The notes beneath the pieces were generated by a model. The model was not told the origin of the DNA. It searched no databases and saw nothing but the letters and a program-made list of their open reading frames with translations. The translations under genes were made by a program, and so were the position numbers. This document shows, in pieces, positions 1 to 64,000 of a stretch of 64,000 bases of DNA. The DNA comes from Granulibacter bethesdensis (lineage in GTDB: Bacteria; Pseudomonadota; Alphaproteobacteria; Acetobacterales; Acetobacteraceae): NCBI RefSeq assembly GCF_001889525.1, contig NZ_CP018192.1, positions 682,001-746,000 of the forward strand, read 5' to 3'. Position 1 is the first letter of the stretch. Each line of letters begins with the position of its first letter.

Positions 1-410
1 CGGACAGGCCCGGCGTGGCGGCACATGTGCTGGGACCGCTGACGGAAGCCAATGTGAATGTGGACATGATCGTCCAGAACGTGGCGGAAGATGGCACCAC
101 CGACATGACTTTCACCGTTGGCACTTCAGATCTGCCGCGCGCGCAGGCCGCGTTGTCGGCGGCACAGGTGGAGATTGGCTTTGCGGAAATGAGTGCTGAT
201 CCCCAAGTGTGCAAAATCAGCGTGGTGGGTGTCGGCATGCGCAGCCATGTCGGCGTGGCAACCACCATGTTCCGCACGCTGGCGGAAAAAGGGATCAACA
301 TTCAGGTGATCTCCACCAGCGAGATCAAGGTCAGTGTGCTGATTGCCGAGGAATATGCGGAGCTTGCAGTGCGCGCCCTGCATACTGCGTATGGTCTGGA
401 TGCGGCCTGA
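1..410 (+). CDS. lysC: Aspartate kinase, C-terminal part (cut by window edge)
   Basis: The reading frame is open from the first bases and ends at TGA 408-410, so the gene begins upstream of the window. The visible 135 or so residues are the paired regulatory ACT domains of aspartokinase. They include DRPGVAAHVLGPL, then NVDMIVQNV, and later KISVVGVGMRSHVGVA with INIQVISTSEIKVSVLI. The enzyme phosphorylates L-aspartate as the first step towards lysine, threonine and methionine, and the ACT domains bind feedback inhibitors. The stop lies 4 bases before the next gene, which suggests co-transcription. The catalytic domain is not visible, so which effector binds cannot be judged. Confidence 0.93.
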   Translation, partial: DRPGVAAHVLGPLTEANVNVDMIVQNVAEDGTTDMTFTVGTSDLPRAQAALSAAQVEIGFAEMSADPQVCKISVVGVGMRSHVGVATTMFRTLAEKGINIQVISTSEIKVSVLIAEEYAELAVRALHTAYGLDAA

Positions 411-414
411 TCGC

Positions 415-1482
415 ATGACGGATATCACTCAGACCAGTAACGCAGCCGCTCTCGACCCTCGTAGTCTGGCTGCCGCCAGTGTCAGGCTGGAAGAGCTGTG
501 GTCCCGCGGGACGGAATTTCTTGGTTCCCGGTACGCCATTCTCGGCGGTGCAATGAGCTGGGTCAGCGAGCGGCACCTTGTCTCCGCCATTTCCAATGCG
601 GGTGGTTTCGGCGTGATCGCTTGCGGCTCCATGATGCCGGACCAGCTTGCAGCGGAGATTGCCGCCACGCAGGCGCTGACCGACCAGCCTTTTGGCGTCA
701 ACCTCATTACCATGCATCCGGCGCTGGATGATCTGATCCGCGTGTGTCTGGAGGCGAAAGTCGGCCATATCGTGCTGGCAGGCGGATTGCCGCCGGGCGG
801 CGCCGTGCGTGCGGTGAAGGATGGCGGCGCGAAGCTGATCTGCTTTGCGCCTGCCCTGGTGCTGGCGAAGCGTCTGGTTCGCTCCGGTGCAGATGCGCTG
901 GTGATCGAGGGGGCAGAGGCCGGGGGGCATATCGGTCCCGTTTCACTGACCGTTCTGGCGCAGGAAATTCTGCCTCATCTACGGGATGTGCCGGTGTTTG
1001 TCGCTGGTGGTCTGGGCCGGGGTGAAGCGATCCTGTCCTATCTGGAAATGGGGGCTTCTGGCGCACAGCTCGGTACCCGCTTTGCCGCCACGCGTGAAAG
1101 CATTGCGCATGAGAATTTCAAGCGGGCTTTCTACCGCGCCAATGCGCGCGACGCGCTGCCGAGCGTACAACTGGATGAGCGCTTCCCGGTTATTCCCGTG
1201 CGGGGGCTGATCAATGAAGGTACCCGCCAATTCATGCGTCATCAGTTGGAAACCCGTGACCGCTTCCTGTCCGGGGAACTGACGCGGGATCAGGCTCAGC
1301 TTGAAATCGAGCATTTCTGGGCCGGAGCGCTGCGTCGCGCCGTCATTGATGGGGATGTGGAACATGGCTCGGTCATGGCCGGGCAGTCGGTCGGTATGGT
1401 GACGGGTGAGCAGGCCATTCCAGAGGTCATCGCAGAATTGGTGGAGCAGGCTGTTTCCGCCATAGCGCTGCGCAGCCTGTAA
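415..1482 (+). CDS. Nitronate monooxygenase family (2-nitropropane dioxygenase-like)
   Basis: A 355-residue FMN-binding TIM-barrel protein of the nitronate monooxygenase / FabK-like family. Motifs seen are GGAMSWVSERHLVSAISNAGG near the N-terminus (FMN loop), ALVIEGAEAGGHIGP with the conserved His, and VAGGLGRGEAILSYLEMGA with GAQLGTRF near the phosphate-binding end. Members oxidise alkyl nitronates, and some act as enoyl-ACP reductases. The ATG at 415 is chosen because the upstream in-frame ATG at 343 would overlap lysC by 68 bases, while 415 begins 4 bases after the lysC stop. The true substrate cannot be read from sequence. Confidence 0.85.
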   Translation: MTDITQTSNAAALDPRSLAAASVRLEELWSRGTEFLGSRYAILGGAMSWVSERHLVSAISNAGGFGVIACGSMMPDQLAAEIAATQALTDQPFGVNLITMHPALDDLIRVCLEAKVGHIVLAGGLPPGGAVRAVKDGGAKLICFAPALVLAKRLVRSGADALVIEGAEAGGHIGPVSLTVLAQEILPHLRDVPVFVAGGLGRGEAILSYLEMGASGAQLGTRFAATRESIAHENFKRAFYRANARDALPSVQLDERFPVIPVRGLINEGTRQFMRHQLETRDRFLSGELTRDQAQLEIEHFWAGALRRAVIDGDVEHGSVMAGQSVGMVTGEQAIPEVIAELVEQAVSAIALRSL

Positions 1483-1719
1483 TCCAGGCCGGGTTTCTCA
1501 CCAAATACGGGCTATTCGGCAGCATCTTCTCCTGTGAGAGACTGCCATATGGCTTTCGTTGACCGATCGGTCATGCAACATTGTCTTTCGTGATTCGCGA
1601 CAGGACGCGGCGATGGACAGGACAGGGCGGCAGAGGATGCGCTGGGCGGAGCAGGGGAGCGACAGCTTCCTGTTCCTCCTGCTGCACGTCCGGCGCCTTT
1701 ATCGGCCTTTTGGGCCGGG

Positions 1720-1743
1720 CCTGATATTGCCCCTGATATTGCC
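1720..1743 (+). repeat. 12-bp tandem duplication abutting the ptsP start
   Basis: CCTGATATTGCC occurs twice head to tail and ends at the base before the ptsP ATG. In the ptsP frame it would encode PDIA twice. The upstream frame is also open, but no ATG or GTG was found in it. No Shine-Dalgarno sequence lies between the repeat and the start. Confidence 0.8.
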
Positions 1744-4035
1744 ATGGTGATGCGCCCTCCTGCCGCACCGCGCCGCCTGTTGGCCCGGTTGCGGGCGCTT
1801 ATGGCTGGTGATGAAGCACCGTTGGCAGAGCTGGTGCGTCTTGTTGCGTCCGAACTCGTCAGCGAAGTCTGTTCGATTTACGCGCTGCGGCCCGGCGAAA
1901 TTCTGGAACTGGTGGCGACTGAGGGATTGTATCCCGATGCGGTTGGCCGCACCCGGTTGCGGCTGGGCGAAGGAATTGTCGGCATCGTGGCCGCGTCCGG
2001 TCACTTGCTCAATCTGCCCGATGCGCAGAATCATCCGGCCTTTGCCTATCGGCCTGAAACGGGGGAGGAGCTTTATGCCTCCCTGCTGGCGGTTCCAGTG
2101 CGTCGGGGAGGCCGGGTTCTGGGCGTGCTTGCCGTGCAGAACAGGGCGGTCCGGCGTTACACCGAGGATGAGGTGGAGGTGCTGGAAACCGTCGCCATGG
2201 TGCTGGCGGAATTGTTTGCCGCCACGACACAGGATGGCGCGGAGACGATTTTCACCACGACGGTCCAGCGTCGCTTCGTCGGCACCCGCTTGATGGGGGG
2301 GATTGCGGTGGGGCCGGTGATCCTGCATGGCGCCGGGCCTCCGCCGCGTAATCTTCTGGCGTCTGATCCGCAGGCTGAGATGGAACGGCTGATGGCAGCC
2401 GCTCGCCGCATGCAAAGCGGCCTTGATGAGCTGATCGAGCAATCCCTGTCCTCGGTCAGTGAGGCGGAAAGTGCCGAAGATGGCGTATCACTGGATGAAG
2501 GCGCTCTTTCCGAGGGTGCAAAAGCGGCCTCGAGGGAGGTAATGGAAGCCTATCGGCTGCTGGCTGCGGATAGCGGCTGGCTGCGCCGGGTACGGGATGC
2601 AGTTGGCAGTGGTCTGACCGCAGAGGCGGCGGTACATCGGGTCAGCGGTGAAATCCGCGAGAAAATGCGCAAGATCGCTGACCCGTATATGCGGGAGCGT
2701 CTGGCCGATATGGAGGATCTGGCCCTGCGTCTGCTGGCGGTGCTGGATGGGGCGGAGCATGGGCCGGTACCACCCGGTGCCATTCTGGTGGCACGGCGTC
2801 TTGGGCCAGCGGAACTTCTCAACTGGCACGGCAGGGGTATTGCGGGGGTCGCGATCGAGGAAGGCACGACAGGTGGTCATGCCGCGATCATCGCCCGTGC
2901 GCTTGGCCTGCCTGCGCTCGGCGATCTGCCCAATCTGATGGATGCGGTGGACGAGGGCGATACGGCCATTGTCGATGCCGAGCAGGGGCTGCTGATCTTC
3001 CGGCCCGAGGAGGAAATGCGGATCGCCTATTTGCGGGCAAGGGAGGCATCACAGGCCAAACTGGCGCATTGGGCAGAGCTGCGGGAGCGTCCTTCCCGAA
3101 GCAAGGACGGTACGCCGTTTACCCTGATGCTGAATATGGGACTGACGCTGGAGCTGGATCAGCTTGACCTTACCGGCGCTGCTGGTATCGGCCTGTTTCG
3201 GACCGAAATCGCGATGCTGGCTCATGGTCGCATGCTGGATTCGCGGGAACAGGCGGAGATTTACGATCGTGTGCTGACACAGGCGGGGGATCGTCCTGTC
3301 ATGTTCCGTACGCTGGATCTTGGTGGTGACAAGATGCTGGCTGAATCTGGGGCGTCAGTTGAGGAAAACCCGGCCATGGGCTGGCGCTCCCTGCGTGTCG
3401 GGCTGGATCGTCCGGCGGTGATGCGGCGCCAGTTGCGTGCTTTGATTCAGGCGGCTTGCGGGCGGCCTTTATCGATCATGTTCCCGATGGTGGCAACACT
3501 GGCCGAATTCCGTGCCGCGCGAGCACTGTTGCAAGCCGAAATAGAGCGTGCCGATATTCCGCCAGCAACGCTGGAAGTCGGCTCCATGCTGGAAGTGCCA
3601 TCTCTGCTGTGGCAGCTTTCTGATCTCCTGGCCGAGGTGGATTTTCTGTCCATTGGCACCAACGATCTGCTTCAGTTTCTGTTTGCGGCGGATCGCGGTA
3701 CACCTGCGCTGGCCGGACGATATGATTTTCTGTCTCCTGCCATGCTTGATCTGCTGGAAGAAGTCAGTATTGCTGCCCATAATACAGGCTGCCGCCTCTC
3801 TGTCTGTGGCGAGGCGTCATCACGACCTCTTGAGGTGCTGGTCATGGCAGCGCTGGGTATATCAACATTTTCCATGTCTGCTTCTGCTTTCCCTGCGGTG
3901 AAGGAAGCCGTATCGCTGTGTGATCTTCCGGCCTTGCGGCGCGTTCTGATGTCTATTCGCGGGGGAGAGAAGGGGGCGGCCTCCTATCGTGAACCTCTGG
4001 TTTCATGGTGTCGGGAACAGGGGCTGGATATTTGA
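1744..4035 (+). CDS. ptsP: Phosphoenolpyruvate-protein phosphotransferase PtsP (EI-Ntr)
   Basis: A 763-residue Enzyme I of the nitrogen-related PTS, which passes phosphate from PEP to NPr and on to EIIA-Ntr to regulate metabolism rather than to import sugar. An N-terminal GAF domain (about residues 10-155) contains SEVCSIYALRPGEILEL. An HPr-binding/linker part follows. The phosphohistidine is in GTTGGHAAIIAR (His379), and the PEP-binding barrel carries GLFRTEIAML, DFLSIGTNDLLQF and the catalytic Cys of VCGEAS. Length and domain order match EI-Ntr rather than sugar EI, which lacks GAF. The partners ptsN and ptsO are not in this window. The start could be ATG 1744 or 1750; neither has a clear ribosome binding site. 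Confidence 0.93.
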   Translation: MVMRPPAAPRRLLARLRALMAGDEAPLAELVRLVASELVSEVCSIYALRPGEILELVATEGLYPDAVGRTRLRLGEGIVGIVAASGHLLNLPDAQNHPAFAYRPETGEELYASLLAVPVRRGGRVLGVLAVQNRAVRRYTEDEVEVLETVAMVLAELFAATTQDGAETIFTTTVQRRFVGTRLMGGIAVGPVILHGAGPPPRNLLASDPQAEMERLMAAARRMQSGLDELIEQSLSSVSEAESAEDGVSLDEGALSEGAKAASREVMEAYRLLAADSGWLRRVRDAVGSGLTAEAAVHRVSGEIREKMRKIADPYMRERLADMEDLALRLLAVLDGAEHGPVPPGAILVARRLGPAELLNWHGRGIAGVAIEEGTTGGHAAIIARALGLPALGDLPNLMDAVDEGDTAIVDAEQGLLIFRPEEEMRIAYLRAREASQAKLAHWAELRERPSRSKDGTPFTLMLNMGLTLELDQLDLTGAAGIGLFRTEIAMLAHGRMLDSREQAEIYDRVLTQAGDRPVMFRTLDLGGDKMLAESGASVEENPAMGWRSLRVGLDRPAVMRRQLRALIQAACGRPLSIMFPMVATLAEFRAARALLQAEIERADIPPATLEVGSMLEVPSLLWQLSDLLAEVDFLSIGTNDLLQFLFAADRGTPALAGRYDFLSPAMLDLLEEVSIAAHNTGCRLSVCGEASSRPLEVLVMAALGISTFSMSASAFPAVKEAVSLCDLPALRRVLMSIRGGEKGAASYREPLVSWCREQGLDI

Positions 4036-4336
4036 TTGTTGGTGATATCTGCTCGCGATAATGGGAAAGACCGGGCATGCCGGATATTATGACAGCCTGT
4101 TGGCAAGCATCGCGGACTGGGATTAGATGCAGCACCTGTGAAGGGTGGTCTGTTCGCCAGGAGTATCCATGAGGGGATCTCCATGAGAGGCGTCGTTTTA
4201 CGTGCTGGCTCTACTCTCCTCGTTCCCTCATGCTGGGCCTGATCCAGATGCCAAGTTTTTCAAAGCCGTGCGAGCGATCATATTGGGTATCATCGGGGCT
4301 GGCTGTTTCCATGCCTGAGGTCGGGGGCTCTGCGAC
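4036..4336. other. Intergenic gap, no gene recognised
   Basis: This 301-base gap lies between ptsP and the RodZ-like gene. Short open frames on both strands show no family resemblance. No convincing terminator hairpin with a T-tract was seen after ptsP. The gap presumably contains the promoter for the RodZ-like gene, but no confident -35/-10 pair could be picked. Confidence 0.5.
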
Positions 4337-5629
4337 ATGGGTATGAGAGGATTGTCTGGTGACACCGTGACCGGGAATGCCCAGACTGTCGGCGGTGAAC
4401 TGCGCGCTGTGCGTGAACATCTGGGTTGGGCGTTGGAAGATATAGCGGCTTCACTCCGTATACGGACAGCCTATCTTCTGGCCATTGAGGAAGGCCGGAT
4501 AGGGGATCTGCCCGGCACCACCTATGCGATGGGCTTCGTGCGCACCTATGCCGCCAGTCTCGGGCTCGATCCTGATGAGACGGTGCAGCGCTTCAAGACC
4601 GAGGCGGGGGCGAGCCATCATCAGCAGGAGCTTCATTTTCCAGCCCCCGTGCCGGAACGTGGTGTTCCCGCGGGAGCAGTTGTGCTGCTTGGGGCCGTGA
4701 TCGCTGTTGCAGGTTATATCGGCTGGTACAAACTATCGGCCAATCATCCTGTGCCGGATGCGGTGCAGGAGGTTCCAGAGCATCTCGCGCCGCTGGCCCG
4801 CAAAGAGGAAGCAAAGACGCCGGTCGCCAGCCCCCCGGCGGCGTCTGCAACTTCGCAGGCGCAGCCTTCTGCACCGCCCTCGGCGTCCTCTGCGTCTCCT
4901 GCCCCGGTGCCTGGCGCAGAGACGCATGCGGCCCAGATACCATCGAACGGACCGGCATCGAATGGACCTGCCGGCGCACAGGCTGAAACGGCTGGTGCAT
5001 CACCGCCATCCCACCCTGCTGAGCATCAGGCACCCGGGTACCAGACATCGGAGCGGACAGCGGATGCTCCCATTATGTCACCGTCTGCTATGCCCCCTGC
5101 CTCATCGCAGCCCTCTCTTGCTGCGGGCCAAACCACCCCATCCCCTGGGCAATCCCCTGGGCCGGACGGGGTAAAGCCTGTCGCGTCGGGGGCGGATAAA
5201 ACGCTGCATGGCATTGTGCTGAAAGCCAGTGCCGATGCATGGATGCAGGTAAAATCCCAGAATGGCACGATCCTGTTGAACAAGGTTATGCATGCCGGCG
5301 AAAGCTGGGCCGTGCCGGAGGCTCAGGCCGGGCAGGGACCGCTTCTGCTGACCACCGGCAATGCCGGGGGCACTCAGATTGTGATGGATGGGCATGATCT
5401 GCCTCCTCTGGGTAACAATGGTGCCGTCCGCCGCAACGTGCCGCTGGAAACCGAGGCGCTTCAGAAAGCGGCACCGTCAGCCATACCGGACCAGTCTCGT
5501 TCTTCTGTCGGATCCTCTGTTGGATCCTCTGGCAGATCCTCTGTTTCTCCTGAACCTGCCCATGATCGGTCATCCACTGTGTCCTCTCCGGCACCACGGA
5601 CAGAGGATCAGGATAATTCAGCGGATTAG
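4337..5629 (+). CDS. RodZ-like helix-turn-helix membrane protein (DUF4115)
   Basis: A 430-residue bitopic protein. The N-terminus (about residues 20-85) is the RodZ-type HTH with LRAVREHLGWALEDIAASL, LLAIEEGRIGDLPG and YAMGFVRTYA. A single membrane helix, GAVVLLGAVIAVAGYIGWY, lies near residue 120. A long Pro/Ala/Ser linker follows, then a DUF4115 beta domain (about 290-375) with LKASADAWMQVKSQNG and HAGESW. RodZ links the MreB cytoskeleton to cell-wall synthesis. The C-terminal tail has short Ser-Ser-Val-Gly repeats from near-identical GGATCCTCT copies. Start ATG 4337 or 4343. Placement just upstream of ispG is commonly seen for this family. Confidence 0.82.
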   Translation: MGMRGLSGDTVTGNAQTVGGELRAVREHLGWALEDIAASLRIRTAYLLAIEEGRIGDLPGTTYAMGFVRTYAASLGLDPDETVQRFKTEAGASHHQQELHFPAPVPERGVPAGAVVLLGAVIAVAGYIGWYKLSANHPVPDAVQEVPEHLAPLARKEEAKTPVASPPAASATSQAQPSAPPSASSASPAPVPGAETHAAQIPSNGPASNGPAGAQAETAGASPPSHPAEHQAPGYQTSERTADAPIMSPSAMPPASSQPSLAAGQTTPSPGQSPGPDGVKPVASGADKTLHGIVLKASADAWMQVKSQNGTILLNKVMHAGESWAVPEAQAGQGPLLLTTGNAGGTQIVMDGHDLPPLGNNGAVRRNVPLETEALQKAAPSAIPDQSRSSVGSSVGSSGRSSVSPEPAHDRSSTVSSPAPRTEDQDNSAD

Positions 5630-5741
5630 GGGCAGCCATGACGTGGCTTTTGTGGCACAATCCATGGAAGTGACCCATTTTAAGGGTGTGCGTCCACTGG
5701 GGCGCCATCGTGTCGTATTGGCGTGAATTGGAGCAGGCTCA

Positions 5742-6905
5742 ATGAGCTATCGTCCCTATCAGCAGATTGAGCGGCGTAAATCCCGGCAGATCCATGTCGG
5801 CAAGGTAGCCGTGGGTGGAGATGCGCCCATCAGCGTGCAGACCATGACCAATACGCTGACGACCGATGCGGAAGCGACGATTGCCCAGATTCGCCGTGCC
5901 GAACTCGCCGGTGTCGATATCGTCCGGGTCTCCTGCCCTGATCAGGAAAGCACCATCGCGCTGAAGGAAATCGTGCGCGAGGTGAATGTGCCCATCGTGG
6001 CGGATATCCATTTCCATTATCGCCGCGCCATTGAGGCGGCCGAAGCCGGTGCAGCCTGTCTGCGTATCAATCCCGGCAATATCGGCAGTGCCGAGCGTGT
6101 TCGGGAAGTGGTGAAAGCCGCCCGCGATCATGGCTGCGCCATCCGTATCGGGGTGAATGCCGGTTCGCTGGAGCGGCATCTGCTGGAGAAATACGGCGAA
6201 CCCAATCCGGATGCGCTGGTGGAAAGCGCGCTGGAACATGCCAAGATTCTTCAGGATCACGATTTCCACGAATTCAAGATCAGCGTGAAAGCCTCTGACG
6301 TGTTTCTGGCGGTGGCGGCTTATCAGCAACTGGCCGAAGTCTGTGACCATCCCTTGCATATCGGCATTACCGAGGCCGGTGGCCGCCGTACCGGCACAGT
6401 GAAATCCGCCATTGGACTCGGCAATCTGCTCTGGGCGGGCGTGGGCGATACGATGCGTGTCTCTCTCTCCGCCGAGCCGGAGGAAGAGGTGCATGTCGGC
6501 TGGGAAATTCTAAAGGGCCTCGGCCTGCGCCATCGTGGCGTGAAGATCATCTCCTGTCCGTCCTGTGCCCGTCAGGGTTTCAACGTGATCGAGACCGTAG
6601 CCGCGCTGGAGGAACGTCTGGCGCATATTCAGACTCCGCTGACGCTCTCGATCATCGGTTGTGTGGTCAATGGTCCTGGTGAGGCGCTGATGACGGATAT
6701 CGGCCTGACCGGCGGCGGCGGTGGCCGCCACATGATCTACAATGCGGGTAAGACCGATCATACCATTGCTGCCGACGGCATGGTCGATCACATCGTCACG
6801 CTGGTGGAAGAAAAAGCCGCCCGCATTGTTGAAGAAGAGGCTGCCGCCAAGGCCGCGGCCGAGCAAGCCGCTCAGGAAGCCGCGCTTCAGCACGAAACCG
6901 TTTAG
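5742..6905 (+). CDS. ispG: 4-hydroxy-3-methylbut-2-en-1-yl diphosphate synthase
   Basis: A 387-residue IspG (GcpE) of the non-mevalonate isoprenoid pathway. It reductively converts MEcPP to HMBPP using a 4Fe-4S cluster. The N-terminal TIM barrel shows [28 protein letters not shown] and [10 protein letters not shown]. The C-terminal iron-sulfur domain carries the three cluster cysteines in [15 protein letters not shown] and [12 protein letters not shown]. The last 40 residues are an Ala/Glu-rich extension ([20 protein letters not shown]) that is probably helical. A hairpin terminator follows the stop. Confidence 0.97.
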
Positions 6906-6925
6906 TCCGGCTCCGTTCTGTTTCC

Positions 6926-6954
6926 GGCGCGGGGCGCAGGCTCCGCGCCTTTTT
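6926..6954 (+). terminator. Rho-independent terminator after ispG
   Basis: Arms GGCGCGG (6926-6932) and CCGCGCC (6943-6949) form a perfect 7-bp GC stem followed directly by five T residues. It lies 20 bases after the ispG stop and just before hisS. Confidence 0.8.
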
Positions 6955-6991
6955 CGTGTCTATCCATCACCCGAGTGTATCGAGACCGCAT

Positions 6992-8239
6992 ATGGCCGCC
7001 TTGCAACCCCCCAGAGGCACTCATGATCTGATCGGAGAAGATCAGCGTCGTTATCGCCATGTCGTGGAGACCGCCCGCCGGATCGTAGGGCTGTATGGTT
7101 TTGACGAATGGGCCACGCCGGTTTTCGAAGATACGAAAGTCTTCAGCCGCACTCTTGGTGAAACGTCTGACGTGGTGACGAAGGAGATGTACACCTTCAC
7201 CGATCGCGGCGGCGAAGGGCTGACCCTCCGGCCGGAGGGAACGGCGGCTATCTGCCGTGCTCTGGTCACCAATGGCCTGACCCAGTCCCTGCCGCAGAAA
7301 GTGTTCTATGCCGGGCCGATGTTCCGCTATGAACGGCCCCAGAAAGGGCGCTATCGCCAGTTTCATCAAATCGGGCTGGAACTGATCGGTGCGGCCGAAC
7401 CGCTGGCGGATGCGGAGGCGATTGCCTGCGGTTGGCAGATCCTGAACGCGCTGGGCATTGGTGGCAGCGTGGTGCTGGAACTGAACACACTGGGCGATAA
7501 AGCCAGCCGCGATGCCTATCGCGAGGCGCTGGTGGCCTATTTTTCGGCGCAGCGGGAGTCTTTGTCGGAAGAGAGCCGCACCCGGCTGGAGCGTAACCCG
7601 CTGCGGATACTGGACAGCAAAAATGAGGGAGACCGTGCGCTGATTGCTGAGGCGCCAGTGATTTACGAGCATCTGACAGAAGAGGCCGCCACGTTTTATG
7701 CCGGGCTGAAGCGACATCTGACGCAGCTTGGCGTGCCGTTCCGGGAAAATCCGCGCATCGTGCGAGGGCTGGATTACTACAATCATACGGCCTTTGAATT
7801 CGTCACGGATGCGCTGGGATCACAGGGCACTGTGCTGGCCGGTGGCCGTTATGACGGTCTGGTGGCGGAGATGGGTGGTCCTGCTACCCCCGCCGTGGGC
7901 TGGGCTGCCGGGATCGAGCGCCTGTCCATGCTGTTGGCTGAGCCGCCTGCTGCACCGGCACCGGTTGCGGTGGTGCCCGTGGGTGAGGAAGAAGAAGCGG
8001 CGCTGGATGTGGTGCAGAGCTTGCGGGCGGCTGGATTGCGGGCGGAAATGGCCTATCGCGGCAATCTGAAGCGCCGCATGGAACGTGCCAACAAGGCAGG
8101 TTCCTGGGCCGCGGTTATCCTCGGCACGGAGGAGCGGGCGAGGGGCGTGGCACAGGTCAAGGACCTGCGCACCGGTGAACAGCAGGAAGTGGCGCTGGAT
8201 GGTCTCGCTACATGGCTGCTGGCGCGTGGGGTGGCATGA
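6992..8239 (+). CDS. hisS: Histidyl-tRNA synthetase
   Basis: A 415-residue class II synthetase that charges tRNA-His. Seen: [15 protein letters not shown] at the N-terminus (motif 1 region), motif 2 with [20 protein letters not shown], the histidine-specific [14 protein letters not shown], and motif 3 with [13 protein letters not shown]-terminal anticodon-binding domain runs from about residue 320 and includes [20 protein letters not shown] 6992 is preferred over the in-frame GTG at 6956, because GTG would lie next to the ispG terminator and the family begins close to PPRGTHD. The stop overlaps the prfA start by four bases. Confidence 0.97.
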
Positions 8240-9294
8240 GTTTTACAGCAAATCTCGACCGGATTGTTGCGCGGGCCGAGGAGTTGCGGGCTTCCCTGTC
8301 CGAAGGGCTGAATGGCGACAGCTTCGCAGCGGCCTCGCGGGAGCTGGCGGAGCTGGAGCCGGTTGTGGCCCGGATCGAGGAGCTGTGGGCGGCGGAGCGC
8401 GGTCTGGCTGAGGCGGAGGCCATGCTGGCCGATCCCGATATGCGGGAACTGGCCGAGAGCGAAGCTGAAATCCTGCGTGAAAAATTGCCGTCCCTGACAA
8501 AGGAAATCCGGATCGCCCTGCTGCCGAAGGACGAGGCGGATGAGCGTTCGGCCATTCTGGAAATTCGTCCTGCGGCGGGGGGGGATGAGGCAAGCCTGTT
8601 CGCGGCACAGCTTTTTTCCATGTATCAGCGTTATGCGGAAATCCGAGGCTGGCGCTTCGAGATTCTCGAATATGACGATACCGGTCTTGGTGGATTGAAG
8701 GGCGGTATGGCTGAAATCACCGGCCGGTCGGTTTTTGCGCGGCTGAAATATGAAAGTGGTGTGCATCGTGTTCAGCGTGTTCCGGCAACGGAATCACAGG
8801 GGCGTATCCATACCTCCACCGTGACCGTCGCGGTGCTGCCGGAGGCGGAGGATGTGGATGTGCAGATTGATGAAGGCGATCTGCGCATCGACGTGTATCG
8901 TGCATCCGGCGCGGGCGGCCAGCACGTCAATAAAACCGAAAGCGCTGTGCGCATCACCCATCTTCCCTCCGGTATCGTCGTGGCGATGCAGGAGGAAAAG
9001 AGCCAGCACAAAAATCGCGCCAAGGCGATGAAGATTCTGAAAGCACGCCTGTATGAACAGCAGCGTGCCGCCCTGCATGCCAGCCGTGCGGCTGATCGCC
9101 GGGCCCAGGTGGGAACTGGGGATCGCAGCGAGCGCATCCGCACCTATAATTTTCCGCAAGGGCGCGTGTCGGATCATCGCATCAATCTGACGCTGTACAA
9201 GATTGATCGTGTCATGCTCGGCGAGCTTGATGATTTCGTCGATGCCCTGACAGCAGAGGATCAGGCTGCCCGTCTTTCCGCACAGGAGTTATGA
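8236..9294 (+). CDS. prfA: Peptide chain release factor 1
   Basis: A 352-residue class I release factor that recognises UAA and UAG. The GGQ motif that triggers peptidyl-tRNA hydrolysis is at residues 227-229 in [16 protein letters not shown]. The PAT-type codon-reading tripeptide is in [17 protein letters not shown] 8236 overlaps the hisS TGA (ATGA), and the next gene starts in the same way, indicating translational coupling. The GGQ glutamine is the known methylation target of PrmC, which is encoded two genes downstream. Confidence 0.97.
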
Positions 9295-10076
9295 TGACAC
9301 AGACGCATGCTGCACAGGCCGCACATATCGAACGGCAATTCGGCACCCGTGCCGATGCCTATGTGAGGAGTGATGTGCATGCGAAGGGTGCTGATCTGCA
9401 CCGTCTGGCCGATGTGCTTGAACCGTACCGGGGCGGTGTGATGCTCGATCTCGGCTGTGGTGGTGGGCATGTTTCCTTTACGGCAGCCCCATTGATGCAG
9501 CATGTGGTGGCCTGTGACCTGTCTCCCCGTATGCTGGAGGCGGCAGCGGCGGAGGCAGCCCGGCGGGGGCTGCATCATATTGAAACAGTGTCTGGCATGG
9601 CGGAGGCTTTGCCATTTGCGGATCATCATTTCGATGTCGTGGCCAGCCGTTACAGTGCCCATCACTGGCCCGATTTCGAGGCCGGATTACGGCAGGCCTA
9701 CAGGGTTCTGAAGCCGGGTGGTCTCGCGGTGTTCATGGATACGGCGGGATTTCCCGATGCCGCCGCCGATACGGTCTTGCAGAGCATTGAATTGCTGCGT
9801 GATCCCTCCCATGTCCGTAATCGCACTCTGGTGGAATGGGTGGCGGGGCTGGAAAGGGCCGGTTTCCTCATTGAGGAAGCACGCAGCGACACTCTGAACA
9901 TGGATTTTGCAGCATGGTTGGCGCGTATGGCGACGCCGTCTGTGCATGAAGCCGCCATCCGCGCATTACTGAGGGGGCTGCCGCAATCCATGCGTGTGCG
10001 AGTGGGGGTGCAGGATGAAGCCATTTCAAGCTGGGCGGTGCCGATTGTTTTTCTGATCGCGCGCCGGGCAGTGTGA
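9291..10076 (+). CDS. Class I SAM-dependent methyltransferase (UbiE-like)
   Basis: A 261-residue methyltransferase. The SAM-binding motif I is [14 protein letters not shown] (about residues 48-62), motif II is around [14 protein letters not shown], and the post-motif region contains [21 protein letters not shown]. The later segment [16 protein letters not shown] is typical of the Methyltransf_11 / UbiE group. It overlaps prfA by ATGA and sits between prfA and prmC. A role linked to translation is possible from position, but its substrate (small molecule, quinone or RNA) is not determinable. Confidence 0.85.
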
Positions 10077-10080
10077 GATC

Positions 10081-10947
10081 GTGTCCGAGACGATCCGCGT
10101 AGCATTGAACCGGGCCGCCTCGGCTCTGGCTGCGGCGGAGGTGGAGTCTCCGCGGGCAGAGGCACGGCTGATGCTGGGGATGCTGCTCGGGCTGGATGCG
10201 ACCGGGCTGCTGCGCGACAGCGAGCGGGAGGTGACGCTGCCCTTACTCGACGAATGGATCGAGCGCAGGGCGAAGCGGGAGCCGCTGGCTTATATTTTGG
10301 GCGTGCGGGAGTTCTGGGGCCTGTCTTTTGCGGTGACGCCTGACACGCTGATTCCGCGGCCGGATACGGAAACGCTGATCGAGTATGCGCTGGCATTGCG
10401 CCCTCCGGTGCAGGGAGGGGTGCGACGTGTGCTTGATCTGGGAACCGGCACGGGATGCCTGCTGTTGGCGGCGCTGCATGAATATCGACAGGCCACGGGT
10501 CTGGGTATCGACCGTAAACAGGCTGTTGCTGCGTTGGCCCGTCGCAATGCGATTTCTCTTGGCGTGGCGGATCGGGTAGCATTCTGTGTAGGGGATTGGG
10601 CCTCCTGCTGTGCGGACAGGTTTGATCTGGTCCTGTCCAATCCGCCCTATATTCCCGATCGGGATATGGCGGGGTTGATGGCAGATGTTCGTGATTATGA
10701 ACCTGCCTCCGCCCTTGCTGCCGGGGAGAGAGGTATGGAGGCCTATCGCGGGATCATTCCCTCTTTGCCGGATCTGCTGACACCATCCGGTGTCGCGATT
10801 CTGGAGCTGGGGATCGGGCAGGAGGCCGAGGTTGGAGCCTTGGCGGCACAGGCGGGGTTACGCGTTATCGGGTGCCGCGTTGATCTGGGTGGTATTGCCA
10901 GAGCGCTGGCGCTTGGTCTTGATATGATCGGCCTCTCACCAGAATGA
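10081..10947 (+). CDS. prmC: Release factor glutamine methyltransferase PrmC
   Basis: A 288-residue methyltransferase that N5-methylates the GGQ glutamine of release factors. Motif I is VLDLGTGTGCLLLAAL, and the NPPY catalytic motif is LSNPPYIPDRD with Asn at residue 187. The N-terminal helical domain that docks the release factor includes EARLMLGMLLGL and AYILGVREFWGL. It starts with GTG at 10081, 5 bases after the preceding stop, and its substrate RF1 is encoded in the same operon. Confidence 0.95.
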   Translation: MSETIRVALNRAASALAAAEVESPRAEARLMLGMLLGLDATGLLRDSEREVTLPLLDEWIERRAKREPLAYILGVREFWGLSFAVTPDTLIPRPDTETLIEYALALRPPVQGGVRRVLDLGTGTGCLLLAALHEYRQATGLGIDRKQAVAALARRNAISLGVADRVAFCVGDWASCCADRFDLVLSNPPYIPDRDMAGLMADVRDYEPASALAAGERGMEAYRGIIPSLPDLLTPSGVAILELGIGQEAEVGALAAQAGLRVIGCRVDLGGIARALALGLDMIGLSPE

Positions 10948-11339
10948 CGTGTGGTTAAAAAGTGTCGTCAGAGGATCTTCCGCAAGGCTGCACGATAGGT
11001 TTATGTGGTATGCATTGACTTGACGGATAAAATTGCCCCAGAACAATTCTGTGGGCAGCTTCGCGGCGGTCGGGGCGGCAGGATTGGATCGATTTATCCA
11101 GCTTTTGCAGACTCTATGATCCGGTGAAGTTCTGGATGAGCCGAAAGGCAGTCATCTGATTCTCCGGGCAATGGCGTGAAAAGTGCTTTTGGCAGCCCGC
11201 CCATGAACTGGAATGCAGAAACGGCCCGGACGGAGGAGCTAGCTCCGTCAGGGCTTATACAGCGCGGTCGGGCGTCAGAGGACACTGGCTTGCGCAGTCT
11301 GGCAAAAGCAAAGCGAACGGGAATCGCGACGGCAAACGC
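10948..11339. other. Intergenic gap with a small palindromic hairpin
   Basis: This 392-base gap lies before the DUF4167 gene and shows no recognisable coding sequence. Arms GACGGAG (11229-11235) and CTCCGTC (11243-11249) enclose a GAGCTAG loop, and the inner GGAGCTAGCTCC is itself a palindrome. The hairpin lies about 90 bases before the gene start, so it may sit in a 5' leader. No T-tract follows it, so it is not an obvious terminator. Confidence 0.5.
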
Positions 11340-12104
11340 ATGAATATGAAACGTATGCGCGGACGGAACCATCGCGGCGGCGGTGGGGGCGGCGGTGGTG
11401 GTGGTGGCGGAATGCGCCACCACAATAATGGTAATATTCCGCTGAACCGGAACCATGTTTTCGACAGTAATGGACCCGATGTCCGCGTACGTGGCACGGC
11501 ACAGCAGCTGTTCGAGAAATATCTGCAACTGGGTCGTGATGCGACCAGCAGCGGAGACCGTGTGACGGCAGAAGGATATTTCCAGCATGCCGAGCATTAT
11601 TTCCGCATCATGAATGCGATGCTGCAGGCGCAGCAGCAGAATCAGCAGAATAATGGCGGCCACCATAACGGCAACCAGTCCTATAACGGTCAGAACGGCA
11701 ATGGCGGAGGCCATTCAGGCTACGGCCAGTATACGTCTTCCCAGCAGCAGGATGGTCAGGAACGTTCGTTCGATCGTCAAAACGAGCGGTTCGATCGCTC
11801 CCGGGATGAAACGTCACAGGGCGAGGGCGGTAACGCCGCGCATGCTGCACCGGAACGGCAGACTCTTGATCTGTCGGTCCAGCAGCCGGAGGCCATGGTG
11901 TCTGCCGTTACCGAGACACAGCCCGATGTGCCGCCGGTTGATCTGCATCCCCGTTCAACTCATCAGACTGAAGAAGAGTCTGCTATGGCTCCTCGTCCTC
12001 GGGGCCGTCGACCGGGTCGTCCACGCACACGGCATATCGCGCCTGAAGGCGTAGGTGATCAGCCGGAACTCTCTGCCACCCCCGTGGATGCCGGGGAAGC
12101 CTGA
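11340..12104 (+). CDS. DUF4167 protein with poly-glycine N-terminus
   Basis: A 254-residue protein. The conserved alphaproteobacterial DUF4167 domain is at about residues 40-110, with VRVRGTAQQLFEKYLQLGRDATSSGDRV and AEGYFQHAEHYFRIMNAM. It is preceded by basic residues and a run of twelve glycines after HRG. The middle is rich in Gln, Asn, Gly and His. The C-terminus holds an AT-hook-like RPRGRRPGRPRTR. The basic low-complexity ends and GRRPGRP motif suggest nucleic acid binding, but the family function is not established to my knowledge. Start ATG 11340 or the second ATG at 11346. Confidence 0.8.
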   Translation: MNMKRMRGRNHRGGGGGGGGGGGGMRHHNNGNIPLNRNHVFDSNGPDVRVRGTAQQLFEKYLQLGRDATSSGDRVTAEGYFQHAEHYFRIMNAMLQAQQQNQQNNGGHHNGNQSYNGQNGNGGGHSGYGQYTSSQQQDGQERSFDRQNERFDRSRDETSQGEGGNAAHAAPERQTLDLSVQQPEAMVSAVTETQPDVPPVDLHPRSTHQTEEESAMAPRPRGRRPGRPRTRHIAPEGVGDQPELSATPVDAGEA

Positions 12105-12136
12105 GAGCATCTTTAAGATCTGCTATGAACCAGCAG

Positions 12137-12169
12137 AAAAGCTGTCAGCCCAGGCTGGCAGCTTTTTTT
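12137..12169 (+). terminator. Terminator after the DUF4167 gene
   Basis: AAAAGCTGTCAGCC pairs with GGCTGGCAGCTTTT (one T:G wobble) around a CA loop and runs into seven T residues. The A-tract on the left would also let it act on the converging Nudix gene. Confidence 0.85.
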
Positions 12170-12191
12170 GTCGCGGTAACAGCCCCCAAAA

Positions 12192-13061
12192 TCATAAGCA
12201 GACTTGTGCTGCGTGATGCGGCCCATCATACAGGGCGCGGGAGACAAGCTCCGCTTCCGCGCCGTGGATCAGACCGAGACGCAGGAACAGGTCGATCAGC
12301 ACCAGATTGACATTGAACTTGAACTCATCCGTCTCGGCGACGATCTCCATGGCGCGTTTGACCGGCATTAGTTCGAACCCGGCGGATTCTCCGTCTCCGG
12401 CGTGAGGGATGAAGCTTTCCGGCAGGTCCAGATCGAAGCAGTGCAGCACGTCACGCCGCAGCCCTTCCGGTCGTTCCAACCGGTAGGTCAGCACAGCCAC
12501 CTTGCGCGCCTGACGGACCAGTGTCTCGGGAATGGAAGCTTCTTCGGCGGCTTCCTTGATCAGGGCATCGAAAGGGGCGTGCCCGGCGGGAATACCGCCT
12601 GCCGCGAGGTGATCAAGCTTGCCGGGGTCGAGCGGACGGGTGGCACTGCGGCGGGAGACCCATAAATGCAGCCCATCCGGACGATGCACCAGCCCGTTCG
12701 CATGCACGCCTTGCGCCAGCACGCCGAGCATGGGCAGAACTCCACGATCAAGCTGGAACAGAACCGGGCCGTCAATCGTTTCCCTGATGTCGAAAGGTTC
12801 ATCCCGCCATAGAAAACGGGTGCTTCGATAGAGTGCCCTTTCCAGTAGCGCAGGCAGGTCCGGGTTGTCACCGCTCAGTGTCACCCCATCTTTGTCGAGC
12901 TGCAGAGCATGGGCAGGTAATTCTTGCTGTGCCTTCTTCAATGCAGGCAGCAGATGGGGGGACACCCATCCGATCTGACGTTCTCCCAGCCTGAAGGGTA
13001 GAAAATGGCCCGGCAGTACAAGAGAGCGACAGGCGGCGACAGGGCGTAAAAAGGGACTCAT
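12192..13061 (-). CDS. Nudix hydrolase of the DUF4743 type
   Basis: A 289-residue protein. The N-terminal DUF4743-like domain (about residues 1-110) ends with WRDEPFDIRETIDG. The Nudix domain has VHRPDGLHLWVSRRSATRP and the box AGGIPAGHAPFDALIKEAAEEA (about 150-172), where the REUXEE glutamates are present as EAAEEA. Relatives are the Nudix parts of fungal thiamine pyrophosphokinases and plant homologues, which act on damaged thiamine diphosphate. That substrate is inferred from family only. The gene converges with the DUF4167 gene and diverges from the ABC exporter. Confidence 0.82.
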   Translation of the reverse strand: MSPFLRPVAACRSLVLPGHFLPFRLGERQIGWVSPHLLPALKKAQQELPAHALQLDKDGVTLSGDNPDLPALLERALYRSTRFLWRDEPFDIRETIDGPVLFQLDRGVLPMLGVLAQGVHANGLVHRPDGLHLWVSRRSATRPLDPGKLDHLAAGGIPAGHAPFDALIKEAAEEASIPETLVRQARKVAVLTYRLERPEGLRRDVLHCFDLDLPESFIPHAGDGESAGFELMPVKRAMEIVAETDEFKFNVNLVLIDLFLRLGLIHGAEAELVSRALYDGPHHAAQVCL

Positions 13062-13193
13062 GAACGGCGCTCTGCTGCTGACATGTGTTTCTGATGGATG
13101 GAGGCGCGGGGTAGGTTATGTCAATGACCGGGGTGGCAGGATCGGGCTGCCAGACTGCGCGATAAGTCTTTAAACAAGGGAAGGAGCAGGACC

Positions 13194-15059
13194 ATTTCCA
13201 CGATACCGAGAGCGCCGGCATCTGCTCAGGATTCCGTACGGCCGGCCGGGCAGTTACCGCCGCCACGCAATGTCTGGGCGACGATCCGCTCGCTGCTGCC
13301 CTTTCTTTGGCCGAAGGATAATGTCGCGGCCCGGACGCAGCTGGTTGCGGCAATGGCGGCTCTGATCCTGTCGAAAGTGGCAATGGTTTATGTGCCGGTC
13401 CTCTATAGTCAGGCGGTGGATGCGCTGACGCCGCACGGACCGCAGGGGCTGATTTATCTGCCTTTGGCTCTGGTGGCGGGTTATACGCTGCTGCGGGTGG
13501 CAGGGGCTTTGTTCGGGGAGCTTCGCGACGCGCTGTTCGCACAGACACAGGCGCAGGCCTCCCGCATGCTGGGGCTGGAAACGTTTCGCCATCTGCATAC
13601 GCTGTCGATGCGGTTCCATCTGGACCGGCAGACCGGTGGGTTGGGCCGCAACATCTCTCGCGGGGTAACGGCGGTCGAGCAGGTGTTGCGTTTCGCGGTG
13701 TTCAACATCCTGCCGACACTGATCGAAATCCTGCTGGTGATCGGAATTTTATGGGCGCTGTTCGACTGGCGTTTCGCGCTGGTCGCTTTCGCGGCAGTGG
13801 GGATCTACATCCTGTTCACGGTCGGTTTCGCCAGTTGGCGCATCCGTTTTCGGCGTACCATGAACGATATGGACACGGAAACGCAGAACCGTACCGTGGA
13901 CAGCCTGCTGAATTTCGAAACCGTTAAATATTTTGGCAATGAGGCGCTGGAAGCTGAGCGCGTCGATGAAAGCCTGCGCCGCTATGCCCGCTCCATGGTG
14001 AAAACGCAGATTTCCTTGAACCTGCTGAATATCGGGCAGGCGGTGATCATTTCCATTGGGCTGGGGGCCATCATGCTGATGGCAGCGCAGGGCGTGGTGG
14101 AGGGACGTTATTCGGTGGGCCGGTTCGTGCTGGTCAATACCTATCTGATGCAGCTTTATCTGCCGCTGAACTTTCTGGGCTTCGTCTATAACACCATTCG
14201 CCAGGGGCTGGTGGATATGGAGCAGATGTTCCGCCTGATGGAGGTGGAGCAGGAGGTCCAGGACCGTTCCGGCGCGCTCACCCTGCCAGCTACGCTCGAC
14301 GGAGGCGCGCCCGCCTCACTGGTGTTTGATGATGTCTGGTTCGGCTATCATGAGGAGCGCCCGATTTTGCGCGGTGTTTCCTTTGCGGTGCCGCCGGGTG
14401 GAACGCTGGCGATTGTCGGGCCGACCGGAGCCGGCAAATCGACCATCAGCCGCCTGCTGTTCCGTTTCTATGATCCGGGACAGGGCAGGGTAATGATTGA
14501 TGGACATGACATTCGCGATTTCACCCAGCAAAGCCTGAGAGCCGCCATCGGCGTGGTGCCGCAGGATACAGTGCTGTTCAACGACACGATTCGCTATAAC
14601 ATCGCTTATGGTCGCCCTGGTGCGTCGCAGGCAGAGATCGAGCATGCTGCACGGCTGGCGCAGGTGCATGACTTCGTTTTGCGCCTGCCGGAAGGCTACG
14701 ATACCAGAGTTGGCGAGCGGGGTCTGAAGCTTTCCGGTGGCGAAAAGCAGCGTGTCGCCATTGCGCGTACGATCCTCAAGAATCCCCGTATCCTGATTCT
14801 GGATGAGGCGACCAGTGCGCTCGATACCCGCACAGAGCAGGAGATCGGTGCGGCTCTGCGGGCTGTTTCACAGGCGCGGACGACACTGATCATTGCCCAT
14901 CGTCTTTCCACGGTGGTCGATGCGGATAGCATCATCGTGCTGTCGGAAGGGACAGTGATCGAGCAGGGAACCCATGCCGCGCTGCTGGCAAAAGCAGGTG
15001 TCTACGCGCATATGTGGGACGCCCAGCAGGAACAGCCTGCCGATCTGGTCCCGGTTTGA
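13194..15059 (+). CDS. Atm1/HMT1-type ABC exporter, probable ATT start
   Basis: A half-transporter of the Atm1 family, which exports glutathione-linked or sulfur compounds connected to iron-sulfur supply. The membrane domain includes LETFRHLHTLSMRFHLDRQTGG and FETVKYFGNEALEAERVD. The ATPase has Walker A GPTGAGKST, signature LSGGEKQRVAIA and Walker B ILILDEATSALD. The first ATG (13353) would cut into the first membrane helix. The frame stays open upstream and encodes RNVWATIRSLLPFLWPKDN, which looks like family sequence. That stretch contains no ATG, GTG or TTG. ATT 13194 has AAGGAG 7 bases upstream and gives 621 residues. CTG 13155 is the only other near-cognate start I noted. Function is confident; the start is inference. 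Confidence 0.85.
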   Translation: MSTIPRAPASAQDSVRPAGQLPPPRNVWATIRSLLPFLWPKDNVAARTQLVAAMAALILSKVAMVYVPVLYSQAVDALTPHGPQGLIYLPLALVAGYTLLRVAGALFGELRDALFAQTQAQASRMLGLETFRHLHTLSMRFHLDRQTGGLGRNISRGVTAVEQVLRFAVFNILPTLIEILLVIGILWALFDWRFALVAFAAVGIYILFTVGFASWRIRFRRTMNDMDTETQNRTVDSLLNFETVKYFGNEALEAERVDESLRRYARSMVKTQISLNLLNIGQAVIISIGLGAIMLMAAQGVVEGRYSVGRFVLVNTYLMQLYLPLNFLGFVYNTIRQGLVDMEQMFRLMEVEQEVQDRSGALTLPATLDGGAPASLVFDDVWFGYHEERPILRGVSFAVPPGGTLAIVGPTGAGKSTISRLLFRFYDPGQGRVMIDGHDIRDFTQQSLRAAIGVVPQDTVLFNDTIRYNIAYGRPGASQAEIEHAARLAQVHDFVLRLPEGYDTRVGERGLKLSGGEKQRVAIARTILKNPRILILDEATSALDTRTEQEIGAALRAVSQARTTLIIAHRLSTVVDADSIIVLSEGTVIEQGTHAALLAKAGVYAHMWDAQQEQPADLVPV

Positions 15060-15112
15060 ACCTGAAGCCGCTTCGGCCGATAAGAAGCGCCATTATGAAC
15101 GAGGAACGCATC

Positions 15113-15403
15113 ATGGCTACAGAGGAAACACAGCATGAGCACGACGCACAGGATGACATGCTGCCGCAGGATCTGAGCCATGCGGGTGCGGTGGTCGATC
15201 AGGCCATTGCCTTCATGACCGACAAGCAGCTCAATTCGCTGTCGATTGCATCGGCCTTGCTGAGCGGCTCCCTGTCGATGCTTGGCCGTTCCCTGGATGA
15301 TTCCAGCGTGATTGCGGTGCTGGAGAATGCTATTGCCAGCGTCCGTTCCGGAGAGTTGAAGCGTCTGCGGGAGGCAGCGGCCAATTCTTCCGGCCGTGCC
15401 TGA
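15113..15403 (+). CDS. Small acidic helical protein, function unknown
   Basis: A 96-residue protein with an acidic, charged N-terminus ([12 protein letters not shown]) and two amphipathic helices around [29 protein letters not shown] and [27 protein letters not shown]. No signal peptide or membrane helix is seen. ATG 15113 is chosen over ATG 15095 because GAGGA lies 7 bases before it. It follows the ABC exporter by 53 bases and may be co-transcribed with it. I do not recognise the family. Confidence 0.6.
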
Positions 15404-15492
15404 TCATCGAGTCGTCTGGGTGCAAAGGTCCGGCACTGTGTGAGACTGATGGCTGCCCGGCGCTTTTAAGGGGCGCCCCGATGACAGTTTGC

Positions 15493-15521
15493 TTGACGCA
15501 GAGGCTTCGCTTCGCCATAAG
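15493..15521 (+). promoter_or_regulatory. Candidate sigma-70-like promoter for rpmB
   Basis: TTGACG (15493-15498) is followed after 17 bases by CATAAG (15516-15521), 58 bases before the rpmB start. The -35 is a 5/6 match and the -10 a 4/6 match. Confidence 0.4.
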
Positions 15522-15579
15522 GCGCCTTCCGAAAGAACCTGGTCGGCGCAAGCTGACCCTTTCCGCATGGGATTTGATC

Positions 15580-15882
15580 ATGTCGCGTCGCTGCCAGATC
15601 ACGGGCAAAGGCGTGCTGACCGGCAATAATGTCAGCCACGCCAACAACAAGACCCGTCGTCGTTTTCTGCCGAATCTGCAGGTCGCTGGCCTGCTGTCCG
15701 ATACGCTGGGTACCTCCGTCCGCCTTCGTCTGTCCACCCGTGCGATCCGCACCGTGGAAAAGAACGGCGGCATTGATGCCTTCCTGCTGGGCACCCCGGA
15801 CCGCCAACTGCCGACCGAGGCTCTGGAACTGAAGCGTCGTATCACGCGCGCTCAGGCCAAGAAGGCTGAGGTTGCCGCCTGA
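15580..15882 (+). CDS. rpmB: 50S ribosomal protein L28
   Basis: A 100-residue L28 with the hallmark start [21 protein letters not shown], then [12 protein letters not shown] and [22 protein letters not shown]. The length fits the alphaproteobacterial form, with an extended C-terminus ending in Lys/Ala-rich residues. The longer frame starting at 15481 is rejected because its extra 33 residues have no counterpart in L28 and cover the likely promoter. A strong terminator follows. Confidence 0.97.
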
Positions 15883-15909
15883 TCTATTCAGGCCGGCTAG
15901 GCTGACTGC

Positions 15910-15949
15910 AAAAAAACCGCCGCGGCATTTGCCCGGCGGTTTTTTTTTA
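15910..15949 (+). terminator. Terminator after rpmB
   Basis: ACCGCCG (15916-15922) pairs with CGGCGGT (15934-15940), extended inside by GGC/GCC around an ATTT loop, with a nine-base T-tract and an A-tract on the other side. Confidence 0.9.
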
Positions 15950-16077
15950 TGTCTTGAGCGTGATGTCCGGTGAAGGCAAAATTGGCTCGCAGCTTGCTCT
16001 TGAATTGGCAATCAGCAATAGAAAGTTTATTCTTTTAAGAGAGCGCCTTTATTTTTTCAGACTCAGGAATTTTACAG

Positions 16078-18129
16078 ATGGTTGCGATCACAGGCTCATC
16101 CACCGTGTTGTCTGCCTATGGTCAGGCTGTCGCCAATGTTCTGGATAATAGCGGCGCAACCACAGCCTATGTTTATCCGACCATCCTTCAGGATGGGACG
16201 CTCTCTGTCATATCCGCGACTCCCATCATCGACCTGACATCTGCAACACCTTACGGATACGCGGATTGCTCCAGCTGGGTTCATTATGTCATGAACACGC
16301 TGGCGCCGGTACAGGATGCCTATGTGCAGGCGCTGAGAAATGCTCCGCTCTATAATCAGACGGTAACAGCCTACGGCGGTCAAACAGTCGTGCTGAACGG
16401 CTCATTCCAGCCATGGGCGCAGGCCAATGTTCTGCAGGATGCCTTCGCTTCGGCCAGTGCGGGCACAAACGGGCTTCAGACAATTGACGTCAATAATGCC
16501 TCGGTGGGTTTGACGGCATTACAGGCGGGGGATCTGATTGCTTATTCCACCGGAATCTATACCGATCCTGATGCTGCCAACGCATCGACCAATCCGGAGC
16601 TGAATGCGACGGGGGATACCGGGCATGTCATGGTGGTCAGGGATACGCCGACGACCGTGCCTGTTTCCTCATTGCCTTCTGACCAGCAAACAGCCCTTGC
16701 CGCTGCCGGCGTAGTGACAGTGTATGCTGTTAATGTCATTGATAGCAGCGATGTTCCACATGCCAATGATTCCCGCCCGGAAAACAGCGGCAATCACTAT
16801 GTGCAGCGGGTTCAGGACGGTATTCTCCCTGCTGCTGCTTCTATCCATGCTGGTGGCATCGGCATGGGAACGCTGTATTTCGGTGCGACTGCCAGCGGAC
16901 AGATTACTCATCTGATGTTCCGTGACGATTTTGGATGGCATCCAACCAGCAGTGCTCCGTCTGCATTGAAACTTTCTGCGGCTCGTCTGACAGGCAGTGT
17001 CGATCTGGATGCAGTATTGGCCAATCTGCGGAGTGCGGGGGTGACGGTCTCGGATAACCGCCTGATTGTCACGGTTGACCCCAACGCGGCCACGACGATT
17101 GCAGGTAATACCTATGCAATGACCACCAACCTGACGGGCTCTGCCGGGTTGCTGGTGCAGGGTGGCGGGACGCTGACGCTGAATGGTAACAGCACCTATA
17201 GCGGTGGCACTGTGCTGAATGGGGTGACGCTGAATGTCACCACGGCAACCGGTGCGGGCACCGGCGGTATTTCTACCCGGGCAGGCAGCAGCAACACAAT
17301 CTGGCTGCATAGCGGGAAGGAAGCCATTACCGCCAATGGTGCCGACACCATTCATGCTGGTGCCGCTGAAGTCGCGTTGAATGGCACTGGTACATTTCTG
17401 TTCATGGGAGGAAGCGGAGCCTCGACGGTTTCCGGTGGTTCAGGTGCGTCTACCCTGCTCGGTGGTAGTGGCGGCGGTGTTTATAGTGCTGCTGCATCAG
17501 GCATTGTTGCGGCGAGCGGTAATACGACTTTGGTGGGCGCGGGCCATAACAGTCTGCTGTTTGGCGGAGAGTCCGGCACTGTCATGTTCGGTTCCGGTAC
17601 GGACACGCTCGTTGGCGGATCAGGGCAGGGGGTGCTGGTCAGTAACGGTGGCAATGCGATTGTAACCGGCAGCGGGCAGTCCAGCGTGTTTGGCGGACAG
17701 TCCGGTCAGGATACGGTGGTGTCGGCTCAGGGAAGCAACACTGTCATTGCCGGGGCGGGGAATATGGCGCTGGTTGGTGGAGGCAACACGACCTTGTGGG
17801 GTGGTTCCGGTAACACCGAACTCTGGACGGGCGCCGGGTCGATGCAGGCTGCGTTGGGCAGCGGACAGAATGCGATCTTTCTCGGCAGTGGCGCGGCCAC
17901 TGTCTTCGCCGGGACCGGTCAGGACGTGTTTCAGATGACCAAGGGACAGACTGGCGGCAACACCCGGATCTACGGGTTCAATGCGGCAGCGGACACGGTC
18001 CGGCTCAGCGGTTATGTGGCGGGGGATGTCTCCATCGCGGTACAGGGCGGCAGCAGCGTCATGGCGCTGGCGGATGGTGCGACAGTCACTTTTGTCGGCG
18101 TGACCGGGCTGCACTGGCAATCCTCCTGA
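16078..18129 (+). CDS. Repeat-scaffold protein with NlpC/P60-like cysteine domain
   Basis: A 683-residue protein with three parts. The N-terminal domain (about 1-290) resembles the NlpC/P60 papain-like fold: YADCSSWVHYVM with Cys64, LQAGDLIAY near residue 150, and TGHVMVVRD with His183. Next is one autotransporter-type beta-strand repeat, TLNGNSTYSGGTVLNGVTL (about 365-385). A Gly/Ser/Asn-rich tandem region (about 400-615) follows with units such as GGSGASTLLGGSGGG. The terminal module reads GQDVFQMTKGQTGG and ADTVRLSGYVAGD. No N-terminal signal peptide is visible, so type I-like export through the C-terminus is possible. Everything from the beta repeat onward is homologous to the protein at 34391-36607. 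Peptidase activity is inference. Confidence 0.7.
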   Translation: MVAITGSSTVLSAYGQAVANVLDNSGATTAYVYPTILQDGTLSVISATPIIDLTSATPYGYADCSSWVHYVMNTLAPVQDAYVQALRNAPLYNQTVTAYGGQTVVLNGSFQPWAQANVLQDAFASASAGTNGLQTIDVNNASVGLTALQAGDLIAYSTGIYTDPDAANASTNPELNATGDTGHVMVVRDTPTTVPVSSLPSDQQTALAAAGVVTVYAVNVIDSSDVPHANDSRPENSGNHYVQRVQDGILPAAASIHAGGIGMGTLYFGATASGQITHLMFRDDFGWHPTSSAPSALKLSAARLTGSVDLDAVLANLRSAGVTVSDNRLIVTVDPNAATTIAGNTYAMTTNLTGSAGLLVQGGGTLTLNGNSTYSGGTVLNGVTLNVTTATGAGTGGISTRAGSSNTIWLHSGKEAITANGADTIHAGAAEVALNGTGTFLFMGGSGASTVSGGSGASTLLGGSGGGVYSAAASGIVAASGNTTLVGAGHNSLLFGGESGTVMFGSGTDTLVGGSGQGVLVSNGGNAIVTGSGQSSVFGGQSGQDTVVSAQGSNTVIAGAGNMALVGGGNTTLWGGSGNTELWTGAGSMQAALGSGQNAIFLGSGAATVFAGTGQDVFQMTKGQTGGNTRIYGFNAAADTVRLSGYVAGDVSIAVQGGSSVMALADGATVTFVGVTGLHWQSS

Positions 18130-18140
18130 ACAGCCAGAAA

Positions 18141-18164
18141 GCTGCGGGGCTTAAGCCTCGCAGC
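18141..18164. terminator. Possible shared hairpin between converging genes
   Basis: GCTGCG (18141-18146) pairs with CGCAGC (18159-18164), with inner GGCTTAAGCC also self-complementary. It overlaps the end of the aroK-aroB frame and lies just after the repeat-protein stop. There is no clear T-tract. Confidence 0.35.
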
Positions 18165-19839
18165 CAGCCTCCCTCAATACTTCAACGACTGCATCCTGCG
18201 GCACGTCGCGGCTTGTGAAGGCCCGCCCGATCCCTTGTGCCAGCACAAAAGCAAGTTTGCCGTCCCGCATTTTCTTGTCGCGCTGCATATGGCCGATCAA
18301 CTGCTTGGCGGAAAAGCGGCGGTTGAGCATGGACAACTCGGCAGGCAGCCCGACCGAGGCGACATGGGCGATGACCCGGTCTGCATCCTGGCTCCGGCAA
18401 TGGCCGAGTTTGGCGGAGAGGCGGAATGCCAACCCCAGCCCCACCGCCACGCCCTCCCCATGCAGGATGGTGCCGTAGCCTAAATCGGCCTCAAGTGCAT
18501 GGCCGAATGTATGACCCAGATTGAGCAGGGCGCGGCCGTCATTCGGCTTTTCCTCCCGCTCATCATCCCCCACAACCTGCGCCTTGAAGGCGCAGGCGCG
18601 CATGATGGCTTCAGCCTGGCTGTCGCGTTCCCCTGTGGTGACGGCTTGTCCATGGGCTTCGCACCATTCGTAGAAGGCGGCATCGCCGATCAGCCCGGCT
18701 TTCACGATCTCCGCATAGCCGGCCAGCACTTCCCGATGTGGCAGGGTGCCGAGCGTCGTCGTATCCGCCAGTACCAGACGGGGCTGATGGAATGCGCCAA
18801 GCAGATTTTTACCATACGCGGTGTTGATCCCTGTCTTGCCTCCCACACTGGAATCGACCTGTGACAGCAGGGTGGTGGGAATCTGCACGAAAGGCAGGCC
18901 ACGCAGGGTTGCGGCAGCGGCAAAGCCCGCCAGATCGCCGACGACGCCGCCACCGAGGGCGATCACGGTGGTTCGGCGCTCTACCCCGGCAGCCAGCAGC
19001 CCGTCGGTCACACGGCCAAAGACCTCCAGAGATTTTGAAGTCTCTCCCGGTGGTACGACGATGCTGTCTGCCTTGATCCCGGTTTCCTCCAGACCTTTCA
19101 ACAGGATCGGCAGGTGAAGGGCGGCGACGGTCTCATCGGTGACGATTATCGCCCGTTTCTGCGGAATATGCGGGATCAGCAACGCTCCGGCACGGGAGAG
19201 CAGGGATTCGCCGATCACCACATCATAGCGATTGGCGGTCAGGCTGACGGTCAGCCTGCGTGGAGGCTGATATTCCTGAAGATGATGCAGGACGTTATCA
19301 GTGGTGCCATCCTGACTGTCATCGCCGCAATCCACGATCAGATCAGCCTCCGCATAGACGGGATGCCGCTCATTGATCAGCCGTTGCAGGATATCCGCTG
19401 GATCGCCCTGATTAAGCAGCGGCCGATGCGTGCGGCCGGAGACACGTTTCAGCAGCACCGGCAGGCGACAGCGTAGCCAGATGCTGACAGCGCCCTCCCT
19501 GATGACGCGTCGGGTTTCGGGGTCCATGAAGGCGCCGCCGCCAGTGGCGAGCACGAGGGGTTCCTCTGACAGGAGCCTGCGTACGACGCGGCGCTCCCCT
19601 TGACGGAATCCTGATTCACCATGGCGGGCAAAAATTTCCGCGACGTTGCAGCCCGCTGCGCGCTCAATCTCCGCATCCGCATCGCGGAACGGCATTCCGA
19701 GTCGGGCGGCCAGACGGCGTCCAATGGAGGTTTTTCCAGCTCCCATCAGACCAACCAGCACGATGCTGCGGCCTTGCAGCCAGGCCGGGGGTGTCACGGA
19801 ATCACGGAGAGAAGGGGCAAGGGCAGAGTTGCGTGTCAT
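18151..19839 (-). CDS. aroKB: Bifunctional shikimate kinase / 3-dehydroquinate synthase
   Basis: A 562-residue fusion of two shikimate-pathway enzymes. The N-terminal AroK part (about 15-190) has the P-loop VLVGLMGAGKTSIGRRLA, DADAEIERAAG, FRQGERRVV and LATGGGAF. The C-terminal AroB part (about 200-562) has the NAD-binding IALGGGVVGDLAGFAAA, PTTLLSQVDSSVGGKTGIN, GYAEIVKAG and the metal-binding NLGHTFGHALE. AroB makes 3-dehydroquinate and AroK phosphorylates shikimate, two non-consecutive steps. ATG 19839 is chosen; the frame extends to 19923, but those residues have no AroK counterpart. The xerD and accA genes lie close by in divergent orientation. Confidence 0.95.
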   Translation of the reverse strand: MTRNSALAPSLRDSVTPPAWLQGRSIVLVGLMGAGKTSIGRRLAARLGMPFRDADAEIERAAGCNVAEIFARHGESGFRQGERRVVRRLLSEEPLVLATGGGAFMDPETRRVIREGAVSIWLRCRLPVLLKRVSGRTHRPLLNQGDPADILQRLINERHPVYAEADLIVDCGDDSQDGTTDNVLHHLQEYQPPRRLTVSLTANRYDVVIGESLLSRAGALLIPHIPQKRAIIVTDETVAALHLPILLKGLEETGIKADSIVVPPGETSKSLEVFGRVTDGLLAAGVERRTTVIALGGGVVGDLAGFAAAATLRGLPFVQIPTTLLSQVDSSVGGKTGINTAYGKNLLGAFHQPRLVLADTTTLGTLPHREVLAGYAEIVKAGLIGDAAFYEWCEAHGQAVTTGERDSQAEAIMRACAFKAQVVGDDEREEKPNDGRALLNLGHTFGHALEADLGYGTILHGEGVAVGLGLAFRLSAKLGHCRSQDADRVIAHVASVGLPAELSMLNRRFSAKQLIGHMQRDKKMRDGKLAFVLAQGIGRAFTSRDVPQDAVVEVLREAGCEA

Positions 19840-19965
19840 GATTGCGGAGGCTAGCACAGGCACACGGTTTTGTCCGCCTCTCCGCCTTTTTTCCGTGATC
19901 GGAAGCGATGGGGAGGATGGCATGGACCGTCTGACGGAATTCAGGACAGGTTGAGGCCAAGACGT

Positions 19966-20109
19966 ATGCGGACTGCATTATTGATTGTTGTCGCACTTGG
20001 ACTGGTGGCGGCCGGAGGCATCTTCGTGGGGTTGGGTATGTTTCCGCCGCAGCCGCATGTGGCGGCGGTGCAGAAGACGCTGCCCAATGATCGTTTCGAT
20101 CATCACTGA
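19966..20109 (+). CDS. Small single-pass membrane protein
   Basis: A 47-residue frame starting at ATG 19966: MRTALLIVVALGLVAAGGIF is a strong membrane helix or uncleaved signal anchor, followed by a short polar tail rich in Pro, His and Asp (FPPQPHVAAVQ, FDHH). It begins 126 bases upstream of the aroK-aroB start on the other strand and ends 37 bases before xerD. It is plausible as a real gene from its composition and position, but I do not recognise a family. Confidence 0.45.
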   Translation: MRTALLIVVALGLVAAGGIFVGLGMFPPQPHVAAVQKTLPNDRFDHH

Positions 20110-20146
20110 TCGCTCCCCCTGATGCTTTGTGTCGGAGGCTGCGGTC

Positions 20147-21019
20147 ATGGAGCGGCATATCGAGAGTTTTCTGGAGATGCTGGCGGCCGAGCGTGGGGCA
20201 GCACGGAACACATTGCTGGCTTACGGGACTGACCTGCGCGACTGGTCCGGCTATGCCGCCCGTCACAGGGTAGATCCGTTATATGCTGAGGAGGCTGCCT
20301 TGCGTGGCTACCTCGCCGCGCAGAGCGGGGCCGGGAACGGGCCTCGCACCCAGTCGCGTCGCCTTTCTGCGCTACGGCAGTTTTACCGTTTCCTGCTGGA
20401 GCAGGGGACAAGGTCTGATGACCCCACTGCCCTGCTGGATGCGCCGAAATTGCCGCGCTCTCTGCCGAAATATCTGGATGAGGCGGAGGTCGATGCACTG
20501 TTGCAGGCGGCTCCGGCCGAGCCGGCGGCCCATGCGGCGCTGGAAATACTGTACAGCACCGGCCTGCGTGTCTCCGAAGTGCTGGCGCTGCCCGCCCGCG
20601 CCTTCCGTGGAGATGCGCCCATGATGACGGTGCGGGGCAAAGGCGGCCGGGAGAGGATGGTGCCGGTCTCAGCCGCTGCCATTGCCGCGGTCGCGGCGAT
20701 GCGGAGCGGGGCGGAGCAATCACGCTGGTTGTTTCCCGGCCGTGATCCGGCAAAACCAATGACCCGACAGGGTTTTGCGTTGATGTTGAAACGGGTCGCG
20801 TTGCAGGCGGGTCTCGATCCTGCCCGGGTGTCTCCCCATGTGCTGCGGCATTGCTTCGCATCGCATTTGCTGGCGCGGGGGGCTGATCTCCGCAGCCTGC
20901 AAATGCTGCTGGGGCATGTCGATATCGCCACCACGCAGATCTATACCCATGTGTTGTCGGAGCGGTTGCGTGCACTGGTGGACTCCTGCCACCCGCTGTC
21001 CATCGCGGCAGAGGATTGA
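20147..21019 (+). CDS. xerD: Tyrosine recombinase XerD
   Basis: A 290-residue site-specific recombinase that resolves chromosome dimers at dif with XerC. The N-terminal SAM-like domain contains ERGAARNTLLAYGTDLRDW. The catalytic set is visible: Arg in YSTGLRVSEVLAL, Lys in VRGKGGRERMVP, His/Arg in SPHVLRHCFASHLL, His in LGHVDIATTQIYTHV and the Tyr nucleophile in the same stretch. ATG 20147 has GGAGG 9 bases upstream; GTG 20129 lacks a ribosome site. XerD rather than XerC is preferred because xerD commonly sits next to aroKB and accA in alphaproteobacteria. Confidence 0.9.
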   Translation: MERHIESFLEMLAAERGAARNTLLAYGTDLRDWSGYAARHRVDPLYAEEAALRGYLAAQSGAGNGPRTQSRRLSALRQFYRFLLEQGTRSDDPTALLDAPKLPRSLPKYLDEAEVDALLQAAPAEPAAHAALEILYSTGLRVSEVLALPARAFRGDAPMMTVRGKGGRERMVPVSAAAIAAVAAMRSGAEQSRWLFPGRDPAKPMTRQGFALMLKRVALQAGLDPARVSPHVLRHCFASHLLARGADLRSLQMLLGHVDIATTQIYTHVLSERLRALVDSCHPLSIAAED

Positions 21020-21090
21020 GTTCTGCTGCGGGGCGTCATGTGCATCAGATGGGTAGCGCGCCGCCCGTATGGCTGCTAAAGCCCCTGCTC

Positions 21091-22053
21091 ATGACCCGGC
21101 ATTTCCTTGAATTCGAAAAACCGATTGCGGAGCTCGAGGGCAAGATCGAAGAGCTTCGCCGCATGTCGGAGCCTGACGGCATCAATATTGCCGATGAGGT
21201 TTCCCGGCTGACCGACAAGGCTGACAAGCTGCTGCGCACAACGTACGCGAAGCTGACGCCCTGGCAGAAGGTGCAGGTAGCCCGACACCCGGAGCGTCCG
21301 AAGGCAAAGGACTACATCACCACGCTGATCAGCGATTATACGGAGCTGTCAGGCGACCGGGCCTTTGCCGATGATGCTGCCATTATCGGTGGTCTGGGCC
21401 GTTTTCAGGGCCATCCTGTCATGGTGTTGGGAACGGAGAAAGGCACCGATCTGGAAACCCGGATCAAACATAATTTCGGCTCCCCCCGGCCGGAAGGTTA
21501 TCGCAAGGCGCGGCGTCTGGTGGAGCTGGCCGGTCGATTCAGATTGCCCGTGCTGACATTTGTGGATACGGCGGGTGCCTATCCCGGTGTGGATGCCGAG
21601 GCCCGTGGTCAGGCGGAAGCTATCGCACGTTCTGTCGAAGCCCTGCTGGACAGTCCTTCCCCCGTGATTGCGACGGTGATTGGTGAAGGTGGTTCCGGTG
21701 GCGCGATTGCGCTGGCCTCGGCGGATCGGGTGCTGATGCTGGAACACGCCTGGTATTCGGTGATTTCACCGGAAGCCTGCGGTTCGATCCTGTGGCGTGA
21801 TGCGGCTCAGGCTTCTGTCGCGGCGGAGACCATGAAAATCACCGCCGATGATCTGCTGAAATTCGGGCTGATCGATCAGGTGGTGTATGAGCCACTGGGC
21901 GGTGCGCATCGTGCACCGGACAAGGCCATTGCCCTGACCGGTGAGGCGATTGCTGCGCAGTTGCAGCCTTTGTTGGGGCTGGAAGCGGCAGCGTTGAAGA
22001 CAAGGCGGCGAGAAAAATTCCTGCGAATGGGGCGCGATACAGTGACGCACTGA
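21091..22053 (+). CDS. accA: Acetyl-CoA carboxylase carboxyltransferase subunit alpha
   Basis: A 320-residue AccA, which with AccD transfers the carboxyl group from carboxybiotin to acetyl-CoA to start fatty-acid synthesis. It begins MTRHFLEFEKPIAELEGKIEEL, the usual N-terminal helix. It contains HPERPKAKDYI, GDRAFADDAAIIGGLGRF, the crotonase-like FVDTAGAYPGVDAEARGQAEAIA, IGEGGSGGAIALA and WYSVISPEACGSILWRDA. The length matches the family. The upstream in-frame extension to 21016 overlaps xerD and is not family-like. A perfect 11-bp terminator follows. Confidence 0.97.
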   Translation: MTRHFLEFEKPIAELEGKIEELRRMSEPDGINIADEVSRLTDKADKLLRTTYAKLTPWQKVQVARHPERPKAKDYITTLISDYTELSGDRAFADDAAIIGGLGRFQGHPVMVLGTEKGTDLETRIKHNFGSPRPEGYRKARRLVELAGRFRLPVLTFVDTAGAYPGVDAEARGQAEAIARSVEALLDSPSPVIATVIGEGGSGGAIALASADRVLMLEHAWYSVISPEACGSILWRDAAQASVAAETMKITADDLLKFGLIDQVVYEPLGGAHRAPDKAIALTGEAIAAQLQPLLGLEAAALKTRRREKFLRMGRDTVTH

Positions 22054-22077
22054 TCATGCTTCCATTGCTATCTGATA

Positions 22078-22112
22078 CGCCCGGCCAGCATACTCTGGCC
22101 GGGCGTTTCTGT
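22078..22112 (+). terminator. Terminator after accA
   Basis: CGCCCGGCCAG (22078-22088) and CTGGCCGGGCG (22095-22105) make a perfect 11-bp stem with a six-base loop followed by TTTCTGTTTC. Confidence 0.85.
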
Positions 22113-22113
22113 T

Positions 22114-24492
22114 TCAGAACGTGATCTTGAGGCCGCCATAGCCACCGATCGGTGCGGCCGGGCTGTAGGCACGCGGGTTGGTCGCATTGGGCGCCTGTGA
22201 CAGATAGACAGATGAGGTGGGCGAGAACGTGCCGTAAGTATAATATTTCTGGTTGGTCACGTTCATGATCACGCCGAACAGCTGGACATGCGGTGTAATC
22301 TGATAGGATGTGTTCAGATTGACGACGAAGAATGCAGGCAGCTTCTCATTGGTGTTGGCGGGGTCTCCGAACAGATAGGTTCCGCTCTGACCGATACCCA
22401 CCGCACCGACGATCCATTTCGGTGTCACGTTGTATGTAACGCCAACCTTGACGGTATTCTGCGGCACGCCGGGCATCCGGTTGCCGGGATTGACGGTAAT
22501 GTTGCCATTCGCATCCGTCACGGGATTGCTGCCGCCATCCTCGATGAAGGTGCTCTGATAAGTCGCATCGACATAGGAGTAGTTGAGGTAGGCCATCAGG
22601 CGCCTGGTGGTGTAATCAACATGGAAATCGACACCCTGACGCCGCGTCTGCCCGACATTCTGGAAAAAGCCGCGATCCAGTGTCACGCTGTTGACGAAAG
22701 CAATGTCGTCGTCAACGTTGGTGTGAAACAGGCCGAGTTTGTAGCCCAGCTTTGCATCGGCCGTCAGATGTGTGCTGCCGCGCAGGCCGGATTCCCAAGT
22801 ATGGGCAACGACCTGCTTGAGGTCCGGGTCACCGGTAAAGAAGTTCGCCAGACTGCAGGACTGCGCCGGATTGACGCAGGAAAGCTCTGCCTGTGTCGGT
22901 GCCCGGTTCGCTTCCGCATAGCTGCCGTAGAAGGTCAGCCAGGGCATGATCTTGTAGGTCAGTCCGGCTGAGGGATTGAAGCGGTTATAGACATGATTAC
23001 CCGTCACATCTCCGCCGCCAATCTGGTTGATGTCGATCTGGGCGGAGTTGAAGCGCCCGGCGACGGTCAATGACAGACGATCCGTCACGTCGAACGTATC
23101 GGTCACGAACAGGCCGAAGAAATTGTTGGTCAGACCGACGCGAACCGGAACATTCTGCCCCGGTTCATCCAGCAGGACACCCGGTCCGATAAAATCGCGT
23201 GAGACGGGCGTGATGCCACCGATATAGGAGGAGCCTCCGAACATGGTGGTGGCACCGTCATAGCTGCCTCCGGCGACGAAGTGATTCTGATGGCCGAACA
23301 GATCGTCCTTATTGGTGACCTGAGCGGAGGTGCCATAGCTGTTGGTGTTGGTCGTCTGCGCATCCAGCTCGGAATAGGAATAAGGATTATTGCCGAGATA
23401 GGCTGCAATCGGTGCGCCGCCTCGTGTCGTGCTGGGCAAACCGGTATCAGAATTGCACATCAGCCCGGAGCCATCATTGCAGGGGAAGTCATTGGCCGAA
23501 TTGCCGTTCATTACCCTCTGTTGGAAATAGGAATAGTAGGCGTTGCTCTGGATCGATGTATTGCGCCCGACGTCTACGTTACCGTTCACAGTCGCGAGAA
23601 TGTAGCGGTTGGAGATCTGGTTGGGCGCCGTGAACTGCGCTGCCGGATCGGCTTGCAGCAGCTGGACAGGCGAGGTGCCGGGACCATTCAGAACCGAATT
23701 GGCCATGGTCAGATTGAAATGCACCTCGGCACGGTCATTACGAATGCCGACATCCCCGTAGAAATTCTGGATATCGGTTGATTGCTGGTCACGCCAGCCA
23801 TCCTGATGCAGCACACTGCCGGCAAGATAAGTGGAAACGTTGCCGATACGCTTGCCGTATTGCAGATTGGCTCCCATTCGCCCGAACGATCCACCATACA
23901 GATCGATTTCTCCGCCCTGGTAGGTAAAGCCGTTTTTCATCTTGACGCTCAGGGCGCCGCCGATGGCATTCAGGCCAAACGCCGGGTTCGAGCCCTCCAG
24001 GTTCAGTGTGTCGATCGCCAGGTTGGGGATCAGATCCCAATTAACGGTATCGCCAAAAGCCTGATTGAACCGTACGCCATTGAGATAAACGGCCAGACCT
24101 TGCTCCGTTCCTTGTAGAGGGGACGCGGTAAAACCATGATATAACAGGGCGGGTTGCTGTGGATTACCTGAAGAATCGACCAGGTTGACACCTGCAACCT
24201 GCTGATTCAGCGCTCGGAGCATGTTCGGTGCACCGCGTAAGGCGATGTCTTTGGAATCCAGCACCGTTGAATCGGCCGGGACTTTGTTTTTGTCGATCCC
24301 GGATCCCAGCAATGGGGTGCTGCCAATGACGTTCAGTTCCGGAAGAGTAACAGTGCTTGCCTCTGTCGTGTCCTGCAAACCGGATGGTGCAGGCCGCACA
24401 GCCTTTGGTGACGCTGACTGAGCAAAGCCAAGGTGCGGAGCAAGGCAGGCAAAAACCGCAGCATAACCTGAGAGATTTTTTGATATTTTCAT
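22114..24492 (-). CDS. TonB-dependent outer-membrane receptor
   Basis: A 792-residue receptor. ATG 24492 is preceded by AAGGAGGG and gives a signal peptide (MKISKNLSGYAAVFACLAPH ending LGFAQ); the ATG at 24528 lacks this logic. A TonB-box-like region TVTLPELNVIG is followed by the plug (about 50-180) with PNMLRALNQQVAGVNL, YLNGVRFNQAFGD and GLNAIGGALSVKMKNGF. A 22-strand-type barrel follows and ends in GGLKITF, a terminal aromatic as expected for BAM recognition. Ligand unknown. Palindrome 24570-24589 lies 78 bases upstream and may be its operator. Confidence 0.92.
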   Translation of the reverse strand: MKISKNLSGYAAVFACLAPHLGFAQSASPKAVRPAPSGLQDTTEASTVTLPELNVIGSTPLLGSGIDKNKVPADSTVLDSKDIALRGAPNMLRALNQQVAGVNLVDSSGNPQQPALLYHGFTASPLQGTEQGLAVYLNGVRFNQAFGDTVNWDLIPNLAIDTLNLEGSNPAFGLNAIGGALSVKMKNGFTYQGGEIDLYGGSFGRMGANLQYGKRIGNVSTYLAGSVLHQDGWRDQQSTDIQNFYGDVGIRNDRAEVHFNLTMANSVLNGPGTSPVQLLQADPAAQFTAPNQISNRYILATVNGNVDVGRNTSIQSNAYYSYFQQRVMNGNSANDFPCNDGSGLMCNSDTGLPSTTRGGAPIAAYLGNNPYSYSELDAQTTNTNSYGTSAQVTNKDDLFGHQNHFVAGGSYDGATTMFGGSSYIGGITPVSRDFIGPGVLLDEPGQNVPVRVGLTNNFFGLFVTDTFDVTDRLSLTVAGRFNSAQIDINQIGGGDVTGNHVYNRFNPSAGLTYKIMPWLTFYGSYAEANRAPTQAELSCVNPAQSCSLANFFTGDPDLKQVVAHTWESGLRGSTHLTADAKLGYKLGLFHTNVDDDIAFVNSVTLDRGFFQNVGQTRRQGVDFHVDYTTRRLMAYLNYSYVDATYQSTFIEDGGSNPVTDANGNITVNPGNRMPGVPQNTVKVGVTYNVTPKWIVGAVGIGQSGTYLFGDPANTNEKLPAFFVVNLNTSYQITPHVQLFGVIMNVTNQKYYTYGTFSPTSSVYLSQAPNATNPRAYSPAAPIGGYGGLKITF

Positions 24493-24569
24493 GGACCGTT
24501 CCCTCCTTTTTCTGTTTTTGAAAGACATCAGGGAGCGGTCAATTGCGTAAAATGCTTCATAGATCGCAT

Positions 24570-24589
24570 AAAATGATGGAAATCATTTT
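24570..24589. promoter_or_regulatory. Palindromic operator-like site upstream of the TonB receptor
   Basis: AAAATGAT (24570-24577), spacer GGAA, ATCATTTT (24582-24589): perfect 8-bp arms. It resembles metal-regulator half-sites, but the spacing differs from a classical Fur box. It lies 78 bases before the receptor start. The regulator is unknown. Confidence 0.4.
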
Positions 24590-24690
24590 GGGATCGATAA
24601 GTTATTCAATTGTCACATTTTTTGCCGATGATTGTGAGGCAAGCATAATTTTAAATAATGCTTTAAGAAGGCTTTATGAGAACAGAGGTG

Positions 24691-24862
24691 GGGCTTTGTT
24701 GCATAGTCATTGATTGCGGGTCAGCCTCCTGCCAGACATAAGCGGGTCCATTATCATGCGGTTGCCAACTGCATTCTGGCGCTAAGCCACAGACGTTTCC
24801 GCCAAGTCGGCAGCTTCCTGGTATAGTCAGCCGCTCTGCCAGCAAGGGCATGAAAAAGGACA
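24691..24862 (-). pseudogene. IS5-like transposase 3' remnant with terminal inverted repeat
   Basis: Reading the minus strand from about 24862, frames give ALAGRAADYTRKLPTWRKRL then LSARMQLATA and a stop. A shifted frame continues with MDPLMSGRRLTRNQ and a stop. The pattern of a basic C-terminus ending in RRLTR-like residues is typical of IS5/IS4-type transposases. The segment ends at GGGCTTTGTTGCAT (24691-24704), which looks like an IS terminal inverted repeat. The rest of the element and the other end are missing. The identification is from memory of the family, not from a search. Confidence 0.45.
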
Positions 24863-24950
24863 ATACATAGTTTCAAAGTTTATCAACAATATGAATTGTA
24901 TTTTATAATTAAATTATAAATATATAATTACAATATAAAACATTAAAAAT

Positions 24951-24968
24951 ATCTTTTACGTAAAAGAT
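24951..24968. repeat. Perfect 18-bp palindrome
   Basis: ATCTTTTACGTAAAAGAT reads the same on both strands. It may be an operator or a chance product of the AT-rich context, though the central ACGT makes chance less likely. Confidence 0.6.
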
Positions 24969-25049
24969 GATTTTAATTTATATAATGATCTATCGTATGT
25001 TTATTCAAATATTTAATCGTGTAATATAAAGATAGGCCGGCTCTGTTTT

Positions 25050-25069
25050 TAATAATGATTATCAATTAA
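25050..25069. promoter_or_regulatory. Fur-box-like site
   Basis: AATAATGATTATCAATTAA (25051-25069) matches about 13 of 19 positions of the classical Fur consensus by eye. It lies between a TonB receptor and an outer-membrane barrel gene, a suitable place for iron control. Alphaproteobacterial Fur-like regulators can prefer other motifs, so the regulator is uncertain. Confidence 0.4.
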
Positions 25070-25098
25070 CCTTGGTGAGGAAATATTGATTTAAGTAA

Positions 25099-25128
25099 AT
25101 TTATATTGAATGATCATTCAATATAAAT
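25099..25128. promoter_or_regulatory. Perfect 30-bp palindrome, operator-like
   Basis: The half ATTTATATTGAATGA (25099-25113) is followed by its exact reverse complement, with TGATCA at the centre. The core TGAATGATCATTCA looks like a TetR-type operator. No TetR gene is in the window. It lies about 275 bases upstream of the barrel protein. Confidence 0.6.
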
Positions 25129-25403
25129 AAAACAAGCAATTGTTTGACGCAATTGTGTAATTTATTCATTGTGTTTGTCGTTTTTATCCAAGCTGGCAGA
25201 CGCTTTCTTAAGGTTACATCCATAGATCGATGCCAGAATAAAATATCGGCTATGCTGAAAAACGAAGTGGCATCCAACGGCGATACAGACTCTCACTTTA
25301 AGAGAGCCGCCGAAGTCAAGCAGGGGAAAGTCAACGCACGGCCGTGAGTGGGTGAGTTTGGCTGGCTTCACACTGCCGAGCGATGCGCGGGGAAACGTGC
25401 ACT

Positions 25404-26969
25404 ATGTGGACTATATTCAAGAGAGTATCGGCACATTCGATATGCGAGCGTGCCTGGACTGTCAGCGGCTTGGTCTGTGGCGTGGCGGTCATTTTCGCAC
25501 CGATGCAAGGCTGGGCTGATCAGGTTCTGTATGATTCACGTGGTACGCGGATTCAGGCTTTTATGGAGCTGGGCGGTGTGATCATGAATGGCGCTAATAT
25601 AAACTTTGGCGCCGGTTCGATTGTCTATCATGATGGACGTCCGGTCGCCAATCGCGGGCCTGTGACGGCCGAGCTATATTTCAAACCGGGCGTCATGGTG
25701 TCCCACCATTTCAATATTGGAACGTTATACGGGTCGGTCAATGCCATCGGTACCAAAACGGTCGGGCATGGCGATTTCGAGCAGTTTTCGCAGACCGGGC
25801 ATGAGCCTTTCTACATGGGGGTGGAGGAAGCCTATCTGGGATTTGAAACCAATCTTGCTTCTGGTGGCGGCAAGGATGTTGTCGCCATTCAGGGCGGAAG
25901 ACAGGTTTTCAAAATCGATGATGGCTTTCTCGTTGGTCGCGGAACATACAATACAGGCGGACGTGCGGCATGGTGGTATGCGCCCCGTATGGCGTTCTCG
26001 GGTCCGGGGGTGATCAAGTTTGATGGACATCCCGTGCGCGCCGATATCTTCGCGCTGGAAGTCAATTCCGATGCGGGCCTGACATATGGTTTCGATCGGC
26101 CCAGAAGCAGTTTCGCAGGCTTCGATGTCACACTGTTCCGCAGCAAGCCGGGCCTTGACGGCGCACCAACCTATGCCAATCGCGAGGCATATGTGACGCT
26201 GACCTACTTCAATATTTATGACTCCGACAAATCCAGCACCTATAATTACACCAGCCGCGCCAATCGTGACGGCATGAATGTTTATTCGCTGAGTTTCGGC
26301 GGCTCATTCGTTCCCATCAAGGCATTGGGAATCAGAAAGAACTTTACGCTCTATGGCCAATATGTCGGTGAACAGAACAGCAATGCCAGCCAAGGGTACC
26401 AGAGCGTTGATGCGTATGCCTATTATATAGAGCCAGGCTACAGTTTTTCTGATCTTCCATGGTCGCCCTCGGTCTATTACCGTCGCACCACCTATAGCGG
26501 TGAGAATAATCCCAAAGGAACGGTCAAGCACTCTTATGATCCGCTGTTTCTCTATAATGGCTCCCGCAAACTGTATGGCGGATATTTTTCGGGCGAGGTC
26601 GTTGGTGAATATCTGATGGGATATTCAGGATATGATGTTAATCAGGTCGGCATCACCCTTAATCCGCCTTTTCACGTTTTCAAGCATGATGACAAGACGG
26701 CTTTCAACATCATCTACTATAATGTTCTTATGAATCATCCTTCGCAGTACGGCCTGAATACCGGCAGTAACAAGTATAGCGATGAGGTGGATGTCTCGGT
26801 CAACTATCAGTATAGCCCGACTATCTCCGGTGCCATGCTGGCAGGTGTTGCATTTCCCGGCCGTAATGGCCTTGCCAATGTCGCGAGTTATCAGCCCGCA
26901 ACCGGTAACCAGCCTGTCGTCGGCGGCAATGCCTATGTGCTTGAGGCTTTTATCTACACGCGGTTCTGA
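25404..26969 (+). CDS. Outer-membrane beta-barrel protein (porin / alginate-export-like)
   Basis: A 521-residue exported protein. The N-terminal signal has a basic start, a hydrophobic core TVSGLVCGVAVIFAPM and cleavage near QGWA-DQ. The mature part is a series of amphipathic aromatic-rich strands, for example YFKPGVMVSHHFNIGTLYGS, NFTLYGQYVGEQN, YYIEPGYSF and AFNIIYYNVLMN. It ends in FIYTRF, a terminal Phe typical of barrels. VVAIQGGRQVFKIDDGFLVGR resembles a strand pair of the alginate-export group, but this is weak. ATG 25404 follows GGGGAAA; ATG 25383 is possible. The substrate is unknown. The neighbouring TonB receptor and Fur-like box suggest nutrient uptake. Confidence 0.7.
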   Translation: MWTIFKRVSAHSICERAWTVSGLVCGVAVIFAPMQGWADQVLYDSRGTRIQAFMELGGVIMNGANINFGAGSIVYHDGRPVANRGPVTAELYFKPGVMVSHHFNIGTLYGSVNAIGTKTVGHGDFEQFSQTGHEPFYMGVEEAYLGFETNLASGGGKDVVAIQGGRQVFKIDDGFLVGRGTYNTGGRAAWWYAPRMAFSGPGVIKFDGHPVRADIFALEVNSDAGLTYGFDRPRSSFAGFDVTLFRSKPGLDGAPTYANREAYVTLTYFNIYDSDKSSTYNYTSRANRDGMNVYSLSFGGSFVPIKALGIRKNFTLYGQYVGEQNSNASQGYQSVDAYAYYIEPGYSFSDLPWSPSVYYRRTTYSGENNPKGTVKHSYDPLFLYNGSRKLYGGYFSGEVVGEYLMGYSGYDVNQVGITLNPPFHVFKHDDKTAFNIIYYNVLMNHPSQYGLNTGSNKYSDEVDVSVNYQYSPTISGAMLAGVAFPGRNGLANVASYQPATGNQPVVGGNAYVLEAFIYTRF

Positions 26970-26991
26970 GCAGGGAACGCGCCGGTGAACC

Positions 26992-27022
26992 AAAAAAACG
27001 GGGCAATGAAGGCCCCGTTTTT
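26992..27022. terminator. Bidirectional terminator between barrel protein and secA
   Basis: ACGGGGC (26998-27004) pairs with GCCCCGT (27012-27018), with a seven-base A-tract on the left and TTTTT on the right, so it suits both converging genes. Confidence 0.85.
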
Positions 27023-27050
27023 CATTTCTTATTCAGAAAAATGAGCGTTT

Positions 27051-29804
27051 TCAGCCAAGCCTGCCGTGGCAGTGCTTGTATTTTTGTCCGGACCCGCACG
27101 GGCAGGGAGCATTGCGAGGAACATTGATCCATGTGGAAGGATCATTGAAATCAATCCCCTCTATATCTGCATAGGCAGCGGAAAACATCGCAGGTGGAGG
27201 AGGGGGCAGGGGAATATCCTCTCCGTTCGGGCCGACAGCCATACGGATGCTGACGGGTTCGGGATGGCTTTCCACGAATTGGCTGGCGCTGCTGACGAAA
27301 GGATCGGCGCTGGCCGGCGGGGGGGCGCCGAATTCCACCTGCGCCAGAATAGCGGTTACGCGTTCCTTCAGCTCATCCAGCATCGCATTGAACAGAGAAA
27401 AAGCCTCGCTCTTGTATTCATTGAGCGGATCGCGCTGGCCATAGGCGCGCAGGCCGATGCCCTGACGAAGCTGGTCAAGCAGCAGCAGATGTTCTTTCCA
27501 CACCTGATCCAGCGTTTGCAGCAGCAAGGCCTTCTCGATATAGCGCATGGCATCGGCCCCGGCATGGGCGGCCTTCACATCCATCAACTCTGTGGCGGCA
27601 GCCTGAACGCGGCGGCGCATTTCCGCTTCGTCAACACCTTCCTCACGCCCCCATTCCTCGACAGGAAGATCGGCATTCAGCAACGCGCGCAGGCCGGCGG
27701 CCAGACCGGCTGTATCCCATTGCTCCTGAAAGGCGCGCTCGGGGATATGGCGGGTGATCAGGGTGTCGATCACTTCTTCCCGCATATCCGTGACGGTCTC
27801 GCTCACATCATCGGCGTTCATGAATTCGCGGCGCTGGGCGTAGACCTCCTTGCGCTGGTCATTCATCACGTCGTCGTATTTCAGCACGTTCTTGCGCATA
27901 TCGAAGTTGCGGGCCTCGACTTTCTTCTGCGCTTTTTCCAGGGCCTTGTTGATCCAGGGATGGATGATCGCCTCGCCATCCTTCAGCCCGAGACGTTGCA
28001 GCATCGCGCCCATGCGGTCACTGCCGAAGATGCGCATCAGATCATCTTCCAGCGACAGGAAGAAGCGGGATTCGCCCGGATCGCCCTGCCGGCCGGAGCG
28101 GCCACGAAGCTGATTATCAATGCGGCGGCTTTCATGGCGTTCCGTGCCGATCACGAACAGGCCACCGGCCTTGCGCACGGCTTCATGCGCTTCCTGCACT
28201 TCCTGTTCGATCCGGGCGATCGCGGCGTCGCGTTCCGGTCCTTCCGGCATATCCGCAAGCTCGGTCTGGATCCGTGCCTCGGCATTGCCGCCGAGTTTGA
28301 TGTCGGTGCCGCGCCCGGCCATGTTGGTGGCGATGGTGACACGGCCCGGCGCACCGGCTTCGGCAACAATGATCGCCTCACGCTCGTGCTGCTTGGCGTT
28401 CAGCAATTCGGCCGGGATGCGCTTCTGATCCAGCAACTGCTTGATTACTTCGCTCTTTTCGATGGAGGTCGTGCCCACCAGAACAGGCTGGCCGCGTGTA
28501 CGGATTTCCTCGATCAGATTGGCGACGGCCTCATATTTCTCACGTGCGGTGCGATAGACTTCGTCATCGCCATCCTTGCGCTGGACCGGCAGGTTGGTGG
28601 GAACCGCCAGCACATCGAGCTTGTAGATCTCCGCGAATTCATCCGCCTCGGTCAATGCGGTGCCTGTCATGCCCGCCAGTTTCGGATACATGCGGAAGTA
28701 GTTCTGGAAGGTGATGGAGGCCAGCGTCTGGTTTTCCTGCTGGACGGTTACATGTTCCTTGGCTTCCAGCGCCTGGTGCAACCCTTCGGAGTAGCGGCGG
28801 CCATCCATCATGCGGCCGGTGAATTCGTCGATGATGATCACTTTGTCGTCGCGGACAATATATTCGACGTTCCGTTCGAACAGGGTATGGGCCCGCAGCG
28901 ATTGCTGCACATGGTGCAGAACGGTGATGTTGAAGGTGTCGTAAAGATTTCCGTCGGTCAGGATGCCGCTTGCATGCAGCATCTCCTCGACCTTTTCCGA
29001 TCCGGCTTCGGTCAGGTGTACGCTGCGCTGCTTTTCGTCTTTTTCGAAAGTAGCCGGGTCTTTTACCAGCTCCCTGACCACTGCATCGACCGAGCGATAA
29101 AGGTCAGAGCTGTCTTCCGCCGGGCCGGAGATGATAAGCGGGGTACGGGCCTCATCGATCAGGATGCTGTCGACTTCGTCGACGATGGCATAGGTGAAGT
29201 CGCGCTGGACCATATCCTCCAGCCGGTACTTCATGTTGTCGCGCAGGTAATCGAACCCGAATTCGTTATTGGTGCCATAGGTGATGTCGGCATGGTAAGC
29301 GGCACGGCGTTCATGCTCTTCCTGCCCATGCACCACGATGCCGGTAGACAGACCGAGGAAGCTGTACAGCTGCCCCATTGTTTCCGCATCGCGGCGGGCG
29401 AGGTAGTCATTCACCGTCACCACATGGACGCCCTGTCCGGTCAGGGCGTTGAGATAGACAGGCAGGGTGGCCACCAGCGTCTTGCCTTCGCCGGTCCGCA
29501 TTTCGGCGATCTTGCCGTCATGCAGCACCATGCCGCCGATCAGCTGGACGTCGAAATGACGCATGCCGAAAACACGTTTCGATGCCTCCCGCACTGTGGC
29601 GAAGGCTTCGGGGAGGATACCGTCCAGCGTGGCGCCCTCCGCGAGCTTCTGTTTTAGCAGGATGGTGCGGGCCTGTAGTTCTGCATCCGTCAGCGCGGCG
29701 AGTTCGGGTTCCAGGGCATTGACCTGCTGCACCCGCCGCTGATACTCGCGCAGGGAGCGATCATTGCTGGAGCCGAAGATGGAGCGGACGAGTCTCGCGA
29801 ACAT
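27051..29804 (-). CDS. secA: Preprotein translocase ATPase SecA
   Basis: A 917-residue SecA, the ATPase motor of the Sec system. It begins [20 protein letters not shown]. Walker A is in [14 protein letters not shown], and the DEAD-type motif is in [35 protein letters not shown] and [14 protein letters not shown] are present in the second nucleotide domain, with [17 protein letters not shown] near it. The C-terminal zinc motif is [16 protein letters not shown], which binds SecB and lipid. ATG 29804 is chosen because the 30 extra residues to 29894 are not family-like. The gene diverges from the isomerase gene, an arrangement common in alphaproteobacteria. Confidence 0.97.
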
Positions 29805-30129
29805 CGAAGTGCTTTCCGGATAAGGATTCCGTGCCGGCCCGGAGCCCGGCACGGAGTGAGAGCCAGTGGATGGTGAGCCTGACAGACCCATCATCAGCCG
29901 CTTCAGATAGGACCCGTCGCGGGCCGGGTCAACGCAGCGGCCCTGTCGGGGGACGGGATAAAGTGGAAAACAGCCTTCCGAAGCATGATGGTACGGTTAT
30001 CTTGTAAGGTTTCTCCCATCCCCCCGCTTGAGTGAAGGCGCGGCATTCGTCATGATCCAGCCGCAAGCTTGCGGGGTGTATGGCCGAGAGGCGATATCCT
30101 CGCCGCCCGTCAAGAACCAAGGAACGTCC
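29805..30129. other. Divergent intergenic region with hairpin in the secA leader
   Basis: This 325-base gap between divergent secA and the parvulin gene should hold both promoters. CCGTGCCGG (29829-29837) and CCGGCACGG (29846-29854) form a perfect 9-bp hairpin about 25 bases before the secA start on the secA transcript. A 14-bp palindrome CCGCAAGCTTGCGG is at 30061-30074, about 55 bases before the other gene. No confident -10/-35 pair could be picked. Confidence 0.5.
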
Positions 30130-31068
30130 ATGACTTTTTATCCCACGGTGTCCCGTTGCTTCAGCAGCACGCGGAGTCGGACTTTACTGGCCGCCGCCCT
30201 GCTGGCCGGGAGCGCCGGGCTTTCCGTCACCGCAGCACAGGCTGATGACGCAGCCTCCGCCCAGAAGGCGGCACCGCCCCCGAGCACGGTCGTCGGCCGT
30301 GTCAATGGCGCCGACATTCATCTGGGGGATCTGGAGGATGCCGCCCGCAATCTGCCGGAACAGATGCGTCAGGCCCCGCCGCAGGTCATCTACCCGATCC
30401 TGCTGAACCAGATGCTCCAGCGTGAGGCGCTGGTTCAGGCGGCCCGCAAGGAAGGTCTGGACAAGAAGCCGGATGTCGCAGCCGATATGAAGCGGGCTGC
30501 CAATCAGACGCTTCAGAACGATTATATCCGTGAGCATGTCGGCCCGCTGCTGACCGATGAGGCGCTGCGGAAGAAATTCGACAAGGAACTGGCTGGCAAG
30601 CCGGGTGAGGAAGAAGTCCATGCCCGCCACATTCTGGTGCCGACCGAGGATGAGGCGAAGCGCATCATCGCCGAGCTGAAGGCGGGCGGCGATTTCGCCA
30701 AGATTGCCAAGGAACGCAGCAAGGATCCGGGCGCTGCGAATGGTGGGGATCTGGGGTTCTTCAAGCAGGCCGATATGGTGCCGGAATTCAGCAAGGCGGC
30801 CTTCGCGCTGAAGAATAATGAAGTCTCCCCCACGCCGGTGCATACCCAGTTCGGCTGGCACGTGATCCAGACGCTGGAACATCGTCGTGCTCCGGCCCAG
30901 ACTTTCGAGCAGGCGCGTGATCAGCTCCGTCAGCAGGTGATTCAGGACGGGGTGAAAGATCTTGTCACGAACGCCATGAAGGGCGCGAAGGTTGAACGCT
31001 TCAACCCTGATGGTTCCGTGCCGAAGCCGGAGGCTGCCCCTGCGGCCCCTGCTCCCGCGAAGAACTGA
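30130..31068 (+). CDS. Periplasmic parvulin-type peptidyl-prolyl isomerase
   Basis: A 312-residue SurA/PrsA-like protein. A signal peptide covers MTFYPTVSRCFSS to the hydrophobic TLLAAALLAGSAGLSVTAA and AQA cleavage. A helical chaperone-like part contains QVIYPILLNQMLQREALVQAA. The PpiC rotamase domain (about 160-265) shows EEVHARHILVPTEDEA, DPGAANGGDLGFF and QFGWHVIQTLEHR. The tail is Pro/Ala-rich. It probably folds outer-membrane or exported proteins. ATG 30130 is chosen because it gives the signal peptide; the frame extends to 30028. argJ follows after 3 bases. Confidence 0.93.
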   Translation: MTFYPTVSRCFSSTRSRTLLAAALLAGSAGLSVTAAQADDAASAQKAAPPPSTVVGRVNGADIHLGDLEDAARNLPEQMRQAPPQVIYPILLNQMLQREALVQAARKEGLDKKPDVAADMKRAANQTLQNDYIREHVGPLLTDEALRKKFDKELAGKPGEEEVHARHILVPTEDEAKRIIAELKAGGDFAKIAKERSKDPGAANGGDLGFFKQADMVPEFSKAAFALKNNEVSPTPVHTQFGWHVIQTLEHRRAPAQTFEQARDQLRQQVIQDGVKDLVTNAMKGAKVERFNPDGSVPKPEAAPAAPAPAKN

Positions 31069-31071
31069 GCC

Positions 31072-32301
31072 ATGACTCATCCGGTTTCTCCTTTGGCCGT
31101 CACGCTGCCTGAGATGCCGCCTCTGCCGGGTGTCAGGCTTGGTGCGGCGGCAGCTGGTATCCGCTATAAGGGCCGCACCGATCTGGTCATGGTGGAGCTG
31201 GCACAAGGCACAACTGTTGCGGGGGTATTTACCCGCAACAAATGTCCCGGCGCACCGATCGGCTGGTGCCGGGAGGCACTGAAGGGCGGCCATGCGCGGG
31301 GGCTGGTGGTCAACGCTGGCAATGCCAATGTTTTCACCGGTCGCGCCGGGGAAGAAGCGGCTCGCCGCAGCGCTGAAGCGGCGGCAAAGTTGCTCGGCTG
31401 TGCGGAGGAGGAAGTTTTTCTGGCCTCCACCGGCGTGATTGGCGAGCAACTGCCTTATGAGCGGATTGTCTCCGCTCTTCCCGCCCTGCATACGGCGCTG
31501 ACCGAGGACACATGGCATGATGCCGCGCGTGGCATCATGACCACCGATACCTTTCCCAAGGGAGCGGTCCGTACTGCGAAGATCGGCGGAAAGACGGTGC
31601 GCATTCAGGGGATTGCCAAGGGCAGCGGTATGATCGCCCCGGATATGGCGACCATGCTTTGCTTCGTGTTTACGGACGCGGCCATTCCCGCGGCGGCTTT
31701 GCAGTCCATGTTGGGCAAGGCAGTCAAAACCAGTTTCAACCGCATCACGGTGGACAGTGATACCTCCACCAGTGACACAGTGCTGCTATTCGCGACTGGC
31801 CAGGCCAATCATCCTGGCGTCCCGGAAACAGGCGGTCCAGCCCTGCGCGATTTTGCGCGTGCCTTGTCTGAAATTTTGCTCGATCTTGCTCTTCAGGTGG
31901 TACGGGACGGCGAAGGCGCGCAGAAGCTGATCCGGATCGATGTCGAAGGTGCTGTCAGCAATGGTTCCGCCGAGAAAATCGCCATGTCCATCGCCAATTC
32001 CCCGCTGGTGAAAACGGCTGTTGCCGGAGAAGATGCGAACTGGGGTCGCATCGTGATGGCAGTCGGCAAGGCAGGTGAGCCGGCGGATCGCGACAAGCTT
32101 GGTGTTGCGGTTGGCGGCGTATGGATGGCCCGCAATGGCGGTGTGATCGACGGATATGACGAGGCTCCGGTTGTGGCCCATATGAAAGGCCGGGCAATCA
32201 ATATTGCGGTCGATCTTGGTCTCGGCAAAGGCCGGGCGACTGCCTGGACCTGCGATCTGACGCACGGTTACATCGACATCAACGGCTCCTACAGGAGCTG
32301 A
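31072..32301 (+). CDS. argJ: Glutamate N-acetyltransferase / amino-acid acetyltransferase ArgJ
   Basis: A 409-residue ornithine acetyltransferase. It recycles the acetyl group from N-acetylornithine to glutamate, and many members also use acetyl-CoA. The autocleavage site is in PDMATMLCFVFTDA with Thr194 as nucleophile. Other family marks are GVFTRNKCPGAPIGWCR, NAGNANVFTG, TDTFPKGAV, FNRITVDSDTSTSDTVLLFA and VAGEDANWGRIVMAVGKAG. It lies in an operon after the isomerase and 4 bases before the GNAT-MutT gene. Confidence 0.97.
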   Translation: MTHPVSPLAVTLPEMPPLPGVRLGAAAAGIRYKGRTDLVMVELAQGTTVAGVFTRNKCPGAPIGWCREALKGGHARGLVVNAGNANVFTGRAGEEAARRSAEAAAKLLGCAEEEVFLASTGVIGEQLPYERIVSALPALHTALTEDTWHDAARGIMTTDTFPKGAVRTAKIGGKTVRIQGIAKGSGMIAPDMATMLCFVFTDAAIPAAALQSMLGKAVKTSFNRITVDSDTSTSDTVLLFATGQANHPGVPETGGPALRDFARALSEILLDLALQVVRDGEGAQKLIRIDVEGAVSNGSAEKIAMSIANSPLVKTAVAGEDANWGRIVMAVGKAGEPADRDKLGVAVGGVWMARNGGVIDGYDEAPVVAHMKGRAINIAVDLGLGKGRATAWTCDLTHGYIDINGSYRS

Positions 32302-32305
32302 CAGG

Positions 32306-33475
32306 GTGGCGGATGAAGCGCGGCCGGAAAGGCCTCCGTTCAGCTTTCGGGCACGGAGCAGCGGTGCTGAGATAGCCCGTTCGCCATCGAGTCAGACTTC
32401 ATCCGAAACACCTGCCTTCAAGCCGCTCCGCACGGAGCGCCTTATTCTGCGTCCATTTTCCCCCGAAGATGCGCCGGCCCTGCACCGGTTGATCAATGAT
32501 TGGGAAATCAGTCGCACTTTGGCAGAAGTTCCGTTCCCTTATCCGCGCAGTCTGGCCGATGAGTGGATCGGTTCCACCTTGCAGGGTATCAGGGAGGGAA
32601 CCGCCTGGCATCTCGGCATTACCGGTCATGAAGGCTATGAGCCAGCCCCCAAGGAGACCCTGATCGGCGGGGTCGGCCTGCGTCTGCTGCCGGAAGGTCG
32701 CGGCAGTCTCCGGCAGGCTGGACGGGCGGCGAGCATTGGCTACTGGGTCGGACGGCGTTTCTGGGGGCATGGGGTGGCGACCGAGGCGGTCGGCAGGCTG
32801 TGCCGCTGGGCCATGGCCAATCTGCCGATCAACCGGCTGGAAGCGACGGCTGACCGCGATAATCTGGCCTCGATCGCAGTGCTGAAGCGAATTGGTTTCC
32901 GGGAAGTCGGGGCGGGCGTGAAACCCTTTCGCTCCCGGGCCGGAGAAGTGCCGGTGCTGCATTTCGAGGCGCTGCGGGACGATCTGTTCGGAGTGCCCGA
33001 TGCGGGCCTGCCGCGTGGGCGGGAACAGGTAACACCGCCACAATCGGGCATCATGCCGGGCATGGCGCCTGCCAATCTGCCAGTCCTGCTGGTGGTCGCG
33101 GCGGCGCTGGTGAACGCTCAGGGAGAGATCCTGCTGGCCCGTCGTCCGGAAGGGCGCAGCATGGCGGGGCTGTGGGAGTTCCCAGGTGGCAAGGTGGAAC
33201 CCGGTGAGACCCCTGAACAGGCCCTGATCCGTGAATTGCGGGAGGAACTGGGTGTAGATGCCTCTGCCGGATGTCTGGCCCCTCTCGCCTTTGCCAGCCA
33301 TGCGTATGAAAAATTTCATCTTTTGATGCCGCTTTACGCATGCCGTCGCTGGCAGGGTGTGCCGAGACCAAGAGAAGAGCAGGCTCTGGCATGGGTGCTG
33401 CCGGATCAACTCGACCGTTACCCGATGCCGGCGGCTGATATACCGCTCATCCCTATATTGCGGGATCTGCTCTAA
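32306..33475 (+). CDS. GNAT acetyltransferase fused to MutT-type Nudix hydrolase
   Basis: A 389-residue two-domain protein that starts with GTG 32306. Residues about 40-230 are a RimJ/RimL-type GNAT domain (LRTERLILRPFSPEDA, SIGYWVGRRFWGHGVATEA, NLASIAVLKRIGFREVGAG). Residues about 255-389 are MutT-like (ILLARRPEGRSMAGLWEFPG), with Nudix box GGKVEPGETPEQALIRELRE and EELG from residue 294. MutT hydrolyses 8-oxo-dGTP to avoid mutations. In many alphaproteobacteria a GNAT gene and mutT lie separately after argJ, so the fusion probably arose from adjacent genes. The acetyltransferase target is unknown. Confidence 0.9.
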   Translation: MADEARPERPPFSFRARSSGAEIARSPSSQTSSETPAFKPLRTERLILRPFSPEDAPALHRLINDWEISRTLAEVPFPYPRSLADEWIGSTLQGIREGTAWHLGITGHEGYEPAPKETLIGGVGLRLLPEGRGSLRQAGRAASIGYWVGRRFWGHGVATEAVGRLCRWAMANLPINRLEATADRDNLASIAVLKRIGFREVGAGVKPFRSRAGEVPVLHFEALRDDLFGVPDAGLPRGREQVTPPQSGIMPGMAPANLPVLLVVAAALVNAQGEILLARRPEGRSMAGLWEFPGGKVEPGETPEQALIRELREELGVDASAGCLAPLAFASHAYEKFHLLMPLYACRRWQGVPRPREEQALAWVLPDQLDRYPMPAADIPLIPILRDLL

Positions 33476-33492
33476 GCCTGCACTCTGACTGC

Positions 33493-34278
33493 ATGAGTCA
33501 TACATCTTCTGCGCAAGGCGCATGTCTGCTGGTGATCGGTAACGAGATTCTCTCGGGCCGTACGCAAGACAGGAATATCCAGTTTCTGGCTCGTGCATTG
33601 GGCGAGCATGGGTTGCCGCTGCGGGAGGTCAGGGTCATTCCGGATATCCGGGAAACCATTATCGCCACTGTGAATGAAACCCGTGCCCGTTTTGCTCATG
33701 TGCTGACCACGGGTGGTATCGGCCCTACTCATGATGACATTACCAGCGAATGTGTGGCGGCGGCTTTCGGTGTTCCGTGGGAGCCTCATCCGGAAGCATG
33801 GGCCTTGATGGAGGCGCATTATCCGCCGGGTGGCTTCAACCCGGCGCGTCAGCGCATGGCGACAATGCCGAGAGGGGCGAGGCTGATCGCCAATCCGGTT
33901 TCTCTCGCGCCGGGATTCAGTATTGGGAATGTGCATGTCATGGCCGGTATCCCAGCCGTTATGCAGGCGATGTTTCAGGATCTGGTCAAGCGTCTGCCTG
34001 CGGGGTTGCCCGTATTATCCCGCAGTGTTCATGCCTGGGATATTGCAGAAGGCACGATTGCTGCTGATCTGACGATTTTACAGATGCGTTGGCCTGATGT
34101 GGAAATAGGAAGTTATCCGTTCCAGAAAGAGGAAAACGGAAAGCGGATTTATGGCATCGCGATTGTTGCGAAAGGAACCAATGCCAGAAAGCTGGATGAT
34201 GTTGCTGCTGCTGTAATGGAATTGTTCGAAACATTTAATGTCTCTCCTGTTTTAGGAGAATTGGATCGAACATCTTGA
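33493..34278 (+). CDS. CinA/MoaB-like molybdopterin-binding domain protein
   Basis: A 261-residue protein of the COG1058 group, the N-terminal half of CinA. Key motifs are ACLLVIGNEILSGRTQDRN, LPLREVRVIPDIRETI and VLTTGGIGPTHDDITSECVAAAFG, the MPT-binding signature. GNVHVMAGIPAVMQAMF follows. The C-terminal nicotinamide deamidase domain of full CinA is absent. The role could be ADP-ribose or NMN-linked repair, or molybdopterin-like binding; it cannot be settled here. It follows the GNAT-MutT gene by 17 bases. Confidence 0.88.
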   Translation: MSHTSSAQGACLLVIGNEILSGRTQDRNIQFLARALGEHGLPLREVRVIPDIRETIIATVNETRARFAHVLTTGGIGPTHDDITSECVAAAFGVPWEPHPEAWALMEAHYPPGGFNPARQRMATMPRGARLIANPVSLAPGFSIGNVHVMAGIPAVMQAMFQDLVKRLPAGLPVLSRSVHAWDIAEGTIAADLTILQMRWPDVEIGSYPFQKEENGKRIYGIAIVAKGTNARKLDDVAAAVMELFETFNVSPVLGELDRTS

Positions 34279-34324
34279 AAAACAATATGAATACTTTATT
34301 TGTATCGGTTGTAATTTACTGTGC

Positions 34325-34343
34325 TGATTTTTCATAAAAATCA
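34325..34343. terminator. AT-rich hairpin between the CinA-like and repeat-protein genes
   Basis: TGATTTTT (34325-34332), CAT loop, AAAAATCA (34336-34343): perfect 8-bp arms, 47 bases after the stop. The weak AT stem could be a terminator or a regulatory site for the next gene. Confidence 0.35.
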
Positions 34344-34390
34344 TAATATATCTACAAATATCTGCGTATTTATTTCAGGGGCTGAATCGG

Positions 34391-36607
34391 ATGTCTAATT
34401 CTTCCAATGGGGTGCCAAGCTGGAATATTTATTCCGGCTCTGCTGAATCAGTGACGATCCCGCTTCTTTTTTATTCCAATGGCCAATATGTCACGCCGGA
34501 CTTCAGTCAGTTTACGGCAACTGGTACGCTGAATGTCAGGGTTTGGGTAGTTGGATTGGCCGGGCAGGCAGCCAACGGGGCATTAACCGCAGCCCCCGTA
34601 CCCGCTGTCTCTACGCAGGCGATCAGCAACATGACATCGACCTTTGTGGTTGATACCGGCTCTTTCCCGACTGTCATGCCACTGAGTTTAGTTCAGGCTG
34701 CATTGCCCGGTTTTACGGAGGCGCAGTTGCAGACCTATCCTCCTGGTTCTCTCACCTATAGCAGCGATAATGTCAGTATTACTGGCTACTACGTGCCGCT
34801 GACTCTGGCTTTTGCCGATGCAACCGATAACGGTGGGCAGCCACTGACGACGACGTTCAAGGTGCTTGTCTCCGACACCAGCCATGCGCATATGATGGGT
34901 TTGCGCTTCGATTATGATTCGACGACGCAGCAAAACTATACTTCCGCCTACAGCGCTCTCATGAATCTTGCCCCGATGCAGTCGGGGGCTATGTCGCGTG
35001 GCTATATCGTCAGTCAGGCTGGTCTTACTGTCGGGCTGAATCAGGCGAACGCGGGCAGCGGGTGGGCTTTCACCAAACTTGCTCCGGCATCGCAATCCGG
35101 TGATTGGCTGGCACCGCCGGTGACGGTTACCGTGAATGGCAAGGTACTGCCGGCAGGCTCAGTGTTGATTGATACCGGCCTGAATGAAATGTTCCTGAAA
35201 TATGAGGGCGGAAGCAGGCTGCCTGCAAACAGCACCATTACTCTTTCCATGTTGGGAACGGGCGGTGCTGTACAATATTCATTCAATACCGGGACACCCA
35301 CCGGTGTGGCGCCTTCTGTTGTCAGATCAGGCAATTCATCGACTGGTACTTTTGTGAACACCGGCCTGCATGCTCTGGCAGGCTTCGATGTTCTTTACGA
35401 TGCAGCGAACGGGCTGTTTGGATTAAGGGCGAATGGTCACTCGCCCCAATCATCGGTCTCGTTCGATCCGGTTTTCTCACTGTCCGGAAATATGAGCGTT
35501 CAGGCTGGTTTTCAATCTTCCCAATCCATTCTCTTGACAGGCCCGGCAACCTTGCAGGGGACCGGAAGCATATCCCTGGATGGTACGATCTCCGGCAACG
35601 GGCTCCTGACGGTGAAAGCCCCCGGGACTGTGACTTTGTCAGGCAATAATACGTATAGTGGCGGTACGGTTCTGGACGGGACCACCGTTGCTGTGAAATG
35701 GAATTCCAGCCTGGGAACAGGCGGCGTTGCAATGGCTGCGGGTTCGGCGAATGCCTTGTTTCTGAACAACGGCAACGCCACGGTCTGGAGTGCAGGCGCA
35801 GATACGATCAGCGCTGGCATGACATCGGTTCAGGTAGCGGCCAGCGGGGCCGGTAAGCTCACCTTTGTAGGAGGAAATGGGGCCTCCAAGATTTACGGGG
35901 GAGGTGGCGCCATGACCGTTTTCGGTGGTGCGGGAGAGGGTGTGGTCGCTGCTGGTGGTGCAGGCAGCGTGATCGTCAACGGTTCGGGCAACACCACGGT
36001 CACCGGGGGTGGCGGGAACGCCATTTATGGCGGGAGCGGAGAGGCTCTGGTTTTCGGTGGTGCGCAGGGTGCCAATAACATCCTTGGAGGAAGTGGCAGC
36101 AGCACCGTTGTCGGGCAGTCAGGAGATCATATGGTCGGGGGGGCCGGCAAGATGCTGATCTTTGGCAGTAACAACGCTACAGATACGATTATCGGTGGCA
36201 ATGCAACGACCGTGATGGGCGGCAATGCGGGCACGCAGCTTCTTTCCAATGGAAACACTGTGTTCTGGGGTGGTTCTGGAAATGACATGCTCTGGGGTGG
36301 CGCGGGCATTACAATCGCGACGCTGGGAAGCGGCAACGATACCACCTATATCGGCAGTGGTGCCATGAGCATTGCCGGAGGATCCGGCCAAGATATTTAC
36401 ACCGTCACTGCCGGGCAGGCCGGTGGATCGGCGGTGATCTTTGATTTTAATCCAGGCCAGGATTCGCTGGTGCTGGAAGGCTATGATACCGCGAGCATCG
36501 TCAAGACCGTCCAACCGGGTTATGTGACACTCAGCCTGCCCGATCAGACGATGTTGACATTCGTGGGGGCGGACCCGGCAAGCCTTCCTGGCCGGTCGAT
36601 AACCTGA
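34391..36607 (+). CDS. Repeat-scaffold protein with pepsin-like aspartic protease domain
   Basis: A 738-residue protein. The N-terminal domain (about 1-350) has two Asp-Thr-Gly motifs, FVVDTGSFPTVMP (Asp88) and VLIDTGLNEMFL (Asp261). Their 173-residue spacing is near that of pepsin, and the domain ends with LAGFDVLYDAANGLFGLRA, like the C-terminal strand of pepsins. One autotransporter-type repeat follows (TLSGNNTYSGGTVLDGTTV, about 414-432), then Gly/Asn-rich tandem units, then a terminal module GQDIYTVTAGQAGG and QDSLVLEGYD. The part after the protease domain matches the protein at 16078-18129. There is no N-terminal signal peptide. ATG 34391 has AGGGG 8 bases upstream. Proteolysis is inferred from the paired motifs. 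Confidence 0.72.
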   Translation: MSNSSNGVPSWNIYSGSAESVTIPLLFYSNGQYVTPDFSQFTATGTLNVRVWVVGLAGQAANGALTAAPVPAVSTQAISNMTSTFVVDTGSFPTVMPLSLVQAALPGFTEAQLQTYPPGSLTYSSDNVSITGYYVPLTLAFADATDNGGQPLTTTFKVLVSDTSHAHMMGLRFDYDSTTQQNYTSAYSALMNLAPMQSGAMSRGYIVSQAGLTVGLNQANAGSGWAFTKLAPASQSGDWLAPPVTVTVNGKVLPAGSVLIDTGLNEMFLKYEGGSRLPANSTITLSMLGTGGAVQYSFNTGTPTGVAPSVVRSGNSSTGTFVNTGLHALAGFDVLYDAANGLFGLRANGHSPQSSVSFDPVFSLSGNMSVQAGFQSSQSILLTGPATLQGTGSISLDGTISGNGLLTVKAPGTVTLSGNNTYSGGTVLDGTTVAVKWNSSLGTGGVAMAAGSANALFLNNGNATVWSAGADTISAGMTSVQVAASGAGKLTFVGGNGASKIYGGGGAMTVFGGAGEGVVAAGGAGSVIVNGSGNTTVTGGGGNAIYGGSGEALVFGGAQGANNILGGSGSSTVVGQSGDHMVGGAGKMLIFGSNNATDTIIGGNATTVMGGNAGTQLLSNGNTVFWGGSGNDMLWGGAGITIATLGSGNDTTYIGSGAMSIAGGSGQDIYTVTAGQAGGSAVIFDFNPGQDSLVLEGYDTASIVKTVQPGYVTLSLPDQTMLTFVGADPASLPGRSIT

Positions 36608-36625
36608 TCTGCTCTGGATGCTGGT

Positions 36626-36961
36626 TCAGGCGGCGTTGATCGCCGCCTGTTCTTCCGGAGTGCGCAGGCTCAGGACCAGGGCATGCAGCCCGCCTGCGAA
36701 TTCAGCCTCCAGAGCCTCATGCACGGCGCGGGAGCGCTGGACGCGGGATATGCCGTGGAAAGTCTCAGAGATCAGCGTCACTTTGAAATGTGTTTCTCCC
36801 GTGCTGGCTGGGCCTCGGCTCTGATGACGGAGTCCGGCATGGCCTGCATGGCGGGCACTGTCATCCTGCACATCGAGATGGACCGGGGTAAAGCGGGCGC
36901 GTAAAACGTCTTCGATCCGTTGTGCGCGGCTGCCTGTAAGGGGAGCATGTTCCTGTGTCAT
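36626..36961 (-). CDS. bolA: BolA family protein
   Basis: A 111-residue BolA, a partner of monothiol glutaredoxins in iron-sulfur and iron regulation. SRAQRIEDVLRARFTPVHLDVQDDS is the first helix and strand. GETHFKVTLISETFHGISRVQRSRAVHEAL contains the signature FKV and the helix-turn-helix-like segment. It ends GGLHALVLSLRTPEE. ATG 36961 is chosen; the frame extends to 37315, but the extra 118 residues are not BolA. The final codons overlap a terminator-like hairpin for the gene arriving from the left. It diverges from the J-domain gene. Confidence 0.93.
   Translation of the reverse strand: MTQEHAPLTGSRAQRIEDVLRARFTPVHLDVQDDSARHAGHAGLRHQSRGPASTGETHFKVTLISETFHGISRVQRSRAVHEALEAEFAGGLHALVLSLRTPEEQAAINAA
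36627..36655 (+). terminator. Terminator-like hairpin inside the bolA 3' end
   Basis: CAGGCGGCG (36627-36635), TTGAT loop, CGCCGCCTG (36641-36649), then TTCTTCC. A perfect 9-bp GC stem 20 bases after the repeat-protein stop, embedded in bolA coding sequence on the other strand. Confidence 0.55.
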
Positions 36962-37071
36962 AAGGGAAGTATCGCTTTTTTTGCTGTTCTGAGAAAGAGT
37001 CTCAGGCGATATTGAACAGGATAGGCACGGGATGGGTTGCGTTTCGTGCCTCCCGTTGCACATAAGAGGAC

Positions 37072-37686
37072 ATGATGGCCAGACGCGCTCCGCGAACGAG
37101 GGCCTACGCGCCCGATCCGGACGCGCCGACCCGTGACTGTGACATGGCTGGCTGCAACATGCCGGCCGCTTATCGTGCACCAAAATCAAGGACCGAACTA
37201 CGCCATTACTGGTGGTTCTGTCTGGAGCATGTGCGCGCCTACAATGCATCGTGGGATTTTTATAAGGGAATGAGCCCAGGGCAGATTGAGGCGCATCTGC
37301 GGGCTGATACCGCATGGCAGCGGCCGAGCTGGCCTTTGGGCCAAAACGGTGCTCCCGTTGCGCCGGAAGATTTATTGCGTGATCCGTTAGGCGTGCTGCG
37401 CGATGGCGCGGCTGCTGCCACCCGCCGTAAAAAACCGGAGGAGGAGCGGCCCCCCAAAGAATTACGGGAGCCGCTGATGATCATGAGTCTGCCCTGGCCT
37501 GTGACCTGGGACGATATCAGAAGCCGCTACAAGGAACTGGCCAAGAGGTATCACCCGGATGCCAACGGAGGCAGCCGTGAGGCCGAGGAGCGGCTGAAAG
37601 TCATCAACCAGGCCTATGCCACGCTGCGGCGGGGTCTGGCCGGGGAACCCGCCCGGAATGGAGATGCTGCCGAACAGGCTGCCTGA
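37072..37686 (+). CDS. DnaJ-domain protein (C-terminal J domain)
   Basis: A 204-residue protein. The J domain is at the C-terminus (about 140-195): LPWPVTWDDIRSRYKELAKRYHPDANGG with the HPD motif at His161, then LKVINQAYATLRRGL. The N-terminal half has CDMAGCNMPAAYRAP and WWFCLEHVRAYNASWDFYKGMSP, a conserved Cys/Trp-rich segment found in alphaproteobacterial J proteins that may bind metal. J domains stimulate Hsp70 ATPase. The start is ATG 37072 or 37075, with AAGAGGA just upstream. It sits 85 bases before cobS, as often seen in this class. Confidence 0.9.
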   Translation: MMARRAPRTRAYAPDPDAPTRDCDMAGCNMPAAYRAPKSRTELRHYWWFCLEHVRAYNASWDFYKGMSPGQIEAHLRADTAWQRPSWPLGQNGAPVAPEDLLRDPLGVLRDGAAAATRRKKPEEERPPKELREPLMIMSLPWPVTWDDIRSRYKELAKRYHPDANGGSREAEERLKVINQAYATLRRGLAGEPARNGDAAEQAA

Positions 37687-37771
37687 TTCGTGCTACGCCA
37701 TTCTACCGGTTTTGCCTCTCTTTCCTTATGACGTTACCGTGCTTCCTTCTTGAGACAGGACGAGTTCGCTG

Positions 37772-38806
37772 ATGACCAAGGTTGCCGCCATCTCCGAAAC
37801 AAGGGATCCGGAGGAAGGGATTGCCCCAACTTCTGCATTGACCGTCCCCGACATTACTCTCCGTGTGAGAGAGGTGTTCGGCATTGATTCCGATATGGAG
37901 GTGCCCGCCTTCTCAATCCGGACCGAACATGTGCCGGAGGCGGACCCGACCTATCGCTTCGATCCGGAGACGACGCTGGCCCTGCTGGCAGGGTATGCTC
38001 ATAATCGCCGGGTGATGGTTCAGGGCTATCATGGTACCGGCAAGTCCACCCATATCGAGCAGGTGGCGGCGCGGCTCAACTGGCCCTGTATCCGCGTCAA
38101 TCTGGACAGCCATATCAGCCGTATCGACCTGATCGGCAAGGATGCCATCGTGCTGAAGGATGGTCGTCAGGTCACCGAATTCCGCGAGGGAATTCTTCCC
38201 TGGGCATTACAGCATGCCTGTGCGCTGGTGTTCGATGAATACGATGCGGGTCGCCCGGATGTGATGTTCGTGATCCAGCGCGTACTGGAGGTCGAGGGCA
38301 AGCTCACCCTGCTGGACCAGAATCGCGTCATCCGCCCGCATCCTTCCTTCCGTCTGTTCGCGACGGCGAATACAGTCGGGTTGGGCGATACGACCGGGCT
38401 GTATCATGGCACGCAGCAGATCAATCAGGGTCAGATGGACCGTTGGAACATAGTCACCACTCTGAATTATCTGCCGCATGCGCAGGAGACGGAGATCGTA
38501 CTGGCCAAAATGGGCGTGGACGGATCGAAAAATCCGCAGGCGCGCAAGGAGGTCGAAAGCATGGTGGCTCTGGCGGAGCTGACCCGGGCAGGCTTCATCA
38601 ATGGCGATATTTCCACGGTGATGTCACCACGGACGGTCATTACCTGGGCCCAGAATGCCCGGATTTTCAAGGATCTCGGCTTTGCGTTCCGCGTCACCTT
38701 TCTGAACAAATGCGATGAGGCAGAGCGCACCACCGTGGCCGAATATTATCAGCGCTGCTTCAACGAGGATATTCCGACCGGTCTGTTCAACCGGAAAGCC
38801 TTCTGA
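37772..38806 (+). CDS. cobS: Aerobic cobaltochelatase subunit CobS
   Basis: A 344-residue MoxR-like AAA+ ATPase. With CobT and CobN it inserts cobalt into hydrogenobyrinate a,c-diamide in aerobic B12 synthesis. Walker A is [10 protein letters not shown] (Lys91) and Walker B is around [37 protein letters not shown] is a sensor region typical of the family. A leader segment [20 protein letters not shown] precedes the ATPase. CobT follows after 20 bases. CobN is not in the window. Confidence 0.93.
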
Positions 38807-38826
38807 TCGCGGGCAGGCAGACGGGA

Positions 38827-40713
38827 ATGAGCGGCAGCAGGCATAACGGCCCCCCTTCGAAGGATGGCGGCGTGCAAGACGCTGCCAACCGGGTTGATGA
38901 GTTCAAGAAGGCGACCTCCTCGGTCTTCCGTTCCATGGCGGGAACGGCAGAGGCTCAGGTGGCATTCCAGCCCGGCCCATCGGCGCTGATGGGCCGGCGT
39001 GCGCGGCTGCCGATGCCGACACGCGCCTTGCCGCCTGCCGAAATGGCCAAATTGCGCGGGGCTGCCGATAGTCTGGCCTTGCGCCTGCGCCACCATGACG
39101 AGGTCGTGCATCAGAACCGTCTGCCAACCCAGCCGGAGGCGCGGGAAGTTTACGACGCGCTGGAACAGATGCGGGTGGAAGCCGTCGGTAGCCGTCATAT
39201 GGCGGGGGTCGCCGCAAATCTGCAGGCCCGCTTGTCTGATGAATGCGAGACGGCTGGCTGTGATCGCATGACCAAGCGGGATCAACTCCCGCTTTCCCGT
39301 GCCCTGTCGCTTCTGGCGCGGGAAAAGATGACCGGTGAGGTGCCACCAGCTTCAGTGCGGCATGTGCTCGATCTGTGGCGACCGCAGCTTGGCCCGGCAG
39401 TGCAGGATGCGCTGGCCGATCTGGTGTTGCATCAGGATGATCAGACCGCTTTTGCGCGGGTGACACGGCGGCTTCTCTCGACGCTCGATCTGGAGCCATC
39501 TTCCTTTGATGAAAGCCAGCCGGACTCGCAGGAGCTGGAAGAAGGCGAGGACGAGGATCAGGGCGAGCAGTCCGGTGCGCAGGATAATGCGCCGGATGGT
39601 GAGGGCGAAAGCCGCAAGGAGCAGGATAGTATGCTCGGCGCCAGCCCGCAGGAGCTGGAAGAAACCGACTCCCGCGAGGAAACCGCCGATATCGGCTCGG
39701 ATGAAGCTGCCGGAGACGGGGAGGACAGCCCGGGTGGCCCTCAACAGCGGCGGGACGTACAGGATGATCCGAACAATACGGTCTATCGCGCTTTCACGCA
39801 GGCTTATGACGAGGAAGTGGCGGCCGAGGATCTGTGCGATTCCGATGAGCTGACGCGCCTGCGGCAGATGCTGGATCAACAGTTGCAACATCTTCAGGGC
39901 GTGGTTTCGAAACTCGCCAATCGTCTTCAGCGTCGCCTGCTGGCACAGCAGACGCGGTCATGGACGTTCGATCTGGAAGACGGATTGCTGGATGTCAGCC
40001 GTCTGGCGCGTGTCGTTGCCAATCCCACCGTGCCGCTCTCCTACAAGCGGGAGCGGGAGACGGAGTTTCGCGATACGGTCGTCACTCTCTTGCTCGATAA
40101 TTCAGGCTCCATGCGTGGACGGCCAATCACGGTTGCGGCGATGTGCGGCGATATTCTGGCGCGCACACTGGAACGCTGTGCAGTGAAAGTCGAGGTGCTG
40201 GGCTTTACAACCCGCGCCTGGAAAGGCGGTCAGAGTCGGGAAGCCTGGGTTGCCGCTGGAAAGCCGCGTCTGCCCGGACGGCTGAACGATTTACGTCATA
40301 TTGTCTATAAAGCGGCTGATACGCCATGGCGCCGTGCCCGCCGCAATCTCGGTCTGATGCTGCGGGAAGGGCTGCTGAAGGAAAATATCGACGGCGAGGC
40401 TCTGCAATGGGCCTATCGTCGATTGCTGGCCCGGCCGGAGCATCGCCGTATCCTGATGGTGATCAGCGATGGCGCGCCGGTGGATGACAGCACGCTTTCC
40501 GTCAATCCGGGGAACTATCTGGAACGGCATCTGCGTGATGTGATCCGCGAGATCGAGGGGCGCAATGCGGTCGAACTGGTGGCGATCGGCATCGGCCACG
40601 ATGTCACACGCTATTATCGCCGCGCCGTCACGATTGTGGATGCGGAAGAACTCGGCGGCACGATGATGCGGAAATTGTCGGAACTGTTCGAGGAGAATAC
40701 CCGGCGGGGGTAA
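38827..40713 (+). CDS. cobT: Aerobic cobaltochelatase subunit CobT
   Basis: A 628-residue partner of CobS. The N-terminal region (about 20-210) is CobT-specific, with [17 protein letters not shown]. An acidic linker (about 225-310, [11 protein letters not shown] and similar) follows. The C-terminal von Willebrand A domain (about 415-620) has the MIDAS motif [13 protein letters not shown] with Asp424, and later [13 protein letters not shown]. The VWA domain is thought to link the ATPase ring to CobN. A hairpin at 40722-40754 follows the stop. Confidence 0.93.
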
Positions 40714-40721
40714 TTTTATTC

Positions 40722-40754
40722 CACCATCAGTAAAAATCACTTTTACAGATGGTG
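40722..40754. terminator. Long hairpin between cobT and the glycosyltransferase
   Basis: CACCATC-A-GTAAAA pairs with TTTTAC-A-GATGGTG around ATCAC, with a single A-A mismatch. It lies between converging genes and lacks a strong T-tract on either side. Confidence 0.45.
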
Positions 40755-40772
40755 AAAATCCAATGTTTTAAA

Positions 40773-41840
40773 TCACATTGGGTAAATGCTCTGATTCGTT
40801 ACGCGCTGCACAACAGCGTTGAATTTGGAGAGGAAAGCTGCATTGGTGTATGGTAGTGCAGCTTGACGCGCAGCCTTTCCCAGTTTGATGCGATAGTCAG
40901 GGCATGTGATCATTGTGGCGATCATGGCTGCCAGCGCTTCAGGATTACGAGCAGGAAACATGAGGCAATTGGTGCCATGTTCAAAAACGCCATCGTAACA
41001 AGGTAAGGCTGAGAGGATCAGCGGCCGCTCAAGAAGCGCCGCTTCATAAACAGCAAGTGCTTGTGTTTCATTATATGAGGCCAAGCAAAATATATCTGCT
41101 GATGCCATGCAAGCAAGAAGTTCATCATCCTCTAAATTTTCAATAATTTTAAACCGCTTTCGATTACTGTTAAAAATTTCTACAGCATCTTCTTCCATAT
41201 TGAATATTTTTCCACATATGATACATTCTATATCCACATCTGCGGAAAACATCGACACAGCTTTGATTAAATCTTCCGCCCGTTTACGGCCTTCTACAGT
41301 TCCTACTTGAACAATCCGGATGGCAGTCGTCTTGGGAAGAATTTTAGGGAGCACAATATTATTAATATCTATTGTAATGCCAAATGGGCAAACGTGGATT
41401 TTATTTTCAGGTAAATGGCGTATGAAAGTCTGGAGCACTTTCCTTTGGCTTTCTGTATTAAAAATAATAGAGCCAGTATGAGATCTGATGTGAGATAAGG
41501 CTTCTCGCAGAGGAGGGTGATCACATAGCATCATGACGGCTATATCACCTTCATTGATAAACCAGATGATTGGCAGCTGTGGAGGAATAGAAGGAATTAG
41601 TTCTCCTGTGGCAATTGTATTGAAAATTGCCAGATCAAAATTATTTGGATCACAATTACTCGATATAGGTACATCCAGGGATTCAAAATAAGGCAGCATT
41701 GCTCCTGGCTCAGGTATGGCCGGAAAAATTTGAAGATTATGACCAAAATCTTTTAAATCTTTCGCGAGTCTAAAAAAAGCTTTGCTTGATCCTGTAATCG
41801 TAAATTCGTGATTAAACATGAGTATATTCATTTTGGGCAA
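40773..41840 (-). CDS. GT4-like glycosyltransferase, AT-rich
   Basis: A 355-residue GT-B glycosyltransferase. The N-terminal half begins MPKMNILMFNHEFTITGSSKAF. The C-terminal half contains RIVQVGTVEGRKRAEDLIKA, ADIFCLASYNETQALAVYEAALLERPLI and HGTNCLMFPARNPEALAAMI, the usual donor-sugar binding region. Base composition is clearly more AT-rich than flanking genes, so recent transfer is likely. The acceptor is unknown; surface polysaccharide is a guess. The start is ATG 41840 or 41831. It lies between cobT and a deacylase with no obvious functional link. Confidence 0.82.
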   Translation of the reverse strand: MPKMNILMFNHEFTITGSSKAFFRLAKDLKDFGHNLQIFPAIPEPGAMLPYFESLDVPISSNCDPNNFDLAIFNTIATGELIPSIPPQLPIIWFINEGDIAVMMLCDHPPLREALSHIRSHTGSIIFNTESQRKVLQTFIRHLPENKIHVCPFGITIDINNIVLPKILPKTTAIRIVQVGTVEGRKRAEDLIKAVSMFSADVDIECIICGKIFNMEEDAVEIFNSNRKRFKIIENLEDDELLACMASADIFCLASYNETQALAVYEAALLERPLILSALPCYDGVFEHGTNCLMFPARNPEALAAMIATMITCPDYRIKLGKAARQAALPYTNAAFLSKFNAVVQRVTNQSIYPM

Positions 41841-41903
41841 AATCCAACCTGCTCGCGTATTTCAGAATTTAGAGAGTCAGCTATGCCCTGTTTAAGGGAA
41901 TAT

Positions 41904-42890
41904 TTATGATATTTCGATATCAATTCGTTTTGCCAATCTAACGGCGGTGTGTCCGGCACTGGCCCGCAGGCTTGGCATTACTAGGAGGCAGTCATCATAA
42001 GGGGTACGCACGGTCTTATCCCCGTCATGGGCGATCAGCGTACCGGCATGGGGAACAGTGTAGCCACCTGTAAAAGGCTGCGTAAACGTGAAATGACCTG
42101 TTTGTGCCATGATGGTATGCGTTACACTCCAGCATGGCGTCAGTGAAGGTGGTTTCTGCTGTGGAGGGATCATTCCCAGCGCTGCAAGCAGGTTGAGAAC
42201 AATCTTGTGCAAGGTAGCGACGGTTTCGGAATGCCAATGTTGTCCCCCTTCAATGAGGAGGGCTGTGCGATTGGTGCCGATTTCCGAGAATGGTCTGTAA
42301 TCGATTAGCCTGCGACCGGAAGCATGTCCATCATCGGCGATCGGTAGTGCTGGGTCTCCTGCCCTCCGTCCCAGCTCCAGCCCCTGTCTGTTCCGTCCGC
42401 ACAGGATCAATGGTCGTGACGGCCACAGCATCGAATGCAGATCAATCAGAACGTCGGCTGTGTCGATGAGCGGCTTAATTTCTCTGGCGCGGCATAGTTC
42501 ATAAGCTTCTTTTCGGCGTGCATCGCTTGCAACAGGGGAGGTCTCCAGCAGGTCATTTTGCCAGACCCGATTGAGATCCTCATCCACAAAACGGCTGGCA
42601 ATAGGTTGTCGAGGATCGAATCGAGCGAAAGCGGCCAGATTGGCAAAACCGAATGTCAGTCGTCCCTGCAACGGACGGATCCCTTGCCTCAGCAACTGGT
42701 CCAATACGATGGCCCCGGCAATTTCATTGCCGTGAGTCAGGGCGACCAGAACGACATGCGGTCCAGGTCGAGGCCCGGTGATGCTGGTAAAGCCCTGTAT
42801 ACTGGTATTGCCGGTGATCCACGGATCAAGGTCTGGCGTCTCCAGCCGGACGGTCAATTCAGGGATCATGGCAGAGGTGGTCTGCATCAT
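41904..42890 (-). CDS. Succinylglutamate desuccinylase / aspartoacylase family
   Basis: A 328-residue M14-type zinc deacylase. The metal site is visible as VVLVALTHGNEIAGAIVLD (His and Glu), with the third ligand in DLHSMLWPSRPLI. DEDLNRVWQNDL carries the substrate-binding Asn/Arg pair. A C-terminal beta domain reads HAGTLIAHDGDKTVRTPYDDCLLVMP. The substrate could be an N-acyl amino acid. ATG 42890 or 42887 are equally likely; the frame runs up to 42968. It diverges from the ELM1-like gene. Confidence 0.82.
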   Translation of the reverse strand: MMQTTSAMIPELTVRLETPDLDPWITGNTSIQGFTSITGPRPGPHVVLVALTHGNEIAGAIVLDQLLRQGIRPLQGRLTFGFANLAAFARFDPRQPIASRFVDEDLNRVWQNDLLETSPVASDARRKEAYELCRAREIKPLIDTADVLIDLHSMLWPSRPLILCGRNRQGLELGRRAGDPALPIADDGHASGRRLIDYRPFSEIGTNRTALLIEGGQHWHSETVATLHKIVLNLLAALGMIPPQQKPPSLTPCWSVTHTIMAQTGHFTFTQPFTGGYTVPHAGTLIAHDGDKTVRTPYDDCLLVMPSLRASAGHTAVRLAKRIDIEIS

Positions 42891-43064
42891 GGTTATGGTC
42901 TGAATCGGCGGAGGATCGGTCGGGAAGAGTCCATGATTGAAAATCCAACAGGATCGAAATGATTGCAATCAAGGTGGTGATTTTTTGCGCCAAAAAACAC
43001 TGCTTTTGCACTGGCCTTGATCCAGTGCATTGACGCGTTGATCCACGCACCGGATAGGAAGGAC

Positions 43065-44096
43065 ATGGTTGCTTCGTCTGTTGCTACAACCCCCGTTACG
43101 TTGCCTGCCACGCACAGCTCCTCCTTCCCTGTGGGGCATGTGGGGTCTGCCGTGTATCCTGTTGCTTGGGCCATCTCGGAGCCTTATGCAGGTTTACAGG
43201 CCCAGATCAGAGGTATTGCGGAGGCGGTGGGGTTGGCCCCTGAGATACGCGCCCTGAAGGCGCGGGGCGTCTGGAAAAACCTTTCCCCCTCACTATGGCC
43301 GATGCCGTTGCGCGCGATAGAGCCGGAGGCGTTGGCGGGTGCGATGCCGGAGATCATCATCGGCGGTGGCGGCATGGCGGCCCGGATCGGTGCGGCGCTT
43401 AAATCCCGGTATAAGACAGGGCTTCGTGTGGTGCAGGTCCAGCATCCGCGCATGAATCCGGCCCGGTTCGATGTCGTGCTGGTGGCGGAACATGATGGGC
43501 TGACCGGTCCCAATGTTCTGGTGACCCGCAATGCGCTGCATGGCGTGACGCCACGGCGTCTGGCCGAGGCAGCGGCGATATGGGCGCCACGGTTTGCGCA
43601 TCTGCCTCGCCCGCTGGTGGCCGTACTGGTGGGTGGCTCTAATGGTCGCTACCGGCTGGATCGTGATGTGGCTGTGGCGTTGGGGGCTGATCTGGCGGCA
43701 ATGATGCAGGCTGACCATGTGGGGATCGCGCTGACTCCGTCGCGCCGTACCGCGCCGGATGCTGTATCCGTCCTGCGGCAGGCGCTTGAACCGCGAGGTG
43801 GATGGGTCTGGAATGGCGAGGGAGACAATCCTTATTTCGGATTGCTGGCCTGCGCTGACGCTATCGTGACGACCGAGGACAGTGTCTCCATGGTGTCGGA
43901 GGCGGTGGCGACCTCAGTGCCGGTTCTACTGGCGCGGTTGCCGGGTCGTTCGCGCAGAATCGGCCAGTTCAATGATCGGATGATGGCCTGCGGCCGGGTC
44001 AGGCCGTTTCGCGGACGGCTGGAGCAATGGGCGACAAAGCCGCTGGATGATACGCCTGCGGTGGCAGCAGAGCTGCGCCATCGTCTGAATATCTGA
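43065..44096 (+). CDS. ELM1-like protein (DUF1022 / GT-B fold)
   Basis: A 343-residue member of the family that includes plant mitochondrial fission factor ELM1. In bacteria these are GT-B-fold proteins of unclear role. Seen: AWAISEPYAGLQAQIRGIAEA, GGGGMAARIGAALKSR, VVQVQHPRMNPARFDVVLVAEHD, VLVGGSNGRYRLD and a late VTTEDSVSMVSEAVATSVPVLL, which matches the nucleotide-sugar site of GT-B enzymes. ATG 43065 has TAGGAAGG upstream. It is 21 bases before a large unknown gene and probably co-transcribed with it. Confidence 0.85.
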   Translation: MVASSVATTPVTLPATHSSSFPVGHVGSAVYPVAWAISEPYAGLQAQIRGIAEAVGLAPEIRALKARGVWKNLSPSLWPMPLRAIEPEALAGAMPEIIIGGGGMAARIGAALKSRYKTGLRVVQVQHPRMNPARFDVVLVAEHDGLTGPNVLVTRNALHGVTPRRLAEAAAIWAPRFAHLPRPLVAVLVGGSNGRYRLDRDVAVALGADLAAMMQADHVGIALTPSRRTAPDAVSVLRQALEPRGGWVWNGEGDNPYFGLLACADAIVTTEDSVSMVSEAVATSVPVLLARLPGRSRRIGQFNDRMMACGRVRPFRGRLEQWATKPLDDTPAVAAELRHRLNI

Positions 44097-44117
44097 GTCA
44101 AGGATCGGAAGACGGGT

Positions 44118-45989
44118 ATGCTGGATATCAGAACCTTCGATAACCGCCAGGGTGGCAACGTTCTCTACAAGGCGCTGGCGCATCCTCTGGCGGCGGAGGC
44201 AGCCTCTCGTCTGACCCGTCAGTTGGCGGGCAAGGGGAAAGTCGCCGTCTTCGATCCCGAGGGAATAGCCCGGACCCTGTTCGTCATGCTGCCCGAACTG
44301 CCGCCGGTGGAAGCGCTCTATGTGCAGGATACGGAACGCCTGCAGGAGCAGGATGTGCGTCCGGTGACCGATCTGCCCCGCAGCGGCGCGAAGATCGTGC
44401 TGGCGGCGACGTTCGATACGAGGCGGCTGGCCGACCGTCTGGACTCTCTGATGCCCGAGGGGGCGGAACTGGTCACACTGGAGGATATCCGTATCCCGGA
44501 GGCGCTGCAGACCGCCCCGCGCTATCTCGACAGGCTGAATTTTGCGACCAATTTTGCATTTTTCCGGGAGCAGAATGGCCTTTCCACCAGATTGGTCACC
44601 GCCAATTACTGGGCCGGATACGGTGCAAACTCGGTCCGGCTGTGGCTGCGTCTGTTTGCGCAGGATGGATCAGTGCTGGCAACATGGGAACAGAAGGTGC
44701 CTGCCGGTCCCGGTGGTATCGTCATTGACAGCCGCGAGGTGAGGGCACGCTTTAATCTGCCTGAATTCACCGGCCAGCTTTTCATCCATGCCATCGGCGT
44801 TGCCGGGCATGATGTGGTGAAATACGCCGTGGATACGTATGGCGGTGGTTCATTATCCTGCACGCATGATGCCAATGCATGGCCGTCTGAACGCTATGCC
44901 GGTCTACCCGCCCCCCGTGAGGATGAGCGTGTGATCCTGTGGGTGCAGAACAGTCATGCCGTGCCGATTCCGGCGGGAGCCATCGCGCTGGATCGCATGG
45001 GTGCGGAAAAACCGGTGGTGCTGGATAAGGTCATTCCCCCATTCGCGACCGAGGCGCTGGATGTCGCTGCGCTGCTGCCCGGGATATATTGGCCCGCACA
45101 GGTAGAAATTCTTGCGGGCCGTCATGTGGTCAGACCGCGCTATGAGGTGATCCGCGGTGCATTGACCCGCATTGCGCATCCGAATGTGGAGCGCGCCGAT
45201 CTGCGGCCCGATCCGGGTATCCGTGCCCTGTCGCCATTGCTGGGGCGGGGCTATCTGCTGCCATTCCCGATCATGCCGCGTCGGTATTTCCGCAGTATCG
45301 CCCAGCCGACCCCGATGGCGCATGAGCAGAACTCCCTGCCACTCCGGCTCGATTTGTTCGCCCCGGATGGCCAGAAAGTGGCGGAGCATTTTCTGGGAAA
45401 CCTGCCGCGTCACCATGATCTGGCGCTCGATCTGGACACTCTTCTGCCGGAGGACGCCCTGCCGGAGGGCGGTCATGGCGAACTGGTCTATGATTTCCGT
45501 GAGGGTGGGGAGGCCGATGGCTGGCTGCACGGCCTGTTCCGTTACGAGCATCGCGTCTCCGGTCATGCGGCGGAGACCAGCTTTGGCGCGCATATCTACA
45601 ACACGGCGATGACCTATCGCGGGGAGCCGCAATCCTATTCCGGGCCGCCACCGGGCCTGTCCACGCGGTTGTTCCTGAAACTGGGGGCGGACGGGCTTGA
45701 GAGTTTCGCGCATCTGATCTACCCGGCTTCCGCCTCATGGCGCGCATTGTCCTGCACATCCCTGCTGCTGCATGATGCGGAGGGCAAGATGATTGCCGAG
45801 GAATCACTTGCGATTCCCTGCTCTGGCAGCCATGTGGTGCGGCCACACCGGATTTTTGGTCCGGCGCTGATGGATGCAGCGGGAAGGGGCGGGTATGTGC
45901 TGATCCGTGACCGAACCTGCCGGCTGTTCGGCTATCACGGTCTGGAACGGGCGGATGCTTTCTCGCTGGATCACATGTTCGGATTCTGA
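44118..45989 (+). CDS. Large conserved-looking protein of unknown function
   Basis: A 623-residue soluble protein without signal peptide or membrane helix. It begins MLDIRTFDNRQGGNVLYKALA. A first part (1-140) looks like an alpha/beta domain (GKGKVAVFDPEGIARTLFVML, AKIVLAATFDTRRLADRLDSL). The rest is beta-rich, with repeated segments such as RLWLRLFAQDGSVLATWEQKVPAG and LPLRLDLFAPDGQKVAEHFLGN, suggesting two similar beta-sandwich modules. It contains HDANAWPSERYAGLP and RYEHRVSGHAAETSFGAHIYN. I do not recognise the family. It follows the ELM1-like gene closely, so a shared role is likely. Confidence 0.75.
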   Translation: MLDIRTFDNRQGGNVLYKALAHPLAAEAASRLTRQLAGKGKVAVFDPEGIARTLFVMLPELPPVEALYVQDTERLQEQDVRPVTDLPRSGAKIVLAATFDTRRLADRLDSLMPEGAELVTLEDIRIPEALQTAPRYLDRLNFATNFAFFREQNGLSTRLVTANYWAGYGANSVRLWLRLFAQDGSVLATWEQKVPAGPGGIVIDSREVRARFNLPEFTGQLFIHAIGVAGHDVVKYAVDTYGGGSLSCTHDANAWPSERYAGLPAPREDERVILWVQNSHAVPIPAGAIALDRMGAEKPVVLDKVIPPFATEALDVAALLPGIYWPAQVEILAGRHVVRPRYEVIRGALTRIAHPNVERADLRPDPGIRALSPLLGRGYLLPFPIMPRRYFRSIAQPTPMAHEQNSLPLRLDLFAPDGQKVAEHFLGNLPRHHDLALDLDTLLPEDALPEGGHGELVYDFREGGEADGWLHGLFRYEHRVSGHAAETSFGAHIYNTAMTYRGEPQSYSGPPPGLSTRLFLKLGADGLESFAHLIYPASASWRALSCTSLLLHDAEGKMIAEESLAIPCSGSHVVRPHRIFGPALMDAAGRGGYVLIRDRTCRLFGYHGLERADAFSLDHMFGF

Positions 45990-46054
45990 CGCTCCCCCTG
46001 TTGCTCCCTGGCGAAGTCTGGCCGGAGCGCTCCGGTTATAAAGAGGAACGGATA

Positions 46055-46960
46055 TTGCCTGCCAACGGGAATTCTCCGGTCGCGGTTGAGCTGATCGCGG
46101 TGCTGGCGGCGGTCTCCGATGGCGATCCGCAAGTGCTGACGGTGCAGGAGGGGCATGCCCTTCCTTCCGGCCCGTTTGAGGAAGGGCATCGTTCCCTTCA
46201 GGCCGGCACACGCTCCTGGGTGGAACGGCAGACCGGCCATCCGCTGGGATATATCGAGCAGCTTTACACTTTCGCCGATCATGACCGTGCGGGGGATGGG
46301 CGCCGTGCGATTTCCATTTCCTATCTCGGGCTGACCCGCATGACGGAACGGCAGGTGGGCCGGCGCAACTGGTATGCCTATTTCCCATGGGAGGATCGGC
46401 GCGAGATGGGCGGGATCGCGCTGGGGGCAGAGATTGCCCGCCGTCTGGAAACCTGGATCGCCGGGGCGGATGGTATGCTCCGCCAGCAGCGGACATTGCG
46501 GCGCGATGCCGCTTTCGGCACCGGTGGAGAGAAATGGAACGAAGAACTCGTTCTGCAACGCTACGAACTTTTATACGAAGCGGGGCTGGTGGCTGAATCC
46601 CGCGCGCCCACTGCCGGGCGCGTGCCGGGGCTGTCGATGCTGTATGACCATCGCCGTATTCTGGCGACGGCAATTGCCAGGCTGCGGGCAAAGATCAAGT
46701 ATCGCCCGGTGGTGTTTGAACTGATGCCGGATGCTTTTACCCTTGGCCAGCTTCAGGTGGCGATGGAGGCTTTGGCCGGACACCGCTTGCACAAGCAGAA
46801 TTTTCGTCGCCAGATGGAGCAGCAGGAACTGGTCGAGGAAACCGGCGCTATGGCAGCGCAGACAGGTGGCCGTCCTGCGAAACTGTACCGCTTCCGGGGT
46901 GCTGTGATGCGGGAGCGGAGTATGGCTGGTTCCAAACTGCCCTTGGCCCGGGTGCCCTGA
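46055..46960 (+). CDS. nadQ: NadQ-like Nudix/winged-helix regulator of NAD synthesis
   Basis: A 301-residue COG4111-type protein. The N-terminal Nudix-like domain includes LTVQEGHALPSGPFEEGHRS and HPLGYIEQLYTFADHDR but lacks a full catalytic Nudix box, as in sensor-type relatives. The C-terminal winged-helix part (about 200-285) has IKYRPVVFELMPDAFTLGQLQ and HKQNFRRQMEQQELVEETG. NadQ is a proposed repressor of nadABC in alphaproteobacteria. nadABC lies 1.9 kb downstream with strong palindromes in front. TTG 46055 is chosen with AAGAGGAA upstream; the frame is open to TTG 46001. Confidence 0.75.
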   Translation: MPANGNSPVAVELIAVLAAVSDGDPQVLTVQEGHALPSGPFEEGHRSLQAGTRSWVERQTGHPLGYIEQLYTFADHDRAGDGRRAISISYLGLTRMTERQVGRRNWYAYFPWEDRREMGGIALGAEIARRLETWIAGADGMLRQQRTLRRDAAFGTGGEKWNEELVLQRYELLYEAGLVAESRAPTAGRVPGLSMLYDHRRILATAIARLRAKIKYRPVVFELMPDAFTLGQLQVAMEALAGHRLHKQNFRRQMEQQELVEETGAMAAQTGGRPAKLYRFRGAVMRERSMAGSKLPLARVP

Positions 46961-47017
46961 GTGTTTCAGCTTGTCGGGTATCGGGATCGGAGCAGAAATA
47001 AAAAAGGGAGCATATGA

Positions 47018-47371
47018 ATGGCCGGAAAAATGCTGGATTGGGCTGCCTATCGCGGCCAGTTGGGCGGCGAACTGGGAAAGCTGGCGAAGGTTAACCCCGA
47101 TGTCCTGAAAGGCCACGACATTCTCGCGGCGGCGGCACCGTCGCCGAATGTGCTGGATGCCAAAACAAGGGAGCTGATCGCCCTTGCCGTTGCCGTCACG
47201 ACACGCTGCGATGGGTGTCTGGCGTTCCATACCGAGGCGGCCCGTAAGGCGGGTGCAACAAAGGAAGAAGTGGCTGAGGCTTTGGGGGTTGCCATTGCCC
47301 TGAATACCGGTGCGGCTCTGGTCTATTCTGCCCGTGCCATGGATGCGTTTGGCGATCAGTCCGAGGACTGA
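47018..47371 (+). CDS. AhpD-like / carboxymuconolactone decarboxylase family protein
   Basis: A 117-residue all-helical protein with the AhpD-type redox motif in TRCDGCLAFHTEAA (Cys-x2-Cys-x3-His). It is preceded by LDAKTRELIALAVAV and followed by GATKEEVAEALGVAIALNTG. The motif suggests peroxidase or disulfide chemistry rather than decarboxylation. AAAAAGGGAG just before the start is the ribosome site. It follows nadQ by 57 bases. The start is ATG 47018. Confidence 0.88.
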   Translation: MAGKMLDWAAYRGQLGGELGKLAKVNPDVLKGHDILAAAAPSPNVLDAKTRELIALAVAVTTRCDGCLAFHTEAARKAGATKEEVAEALGVAIALNTGAALVYSARAMDAFGDQSED

Positions 47372-47542
47372 GCCGGCGTGAAAAGCTTGCCGCCGCTCGC
47401 ATGTGGAGCCGGTGGCAAGCCGTCCATTGACCCGCCTTGTGTTACACGGGCAGATTGGTTTTCGCGCAGGGTGTGACGCTGGGCGAGGCGAGCAGACTGC
47501 GACGATCTGTAACGAGGCTGGCTATAATGAGGGCTGGAGCGT

Positions 47543-47908
47543 ATGCAATTATTCAAAGCCGGGCTGATCATGGGAATCCTGCTGGTGTCCAGCCATGCCC
47601 ATGCCCAACTCAATCCATTTTACACCAGCGTTGACGGTTCAGCCCTCAATAAGAGCGACCTTGCCACTCTTGGTAAGGCAGCGGGACCTCTCTTCGGAAA
47701 CGAGCCTCTGTTCAACGGCTCAACCCAACCGTGGTCCAATCCTAAGACCGGTAACAGCGGCACGCTGACCCTGGTTGAGCAGTACCAAAAGGACGGAATG
47801 TCCTGCCGAAAAATCAGGTATGATGTGATGCTGAAAAGGCGCAATGCCCCAAATGTCTATACGCTGGACTGGTGCAAGACAGCGCAAGGTGTGTGGAAAA
47901 CACGCTGA
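47543..47908 (+). CDS. Small exported protein, surface-antigen-like
   Basis: A 121-residue protein with a signal peptide MQLFKAGLIMGILLVSSHAH ending AQ. The C-terminal half has PWSNPKTGNSGTLTLVEQY, MSCRKIRYDV and LDWCKTAQGVWK, the two-cysteine pattern of the 17-kDa surface-antigen C-terminal (RT0821-type) family. The cysteines probably form a disulfide in the periplasm. No lipobox is visible. A strong terminator follows. The function is not known. Confidence 0.7.
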   Translation: MQLFKAGLIMGILLVSSHAHAQLNPFYTSVDGSALNKSDLATLGKAAGPLFGNEPLFNGSTQPWSNPKTGNSGTLTLVEQYQKDGMSCRKIRYDVMLKRRNAPNVYTLDWCKTAQGVWKTR

Positions 47909-47931
47909 TTTCCAGCCGTACTAGGCTGTAT

Positions 47932-47967
47932 AAAGGGGGCAGCGACCGGATTGGTCCTGCCCCTTTT
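47932..47967. terminator. Terminator between converging genes
   Basis: GGGGCAG (47936-47942) pairs with CTGCCCC (47957-47963), extended inside by GACC/GGTC and flanked by AAA and TTTT, so it can serve both directions. Confidence 0.8.
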
Positions 47968-47974
47968 CTGTCTG

Positions 47975-48583
47975 TCATGGGCGGGTCAGTGTTTCGACCA
48001 TGGCATAATCCTGCCGGTAATAATGATGGATAATCCGGCGGGCTTCGGGGGTAACCTCGACCATTGTAGCCTGGGACGGGTTAAAGGGCTTGCGGAATAT
48101 GGCTGCTTCTTCTGCCCCGACCAGATCGGCCATCGCATGATGTAACTGACTGAGTTCAATGGCGTGGGAATAGCGGATCGGATGTAGATGGCGATACTGC
48201 GGCACGACATGCGGATCGCCGTTCAACGATGCAAAAACAGCAAATTTCTCAAATGTTGACGGCTCTTCACGCATGATGCGTCGATATCGTGCGATCAGAT
48301 CCTCTGCATTATGCCGGTCAAGAATTTTATTGCGAAACAGGCTGACGAGGCGTGCTTCAGGATCGCGCCAGACAAAGATACGGGCGTCGTAATGGCCGAA
48401 TGGCCAGATTTTGTATTTCCGCGGGATATGCCCGATGCGTATTTCGGGATCGAGACCCATCGCAGCTTTGAAGCTGCTGCACCCGTTTTTGCGAATATAA
48501 GCGTACAGAATACGCTTTCCGCCCAGCATGAAGGTCAAATGCTGTCTGCCGGGACGGAATCGCCCGCGATTGTCGAAGGGCAT
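47975..48583 (-). CDS. Sulfotransferase-family-like protein
   Basis: A 202-residue protein resembling the carbohydrate sulfotransferase (Sulfotransfer_2) group. KRILYAYIRKNGCSSFKAAM corresponds to the PAPS 5'-phosphosulfate loop, and ARIFVWRDPEARLVSLFRNKI corresponds to the 3'-phosphate-binding strand and helix. The C-terminus is rich in His and Arg. ATG 48583 is chosen; the frame extends to 48769, but that would run into the nad promoter region and adds unrelated residues. The acceptor is unknown, and activity is family inference. Confidence 0.65.
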   Translation of the reverse strand: MPFDNRGRFRPGRQHLTFMLGGKRILYAYIRKNGCSSFKAAMGLDPEIRIGHIPRKYKIWPFGHYDARIFVWRDPEARLVSLFRNKILDRHNAEDLIARYRRIMREEPSTFEKFAVFASLNGDPHVVPQYRHLHPIRYSHAIELSQLHHAMADLVGAEEAAIFRKPFNPSQATMVEVTPEARRIIHHYYRQDYAMVETLTRP

Positions 48584-48750
48584 TGTTGCGGTCGAGGGGG
48601 GCGGGCGCGTCGTCAGGGGGGATGCTCCGGTGCTCAGATGAAAGAGCCCGAAGCTATACGCGTGCAGGGTGTAAGCTATTGATATGAATTGAAACGATAT
48701 GTTGCTGGATCGGGTTCGCCTCACTTTTATCAGCAAATATGGAAAACAGC

Positions 48751-48789
48751 TTGACAGCATTATGCTCACTTACAGCATAATGCTGTCAA
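48751..48789 (+). promoter_or_regulatory. nadABC promoter overlapped by a 16-bp perfect inverted repeat
   Basis: TTGACAGCATTATGCT (48751-48766) and its reverse complement (48774-48789) flank CACTTAC. The left arm contains a perfect -35 TTGACA, and the right arm contains CATAAT 19 bases later as a possible -10. A repressor bound here would block RNA polymerase. The TATGCT/AGCATA core is shared with the second site. NadQ is the likely binder by context. Confidence 0.75.
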
Positions 48790-48812
48790 CAAAGGCCGAT
48801 CTTTTATCTTAA

Positions 48813-48831
48813 TATGCTCAAAAAGAGCATA
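48813..48831 (+). promoter_or_regulatory. Second NadQ-type operator before nadA
   Basis: TATGCTC (48813-48819), AAAAA, GAGCATA (48825-48831) form a perfect palindrome ending two bases before the AGGAGG of nadA. It shares its core with the upstream repeat. Confidence 0.7.
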
Positions 48832-48844
48832 ATAGGAGGCGTGC

Positions 48845-49828
48845 TTGCTGGATTCGATCGAAAACGTTTCATCGCTTTACGACCGTGTAAAGCGCGTCAT
48901 TCCCCCGATGGAATGGCCTGCTTTTGAAGGCGATATCGAGGCGATTCTACGACTGAAGCGGGAACGCAACGCGGTGATTCTGGCGCATAACTACCAGACG
49001 CCGGAAATCTTTCACTGCGTGTCTGACATTGTTGGCGACAGCCTGAAACTGGCACGGGAAGCGCAGTTCGTCGATGCGGATGTCATCGTGCTGGCAGGCG
49101 TGCATTTCATGGCCGAGACGGCAAAGCTGCTTAACCCGTCCAAGACCGTGCTGATCCCCGATATGGCGGCTGGCTGCTCACTGGCTGACAGCATCACGGC
49201 GGCTGATGTGCGGCTGATGCGGGAGCGTTATCCCGGTGTTCCGGTGGTGACCTATGTCAACACCTCGGCGGCGGTGAAGGCGGAGAGTGATCTGTGCTGC
49301 ACGTCCGGCAATGCACGGAAAATCGTGGAGCGGCTGGCGCAGGAAGGCCATGAGCGCGTCATGATGATCCCGGACGAGTATCTGGCACAAAACATAGCCA
49401 ACGAAACCGGCGTCAACATCATTACCTGGGCGGGGCATTGCGAGGTGCATGAGCGCTTCACGCCCGAACAGATCAGGGAGTTGCGGGCGGAAAACCCCGG
49501 TGTCGTCGTGCTGGCGCATCCGGAATGCCCGCCGGATGTCGTGGCGGAGGCCGATTATGCGGGCTCGACCGCGGGCATGTCGGATTATGTGGCGCAAAAC
49601 AAGCCGGGCCGTGTCGTTCTGATCACGGAGTGCTCGATGAGTGATAATGTTGCCGTGCATCACCCGGATGTGGAATTCGTGCGCCCGTGCAATCTGTGCC
49701 CGCATATGAAACGGGTCACTCTGGCCAATATCCGGCACAGTCTGGAAACGATGACCCATGAAGTGACCATCGATGCCTCTGTCGCTGACAGGGCGCGCCA
49801 GGCCGTGGAGCGCATGCTGGCGATCTGA
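48845..49828 (+). CDS. nadA: Quinolinate synthase A
   Basis: A 327-residue 4Fe-4S enzyme that condenses iminoaspartate with dihydroxyacetone phosphate to quinolinate. Seen: [41 protein letters not shown], the cluster cysteine regions DLCCTSGNA and [10 protein letters not shown], and [15 protein letters not shown]. The start is TTG 48845 with AGGAGG 5 bases upstream; no ATG is available in frame nearby. Two palindromic operators precede it. It is the first gene of the nadABC set. Confidence 0.96.
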
Positions 49829-49884
49829 ACCGCTTCGACCCGATTGGCCGTTTCCTCATGCCGGCACTGTTGGAGTCCAGACAT

Positions 49885-51432
49885 ATGGATCACTCATCCC
49901 TCGATGGGCGGGTTGTCATCATAGGGGCGGGACTGGCCGGGCTGATGACGGCCTTGCGGCTGGCTCCTGTTCCCTCTGTCGTGCTGAGCGCTGCTCCATT
50001 GGGGGAGCAGGCTGCAAGTGGCTGGGCGCAGGGGGGAATTGCTTCCGCACTCGGCCCGGATGATTCTCCGGCATTGCATGCTCAGGATACTCTGGCGGCT
50101 GGGGATGGCCTCTGTGACCCTGATGTGGTGGCCCGGATCACCGCTGCTGCTCCGGCAGCGGTGGAGGCGCTGGCGGAGCTTGGGGCGCGGTTCGATCGGG
50201 ATCAGGCTGGCGCTTTCAGGCTGGGGCTTGAAGCCGCGCATAGTCGTCGTCGCATCGTCCATGCGCAAGGCGATGGCAGCGGACGAGAGGTTCTTCGAGC
50301 CGTGCTCGCGGCAGCCAGAAGCGAATCGTCGATAACGCTGCTGGATTGTGCGCGGGCGGTGCGGCTGATCACCGTCAATGGTGCCGTGGCCGGTTTACTG
50401 TTTGTGCGGAACGGATCATTTCACTGCATCCGCACCGGTCGCGTGGTGATTGCCTCCGGCGGCGTCGGCGGTCTGTATGCCCATACCACCAATCCGAAAG
50501 GAGCAACGGGAGCGGGGCTGGCCCTTGCGGCGCGGGCCGGAGCGTTGCTGGGGGATATGGAGTTCGTGCAGTTTCATCCCACTGCCTTTGATGCCGGACG
50601 GGATCCGATGCCGCTGATCAGTGAGGCTGTCCGCGGTGAAGGTGCGGCTTTGATCGACGAGACAGGAGAGCGTTTTCTCCCTGACGATCTGGCGCCCAGG
50701 GATGTGGTATCGCGTGGTGTTTTCCGGCATCTCGTTGCAGGTCATCGCGTTTATCTTGACGCAACAAAGGCGGTCGGTGCCCGCTTCCCGGTTCGCTTTC
50801 CGGCTATTGATGCTATTTGCCGGGGGGCAGGTTTCGATCCGTCAGTGCAGCCAATACCGATCCGTCCCGCTGCGCATTACCACATGGGTGGTATCGTGGT
50901 GGACAAGGAAGGCAGAAGTTCCGTCCCGGGTCTGTGGGCGTGCGGTGAGGCGGCGTGCACAGGGCTGCATGGAGCCAACCGGCTGGCAAGCAATTCGTTG
51001 CTGGAGGCTGCCGTCACCGGTGGCTGGGTTGCGGAGAGCATCGCGGCGCAGACGGCTGCGCCTGTTGCGCCACTGTTGCCAGCGCCTGCCATGCCTGACG
51101 CGATCACATGTGGTGCCGGCGATGCTGTGCGTGCCGTGATGAGTCGAGATGTTGGCGTTCTACGCAACCATGCGGGACTGAGTCGGGCAATTGCAGCCCT
51201 TCGTCCACTTGCGGAGCATGATGATGCGGCGTTGATCGGGCTGATGATTGCTGATGCTGCGCTGGCCCGGAAAGAAAGTCGCGGGGGTCATGCGAGGGAT
51301 GATTATCCTTCGACTCTGCCTCTATTCCGGCGTACCGACTCCGCCGTAACTGTGCTGGCCCGTACCGCCTGTTTGATGAACGCTCAGGCCAGACCGGATA
51401 GTCCAGCAGTGCTGAAACAGGAGGCATCATGA
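49885..51432 (+). CDS. nadB: L-aspartate oxidase
   Basis: A 515-residue flavoprotein that oxidises L-aspartate to iminoaspartate for NadA. The FAD site is VVIIGAGLAGLMTALRLAP. SGWAQGGIASALGPDDSP, HAQGDGSGREVLRAVL, MEFVQFHPTAF, RPAAHYHMGGIVVD and GLHGANRLASNSLLEA are characteristic of the succinate dehydrogenase/NadB family. ATG 49885 has GGAG 9 bases upstream; ATG 49858 lacks one. The C-terminal helical domain is shortened but present. It overlaps nadC by ATGA. Confidence 0.96.
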   Translation: MDHSSLDGRVVIIGAGLAGLMTALRLAPVPSVVLSAAPLGEQAASGWAQGGIASALGPDDSPALHAQDTLAAGDGLCDPDVVARITAAAPAAVEALAELGARFDRDQAGAFRLGLEAAHSRRRIVHAQGDGSGREVLRAVLAAARSESSITLLDCARAVRLITVNGAVAGLLFVRNGSFHCIRTGRVVIASGGVGGLYAHTTNPKGATGAGLALAARAGALLGDMEFVQFHPTAFDAGRDPMPLISEAVRGEGAALIDETGERFLPDDLAPRDVVSRGVFRHLVAGHRVYLDATKAVGARFPVRFPAIDAICRGAGFDPSVQPIPIRPAAHYHMGGIVVDKEGRSSVPGLWACGEAACTGLHGANRLASNSLLEAAVTGGWVAESIAAQTAAPVAPLLPAPAMPDAITCGAGDAVRAVMSRDVGVLRNHAGLSRAIAALRPLAEHDDAALIGLMIADAALARKESRGGHARDDYPSTLPLFRRTDSAVTVLARTACLMNAQARPDSPAVLKQEAS

Positions 51433-52274
51433 CCCCTTTGCCCGATCTGCTGCTGGAACCACTGGTCCGTGCCGCGTTGTTGGAGGATCTGGGCCGGGCA
51501 GGAGATATTACCACGGATGCCGTGATACCGGCGACGCAGACTGCGCGCGTGGCTTTGCAAGCACGCCAGCCTGGAGTCATTGCCGGGCTTGATCTTGCCA
51601 GGCTCGCTTTTCACCTGGTGGAGCCACGGATCCATTTTTCTATCCATGTTCCCGATGGTGGCCGGGTGATGCCTGGTGATGCCATTGCCACCATTGACGG
51701 CCCTGCGCGGGGGTTGCTGACCGGGGAGCGTGTCGCCCTTAATTTTCTGGGACATTTGAGTGGTATCGCGACGGCAACGGCCGGAATTGCCGATGCGATT
51801 GCCCATACCAAGGCGCGGATATGCTGCACGCGAAAGACGACACCCGGACTGCGTGCCGTCGAGAAATATGCAGTGCGTGCCGGTGGCGGCAGCAATCATC
51901 GCTTCGGTCTTGATGATGCGGTATTGATCAAGGACAATCATATCGCCATTGCCGGAGGTGTGGCGACAGCCATCAAGCGGGCGCGTTCCAGCATCGGCCA
52001 TCTGGTCAAAATTGAGGTCGAGGTGGATACACTGACGCAGCTGCATCAGGTGCTGGAATACGATATTGATGCCGTACTGCTGGACAATATGGATCCGGCC
52101 ACGCTGAGGCAGGCAGTAGGGATCATCAATGGCCGCGCCATTGCTGAGGCATCGGGGCGGATTACGCCGCAGACAGCACCAGCCATCGCTGAAAGCGGGG
52201 TAGATCTGATTTCAGCTGGATGGCTGACTCACAGCTCTGCGGTATTGGATATCGGGCTGGATTTTCTGGATTGA
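51429..52274 (+). CDS. nadC: Nicotinate-nucleotide diphosphorylase (carboxylating)
   Basis: A 281-residue quinolinate phosphoribosyltransferase that makes nicotinate mononucleotide. Seen: ALLEDLGRAGDITTDAVIP, GERVALNFLGHLSGIATATA, CTRKTTPGLRAVEKYAV, GGGSNHRFGLDDAVLIKDNH and VEVDTLTQLHQVLEYDIDAVLLDN, all family signatures for PRPP and quinolinate binding. It starts at ATG 51429, overlapping the nadB stop, so the two are translationally coupled. Confidence 0.97.
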   Translation: MTPLPDLLLEPLVRAALLEDLGRAGDITTDAVIPATQTARVALQARQPGVIAGLDLARLAFHLVEPRIHFSIHVPDGGRVMPGDAIATIDGPARGLLTGERVALNFLGHLSGIATATAGIADAIAHTKARICCTRKTTPGLRAVEKYAVRAGGGSNHRFGLDDAVLIKDNHIAIAGGVATAIKRARSSIGHLVKIEVEVDTLTQLHQVLEYDIDAVLLDNMDPATLRQAVGIINGRAIAEASGRITPQTAPAIAESGVDLISAGWLTHSSAVLDIGLDFLD

Positions 52275-52305
52275 CGACTGGTTTTCAGTGATCAGAAAGG
52301 TCGTT

Positions 52306-52331
52306 TGTGGCGGATGCGTTCATCCGCCACA
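52306..52331. terminator. Hairpin between nadC and sfnG
   Basis: TGTGGCGGATG (52306-52316), CGTT loop, CATCCGCCACA (52321-52331): a perfect 11-bp stem between converging genes. It has no long T-tract. Confidence 0.6.
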
Positions 52332-52340
52332 GCATTGATA

Positions 52341-53420
52341 TCATGCGGCTATTTTCTGTCCGTTTTCCAAGGCACGTACCAGGGGGATGACCTCCTCTCC
52401 GAACGCCTTCAGCTCCTCCTGGAAATGAAGGAAGCCGGTCAGGACAAGGTCTACACCAAGCGATTTCAGAGTGAGGATGCGTTCTGCAATCTGTTGCGGC
52501 GTGCCGATCAGATTGGTGCGGAAGCCGTCATTGTACTGCACCAGATCTTCAAACTTGCTGTCCTGCCACATACCTTTTCCATCCGGAGATGACTGACCGG
52601 CCTGTTTAACGGCAGTGCCGAAGGCCTCGACCGCTTCCTTGTCTGCAGCGCCAACGATGCGGGCAAGCTCTTGGCGGGCTTCCTGTTCGCTGTTGCGTGC
52701 AATGACGAAAGCATTGACGGCAAATTTTACAGTTCGGCCGTTTTCCGCTGCCAGAGCACGGACCTTGGTGATTTGCTCTTTCAATCCATCCAGGCTGTTC
52801 CCGTTCATGAAATACCAATCGGAAACCGCACCTGCGTTCTGCTGTGCTGCACTGGAATTTCCGCCCTGGAAAATCTCCGGATGTGGTCTGCTGAGTGGTT
52901 TCGGATTGAGTGTGAAATCGTTGATCTTATAGAACTCACCATCATAGCTGAAATGGTCAGTGGTCCATATTCCCTTGAGAATATCAATAAATTCACGGGA
53001 ACGGCGATAGCGCGCCTCATGATCCGGCCAGCCAAGCCCCATGGCTTCCTGTTCGCCCTGAAACCATCCGCTGACAATGTTGACCGACCAGCGGCCATTA
53101 AAAAGATGATCGGCTGTAGCTCCGATTTTTGCGACCACTGCCGGATGCCATGGTCCAGGCAGAATAGCAGTGATCACGCGCAGCTTTTTTGTCGCCCCCA
53201 GCAAAGCGGCTGAAAACGTTGTGCTTTCATGTTGGGATTCAGCACCATAGCTGCCGATGAAGCGAATCTGCGTCAGAGCGTAATCGAAACCGACTTCTTC
53301 TGCCGTGCGTGCAAGCTCGACATTGTAGTCAACTCCCCAATGTGTTCGCTGGGGAATTTTACTGACGACCAGACCGCCGCTGACATTCGGTACCCAGTAG
53401 GCAAATTGTAACTGGCTCAT
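52341..53420 (-). CDS. sfnG: FMNH2-dependent dimethylsulfone monooxygenase
   Basis: A 359-residue luciferase-like monooxygenase that converts dimethylsulfone to methanesulfinate for sulfur supply. It begins MSQLQFAYWVPNVSGGLVVS. RTHWGVDYNVELARTAEEVGFDYAL, ATADHLFNGRWSVNIVSGWF, and HPEIFQGGNSSAAQ are typical of the SsuD/SfnG group. ATG 53420 is chosen; an extension to 53465 overlaps the upstream stop region. It lies 10 bases after sfnB. A reduced-flavin source is needed and not seen here. Confidence 0.9.
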   Translation of the reverse strand: MSQLQFAYWVPNVSGGLVVSKIPQRTHWGVDYNVELARTAEEVGFDYALTQIRFIGSYGAESQHESTTFSAALLGATKKLRVITAILPGPWHPAVVAKIGATADHLFNGRWSVNIVSGWFQGEQEAMGLGWPDHEARYRRSREFIDILKGIWTTDHFSYDGEFYKINDFTLNPKPLSRPHPEIFQGGNSSAAQQNAGAVSDWYFMNGNSLDGLKEQITKVRALAAENGRTVKFAVNAFVIARNSEQEARQELARIVGAADKEAVEAFGTAVKQAGQSSPDGKGMWQDSKFEDLVQYNDGFRTNLIGTPQQIAERILTLKSLGVDLVLTGFLHFQEELKAFGEEVIPLVRALENGQKIAA

Positions 53421-53430
53421 TGTCGTACTC

Positions 53431-54738
53431 TCAGCTCCAGGCGTGCAGGGGAGGGTTGATGCCATTCAGGTAGTAGTTGCCAATGGCCGCATATTTCCAG
53501 CGCACAGGATCATGCAGCGTATGAGTCCGCGCATTCCGCCAGTGGCGATCAAAATTGTATTTGCCATCCGTGGAGGAGGTTCCCCCCAATTCGAACAGTT
53601 TATTGGTGGCTTCAATAGCGATTTCTGTTGTCAAAACCTTTGATTCGGCCGTGATAATCTGCGCACGGGCCACGGTATCCGTGGTCGGATTGGCGACAGC
53701 CTCATCAATGGCGTGGCCTGCTTTTTCCAGTATGGCCAGTGCGGCATTCAGACGAATCTGAAGGGAAGCAATTGTCTGAATGGTGTAGGGATCTTCCCAG
53801 GCATTGTCCTGTCCAGCGTCAATCCAGGGACGTGCTTTCTCCCGGACGAACTGGATGGTGTCCTTGATGGCGGCTTCGGCGATGCCGGCATCAACAGCAG
53901 CCTGAATGATCTGGAAGATAGCGCTTTCCGCCTGCACCGTGGCCGGATCATAGGCTTTGAAACCGGCGATCAGATGGGTTTTGGGCACCCTGACATGATC
54001 GATCAGCACGGTGCCGCTGGCTGTGCCACGCTGCCCGAAAGCAGACCAGTCATTGATAACCGTCAGGCCCGGTGCATTGCGATCAGCAATAGCATACCAG
54101 GCGCGGTTCTGATCATCCAGCGCTACAATCGGCACCAGATGCGCCAGCAATGCTCCGCTGGAATAATATTTGCGTCCGGTGACAATGACATGATCGCCAT
54201 CATCGGTAAAACGCGTGACGAATTCGGCAACGTTTTTGGTGCCCCGTTCCGAGAACGCATTGCCGAGACGTGTGCCGCGCAGGATTTCCCCGAACAGGAT
54301 CGTTTGTTGTTCCGGTGTTCCGTTGGCGCGAATGGAGAAAACAACACCGAGATGATTCTGCGTGATCTGCCCAATGGAGGGATCGGCTGCGGAAATAGTC
54401 CTGATCACTTCAGCCACGGTTGCATAGGAAACATCTGCACCACCGAAAGCGCGCGGTACATTGATCGCCCACAGCCCGGACTGGGAGTATTCATCCAGCT
54501 CATCGCGGGGAATGGCCGAATGACGGTCTCGTTCCGATGCACCTTCCGCAAAACGTGCGGCAAGGCGGTGAGCGACTTCGATTGCCTCCGCATCGCTGGT
54601 AATGACATAGGCAGGTTGAGCCGGCCGGGGCACGCCGGGAACGCCCCGCTCCCCGCTTCCTACCCGATGGGGCGTGGAAGTTGTGTCTGGGATCGATGCG
54701 GTCCGCAGGCTTGCAGGATCGAGTTCCGTCACGCTCAT
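53431..54738 (-). CDS. sfnB: SfnB-family sulfur-acquisition oxidoreductase
   Basis: A 435-residue protein with acyl-CoA dehydrogenase fold, of the DszC/SfnB flavin-dependent type. Seen: ITSDAEAIEVAHRLAARFAEG, YSQSGLWAINVPRAFGGADV, QNHLGVVFSIRANGTPEQQ, VTGRKYYSSGALLAHLVPIVA and ELGGTSSTDGKYNFDRHWRN. The latter includes the DRHWRN-like flavin region shared with DszC. These enzymes act on organosulfur compounds in sulfate starvation. The N-terminal 40 residues are Pro/Thr-rich. It is the first gene of the pair with sfnG. Confidence 0.88.
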   Translation of the reverse strand: MSVTELDPASLRTASIPDTTSTPHRVGSGERGVPGVPRPAQPAYVITSDAEAIEVAHRLAARFAEGASERDRHSAIPRDELDEYSQSGLWAINVPRAFGGADVSYATVAEVIRTISAADPSIGQITQNHLGVVFSIRANGTPEQQTILFGEILRGTRLGNAFSERGTKNVAEFVTRFTDDGDHVIVTGRKYYSSGALLAHLVPIVALDDQNRAWYAIADRNAPGLTVINDWSAFGQRGTASGTVLIDHVRVPKTHLIAGFKAYDPATVQAESAIFQIIQAAVDAGIAEAAIKDTIQFVREKARPWIDAGQDNAWEDPYTIQTIASLQIRLNAALAILEKAGHAIDEAVANPTTDTVARAQIITAESKVLTTEIAIEATNKLFELGGTSSTDGKYNFDRHWRNARTHTLHDPVRWKYAAIGNYYLNGINPPLHAWS

Positions 54739-54896
54739 GATCGGCTCCGGTTATTTACTTAATTTTGCAGTTTAATTTTTAAGATACGATAATCAAAGTG
54801 CATAACGGTCGACTATGCAAGAGGGAATTTAAAAATTATGATGATTTTGGAAAATAACTAAATATAATAGTGAAATTGATCTGGAATTTGCAAGCG

Positions 54897-56393
54897 ATGC
54901 TCGTGCAGCCTCAACCCGTACAAGAAACACAGCCCAACAGCGGCCAGGGGTTCTACAGACATATTGCCCTTATCGGTTGCGGTCTGTCCGGAGCTGCTTT
55001 TCTGGCTCATCTTATCCGCGATCATCCTGATTTTTCAGGTAGTATCACGGTGCTAGAGCCTTCAGAGAAGCTGGGGGCCGGACTGGCGTATGGCACGTCT
55101 GATCCTGTACATCGTACCAATGTGGCGGCAGCCCGCATGTCGCTTTTTCCCGATCTGCCCGATCATTTTGATGCATGGCTCAGGCACAGAAACGTGCCGC
55201 AGTATGATGCGCATTCTACTATGGATGATGGAAGAATATACGCCAGAAGGTCGGTATTTGGGGATTATGTCGATAACACGGTCCGCTCGGTTATCGAAGC
55301 CGCGTCTGGAAGGGTTATGGTCCGTCATCTCCGGCTGCGTGCTGTTTCGGCCTCCCGGAATCATGCTGGCAAGTCTGGCTGGGGGATTACGCTGGAAGAT
55401 GGATCGCTCATTAAGGCGGATATTCTGGTGTTGGGCGTCAGTCACACCGCGCCTGACTTGCCCGCAGCGCTTCGTGGATTGGCAGGGGAAAAGGGGCTGG
55501 TAGCTGATCCGTGGCAGCCCGACGCACTGGCGGATATTGCGCCGGATGCGCCGGTTTGCATTATCGGCACCGGGCTGACGGCGTGTGACGTGATTGCATC
55601 GCTGCGGGCGCGGGGGCATCGGGCCCCTATGACAGCTTTGTCCCGACGCGGATTACTGCCGCGCTCACGGACTCTTCTGCCGGTCGAGGCTGCTGGAGAT
55701 TTCAGCACTGAGCCAGCCCAAACGGCCTCAGCTCTGCTGCGTCGTATTCGCCGCACCATTGCCGCTGGTGAAGCACAGGGGCGCCCATGGGAGGATGTGA
55801 TTGACGCCCTGCGTCTTCAGGCTCCCATTGTATGGTGCGCTCTGAAGACAGTGGAAAAACAGCGCCTGTTACGACATGCACGGCCATTCTGGGATGTGCA
55901 TCGTTTCCAGTGCGCCCCTCAGATCGATGCCGTGGTCAGACAAGGGCTGGAGGAGGGCTGGTTGACAGTATGGGCGGCCTCATTGGTTTCGGTGGATAGG
56001 GAGGCATCCGGTGACATTGTTATTACCTTCCGCGCACGGGGGCAGTCAGAGACAAGCCGTATGACTGTACGGGCCGTTGTGAACTGCACCGGCCCAGGCC
56101 ATCGCTCGGTGGTAGAAGCCCATCCGGTTCTGCATGCGTTGGCGGAGCAAGGTGCATTACGCTCCGACCCTTGCCGTCTGGGTATTGATGTGGATTGGGA
56201 AAGCCGGGTGCTGGATCATGCCGGTACGGCGTGGCCAAATGCCTTTGTCGTAGGGCCGCTGGCCCGTGGCACACATGGGGAACTCATGGGACTGCCGCAG
56301 GTCACAACCCAACCGAAGGCGGTAGCGGCTACGGTTGCAGCGCTCGCTGCAAAGGGTATTGCCCATGATGTCCCTGCTGACACAGAGGTATGA
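54897..56393 (+). CDS. FAD/NAD(P)-binding protein (COG4529-like)
   Basis: A 498-residue flavoprotein. An N-terminal FAD site HIALIGCGLSGAAFLAHLI, ITVLEPSEKLGAGLAYGTSDP and HRTNVAAARMSLFPDLPDHF mark the COG4529 group, with a second dinucleotide site VCIIGTGLTACDVIASL. PIVWCALKTVEKQRLLRHARP and VVNCTGPGHRSVVEA follow. The reaction is unknown. It diverges from sfnB across a 158-base gap, which suggests joint control and a possible role in sulfur metabolism. ATG 54897 is preferred over GTG 54870. Confidence 0.82.
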   Translation: MLVQPQPVQETQPNSGQGFYRHIALIGCGLSGAAFLAHLIRDHPDFSGSITVLEPSEKLGAGLAYGTSDPVHRTNVAAARMSLFPDLPDHFDAWLRHRNVPQYDAHSTMDDGRIYARRSVFGDYVDNTVRSVIEAASGRVMVRHLRLRAVSASRNHAGKSGWGITLEDGSLIKADILVLGVSHTAPDLPAALRGLAGEKGLVADPWQPDALADIAPDAPVCIIGTGLTACDVIASLRARGHRAPMTALSRRGLLPRSRTLLPVEAAGDFSTEPAQTASALLRRIRRTIAAGEAQGRPWEDVIDALRLQAPIVWCALKTVEKQRLLRHARPFWDVHRFQCAPQIDAVVRQGLEEGWLTVWAASLVSVDREASGDIVITFRARGQSETSRMTVRAVVNCTGPGHRSVVEAHPVLHALAEQGALRSDPCRLGIDVDWESRVLDHAGTAWPNAFVVGPLARGTHGELMGLPQVTTQPKAVAATVAALAAKGIAHDVPADTEV

Positions 56394-56398
56394 TGTGT

Positions 56399-56443
56399 AG
56401 GGAGAGGAAAAGACGGGACATGTCATCCGTTTTTTCCTCCCTC
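56399..56443. terminator. Bidirectional terminator-like structure
   Basis: AGGGAGAGGAAAA with ACGG pairs imperfectly with CCGT and TTTTTTCCTCCCT across GACATGTCAT. It lies between two converging genes. Confidence 0.6.
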
Positions 56444-56455
56444 TTGGTGAGATAC

Positions 56456-58537
56456 TTATCTGTGGTTGGTATCCACCGTCATCGTATGCAGCAGAATTGC
56501 GACATTGCGATCATCCGCCGAATACATGACAGATGATGGTTTCACTGCATCAGGCAGCACAAATTTCAGGACAACGACGCCGCTTTTTTCCTTGTCCTCT
56601 GACGGAGCCGGGATAGTGGCTTCGAACCGGTCATCCCAGCTGCTTGTTGTGAACCAGCCGAGGAAATGCTGATTGGCGAATAATCCGATGTGCTGCCTGT
56701 CATGATGTCTGGCAGTGAAAGCAGCCAGACTAAAGGAGAGATGAACCGGATAGGTAGCTCCTTCAGGCAAACGGAAACGGATCCATGCATTGTCTCCGTC
56801 GCTCCATGTGCCTGTTGCTTCCGGATTGGACCATCCTTTGCCGAGCAAATGGAGGCCCTCTCCCTGTGCACCGAATGAGATTGCTTTCCCGAGGGCGATC
56901 GGCGGCAGATTTGCGGCGACTGCAGCCGGGTCTGTCCAGATGGAGTAAGGCCAGACCATGATAGTATTGTCTTTATAATGCAGGGTACGGGCCGGTGGTC
57001 CGAACTGCTGCACAGCCGTTTCCTTGCAATGGCCGGCCTTTCCGCAGTCGAACCAATGATGCGGGACGATCAGAAATAGATCCTTTGTGTTCGGCGGGAT
57101 ATCGCTGGCCTCGTACCAGGTATCCGAGGTTTGAGCGCCTCCTTCTGTAATATGGCCGCTTATAGCTTCCGCATGCACGGAACGGAGCGTGATTTTTCCG
57201 TGGCTGACCCAGTGCACCGCATTGGCGCTGTCTTCTCCATAGGGACCATATCCATACGACAGCCCGTTTTCCACGAGGAAGTTGCTCAGCCCATCGATGA
57301 GCTGCGTGTCTGTTTTTAAGGGATGAGACCAGTTCTCTCGTCCGCTGAGCAAGCCGGATATGACCATAAAGACCGCATAGGTTGTCAGTCCGTATCGTTG
57401 CCATGCCGCCATATCGGCCCGGCGTCGTGAGGCGAGGCTGACACCGGCAATAATCCATAATGCGAAAGGGGCAATGAAAAAGCGCAGGGACTCAAAAGCC
57501 GGATCAGAGAAGACCAGCAGGAACAGCACGAGAATGGCCGGATAGGATAAAAGCGCGGTCGCGGTGATAAATCGCAGCTGGGGAGATGTCCGATCCATCA
57601 AACTGCGCCGCAGAGGGAACAGCAGGATGGTGGTTGCGATGACAAAGGCGATACAGGCAATGATAGCGGGCAGAGAGAGTCTGTCTGTCAGCGCACTATG
57701 CCCCAGCGGAACCGGATTGAACCATGCGGGGACAATCAGCAGAGCGGTTTTGAGTGCTGGCCATGCCCGCTCGGGAGAAAAGCTCATTTGCGGAGCTGAG
57801 GAAGCAAGAAACGTCGCCTGACCGAAAATTCTGGTGCGGTCCAACTCAAGGGCACCGGCAAGGGCTATAGCCAGTGCGACAGAGACGATTTTTTCCCGTA
57901 TTCCCGAACCGGTGATCAGCACCCATCCGCAGGCAGCTATGGCAGGCAGCAGCATGGCCCCGTTCAGCCAGGGGTCCGAAAGTCCCCCGATCATGAAGGC
58001 CAGAACTGAAAGGAGAGTATAGCCCGCATGTCCCCATCCGTTGCGGGGTGTCAAGGCACAGCAGGCTGCCAGCAATCCGGCCAGCCCCCAGAACAGTGAA
58101 ATATTATGGCTGACAGGATGGGCGAGATATCCGGGATGAGCCACCGCAGAGCAGTCTGCGGCCAGCATCAGTGCGGTGGCTGTCAGCCCGGCGAGGGGTC
58201 CTGCCAATCTGGCTGTCAATATACCACCCATGGCGCAGAGTGCCACAAAGACGGCCCATCCTGCCCATGCCGGGCTCAGTGCTGCCGGGCCTATGGTTTC
58301 GAAAGCGGCATAATAAAAAGGGTAGAGAGAAAACAGCCAGTTATCCTGGGTAGCATGCCATGAACTGATAAAGGATAGCCCGTTCTGACGAATACCCTGC
58401 CAGACGACATAGGGGGCTGCGTTATCACTGTCGAACCCGAACGCATCAAAGCTTGTATGCAGGCTCGACCAGAGTGCCGCGAGGATGGCAATCATCAGGC
58501 CGCCCAGTAATGCTTTATGGCGAAAAGAGCGATTCAA
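56456..58537 (-). CDS. Polytopic membrane protein with C-terminal beta domain
   Basis: A 693-residue integral membrane protein. About ten to twelve hydrophobic segments occupy residues 1-410, among them ALLGGLMIAILAALW, AGWAVFVALCAMGGILTA, IIACIAFVIATTILLF and LLSYPAILVLFLLVFS. An extracytoplasmic part follows and ends with a beta-sandwich (about 560-690) reading GWSNPEATGTWSDGDNAWI, a motif seen in phosphoglycerol transferase-like and polysaccharide enzymes. The loop FDSDNAAPYVVWQGI after the first helix resembles acceptor loops of lipid-linked GT-C glycosyltransferases. It diverges from the OpgD/OpgG gene, suggesting a role in periplasmic glucan or surface sugar modification. I do not recognise a named family. 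Confidence 0.7.
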   Translation of the reverse strand: MNRSFRHKALLGGLMIAILAALWSSLHTSFDAFGFDSDNAAPYVVWQGIRQNGLSFISSWHATQDNWLFSLYPFYYAAFETIGPAALSPAWAGWAVFVALCAMGGILTARLAGPLAGLTATALMLAADCSAVAHPGYLAHPVSHNISLFWGLAGLLAACCALTPRNGWGHAGYTLLSVLAFMIGGLSDPWLNGAMLLPAIAACGWVLITGSGIREKIVSVALAIALAGALELDRTRIFGQATFLASSAPQMSFSPERAWPALKTALLIVPAWFNPVPLGHSALTDRLSLPAIIACIAFVIATTILLFPLRRSLMDRTSPQLRFITATALLSYPAILVLFLLVFSDPAFESLRFFIAPFALWIIAGVSLASRRRADMAAWQRYGLTTYAVFMVISGLLSGRENWSHPLKTDTQLIDGLSNFLVENGLSYGYGPYGEDSANAVHWVSHGKITLRSVHAEAISGHITEGGAQTSDTWYEASDIPPNTKDLFLIVPHHWFDCGKAGHCKETAVQQFGPPARTLHYKDNTIMVWPYSIWTDPAAVAANLPPIALGKAISFGAQGEGLHLLGKGWSNPEATGTWSDGDNAWIRFRLPEGATYPVHLSFSLAAFTARHHDRQHIGLFANQHFLGWFTTSSWDDRFEATIPAPSEDKEKSGVVVLKFVLPDAVKPSSVMYSADDRNVAILLHTMTVDTNHR

Positions 58538-58659
58538 AACAGAACCTCGATACGAATAAGGATCAGAGCAGGGACGGAAACGGAATGGAGCCGACTACTA
58601 TCGTATAATCCGGCTCCAAGATATTCTCTTCTGCGGCAGATCAGGACGCAGGAGACTCG

Positions 58660-60336
58660 ATGCCGCAACGATCCCGTTTATCGCCCCGGCTATTATCCTC
58701 TTGGACATCCCCAGTCTTGCGGCGTGTCGTATTGCGGCAGGGCATGGCAGCGGGACTGGCTTCGCTGGGATTGTCATTACGACCCTCGCTTGCCGGGCAG
58801 GTAACGCAGTCTACATCCTTTGATGTCGAAACGCTGGAAGAGAGGGCACGCAACCTGGCCAGCCAGCCTTATGTGCCCCCGTCGCAGCAACTGCCTGAAA
58901 CGCTGGAAGGCCTTGATTATGACCGGTATGGCAAAATCAGATTCCTCTCTGATCACGCCTTGTGGCATGGGCATGGTGAGCGGTTTGAAGCAGAGTTTTT
59001 CCATCGTGGCTATCTGTTCAAGGATCGTGTGGCCATCAATGAGATCGTGGACGGCATCAGCCATCCGATCCGCTATGATCCTTCATGGTTCGATTTAGGC
59101 GATATCTCGCCGCCGGAGGATGATATCGGGCTGGCCGGTTTCCGTATTCTGGCCCGTTTCCCCGGCACTTCCCCTCGGAACCGAAAGGAGATCGCGGTTT
59201 TTCTGGGGGCGAGTTACTTTCGGGCCGTAGCGCCAGGGCAGAATTTTGGTCTGTCAGCACGTGGACTGGCTTTGGGCAGCGGTGAAAGCGGTACGGAGGA
59301 GTTTCCGGTTTTCCGGGAATTCTGGCTGGAGCGTCCGGAACAGGATGCTGATCATCTGGTGATTTATGCGCTGCTGGACGGTCCTTCCATCACGGGCGCC
59401 TTCCGGTTCGTGTTGCGTTCCGATGCCGAGACAGTGATGGATGTTGATTCCGTCCTGTTTCCGCGGCGAGATATCGCCAATATCGGCATCGCGCCGCTGA
59501 CCAGCATGTTCTGGTTCGACCCCAGCTATCGGGTGGGGGTGGATGACTATCGGCAGGCGGTCCATGATTCGGATGGTCTGCTGATCCATACCGGTGCCGG
59601 AGAGACAATCTGGCGCAGCCTTGCGGATCCGGAGACGGTGCAGCTTTCGTCTTTTGCCGACCACTCTCCCCGTGGTTTCGGACTGATGCAGCGTCAGCGG
59701 GGCTTTGATGCTTATGAAGATATCGGTGCCCGCTATGATTTACGCCCCTCTGCCTGGGTGGAGCCCGATGAAGATTGGGGGGAGGGGGCTGTGCATCTTG
59801 CCGAACTGCCGACCGGCACGGAATTTCAGGATAACATTGTCGCCTTCTGGCGTCCGACCGCACCGTTGAGGGTTGGGCAGCAGTATCGCTACGCTTATCG
59901 TTTACGCTGGTGCGATGATATCTCGGCGCGCACTCTGGCAAGAGTGGTTGCATTCAGGGCCGGTGCCAGCGCCGATCCCAAACGGCGGTTTTTTATGCTC
60001 GATCTGGCGGGTGGCGATTTAAGAGCAGATGAGAAGATGCTGGATGCGATGGCGCCTCCCGCATCACCTCGTCAGTGTGCCACCATGCTGGTGCCGGAGG
60101 TGATATGTTCAGCGGGGCAGCTCAAATGGGCCGAGATCAAGCGTGTCCCTGCCTATCCGGTGGCATCGATGCACGGCATGCGACGCTCCGGCGTGGCGCT
60201 TTATCGTGTGGGGTTCGAACTTGAGCCCGGTGATGCATCTTTGGTCGATCTGACAGTTCGGGTCAGGCGAGGTGGAAAAGTGGTTTCGGAGACCTGGATG
60301 TATCGCTGGACAGCGAAAAATCATCCCAAGCCTTGA
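58660..60336 (+). CDS. Periplasmic glucan biosynthesis protein OpgG/OpgD
   Basis: A 558-residue MdoG-family protein needed for osmoregulated periplasmic glucans. The N-terminus LRRVVLRQGMAAGLASLGLS is a twin-arginine-type signal, which is typical of OpgD rather than Sec-exported OpgG. The family core begins FDVETLEERARNLASQPYVPP, then LDYDRYGKIRF, EFFHRGYLFKDRVAINEI, GASYFRAVAPGQNFGLSARGLA, SMFWFDPSYRVGVDDYRQAVHDS and LTVRVRRGGKVVSETWMYRW. No OpgH is nearby. It diverges from the membrane protein at 56456. Confidence 0.9.
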   Translation: MPQRSRLSPRLLSSWTSPVLRRVVLRQGMAAGLASLGLSLRPSLAGQVTQSTSFDVETLEERARNLASQPYVPPSQQLPETLEGLDYDRYGKIRFLSDHALWHGHGERFEAEFFHRGYLFKDRVAINEIVDGISHPIRYDPSWFDLGDISPPEDDIGLAGFRILARFPGTSPRNRKEIAVFLGASYFRAVAPGQNFGLSARGLALGSGESGTEEFPVFREFWLERPEQDADHLVIYALLDGPSITGAFRFVLRSDAETVMDVDSVLFPRRDIANIGIAPLTSMFWFDPSYRVGVDDYRQAVHDSDGLLIHTGAGETIWRSLADPETVQLSSFADHSPRGFGLMQRQRGFDAYEDIGARYDLRPSAWVEPDEDWGEGAVHLAELPTGTEFQDNIVAFWRPTAPLRVGQQYRYAYRLRWCDDISARTLARVVAFRAGASADPKRRFFMLDLAGGDLRADEKMLDAMAPPASPRQCATMLVPEVICSAGQLKWAEIKRVPAYPVASMHGMRRSGVALYRVGFELEPGDASLVDLTVRVRRGGKVVSETWMYRWTAKNHPKP

Positions 60337-60612
60337 CCCTTGGAATGACCAGGTAGCCTCCCTAAAAAAGCTCGGATATATTCTGGAAAGGACTGAGCAG
60401 GTCACTGAACACGACCTTGCAACTGCACTCTGTATTTAGACCGGGACAGTCTTTTCTTGCAGCATTGGCAGGCTTAACGGCACTGCCATTAATCGCCAGG
60501 GAACGGCTGGTATGACAATCACGACCGAATAGCCGGGAGCTGCCAGCAAACAGTTTTGCAGACCACTCTGCCAATCGCAGAGTGTTGAAAACTGGCTAAT
60601 GCATTGAAATAA
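60337..60612. other. Intergenic stretch with nested hairpin
   Basis: It lies between the opgD-like gene and tRNA-Arg. Arms CACTCTGC (60564-60571) and GCAGAGTG (60577-60584) sit inside an outer pair CAGTTTT / AAAACTG. This lies directly downstream of the tRNA on its strand and may help termination or processing. Minus-strand frames here are not convincing genes. Confidence 0.45.
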
Positions 60613-60689
60613 TGGCGCGCCCGGAAGGACTCGAACCTCCAACCCCCAGATTCGTAGTCTGGTGCTCTATCCAGTTGAGCTACGGGCGC
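60613..60689 (-). tRNA. tRNA-Arg (anticodon ACG)
   Basis: The reverse complement folds as a 77-nt tRNA with encoded CCA. The acceptor GCGCCCG pairs with CGGGCGC, the D-arm contains AGCTCAACTGGATAGAGC, the anticodon stem CCAGA/TCTGG encloses CTACGAA, and the T-arm contains GGTTCGAGTCC. The ACG anticodon is normally edited to ICG to read CGU, CGC and CGA. Confidence 0.97.
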
Positions 60690-60852
60690 CGCGCTGACGG
60701 GGGCGATGTAGCCTGACTGTCATAAGGGCGCAAGAGCCAGCCCGATATTTTTTTTGAACCCGTAGACAATGCAGCATCGTGCAAAGGATATGGCTCTTTT
60801 CGAAGCATATTGACAATATTCTGGCCTGTAAAAAATATATTTTTACCTTCTT

Positions 60853-61620
60853 TCATGTATTTAAAAGGTAAAGAACACTTTTGACTGATTCAATAATCAG
60901 TGAAATATCGCTTTCCCGTGACAGACGATGATTGCCATCCCGGATCAGCGTCACGACAAGATCAGGAACACTTCCGTCAGGGCGGGTAATGGTCTGGGAA
61001 AGAAGGGTTGCGGTTTCCCACGGAACCTCGTGATCTTCCTGCCCTTGCAGCAGCCTGACGGGGCAGGACAGGGGCAGAGGTGCATTCAGCAGCAGATGTG
61101 TGCGCCCATCCTCGATCAGACGTCGTGTAATCGGCACAGGCGGTCCGTAGGGATTGGGGGCCATCAAGACGCCTTCTCGAAGCAGGGTTTCGCGTTCCTC
61201 TGCCGGCATGACATCCCACATCAAGCGCTCGGTAAAATCCGGAGCAGCAGCGATTCCGACCAGCCCGACAACACGATCACCAAGCTGCCGGGCCGCCAGC
61301 AACGCGATCCACCCTCCCATGGAGGAGCCAACGAGGATCAGTTTGCCCTGCACGGTTTTCTCAATCACGGTCAGGGCATCGTTCAGCCATGTGCCGATGC
61401 AGCCATCCTCGAATCGTCCGTCACTCTGGCCGTGGCCGCTGTAATCCAGCCGGAGCATGGCCTGTCCCTCAGCCTCACACCATGCAGCAAGCCGCAGGGC
61501 TTTTTCTCCCTCCATATCACTCCGGAATCCCGGCAGAAAAACCACAGTGGGATTGCGCCCCGCATGGTGATGTGCCGCCAGTCTGATACCATCTGGGCGG
61601 ACGATCTGGCTTGCTGTCAT
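60853..61620 (-). CDS. Alpha/beta hydrolase
   Basis: A 255-residue serine hydrolase. The nucleophile elbow is LVGSSMGGWIALLAA, the oxyanion region is VVFLPGFRSDMEGEKA, LRLDYSGHGQSDG follows strand 4, the acid region is RLLQGQEDHEVP, and the catalytic His is in IRDGNHRLS. It resembles small mitochondrial ABHD10-type thioesterases. ATG 61620 has GAGGA upstream and is preferred over 61641. It diverges from the glycosyltransferase gene. The substrate is unknown. Confidence 0.88.
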   Translation of the reverse strand: MTASQIVRPDGIRLAAHHHAGRNPTVVFLPGFRSDMEGEKALRLAAWCEAEGQAMLRLDYSGHGQSDGRFEDGCIGTWLNDALTVIEKTVQGKLILVGSSMGGWIALLAARQLGDRVVGLVGIAAAPDFTERLMWDVMPAEERETLLREGVLMAPNPYGPPVPITRRLIEDGRTHLLLNAPLPLSCPVRLLQGQEDHEVPWETATLLSQTITRPDGSVPDLVVTLIRDGNHRLSRESDISLIIESVKSVLYLLNT

Positions 61621-61705
61621 AAGGGGCTTCCTCTTCTCCAATGGAGGGCACGGACTTATACCCGGTTTATTGCGTTTCGCCTGACGACCGCAAACGGGAG
61701 AGAGA

Positions 61706-62875
61706 ATGCCGGATTCTGATCGGGCGGACCGGATTCATACCGCGCCATGCGTTTTACAGGTGCTGCCTGCTCTGGATGTAGGCGGCGTGGAGCGGGGTAC
61801 GCTGGAAATGGCACGCGCTATTACGGAGGCCGGAGGACGGGCGCTGGTCGCCAGTGCGGGCGGCCGGATGGTGTCGGGGTTGGAGCGGCGGGGAGGAGAA
61901 CATGTTCTGATCCCGGATATGCCTGCCAAACAGCCGTTCAGGATTCTCCGCAATGCCCGCACGCTGGAGCGGCTGATCCGTCTGGAAGATGTTCGGCTGG
62001 TCCATGCACGTTCCCGTGCACCGGCTTGGGCAGCGTATCGGGCTGCACGTCGCACGGGGATTCCGTTTGTCACGACATATCACGGTGTGTACAGCGAGTC
62101 CTTCCCCCTTAAACGACATTATAATGCGGTGATGGCAAAAGGGGATCGCGTCATTGCGATCAGCCGGCATGTGGCGGCGCTGGTGGCGCAGCGTCATGGG
62201 GTGGGACCCGACCGGCTGCGCATTATCCCCCGCGGTGTCGATCCGATGCTGTTCGACCCCGCCACGATCACCGGCCTCCGTATTCAGCGTTTGGCGCAGC
62301 AATGGAAGTTGCCGGAAGGGGATGTTTTTTCCCTTGTTCTGATGCCGGCGCGTTTCAGCCGGTGGAAGGGGCAGCACGTTCTGCTTGATGCTTTGGGTCG
62401 CCTTCAGCGCCCGGATGTGATCTGTGTTTTTATCGGGGGAGATAAAGGGCAGCAGGATTATGCCCGTTCCCTGATGGAGCGCGCGAAAGAAAACGGTATT
62501 GCCGGCCAGATCCGGTTAGGCGGTATTTGTGATGATATGCCGGCCGCATTAAGCCTCGCCGATTGTGTGGTGCATGCATCGCTGGAAGCGGAACCGTTCG
62601 GGCGAACAGTCATTGAGGCACAGGCGATGGGGCGGCTGGTTATTGCCAGCGATCTCGGAGGGCCACGGGAAACGGTGGAGCATGGGGTCAGTGGTTTGCT
62701 GGTTCCGCCGGGGGATGTGGAGGCGTTGGCAGTTGCTTTGGCCGAAACACTGTCCTTGCCGCCGGATGTGCGGGCAGATGCGGGATGGCGGGCACGACAG
62801 AAAGTGCTGGAGCGTTACACCACGGATGCGATGCAGAGAGCGACATTGGACGTTTACAATGAATTGCTCGGCTGA
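61706..62875 (+). CDS. GT4-family glycosyltransferase
   Basis: A 389-residue GT-B enzyme. The N-terminal acceptor half shows VLQVLPALDVGGVERGTLEMA and VHARSRAPAWAAYRAARRTG, then TYHGVYSESFPLKRHYN. The donor half has RIIPRGVDPMLFDP, LMPARFSRWKGQHVLLDAL and HASLEAEPFGRTVIEAQAMG with the conserved EAxAxG glutamate region, and GVSGLLVPPGDVEALAVAL. It is similar to lipopolysaccharide-type transferases in alphaproteobacteria. GGAGAGAGA precedes the ATG. Confidence 0.9.
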   Translation: MPDSDRADRIHTAPCVLQVLPALDVGGVERGTLEMARAITEAGGRALVASAGGRMVSGLERRGGEHVLIPDMPAKQPFRILRNARTLERLIRLEDVRLVHARSRAPAWAAYRAARRTGIPFVTTYHGVYSESFPLKRHYNAVMAKGDRVIAISRHVAALVAQRHGVGPDRLRIIPRGVDPMLFDPATITGLRIQRLAQQWKLPEGDVFSLVLMPARFSRWKGQHVLLDALGRLQRPDVICVFIGGDKGQQDYARSLMERAKENGIAGQIRLGGICDDMPAALSLADCVVHASLEAEPFGRTVIEAQAMGRLVIASDLGGPRETVEHGVSGLLVPPGDVEALAVALAETLSLPPDVRADAGWRARQKVLERYTTDAMQRATLDVYNELLG

Positions 62876-63343
62876 GAGGCTATTTCGGCCATCACGCACT
62901 TTTTGCTGCACTGCGAGAATAAAAATCGTTCTTTTTTGTGCGTTGCACAATAATCGTTTATCGGATTATGCGGATATTATTTTGCAGTTAATGCAAAAGC
63001 ATGTTGACTTAGTCCCAAAAGCTGAAATAACAATTCTCTTAGGAAAGAGATTTCCTCTATCGCCGGTCAGGTGAAGTCTCATGGCATCGCGCCAAGGCGT
63101 GATGGGCAGGGATCGAAACGTCAGCCGCTTTCCTGGCTGTATTGTTTTCGGTGGTCCTGCGTCGACGGAGTTTTCGACTGCTCCGGTTTCACGACTGAAG
63201 GAGACGATGGAATATGCATCGCTGAAATTTCCATTGCTTTCAGATGGTCCAACGTCTCGTGGCAAACAGCCTCCGGGATCAGGTCCATCACAAAAACTCC
63301 AAGAACAATCCACAATAAAATTATAATCAGGGGAAAGGTCTCT
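62876..63343. promoter_or_regulatory. Long leader region upstream of xoxF
   Basis: This 468-base non-coding region is moderately AT-rich at its left end. A candidate promoter is TTGACT (63004-63009) followed 17-19 bases later by ATAACA/AACAAT (63027-63034), preceded by ATGCAAAAGCAT, a small inverted repeat. If used, it would give a leader of about 300 bases. A minus-strand frame across 63121-63390 is judged spurious. No known riboswitch was recognised. Confidence 0.4.
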
Positions 63344-64000
63344 ATGAAACAGCAAACGCTGTCCCGTGTTTGTGCCATGATGCTGGGCATCGGCGCTCTG
63401 GCGGTTTCTTTCCAGGCTCAGGCAAATGATGAGCTGGTGAAATTGTCCAAGGATTCTGCAAACTGGTCGATGCCTGCTGGTGATTATGCAAACCAGCGCC
63501 ACAGCGCCCTGAAGCAGATTACGGTTGCCAATGCCAGCAAGCTGCGTCCGGTATGGAGCTTCTCCACCGGCGTCCTGCGCGGCCATGAAGGTGGTCCGCT
63601 GATCATCGGCGATGTCATGTATGTGCATACGCCGTTCCCGAACAAGGTGTTCGCCCTTGATCTGAACGACAATGGCCGTATCATCTGGGTGTATGAGCCG
63701 AAGCAGGATCCGGATGTTATTCCGGTCATGTGCTGTGACACCGTGAATCGCGGCGTGGCTTACGGTGATGGCAAGATCATCCTTCACCAGGCGGATAACG
63801 GGTTGGTCGCGCTGAATGCAAAGACCGGCAAAGAAGTGTGGAAGGTTATGACAGGCGACGCCAAGAAGGGCGAAACCGGTACCTCTGCACCGCTGGTCAT
63901 CAAAGACAAGGTGATGGTCGGCATCTCCGGCGGTGAATTCGGTATTCAGGGCCGCCTGATGTCTTACAACCTGAAGGATGGTTCAAAGGCCTGGACGGCG
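63344..64000 (+). CDS. xoxF: XoxF-type PQQ methanol dehydrogenase, N-terminal part (cut by window edge)
   Basis: The first 219 residues of a PQQ-dependent alcohol dehydrogenase. The signal peptide ends at FQAQA, then the mature part starts [57 protein letters not shown] with the vicinal disulfide cysteines, and [24 protein letters not shown] match lanthanide-dependent XoxF more closely than calcium-type MxaF. The extra Asp that marks lanthanide use lies beyond the window edge. The enzyme oxidises methanol in the periplasm and passes electrons to cytochrome c. ATG 63344 follows AGGGGAAAGG. Confidence 0.87.

Follow-up and report, generated by a model that had tools for sequence, protein, structure and literature searches.

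Related RTX-type tails carry unrelated, predicted enzyme heads in two proteins of Granulibacter bethesdensis

Two genes of Granulibacter bethesdensis encode proteins, here called P0001 and P0002, that join unrelated heads to similar C-terminal halves (Table 1). In the reading we favor, to which we give a probability of roughly two in three, both are exoproteins of the RTX/type I class whose tails descend from one ancestral scaffold; the head of P0002 (N2) would be a two-lobed aspartic peptidase related to PecA, and the head of P0001 (N1) an orphan Cys-His-Asp domain whose type is probably papain/amidase. Each C-terminal half, made up of a single PATR, degenerate nonapeptides, and a serralysin-like end, would act as the export tail. 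P0001 and P0002 are most likely secreted or surface-held, as predicted from their sequences, and both heads are presumed to be enzymatically active. The genes lie 16 kb apart in the 64,000-nucleotide stretch of DNA that was analyzed (the window); the ORFs between them are unrelated, several of them housekeeping-type by eye, and GC content across the window runs from 46 to 62% in 2-kb steps. Granulibacter is an opportunist of patients with chronic granulomatous disease, and the source genome comprises 2.69 Mb in one contig.

Table 1. Positions of the two genes and their parts, numbered from the first nucleotide of the window.
Feature	Position	Strand	Basis
P0001, 683 aa: N1 (Cys/His) head, PATR joint, degenerate RTX repeats, closing module	16078..18129	+	ORF, translation
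N1 head, residues 1-345, orphan family	16078..17112	+	alignments A1 (9 rows) and A7 (12 rows)
Cys64, sole Cys of P0001	16267..16269	+	translation, A7
His183, invariant	16624..16626	+	A1, A7
Asp222, invariant, candidate third catalytic residue	16741..16743	+	A1, A7
PATR-like beta-strand repeat of P0001, residues 352-386 (best stretch 361-386)	17131..17235	+	Pfam PATR E 9.9e-5, below cut-off
Gly-rich repeats of P0001, period 9, RTX-type, 0 canonical GGxGxDxU	17365..17871	+	motif count, autocorrelation, matches to CyaA RTX chains
Closing module of P0001, serralysin-C-terminus-like, putative type I secretion end	17872..18126	+	alignment A4, profile against PDB
P0002, 738 aa: N2 (aspartic) head, linker, PATR joint, degenerate RTX repeats, closing module	34391..36607	+	ORF, translation
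N2 head, residues 1-347, two-lobed aspartic peptidase by motifs	34391..35431	+	A2, A6; PF13650 E 4.3e-4, below cut-off
Asp88 of first DTG, invariant in 17/17 rows	34652..34654	+	alignment A6
Asp261 of second DTG, invariant in 17/17 rows	35171..35173	+	alignment A6
Linker of P0002, residues 348-402, between catalytic domain and PATR	35432..35596	+	likeness to linker of autotransporter relatives, mixed controls
PATR-like repeat of P0002 (best stretch 412-432)	35597..35686	+	Pfam PATR E 4.3e-4, TIGR02601 E 0.001, both below cut-off
Gly-rich repeats of P0002, period 9, 2 canonical GGxGxDxU	35828..36340	+	motif count, autocorrelation
Closing module of P0002	36341..36604	+	alignment A4, profile against PDB

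Both reading frames lie on the forward strand where the sequence-only reading had put them (16078-18129 and 34391-36607), as confirmed by the ORF list and translations. The translations also contain the motifs it named: C64, GDLIAY at 151, and H183 in P0001; DTG at 88 and 261 in P0002; and, in both proteins, GQD, GQxGG, and TFVG near the C-terminal end together with one PATR-like strand repeat, below the Pfam cut-off in each case. By BLASTP, residues 352-674 of P0001 align with residues 400-726 of P0002 (133/328 identical, 41%; 194 bits), whereas the N-terminal domains yielded nothing above 20.0 bits, and their alignment score of 52 was reached by 163 of 500 shuffles. The C-terminal halves score 693, beyond the maxima of 176 in 200 residue shuffles and 304 in 200 shuffles of 9-residue blocks, and so their likeness exceeds what Gly-rich composition provides; the chance similarity that would have refuted the sequence-only reading does not account for it. 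For the closing modules taken separately the score is 154, with maxima of 52 (residue shuffles) and 110 (9-residue-block shuffles) in 500 each. The description of the pair as paralogous fits the C-terminal half but not the N-terminal domains, which had themselves been called unrelated.

Glycine autocorrelation peaks at lag 9 in both proteins, and the repeats gave weak to moderate matches to CyaA and serralysin chains. Because most of the calcium-binding Asp residues of GGxGxDxU are lost (no motif remains in P0001 and two in P0002), we term the tail RTX-like rather than canonical RTX. The RTX model NF033943 scored 30.3 and 41.6 bits for P0001 and P0002, far below its cut-off of 1000, and in Pfam HemolysinCabind fell below cut-off in P0001 and had no match listed in P0002. 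A profile of 18 closing modules from the same genome found serralysin in the PDB (E 1.8e-7), and 8 of the 18 modules matched PF08548 at E <= 0.1; the P0001 module alone had no match. These two results led us to reject the tail as a new platform. What had been proposed as a modular export tail with exchangeable heads stands as such, but the tail is of RTX/serralysin type, and exchangeable heads on an RTX tail are an already known RTX principle. The best reading of the sequence is an RTX-class tail that appears to have lost most of its calcium ligands, which would suit calcium-free folding. Like serralysin and other RTX type I exoproteins, P0001 and P0002 have 9-residue Gly-rich repeats, a serralysin-like C-terminal module, variable heads, and no signal peptide that we could find; they differ in their mostly lost calcium-binding Asp, in their unlinked exporter genes, and in the PATR placed between head and tail. 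The absence of a signal peptide from both proteins was borne out by a home-made hydropathy rule, and the C-terminal export route that had been implied is supported. RTX proteins are described as functionally diverse in a review (PMC3034196).

Type I secretion genes, which the sequence-only reading had suggested looking for, are present elsewhere in the genome: an HlyB-like ABC protein at genome positions 224292-226565 is followed by an HlyD-family adaptor at 226707-228089, and a TolC-type protein is encoded at 1076350-1077579 (283.1 bits; cut-off 225.15). The HlyB-like protein scored 454.5, below the LssB cut-off of 693.1. Because none of these ABC, HlyD, and TolC genes adjoins the gene of P0001 or P0002, we infer, rather than assign, an ABC/HlyD/TolC transporter as their exporter. 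Two other candidates were rejected. The neighboring ABC gene at window positions 13353-15059, presumably an ATM1-type exporter, is 1 of 10 ABC_membrane matches in the genome and was discarded as a dedicated exporter; an ABC pair at genome positions 1697463-1702554 was discarded as a classical exporter, its first protein looking by eye like a C39-peptidase bacteriocin exporter. A limited literature search found nothing on type I secretion in Acetobacteraceae.

The P0001/P0002 pair is not special within its own genome. Among 219 ORFs of at least 250 aa, taken from the window and 17 stretches, most of them selected because they matched P0001 or Hint_2, the closing module occurs in 18, P0001 and P0002 included, so the genome holds at least 18. 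Of eight such same-genome proteins scanned with Pfam, three combined a subtilase domain with a P-domain match (below cut-off in one of them), two exceeded the RTX cut-off of 23 (42.8 and 43.8 bits), one had RTX below cut-off (21.7), one had AIDA stalk repeats (PF16168), and one was matchless. Across Acetobacteraceae the closing-module profile matched 249 of 299 genomes and 92 of 102 genera, a count of RTX-type ends rather than orthologues, since the profile resembles RTX ends generally. Both this breadth and the several kinds of head on the 18 same-genome ORFs would be expected if P0001 and P0002 were products of ordinary RTX diversity, that is, just a pair among numerous type I substrates whose heads are unrelated, with PATR a common beta-strand motif and no switch of route. 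We place the two tails on one scaffold: in a tree of PATR-to-end halves from five N1 and two N2 proteins, with 8 of 16 other same-genome tails added and L109 left out, the N1 and N2 halves formed one set (99/98) apart from the other eight. Regarding the order within this scaffold clade, an N1-only clade had an AU p of 0.238.

Listing the heads found on related tails showed that N1, N2, and subtilase heads all ride closing-module tails, and that N1 and N2 also occur on other carriers. N1 sits on degenerate RTX tails in P0001, its congeners L046 and L047, L080, and L083; on canonical RTX in L109 (8 RTX stretches); by Pfam, on Hint_2 in L048 and L049 and on DUF4214 in L079; and on a short tail in L081, while L084 and L085 are stand-alone, a form that occurs in Corallococcus. 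N2 sits on degenerate RTX in P0002 and L055, on DUF4214 in L057 (Pfam), on an autotransporter in L064 (a shorter copy of L089), and on full-length autotransporters in L086, L087, L088b, and L089, whose last 290 residues align mutually. PF03797 was scanned for and found only in L064 (43.6 bits), and L086, L087, and L088b are called autotransporters by alignment to L089. In L088a (also L060) the N2 chain ends after PATR, and further relatives are stand-alone or signal-peptide enzymes. Signal peptides sort by carrier: under the same hydropathy rule they were present in 1 of 12 proteins on RTX, Hint_2, DUF4214, or short tails and in 22 of 23 of the rest. The single positive of the 12, L079, is doubtful, being the first domain helix behind an upstream start; the single exception among the 23 is L065. 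This table excludes L046, L082, and L119, and L048-L053 apparently duplicate L077, L078, and L080-L083, with one of each kept in the table and in the trees.

PATR may be a joint, because P0002 resembles autotransporter-borne relatives before it and P0001 after it. The N2 head, linker, and PATR follow in the same order in the type Va autotransporters L086, L087, L088b, and L089, all of which have a signal peptide by the hydropathy rule, whereas P0002 has an RTX-type tail; neither a signal peptide nor a C-terminal barrel match was found in P0001 or P0002 (hydropathy rule and Pfam). Residues 10-17 of P0002, SWNIYSGS, align with GWNLYDGS of L086, directly after the putative signal peptide. We compared the strict 44-residue linker of P0002, PATR-anchored and ungapped, with these four autotransporters and L088a, which are kin and not five events, using 1000 shuffle sets. 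Scores were 23 for L086, 9 for L087, 24 for L088a, 26 for L088b, and 52 for L089, reached by 1, 12, 1, 1, and 0 of the 1000 sets; for eight N1 proteins the scores ran from -19 to 4, and between 66 and 483 of the 1000 sets reached them. In L088b the homologous place was the second of the PATR-like patterns, the first scoring 3 (21/1000), and later PATR patterns of L086, L087, and L088b scored 1, -11, and -11. A looser linker, residues 348-402 with the strand before PATR, beat all 300 shuffles for four of five relatives and for none of six N1 proteins; once PATR was included, N1 proteins matched too, and PATR is thus common to both sides.

Other comparisons count against a joint at PATR or fit ordinary RTX diversity. 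Under free local alignment the strict linker is weak, its score being reached by 20 (L086), 264 (L087), 2 (L088b), and 0 (L089) of 1000 shuffles; in L086 and L087 the homologous place (34 and 25) is outscored by other downstream windows (45 and 44), and the best homologous linker value is 55, against a maximum of 54 in windows taken from 29 other Gly-rich ORFs. Wherever PATR was matched, the score stayed below cut-off. In the N2 tree P0002 groups with L057 (97/95), the nearest N2 head, which has no PATR match in Pfam, and not with the autotransporter set; holding P0002 with that set was not rejected (AU p 0.191). Against ordinary diversity stand the PATR-anchored linker, which matches the autotransporter-borne relatives and not the N1 proteins, and the sorting of heads and signal peptides by carrier. 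We give ordinary diversity without any switch a little under an even chance. An exchange of heads and tails at PATR is a tentative proposal, and the sequences suggest a switch of export route there. Its fullest form, which we hold no more firmly, makes PATR a recombination joint that moves enzyme heads between autotransporter (Sec plus barrel) and type I (RTX tail) routes, with the signal peptide lost or kept to match: in its relatives the aspartic head is predicted to travel by Sec signal peptide and autotransporter tail, and in P0002 it has an RTX-type tail and no signal peptide. The window would then hold one PecA-related product of such a move and a member of an orphan cysteine-hydrolase family travelling likewise; the direction and mechanism of any head/tail swap would be conjectural. 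A limited literature search found no account of an autotransporter/type I route switch, which is weak evidence. If true, the joint would show how a protein changes its secretion route during evolution, and the N1 and N2 relatives on differing export devices suggest that such enzymes may be re-routed by tail swap at a common joint.

In our favored reading the N2 head is an aspartic peptidase, as the sequence-only reading had supposed from its two DTG motifs, and two further observations agree: both catalytic Asp residues are retained in every aligned row, and two relatives in the same genome exceed the cut-off of PE-PGRS_C. The source genome has three N2 relatives besides P0002. One, at 419694-421088(-), starts like a lipoprotein by eye; the other two, at 607604-608425 and 671477-672346, are divergent. 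The divergent relatives L106 and L107 scored 59.1 and 39.3 bits against PE-PGRS_C (PF20729; cut-off 33), and in a profile comparison L106/L107 aligned with the N2 family over 306 columns (99.0%, E 6.7e-18), one side consisting of two sequences. The P0002 head itself had no PF20729 match in Pfam, matching only PF13650 below cut-off; we therefore treat N2 as distant kin of mycobacterial PecA-type peptidases and not as a proven member, and claim no PF20729 membership. A single-sequence model of N2 had a pLDDT of 35.9, and PDB searches with both heads returned nothing significant. The aspartic gene of G157 (L056/L068) was left out of the trees.

The mycobacterial surface protein PecA is an aspartic protease whose substrates are PecA itself and many PE_PGRS proteins; in bacteria, aspartic proteases are described as rare and generally cytoplasmic (PMC6819658). 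PecA (PE_PGRS16) shares with P0002 the two DTG/DSG motifs and, like the predicted exoprotein P0002, combines its peptidase with a Gly-rich (PGRS) part in an exported protein; P0002 differs in having its head at the N-terminus and an RTX-type tail where PecA has PE/PGRS and type VII secretion. By analogy with PecA, the aspartic head of P0002 would act outside the cell and perhaps processes other surface or secreted proteins. A 2009 survey identified pepsin homologues in seven bacterial species, predicted no signal peptide for any of them, and regarded them as intracellular (PMC2761423); these are bacterial aspartic peptidases like N2, whereas the N2 family is mostly predicted to be exported. 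APRc, described as a rickettsial retropepsin-like aspartic protease (PMC4140852), resembles N2 by that description, as an aspartic peptidase in bacteria. A mostly predicted-exported aspartic peptidase family on several carriers is material for studying the export of such enzymes and their action outside the cell.

The N1 head is harder to place. All 12 N1 rows retain C64, H183, and D222, and Cys is absent from the 17 other closing-module proteins counted (one cut by the locus end). Nine members had no significant Pfam match, with NLPC_P60 not among the matches up to E 1, and 12 members each had none in NCBIfam and PHROGs, where the best E values (0.05 to 0.08) fell on unrelated names; a PF00877 search of the source genome gave zero matches. 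These nulls would fit another cysteine-enzyme fold, as would hhalign, which aligned N1 with E. coli K-12 MepS, NlpC, and MepH over 17 columns at 9.7% probability, the E. coli set having been used because, of 40 family genomes, just 1 had an NLPC_P60 match. A rerun against E. coli NlpC/P60 scored 27.8 and beat 60 of 60 column-shuffled controls (maximum 18.6), the best PDB match of N1 was a lysin at the GD motif (E 0.087), and the order of motifs fits the pattern C ... GD ... GH ... D of NlpC/P60 proteins; all three argue against a different fold, which we regard as unlikely. N1 shares the Cys, GD, GH order with NlpC/P60 and CHAP peptidases, with weak profile support, and differs in having no significant family match and in a candidate third residue that is Asp, where theirs is usually His, Asn, or Gln. 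An amidase fold for N1 is likely from these patterns and hydrolysis of peptide or amide bonds would follow from it, while the NlpC/P60 identity proposed for the head is unproven. That P0001 and P0002 are instead large surface adhesins or matrix proteins with inactive or binding heads is improbable: several same-genome closing-module proteins do have long stalk-like repeats without a recognized enzyme head, and one has the AIDA stalk, but the presumed catalytic residues of both heads are invariant and three closing-module proteins are subtilases.

N1 matched 8 of 299 family genomes and 3 of 299 in a phylum sample, and nine loci with N1 lie in named genomes, among them Acidisoma, Reyranella, and Corallococcus. 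One of the three phylum matches, G522/L110, was counted as false, being limited to profile positions 63-147 in an ORF that looks dioxygenase-like by eye. N2 matched 14 of 299 family genomes and, as a profile, 5 of 299 in the phylum sample, the source genome included in each. Viral contigs scanned for N1 and N2 held zero relatives, and plasmids scanned for N1 held none. The plasmid scan for N2 gave two partial matches; the one on a Methylobacterium plasmid stands alone and begins, by eye, with what resembles a signal peptide.

Outside the window, nine open reading frames (ORFs) lie in tandem, each with the RTX-type closing module, the serralysin-like C-terminal end common to P0001 and P0002; six of the nine were read at full length. 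Most carry stalk-like repeats of AIDA-like appearance by eye. The AIDA stalk repeat PF16168 was absent from the sole cluster member scanned, and it matched a separate ORF similar to those of the cluster. Hint_2, one of the alternative tails on relatives of the P0001 Cys head, scored above cut-off at seven loci, some of these matches falling within exceptionally long reading frames, the largest of which runs to 3906 aa.

Two more aspartic-peptidase genes, both with predicted signal peptides, scored above the cut-off for PE-PGRS_C, the PecA-type family. In the congener genome G157, the aspartic gene (loci L056 and L068) is broken across two reading frames, reflecting either a pseudogene or a sequencing error.

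Two ABC exporters and one HlyD-like protein resemble, by eye, a C39-peptidase bacteriocin export cluster. In 2-kb steps, window GC content has low points of 46% and 48% and is otherwise 52 to 62%.

Coordinates of features (whole contig unless marked as window)
Feature	Coordinates	Strand	Loci
Hint_2 matches	1273187-1859894		L009-L015
Tandem closing-module cluster	1773306-1811498	(-)	L028-L030
Cluster ORF scanned for PF16168	1773306-1775519
ORF with PF16168 match	627845-633541
ABC exporter cluster	1696120-1702554		L037
Aspartic-peptidase gene	607604-608425		L106
Aspartic-peptidase gene	671477-672346		L107
GC 46%	window 24001-26000
GC 48%	window 40001-42000
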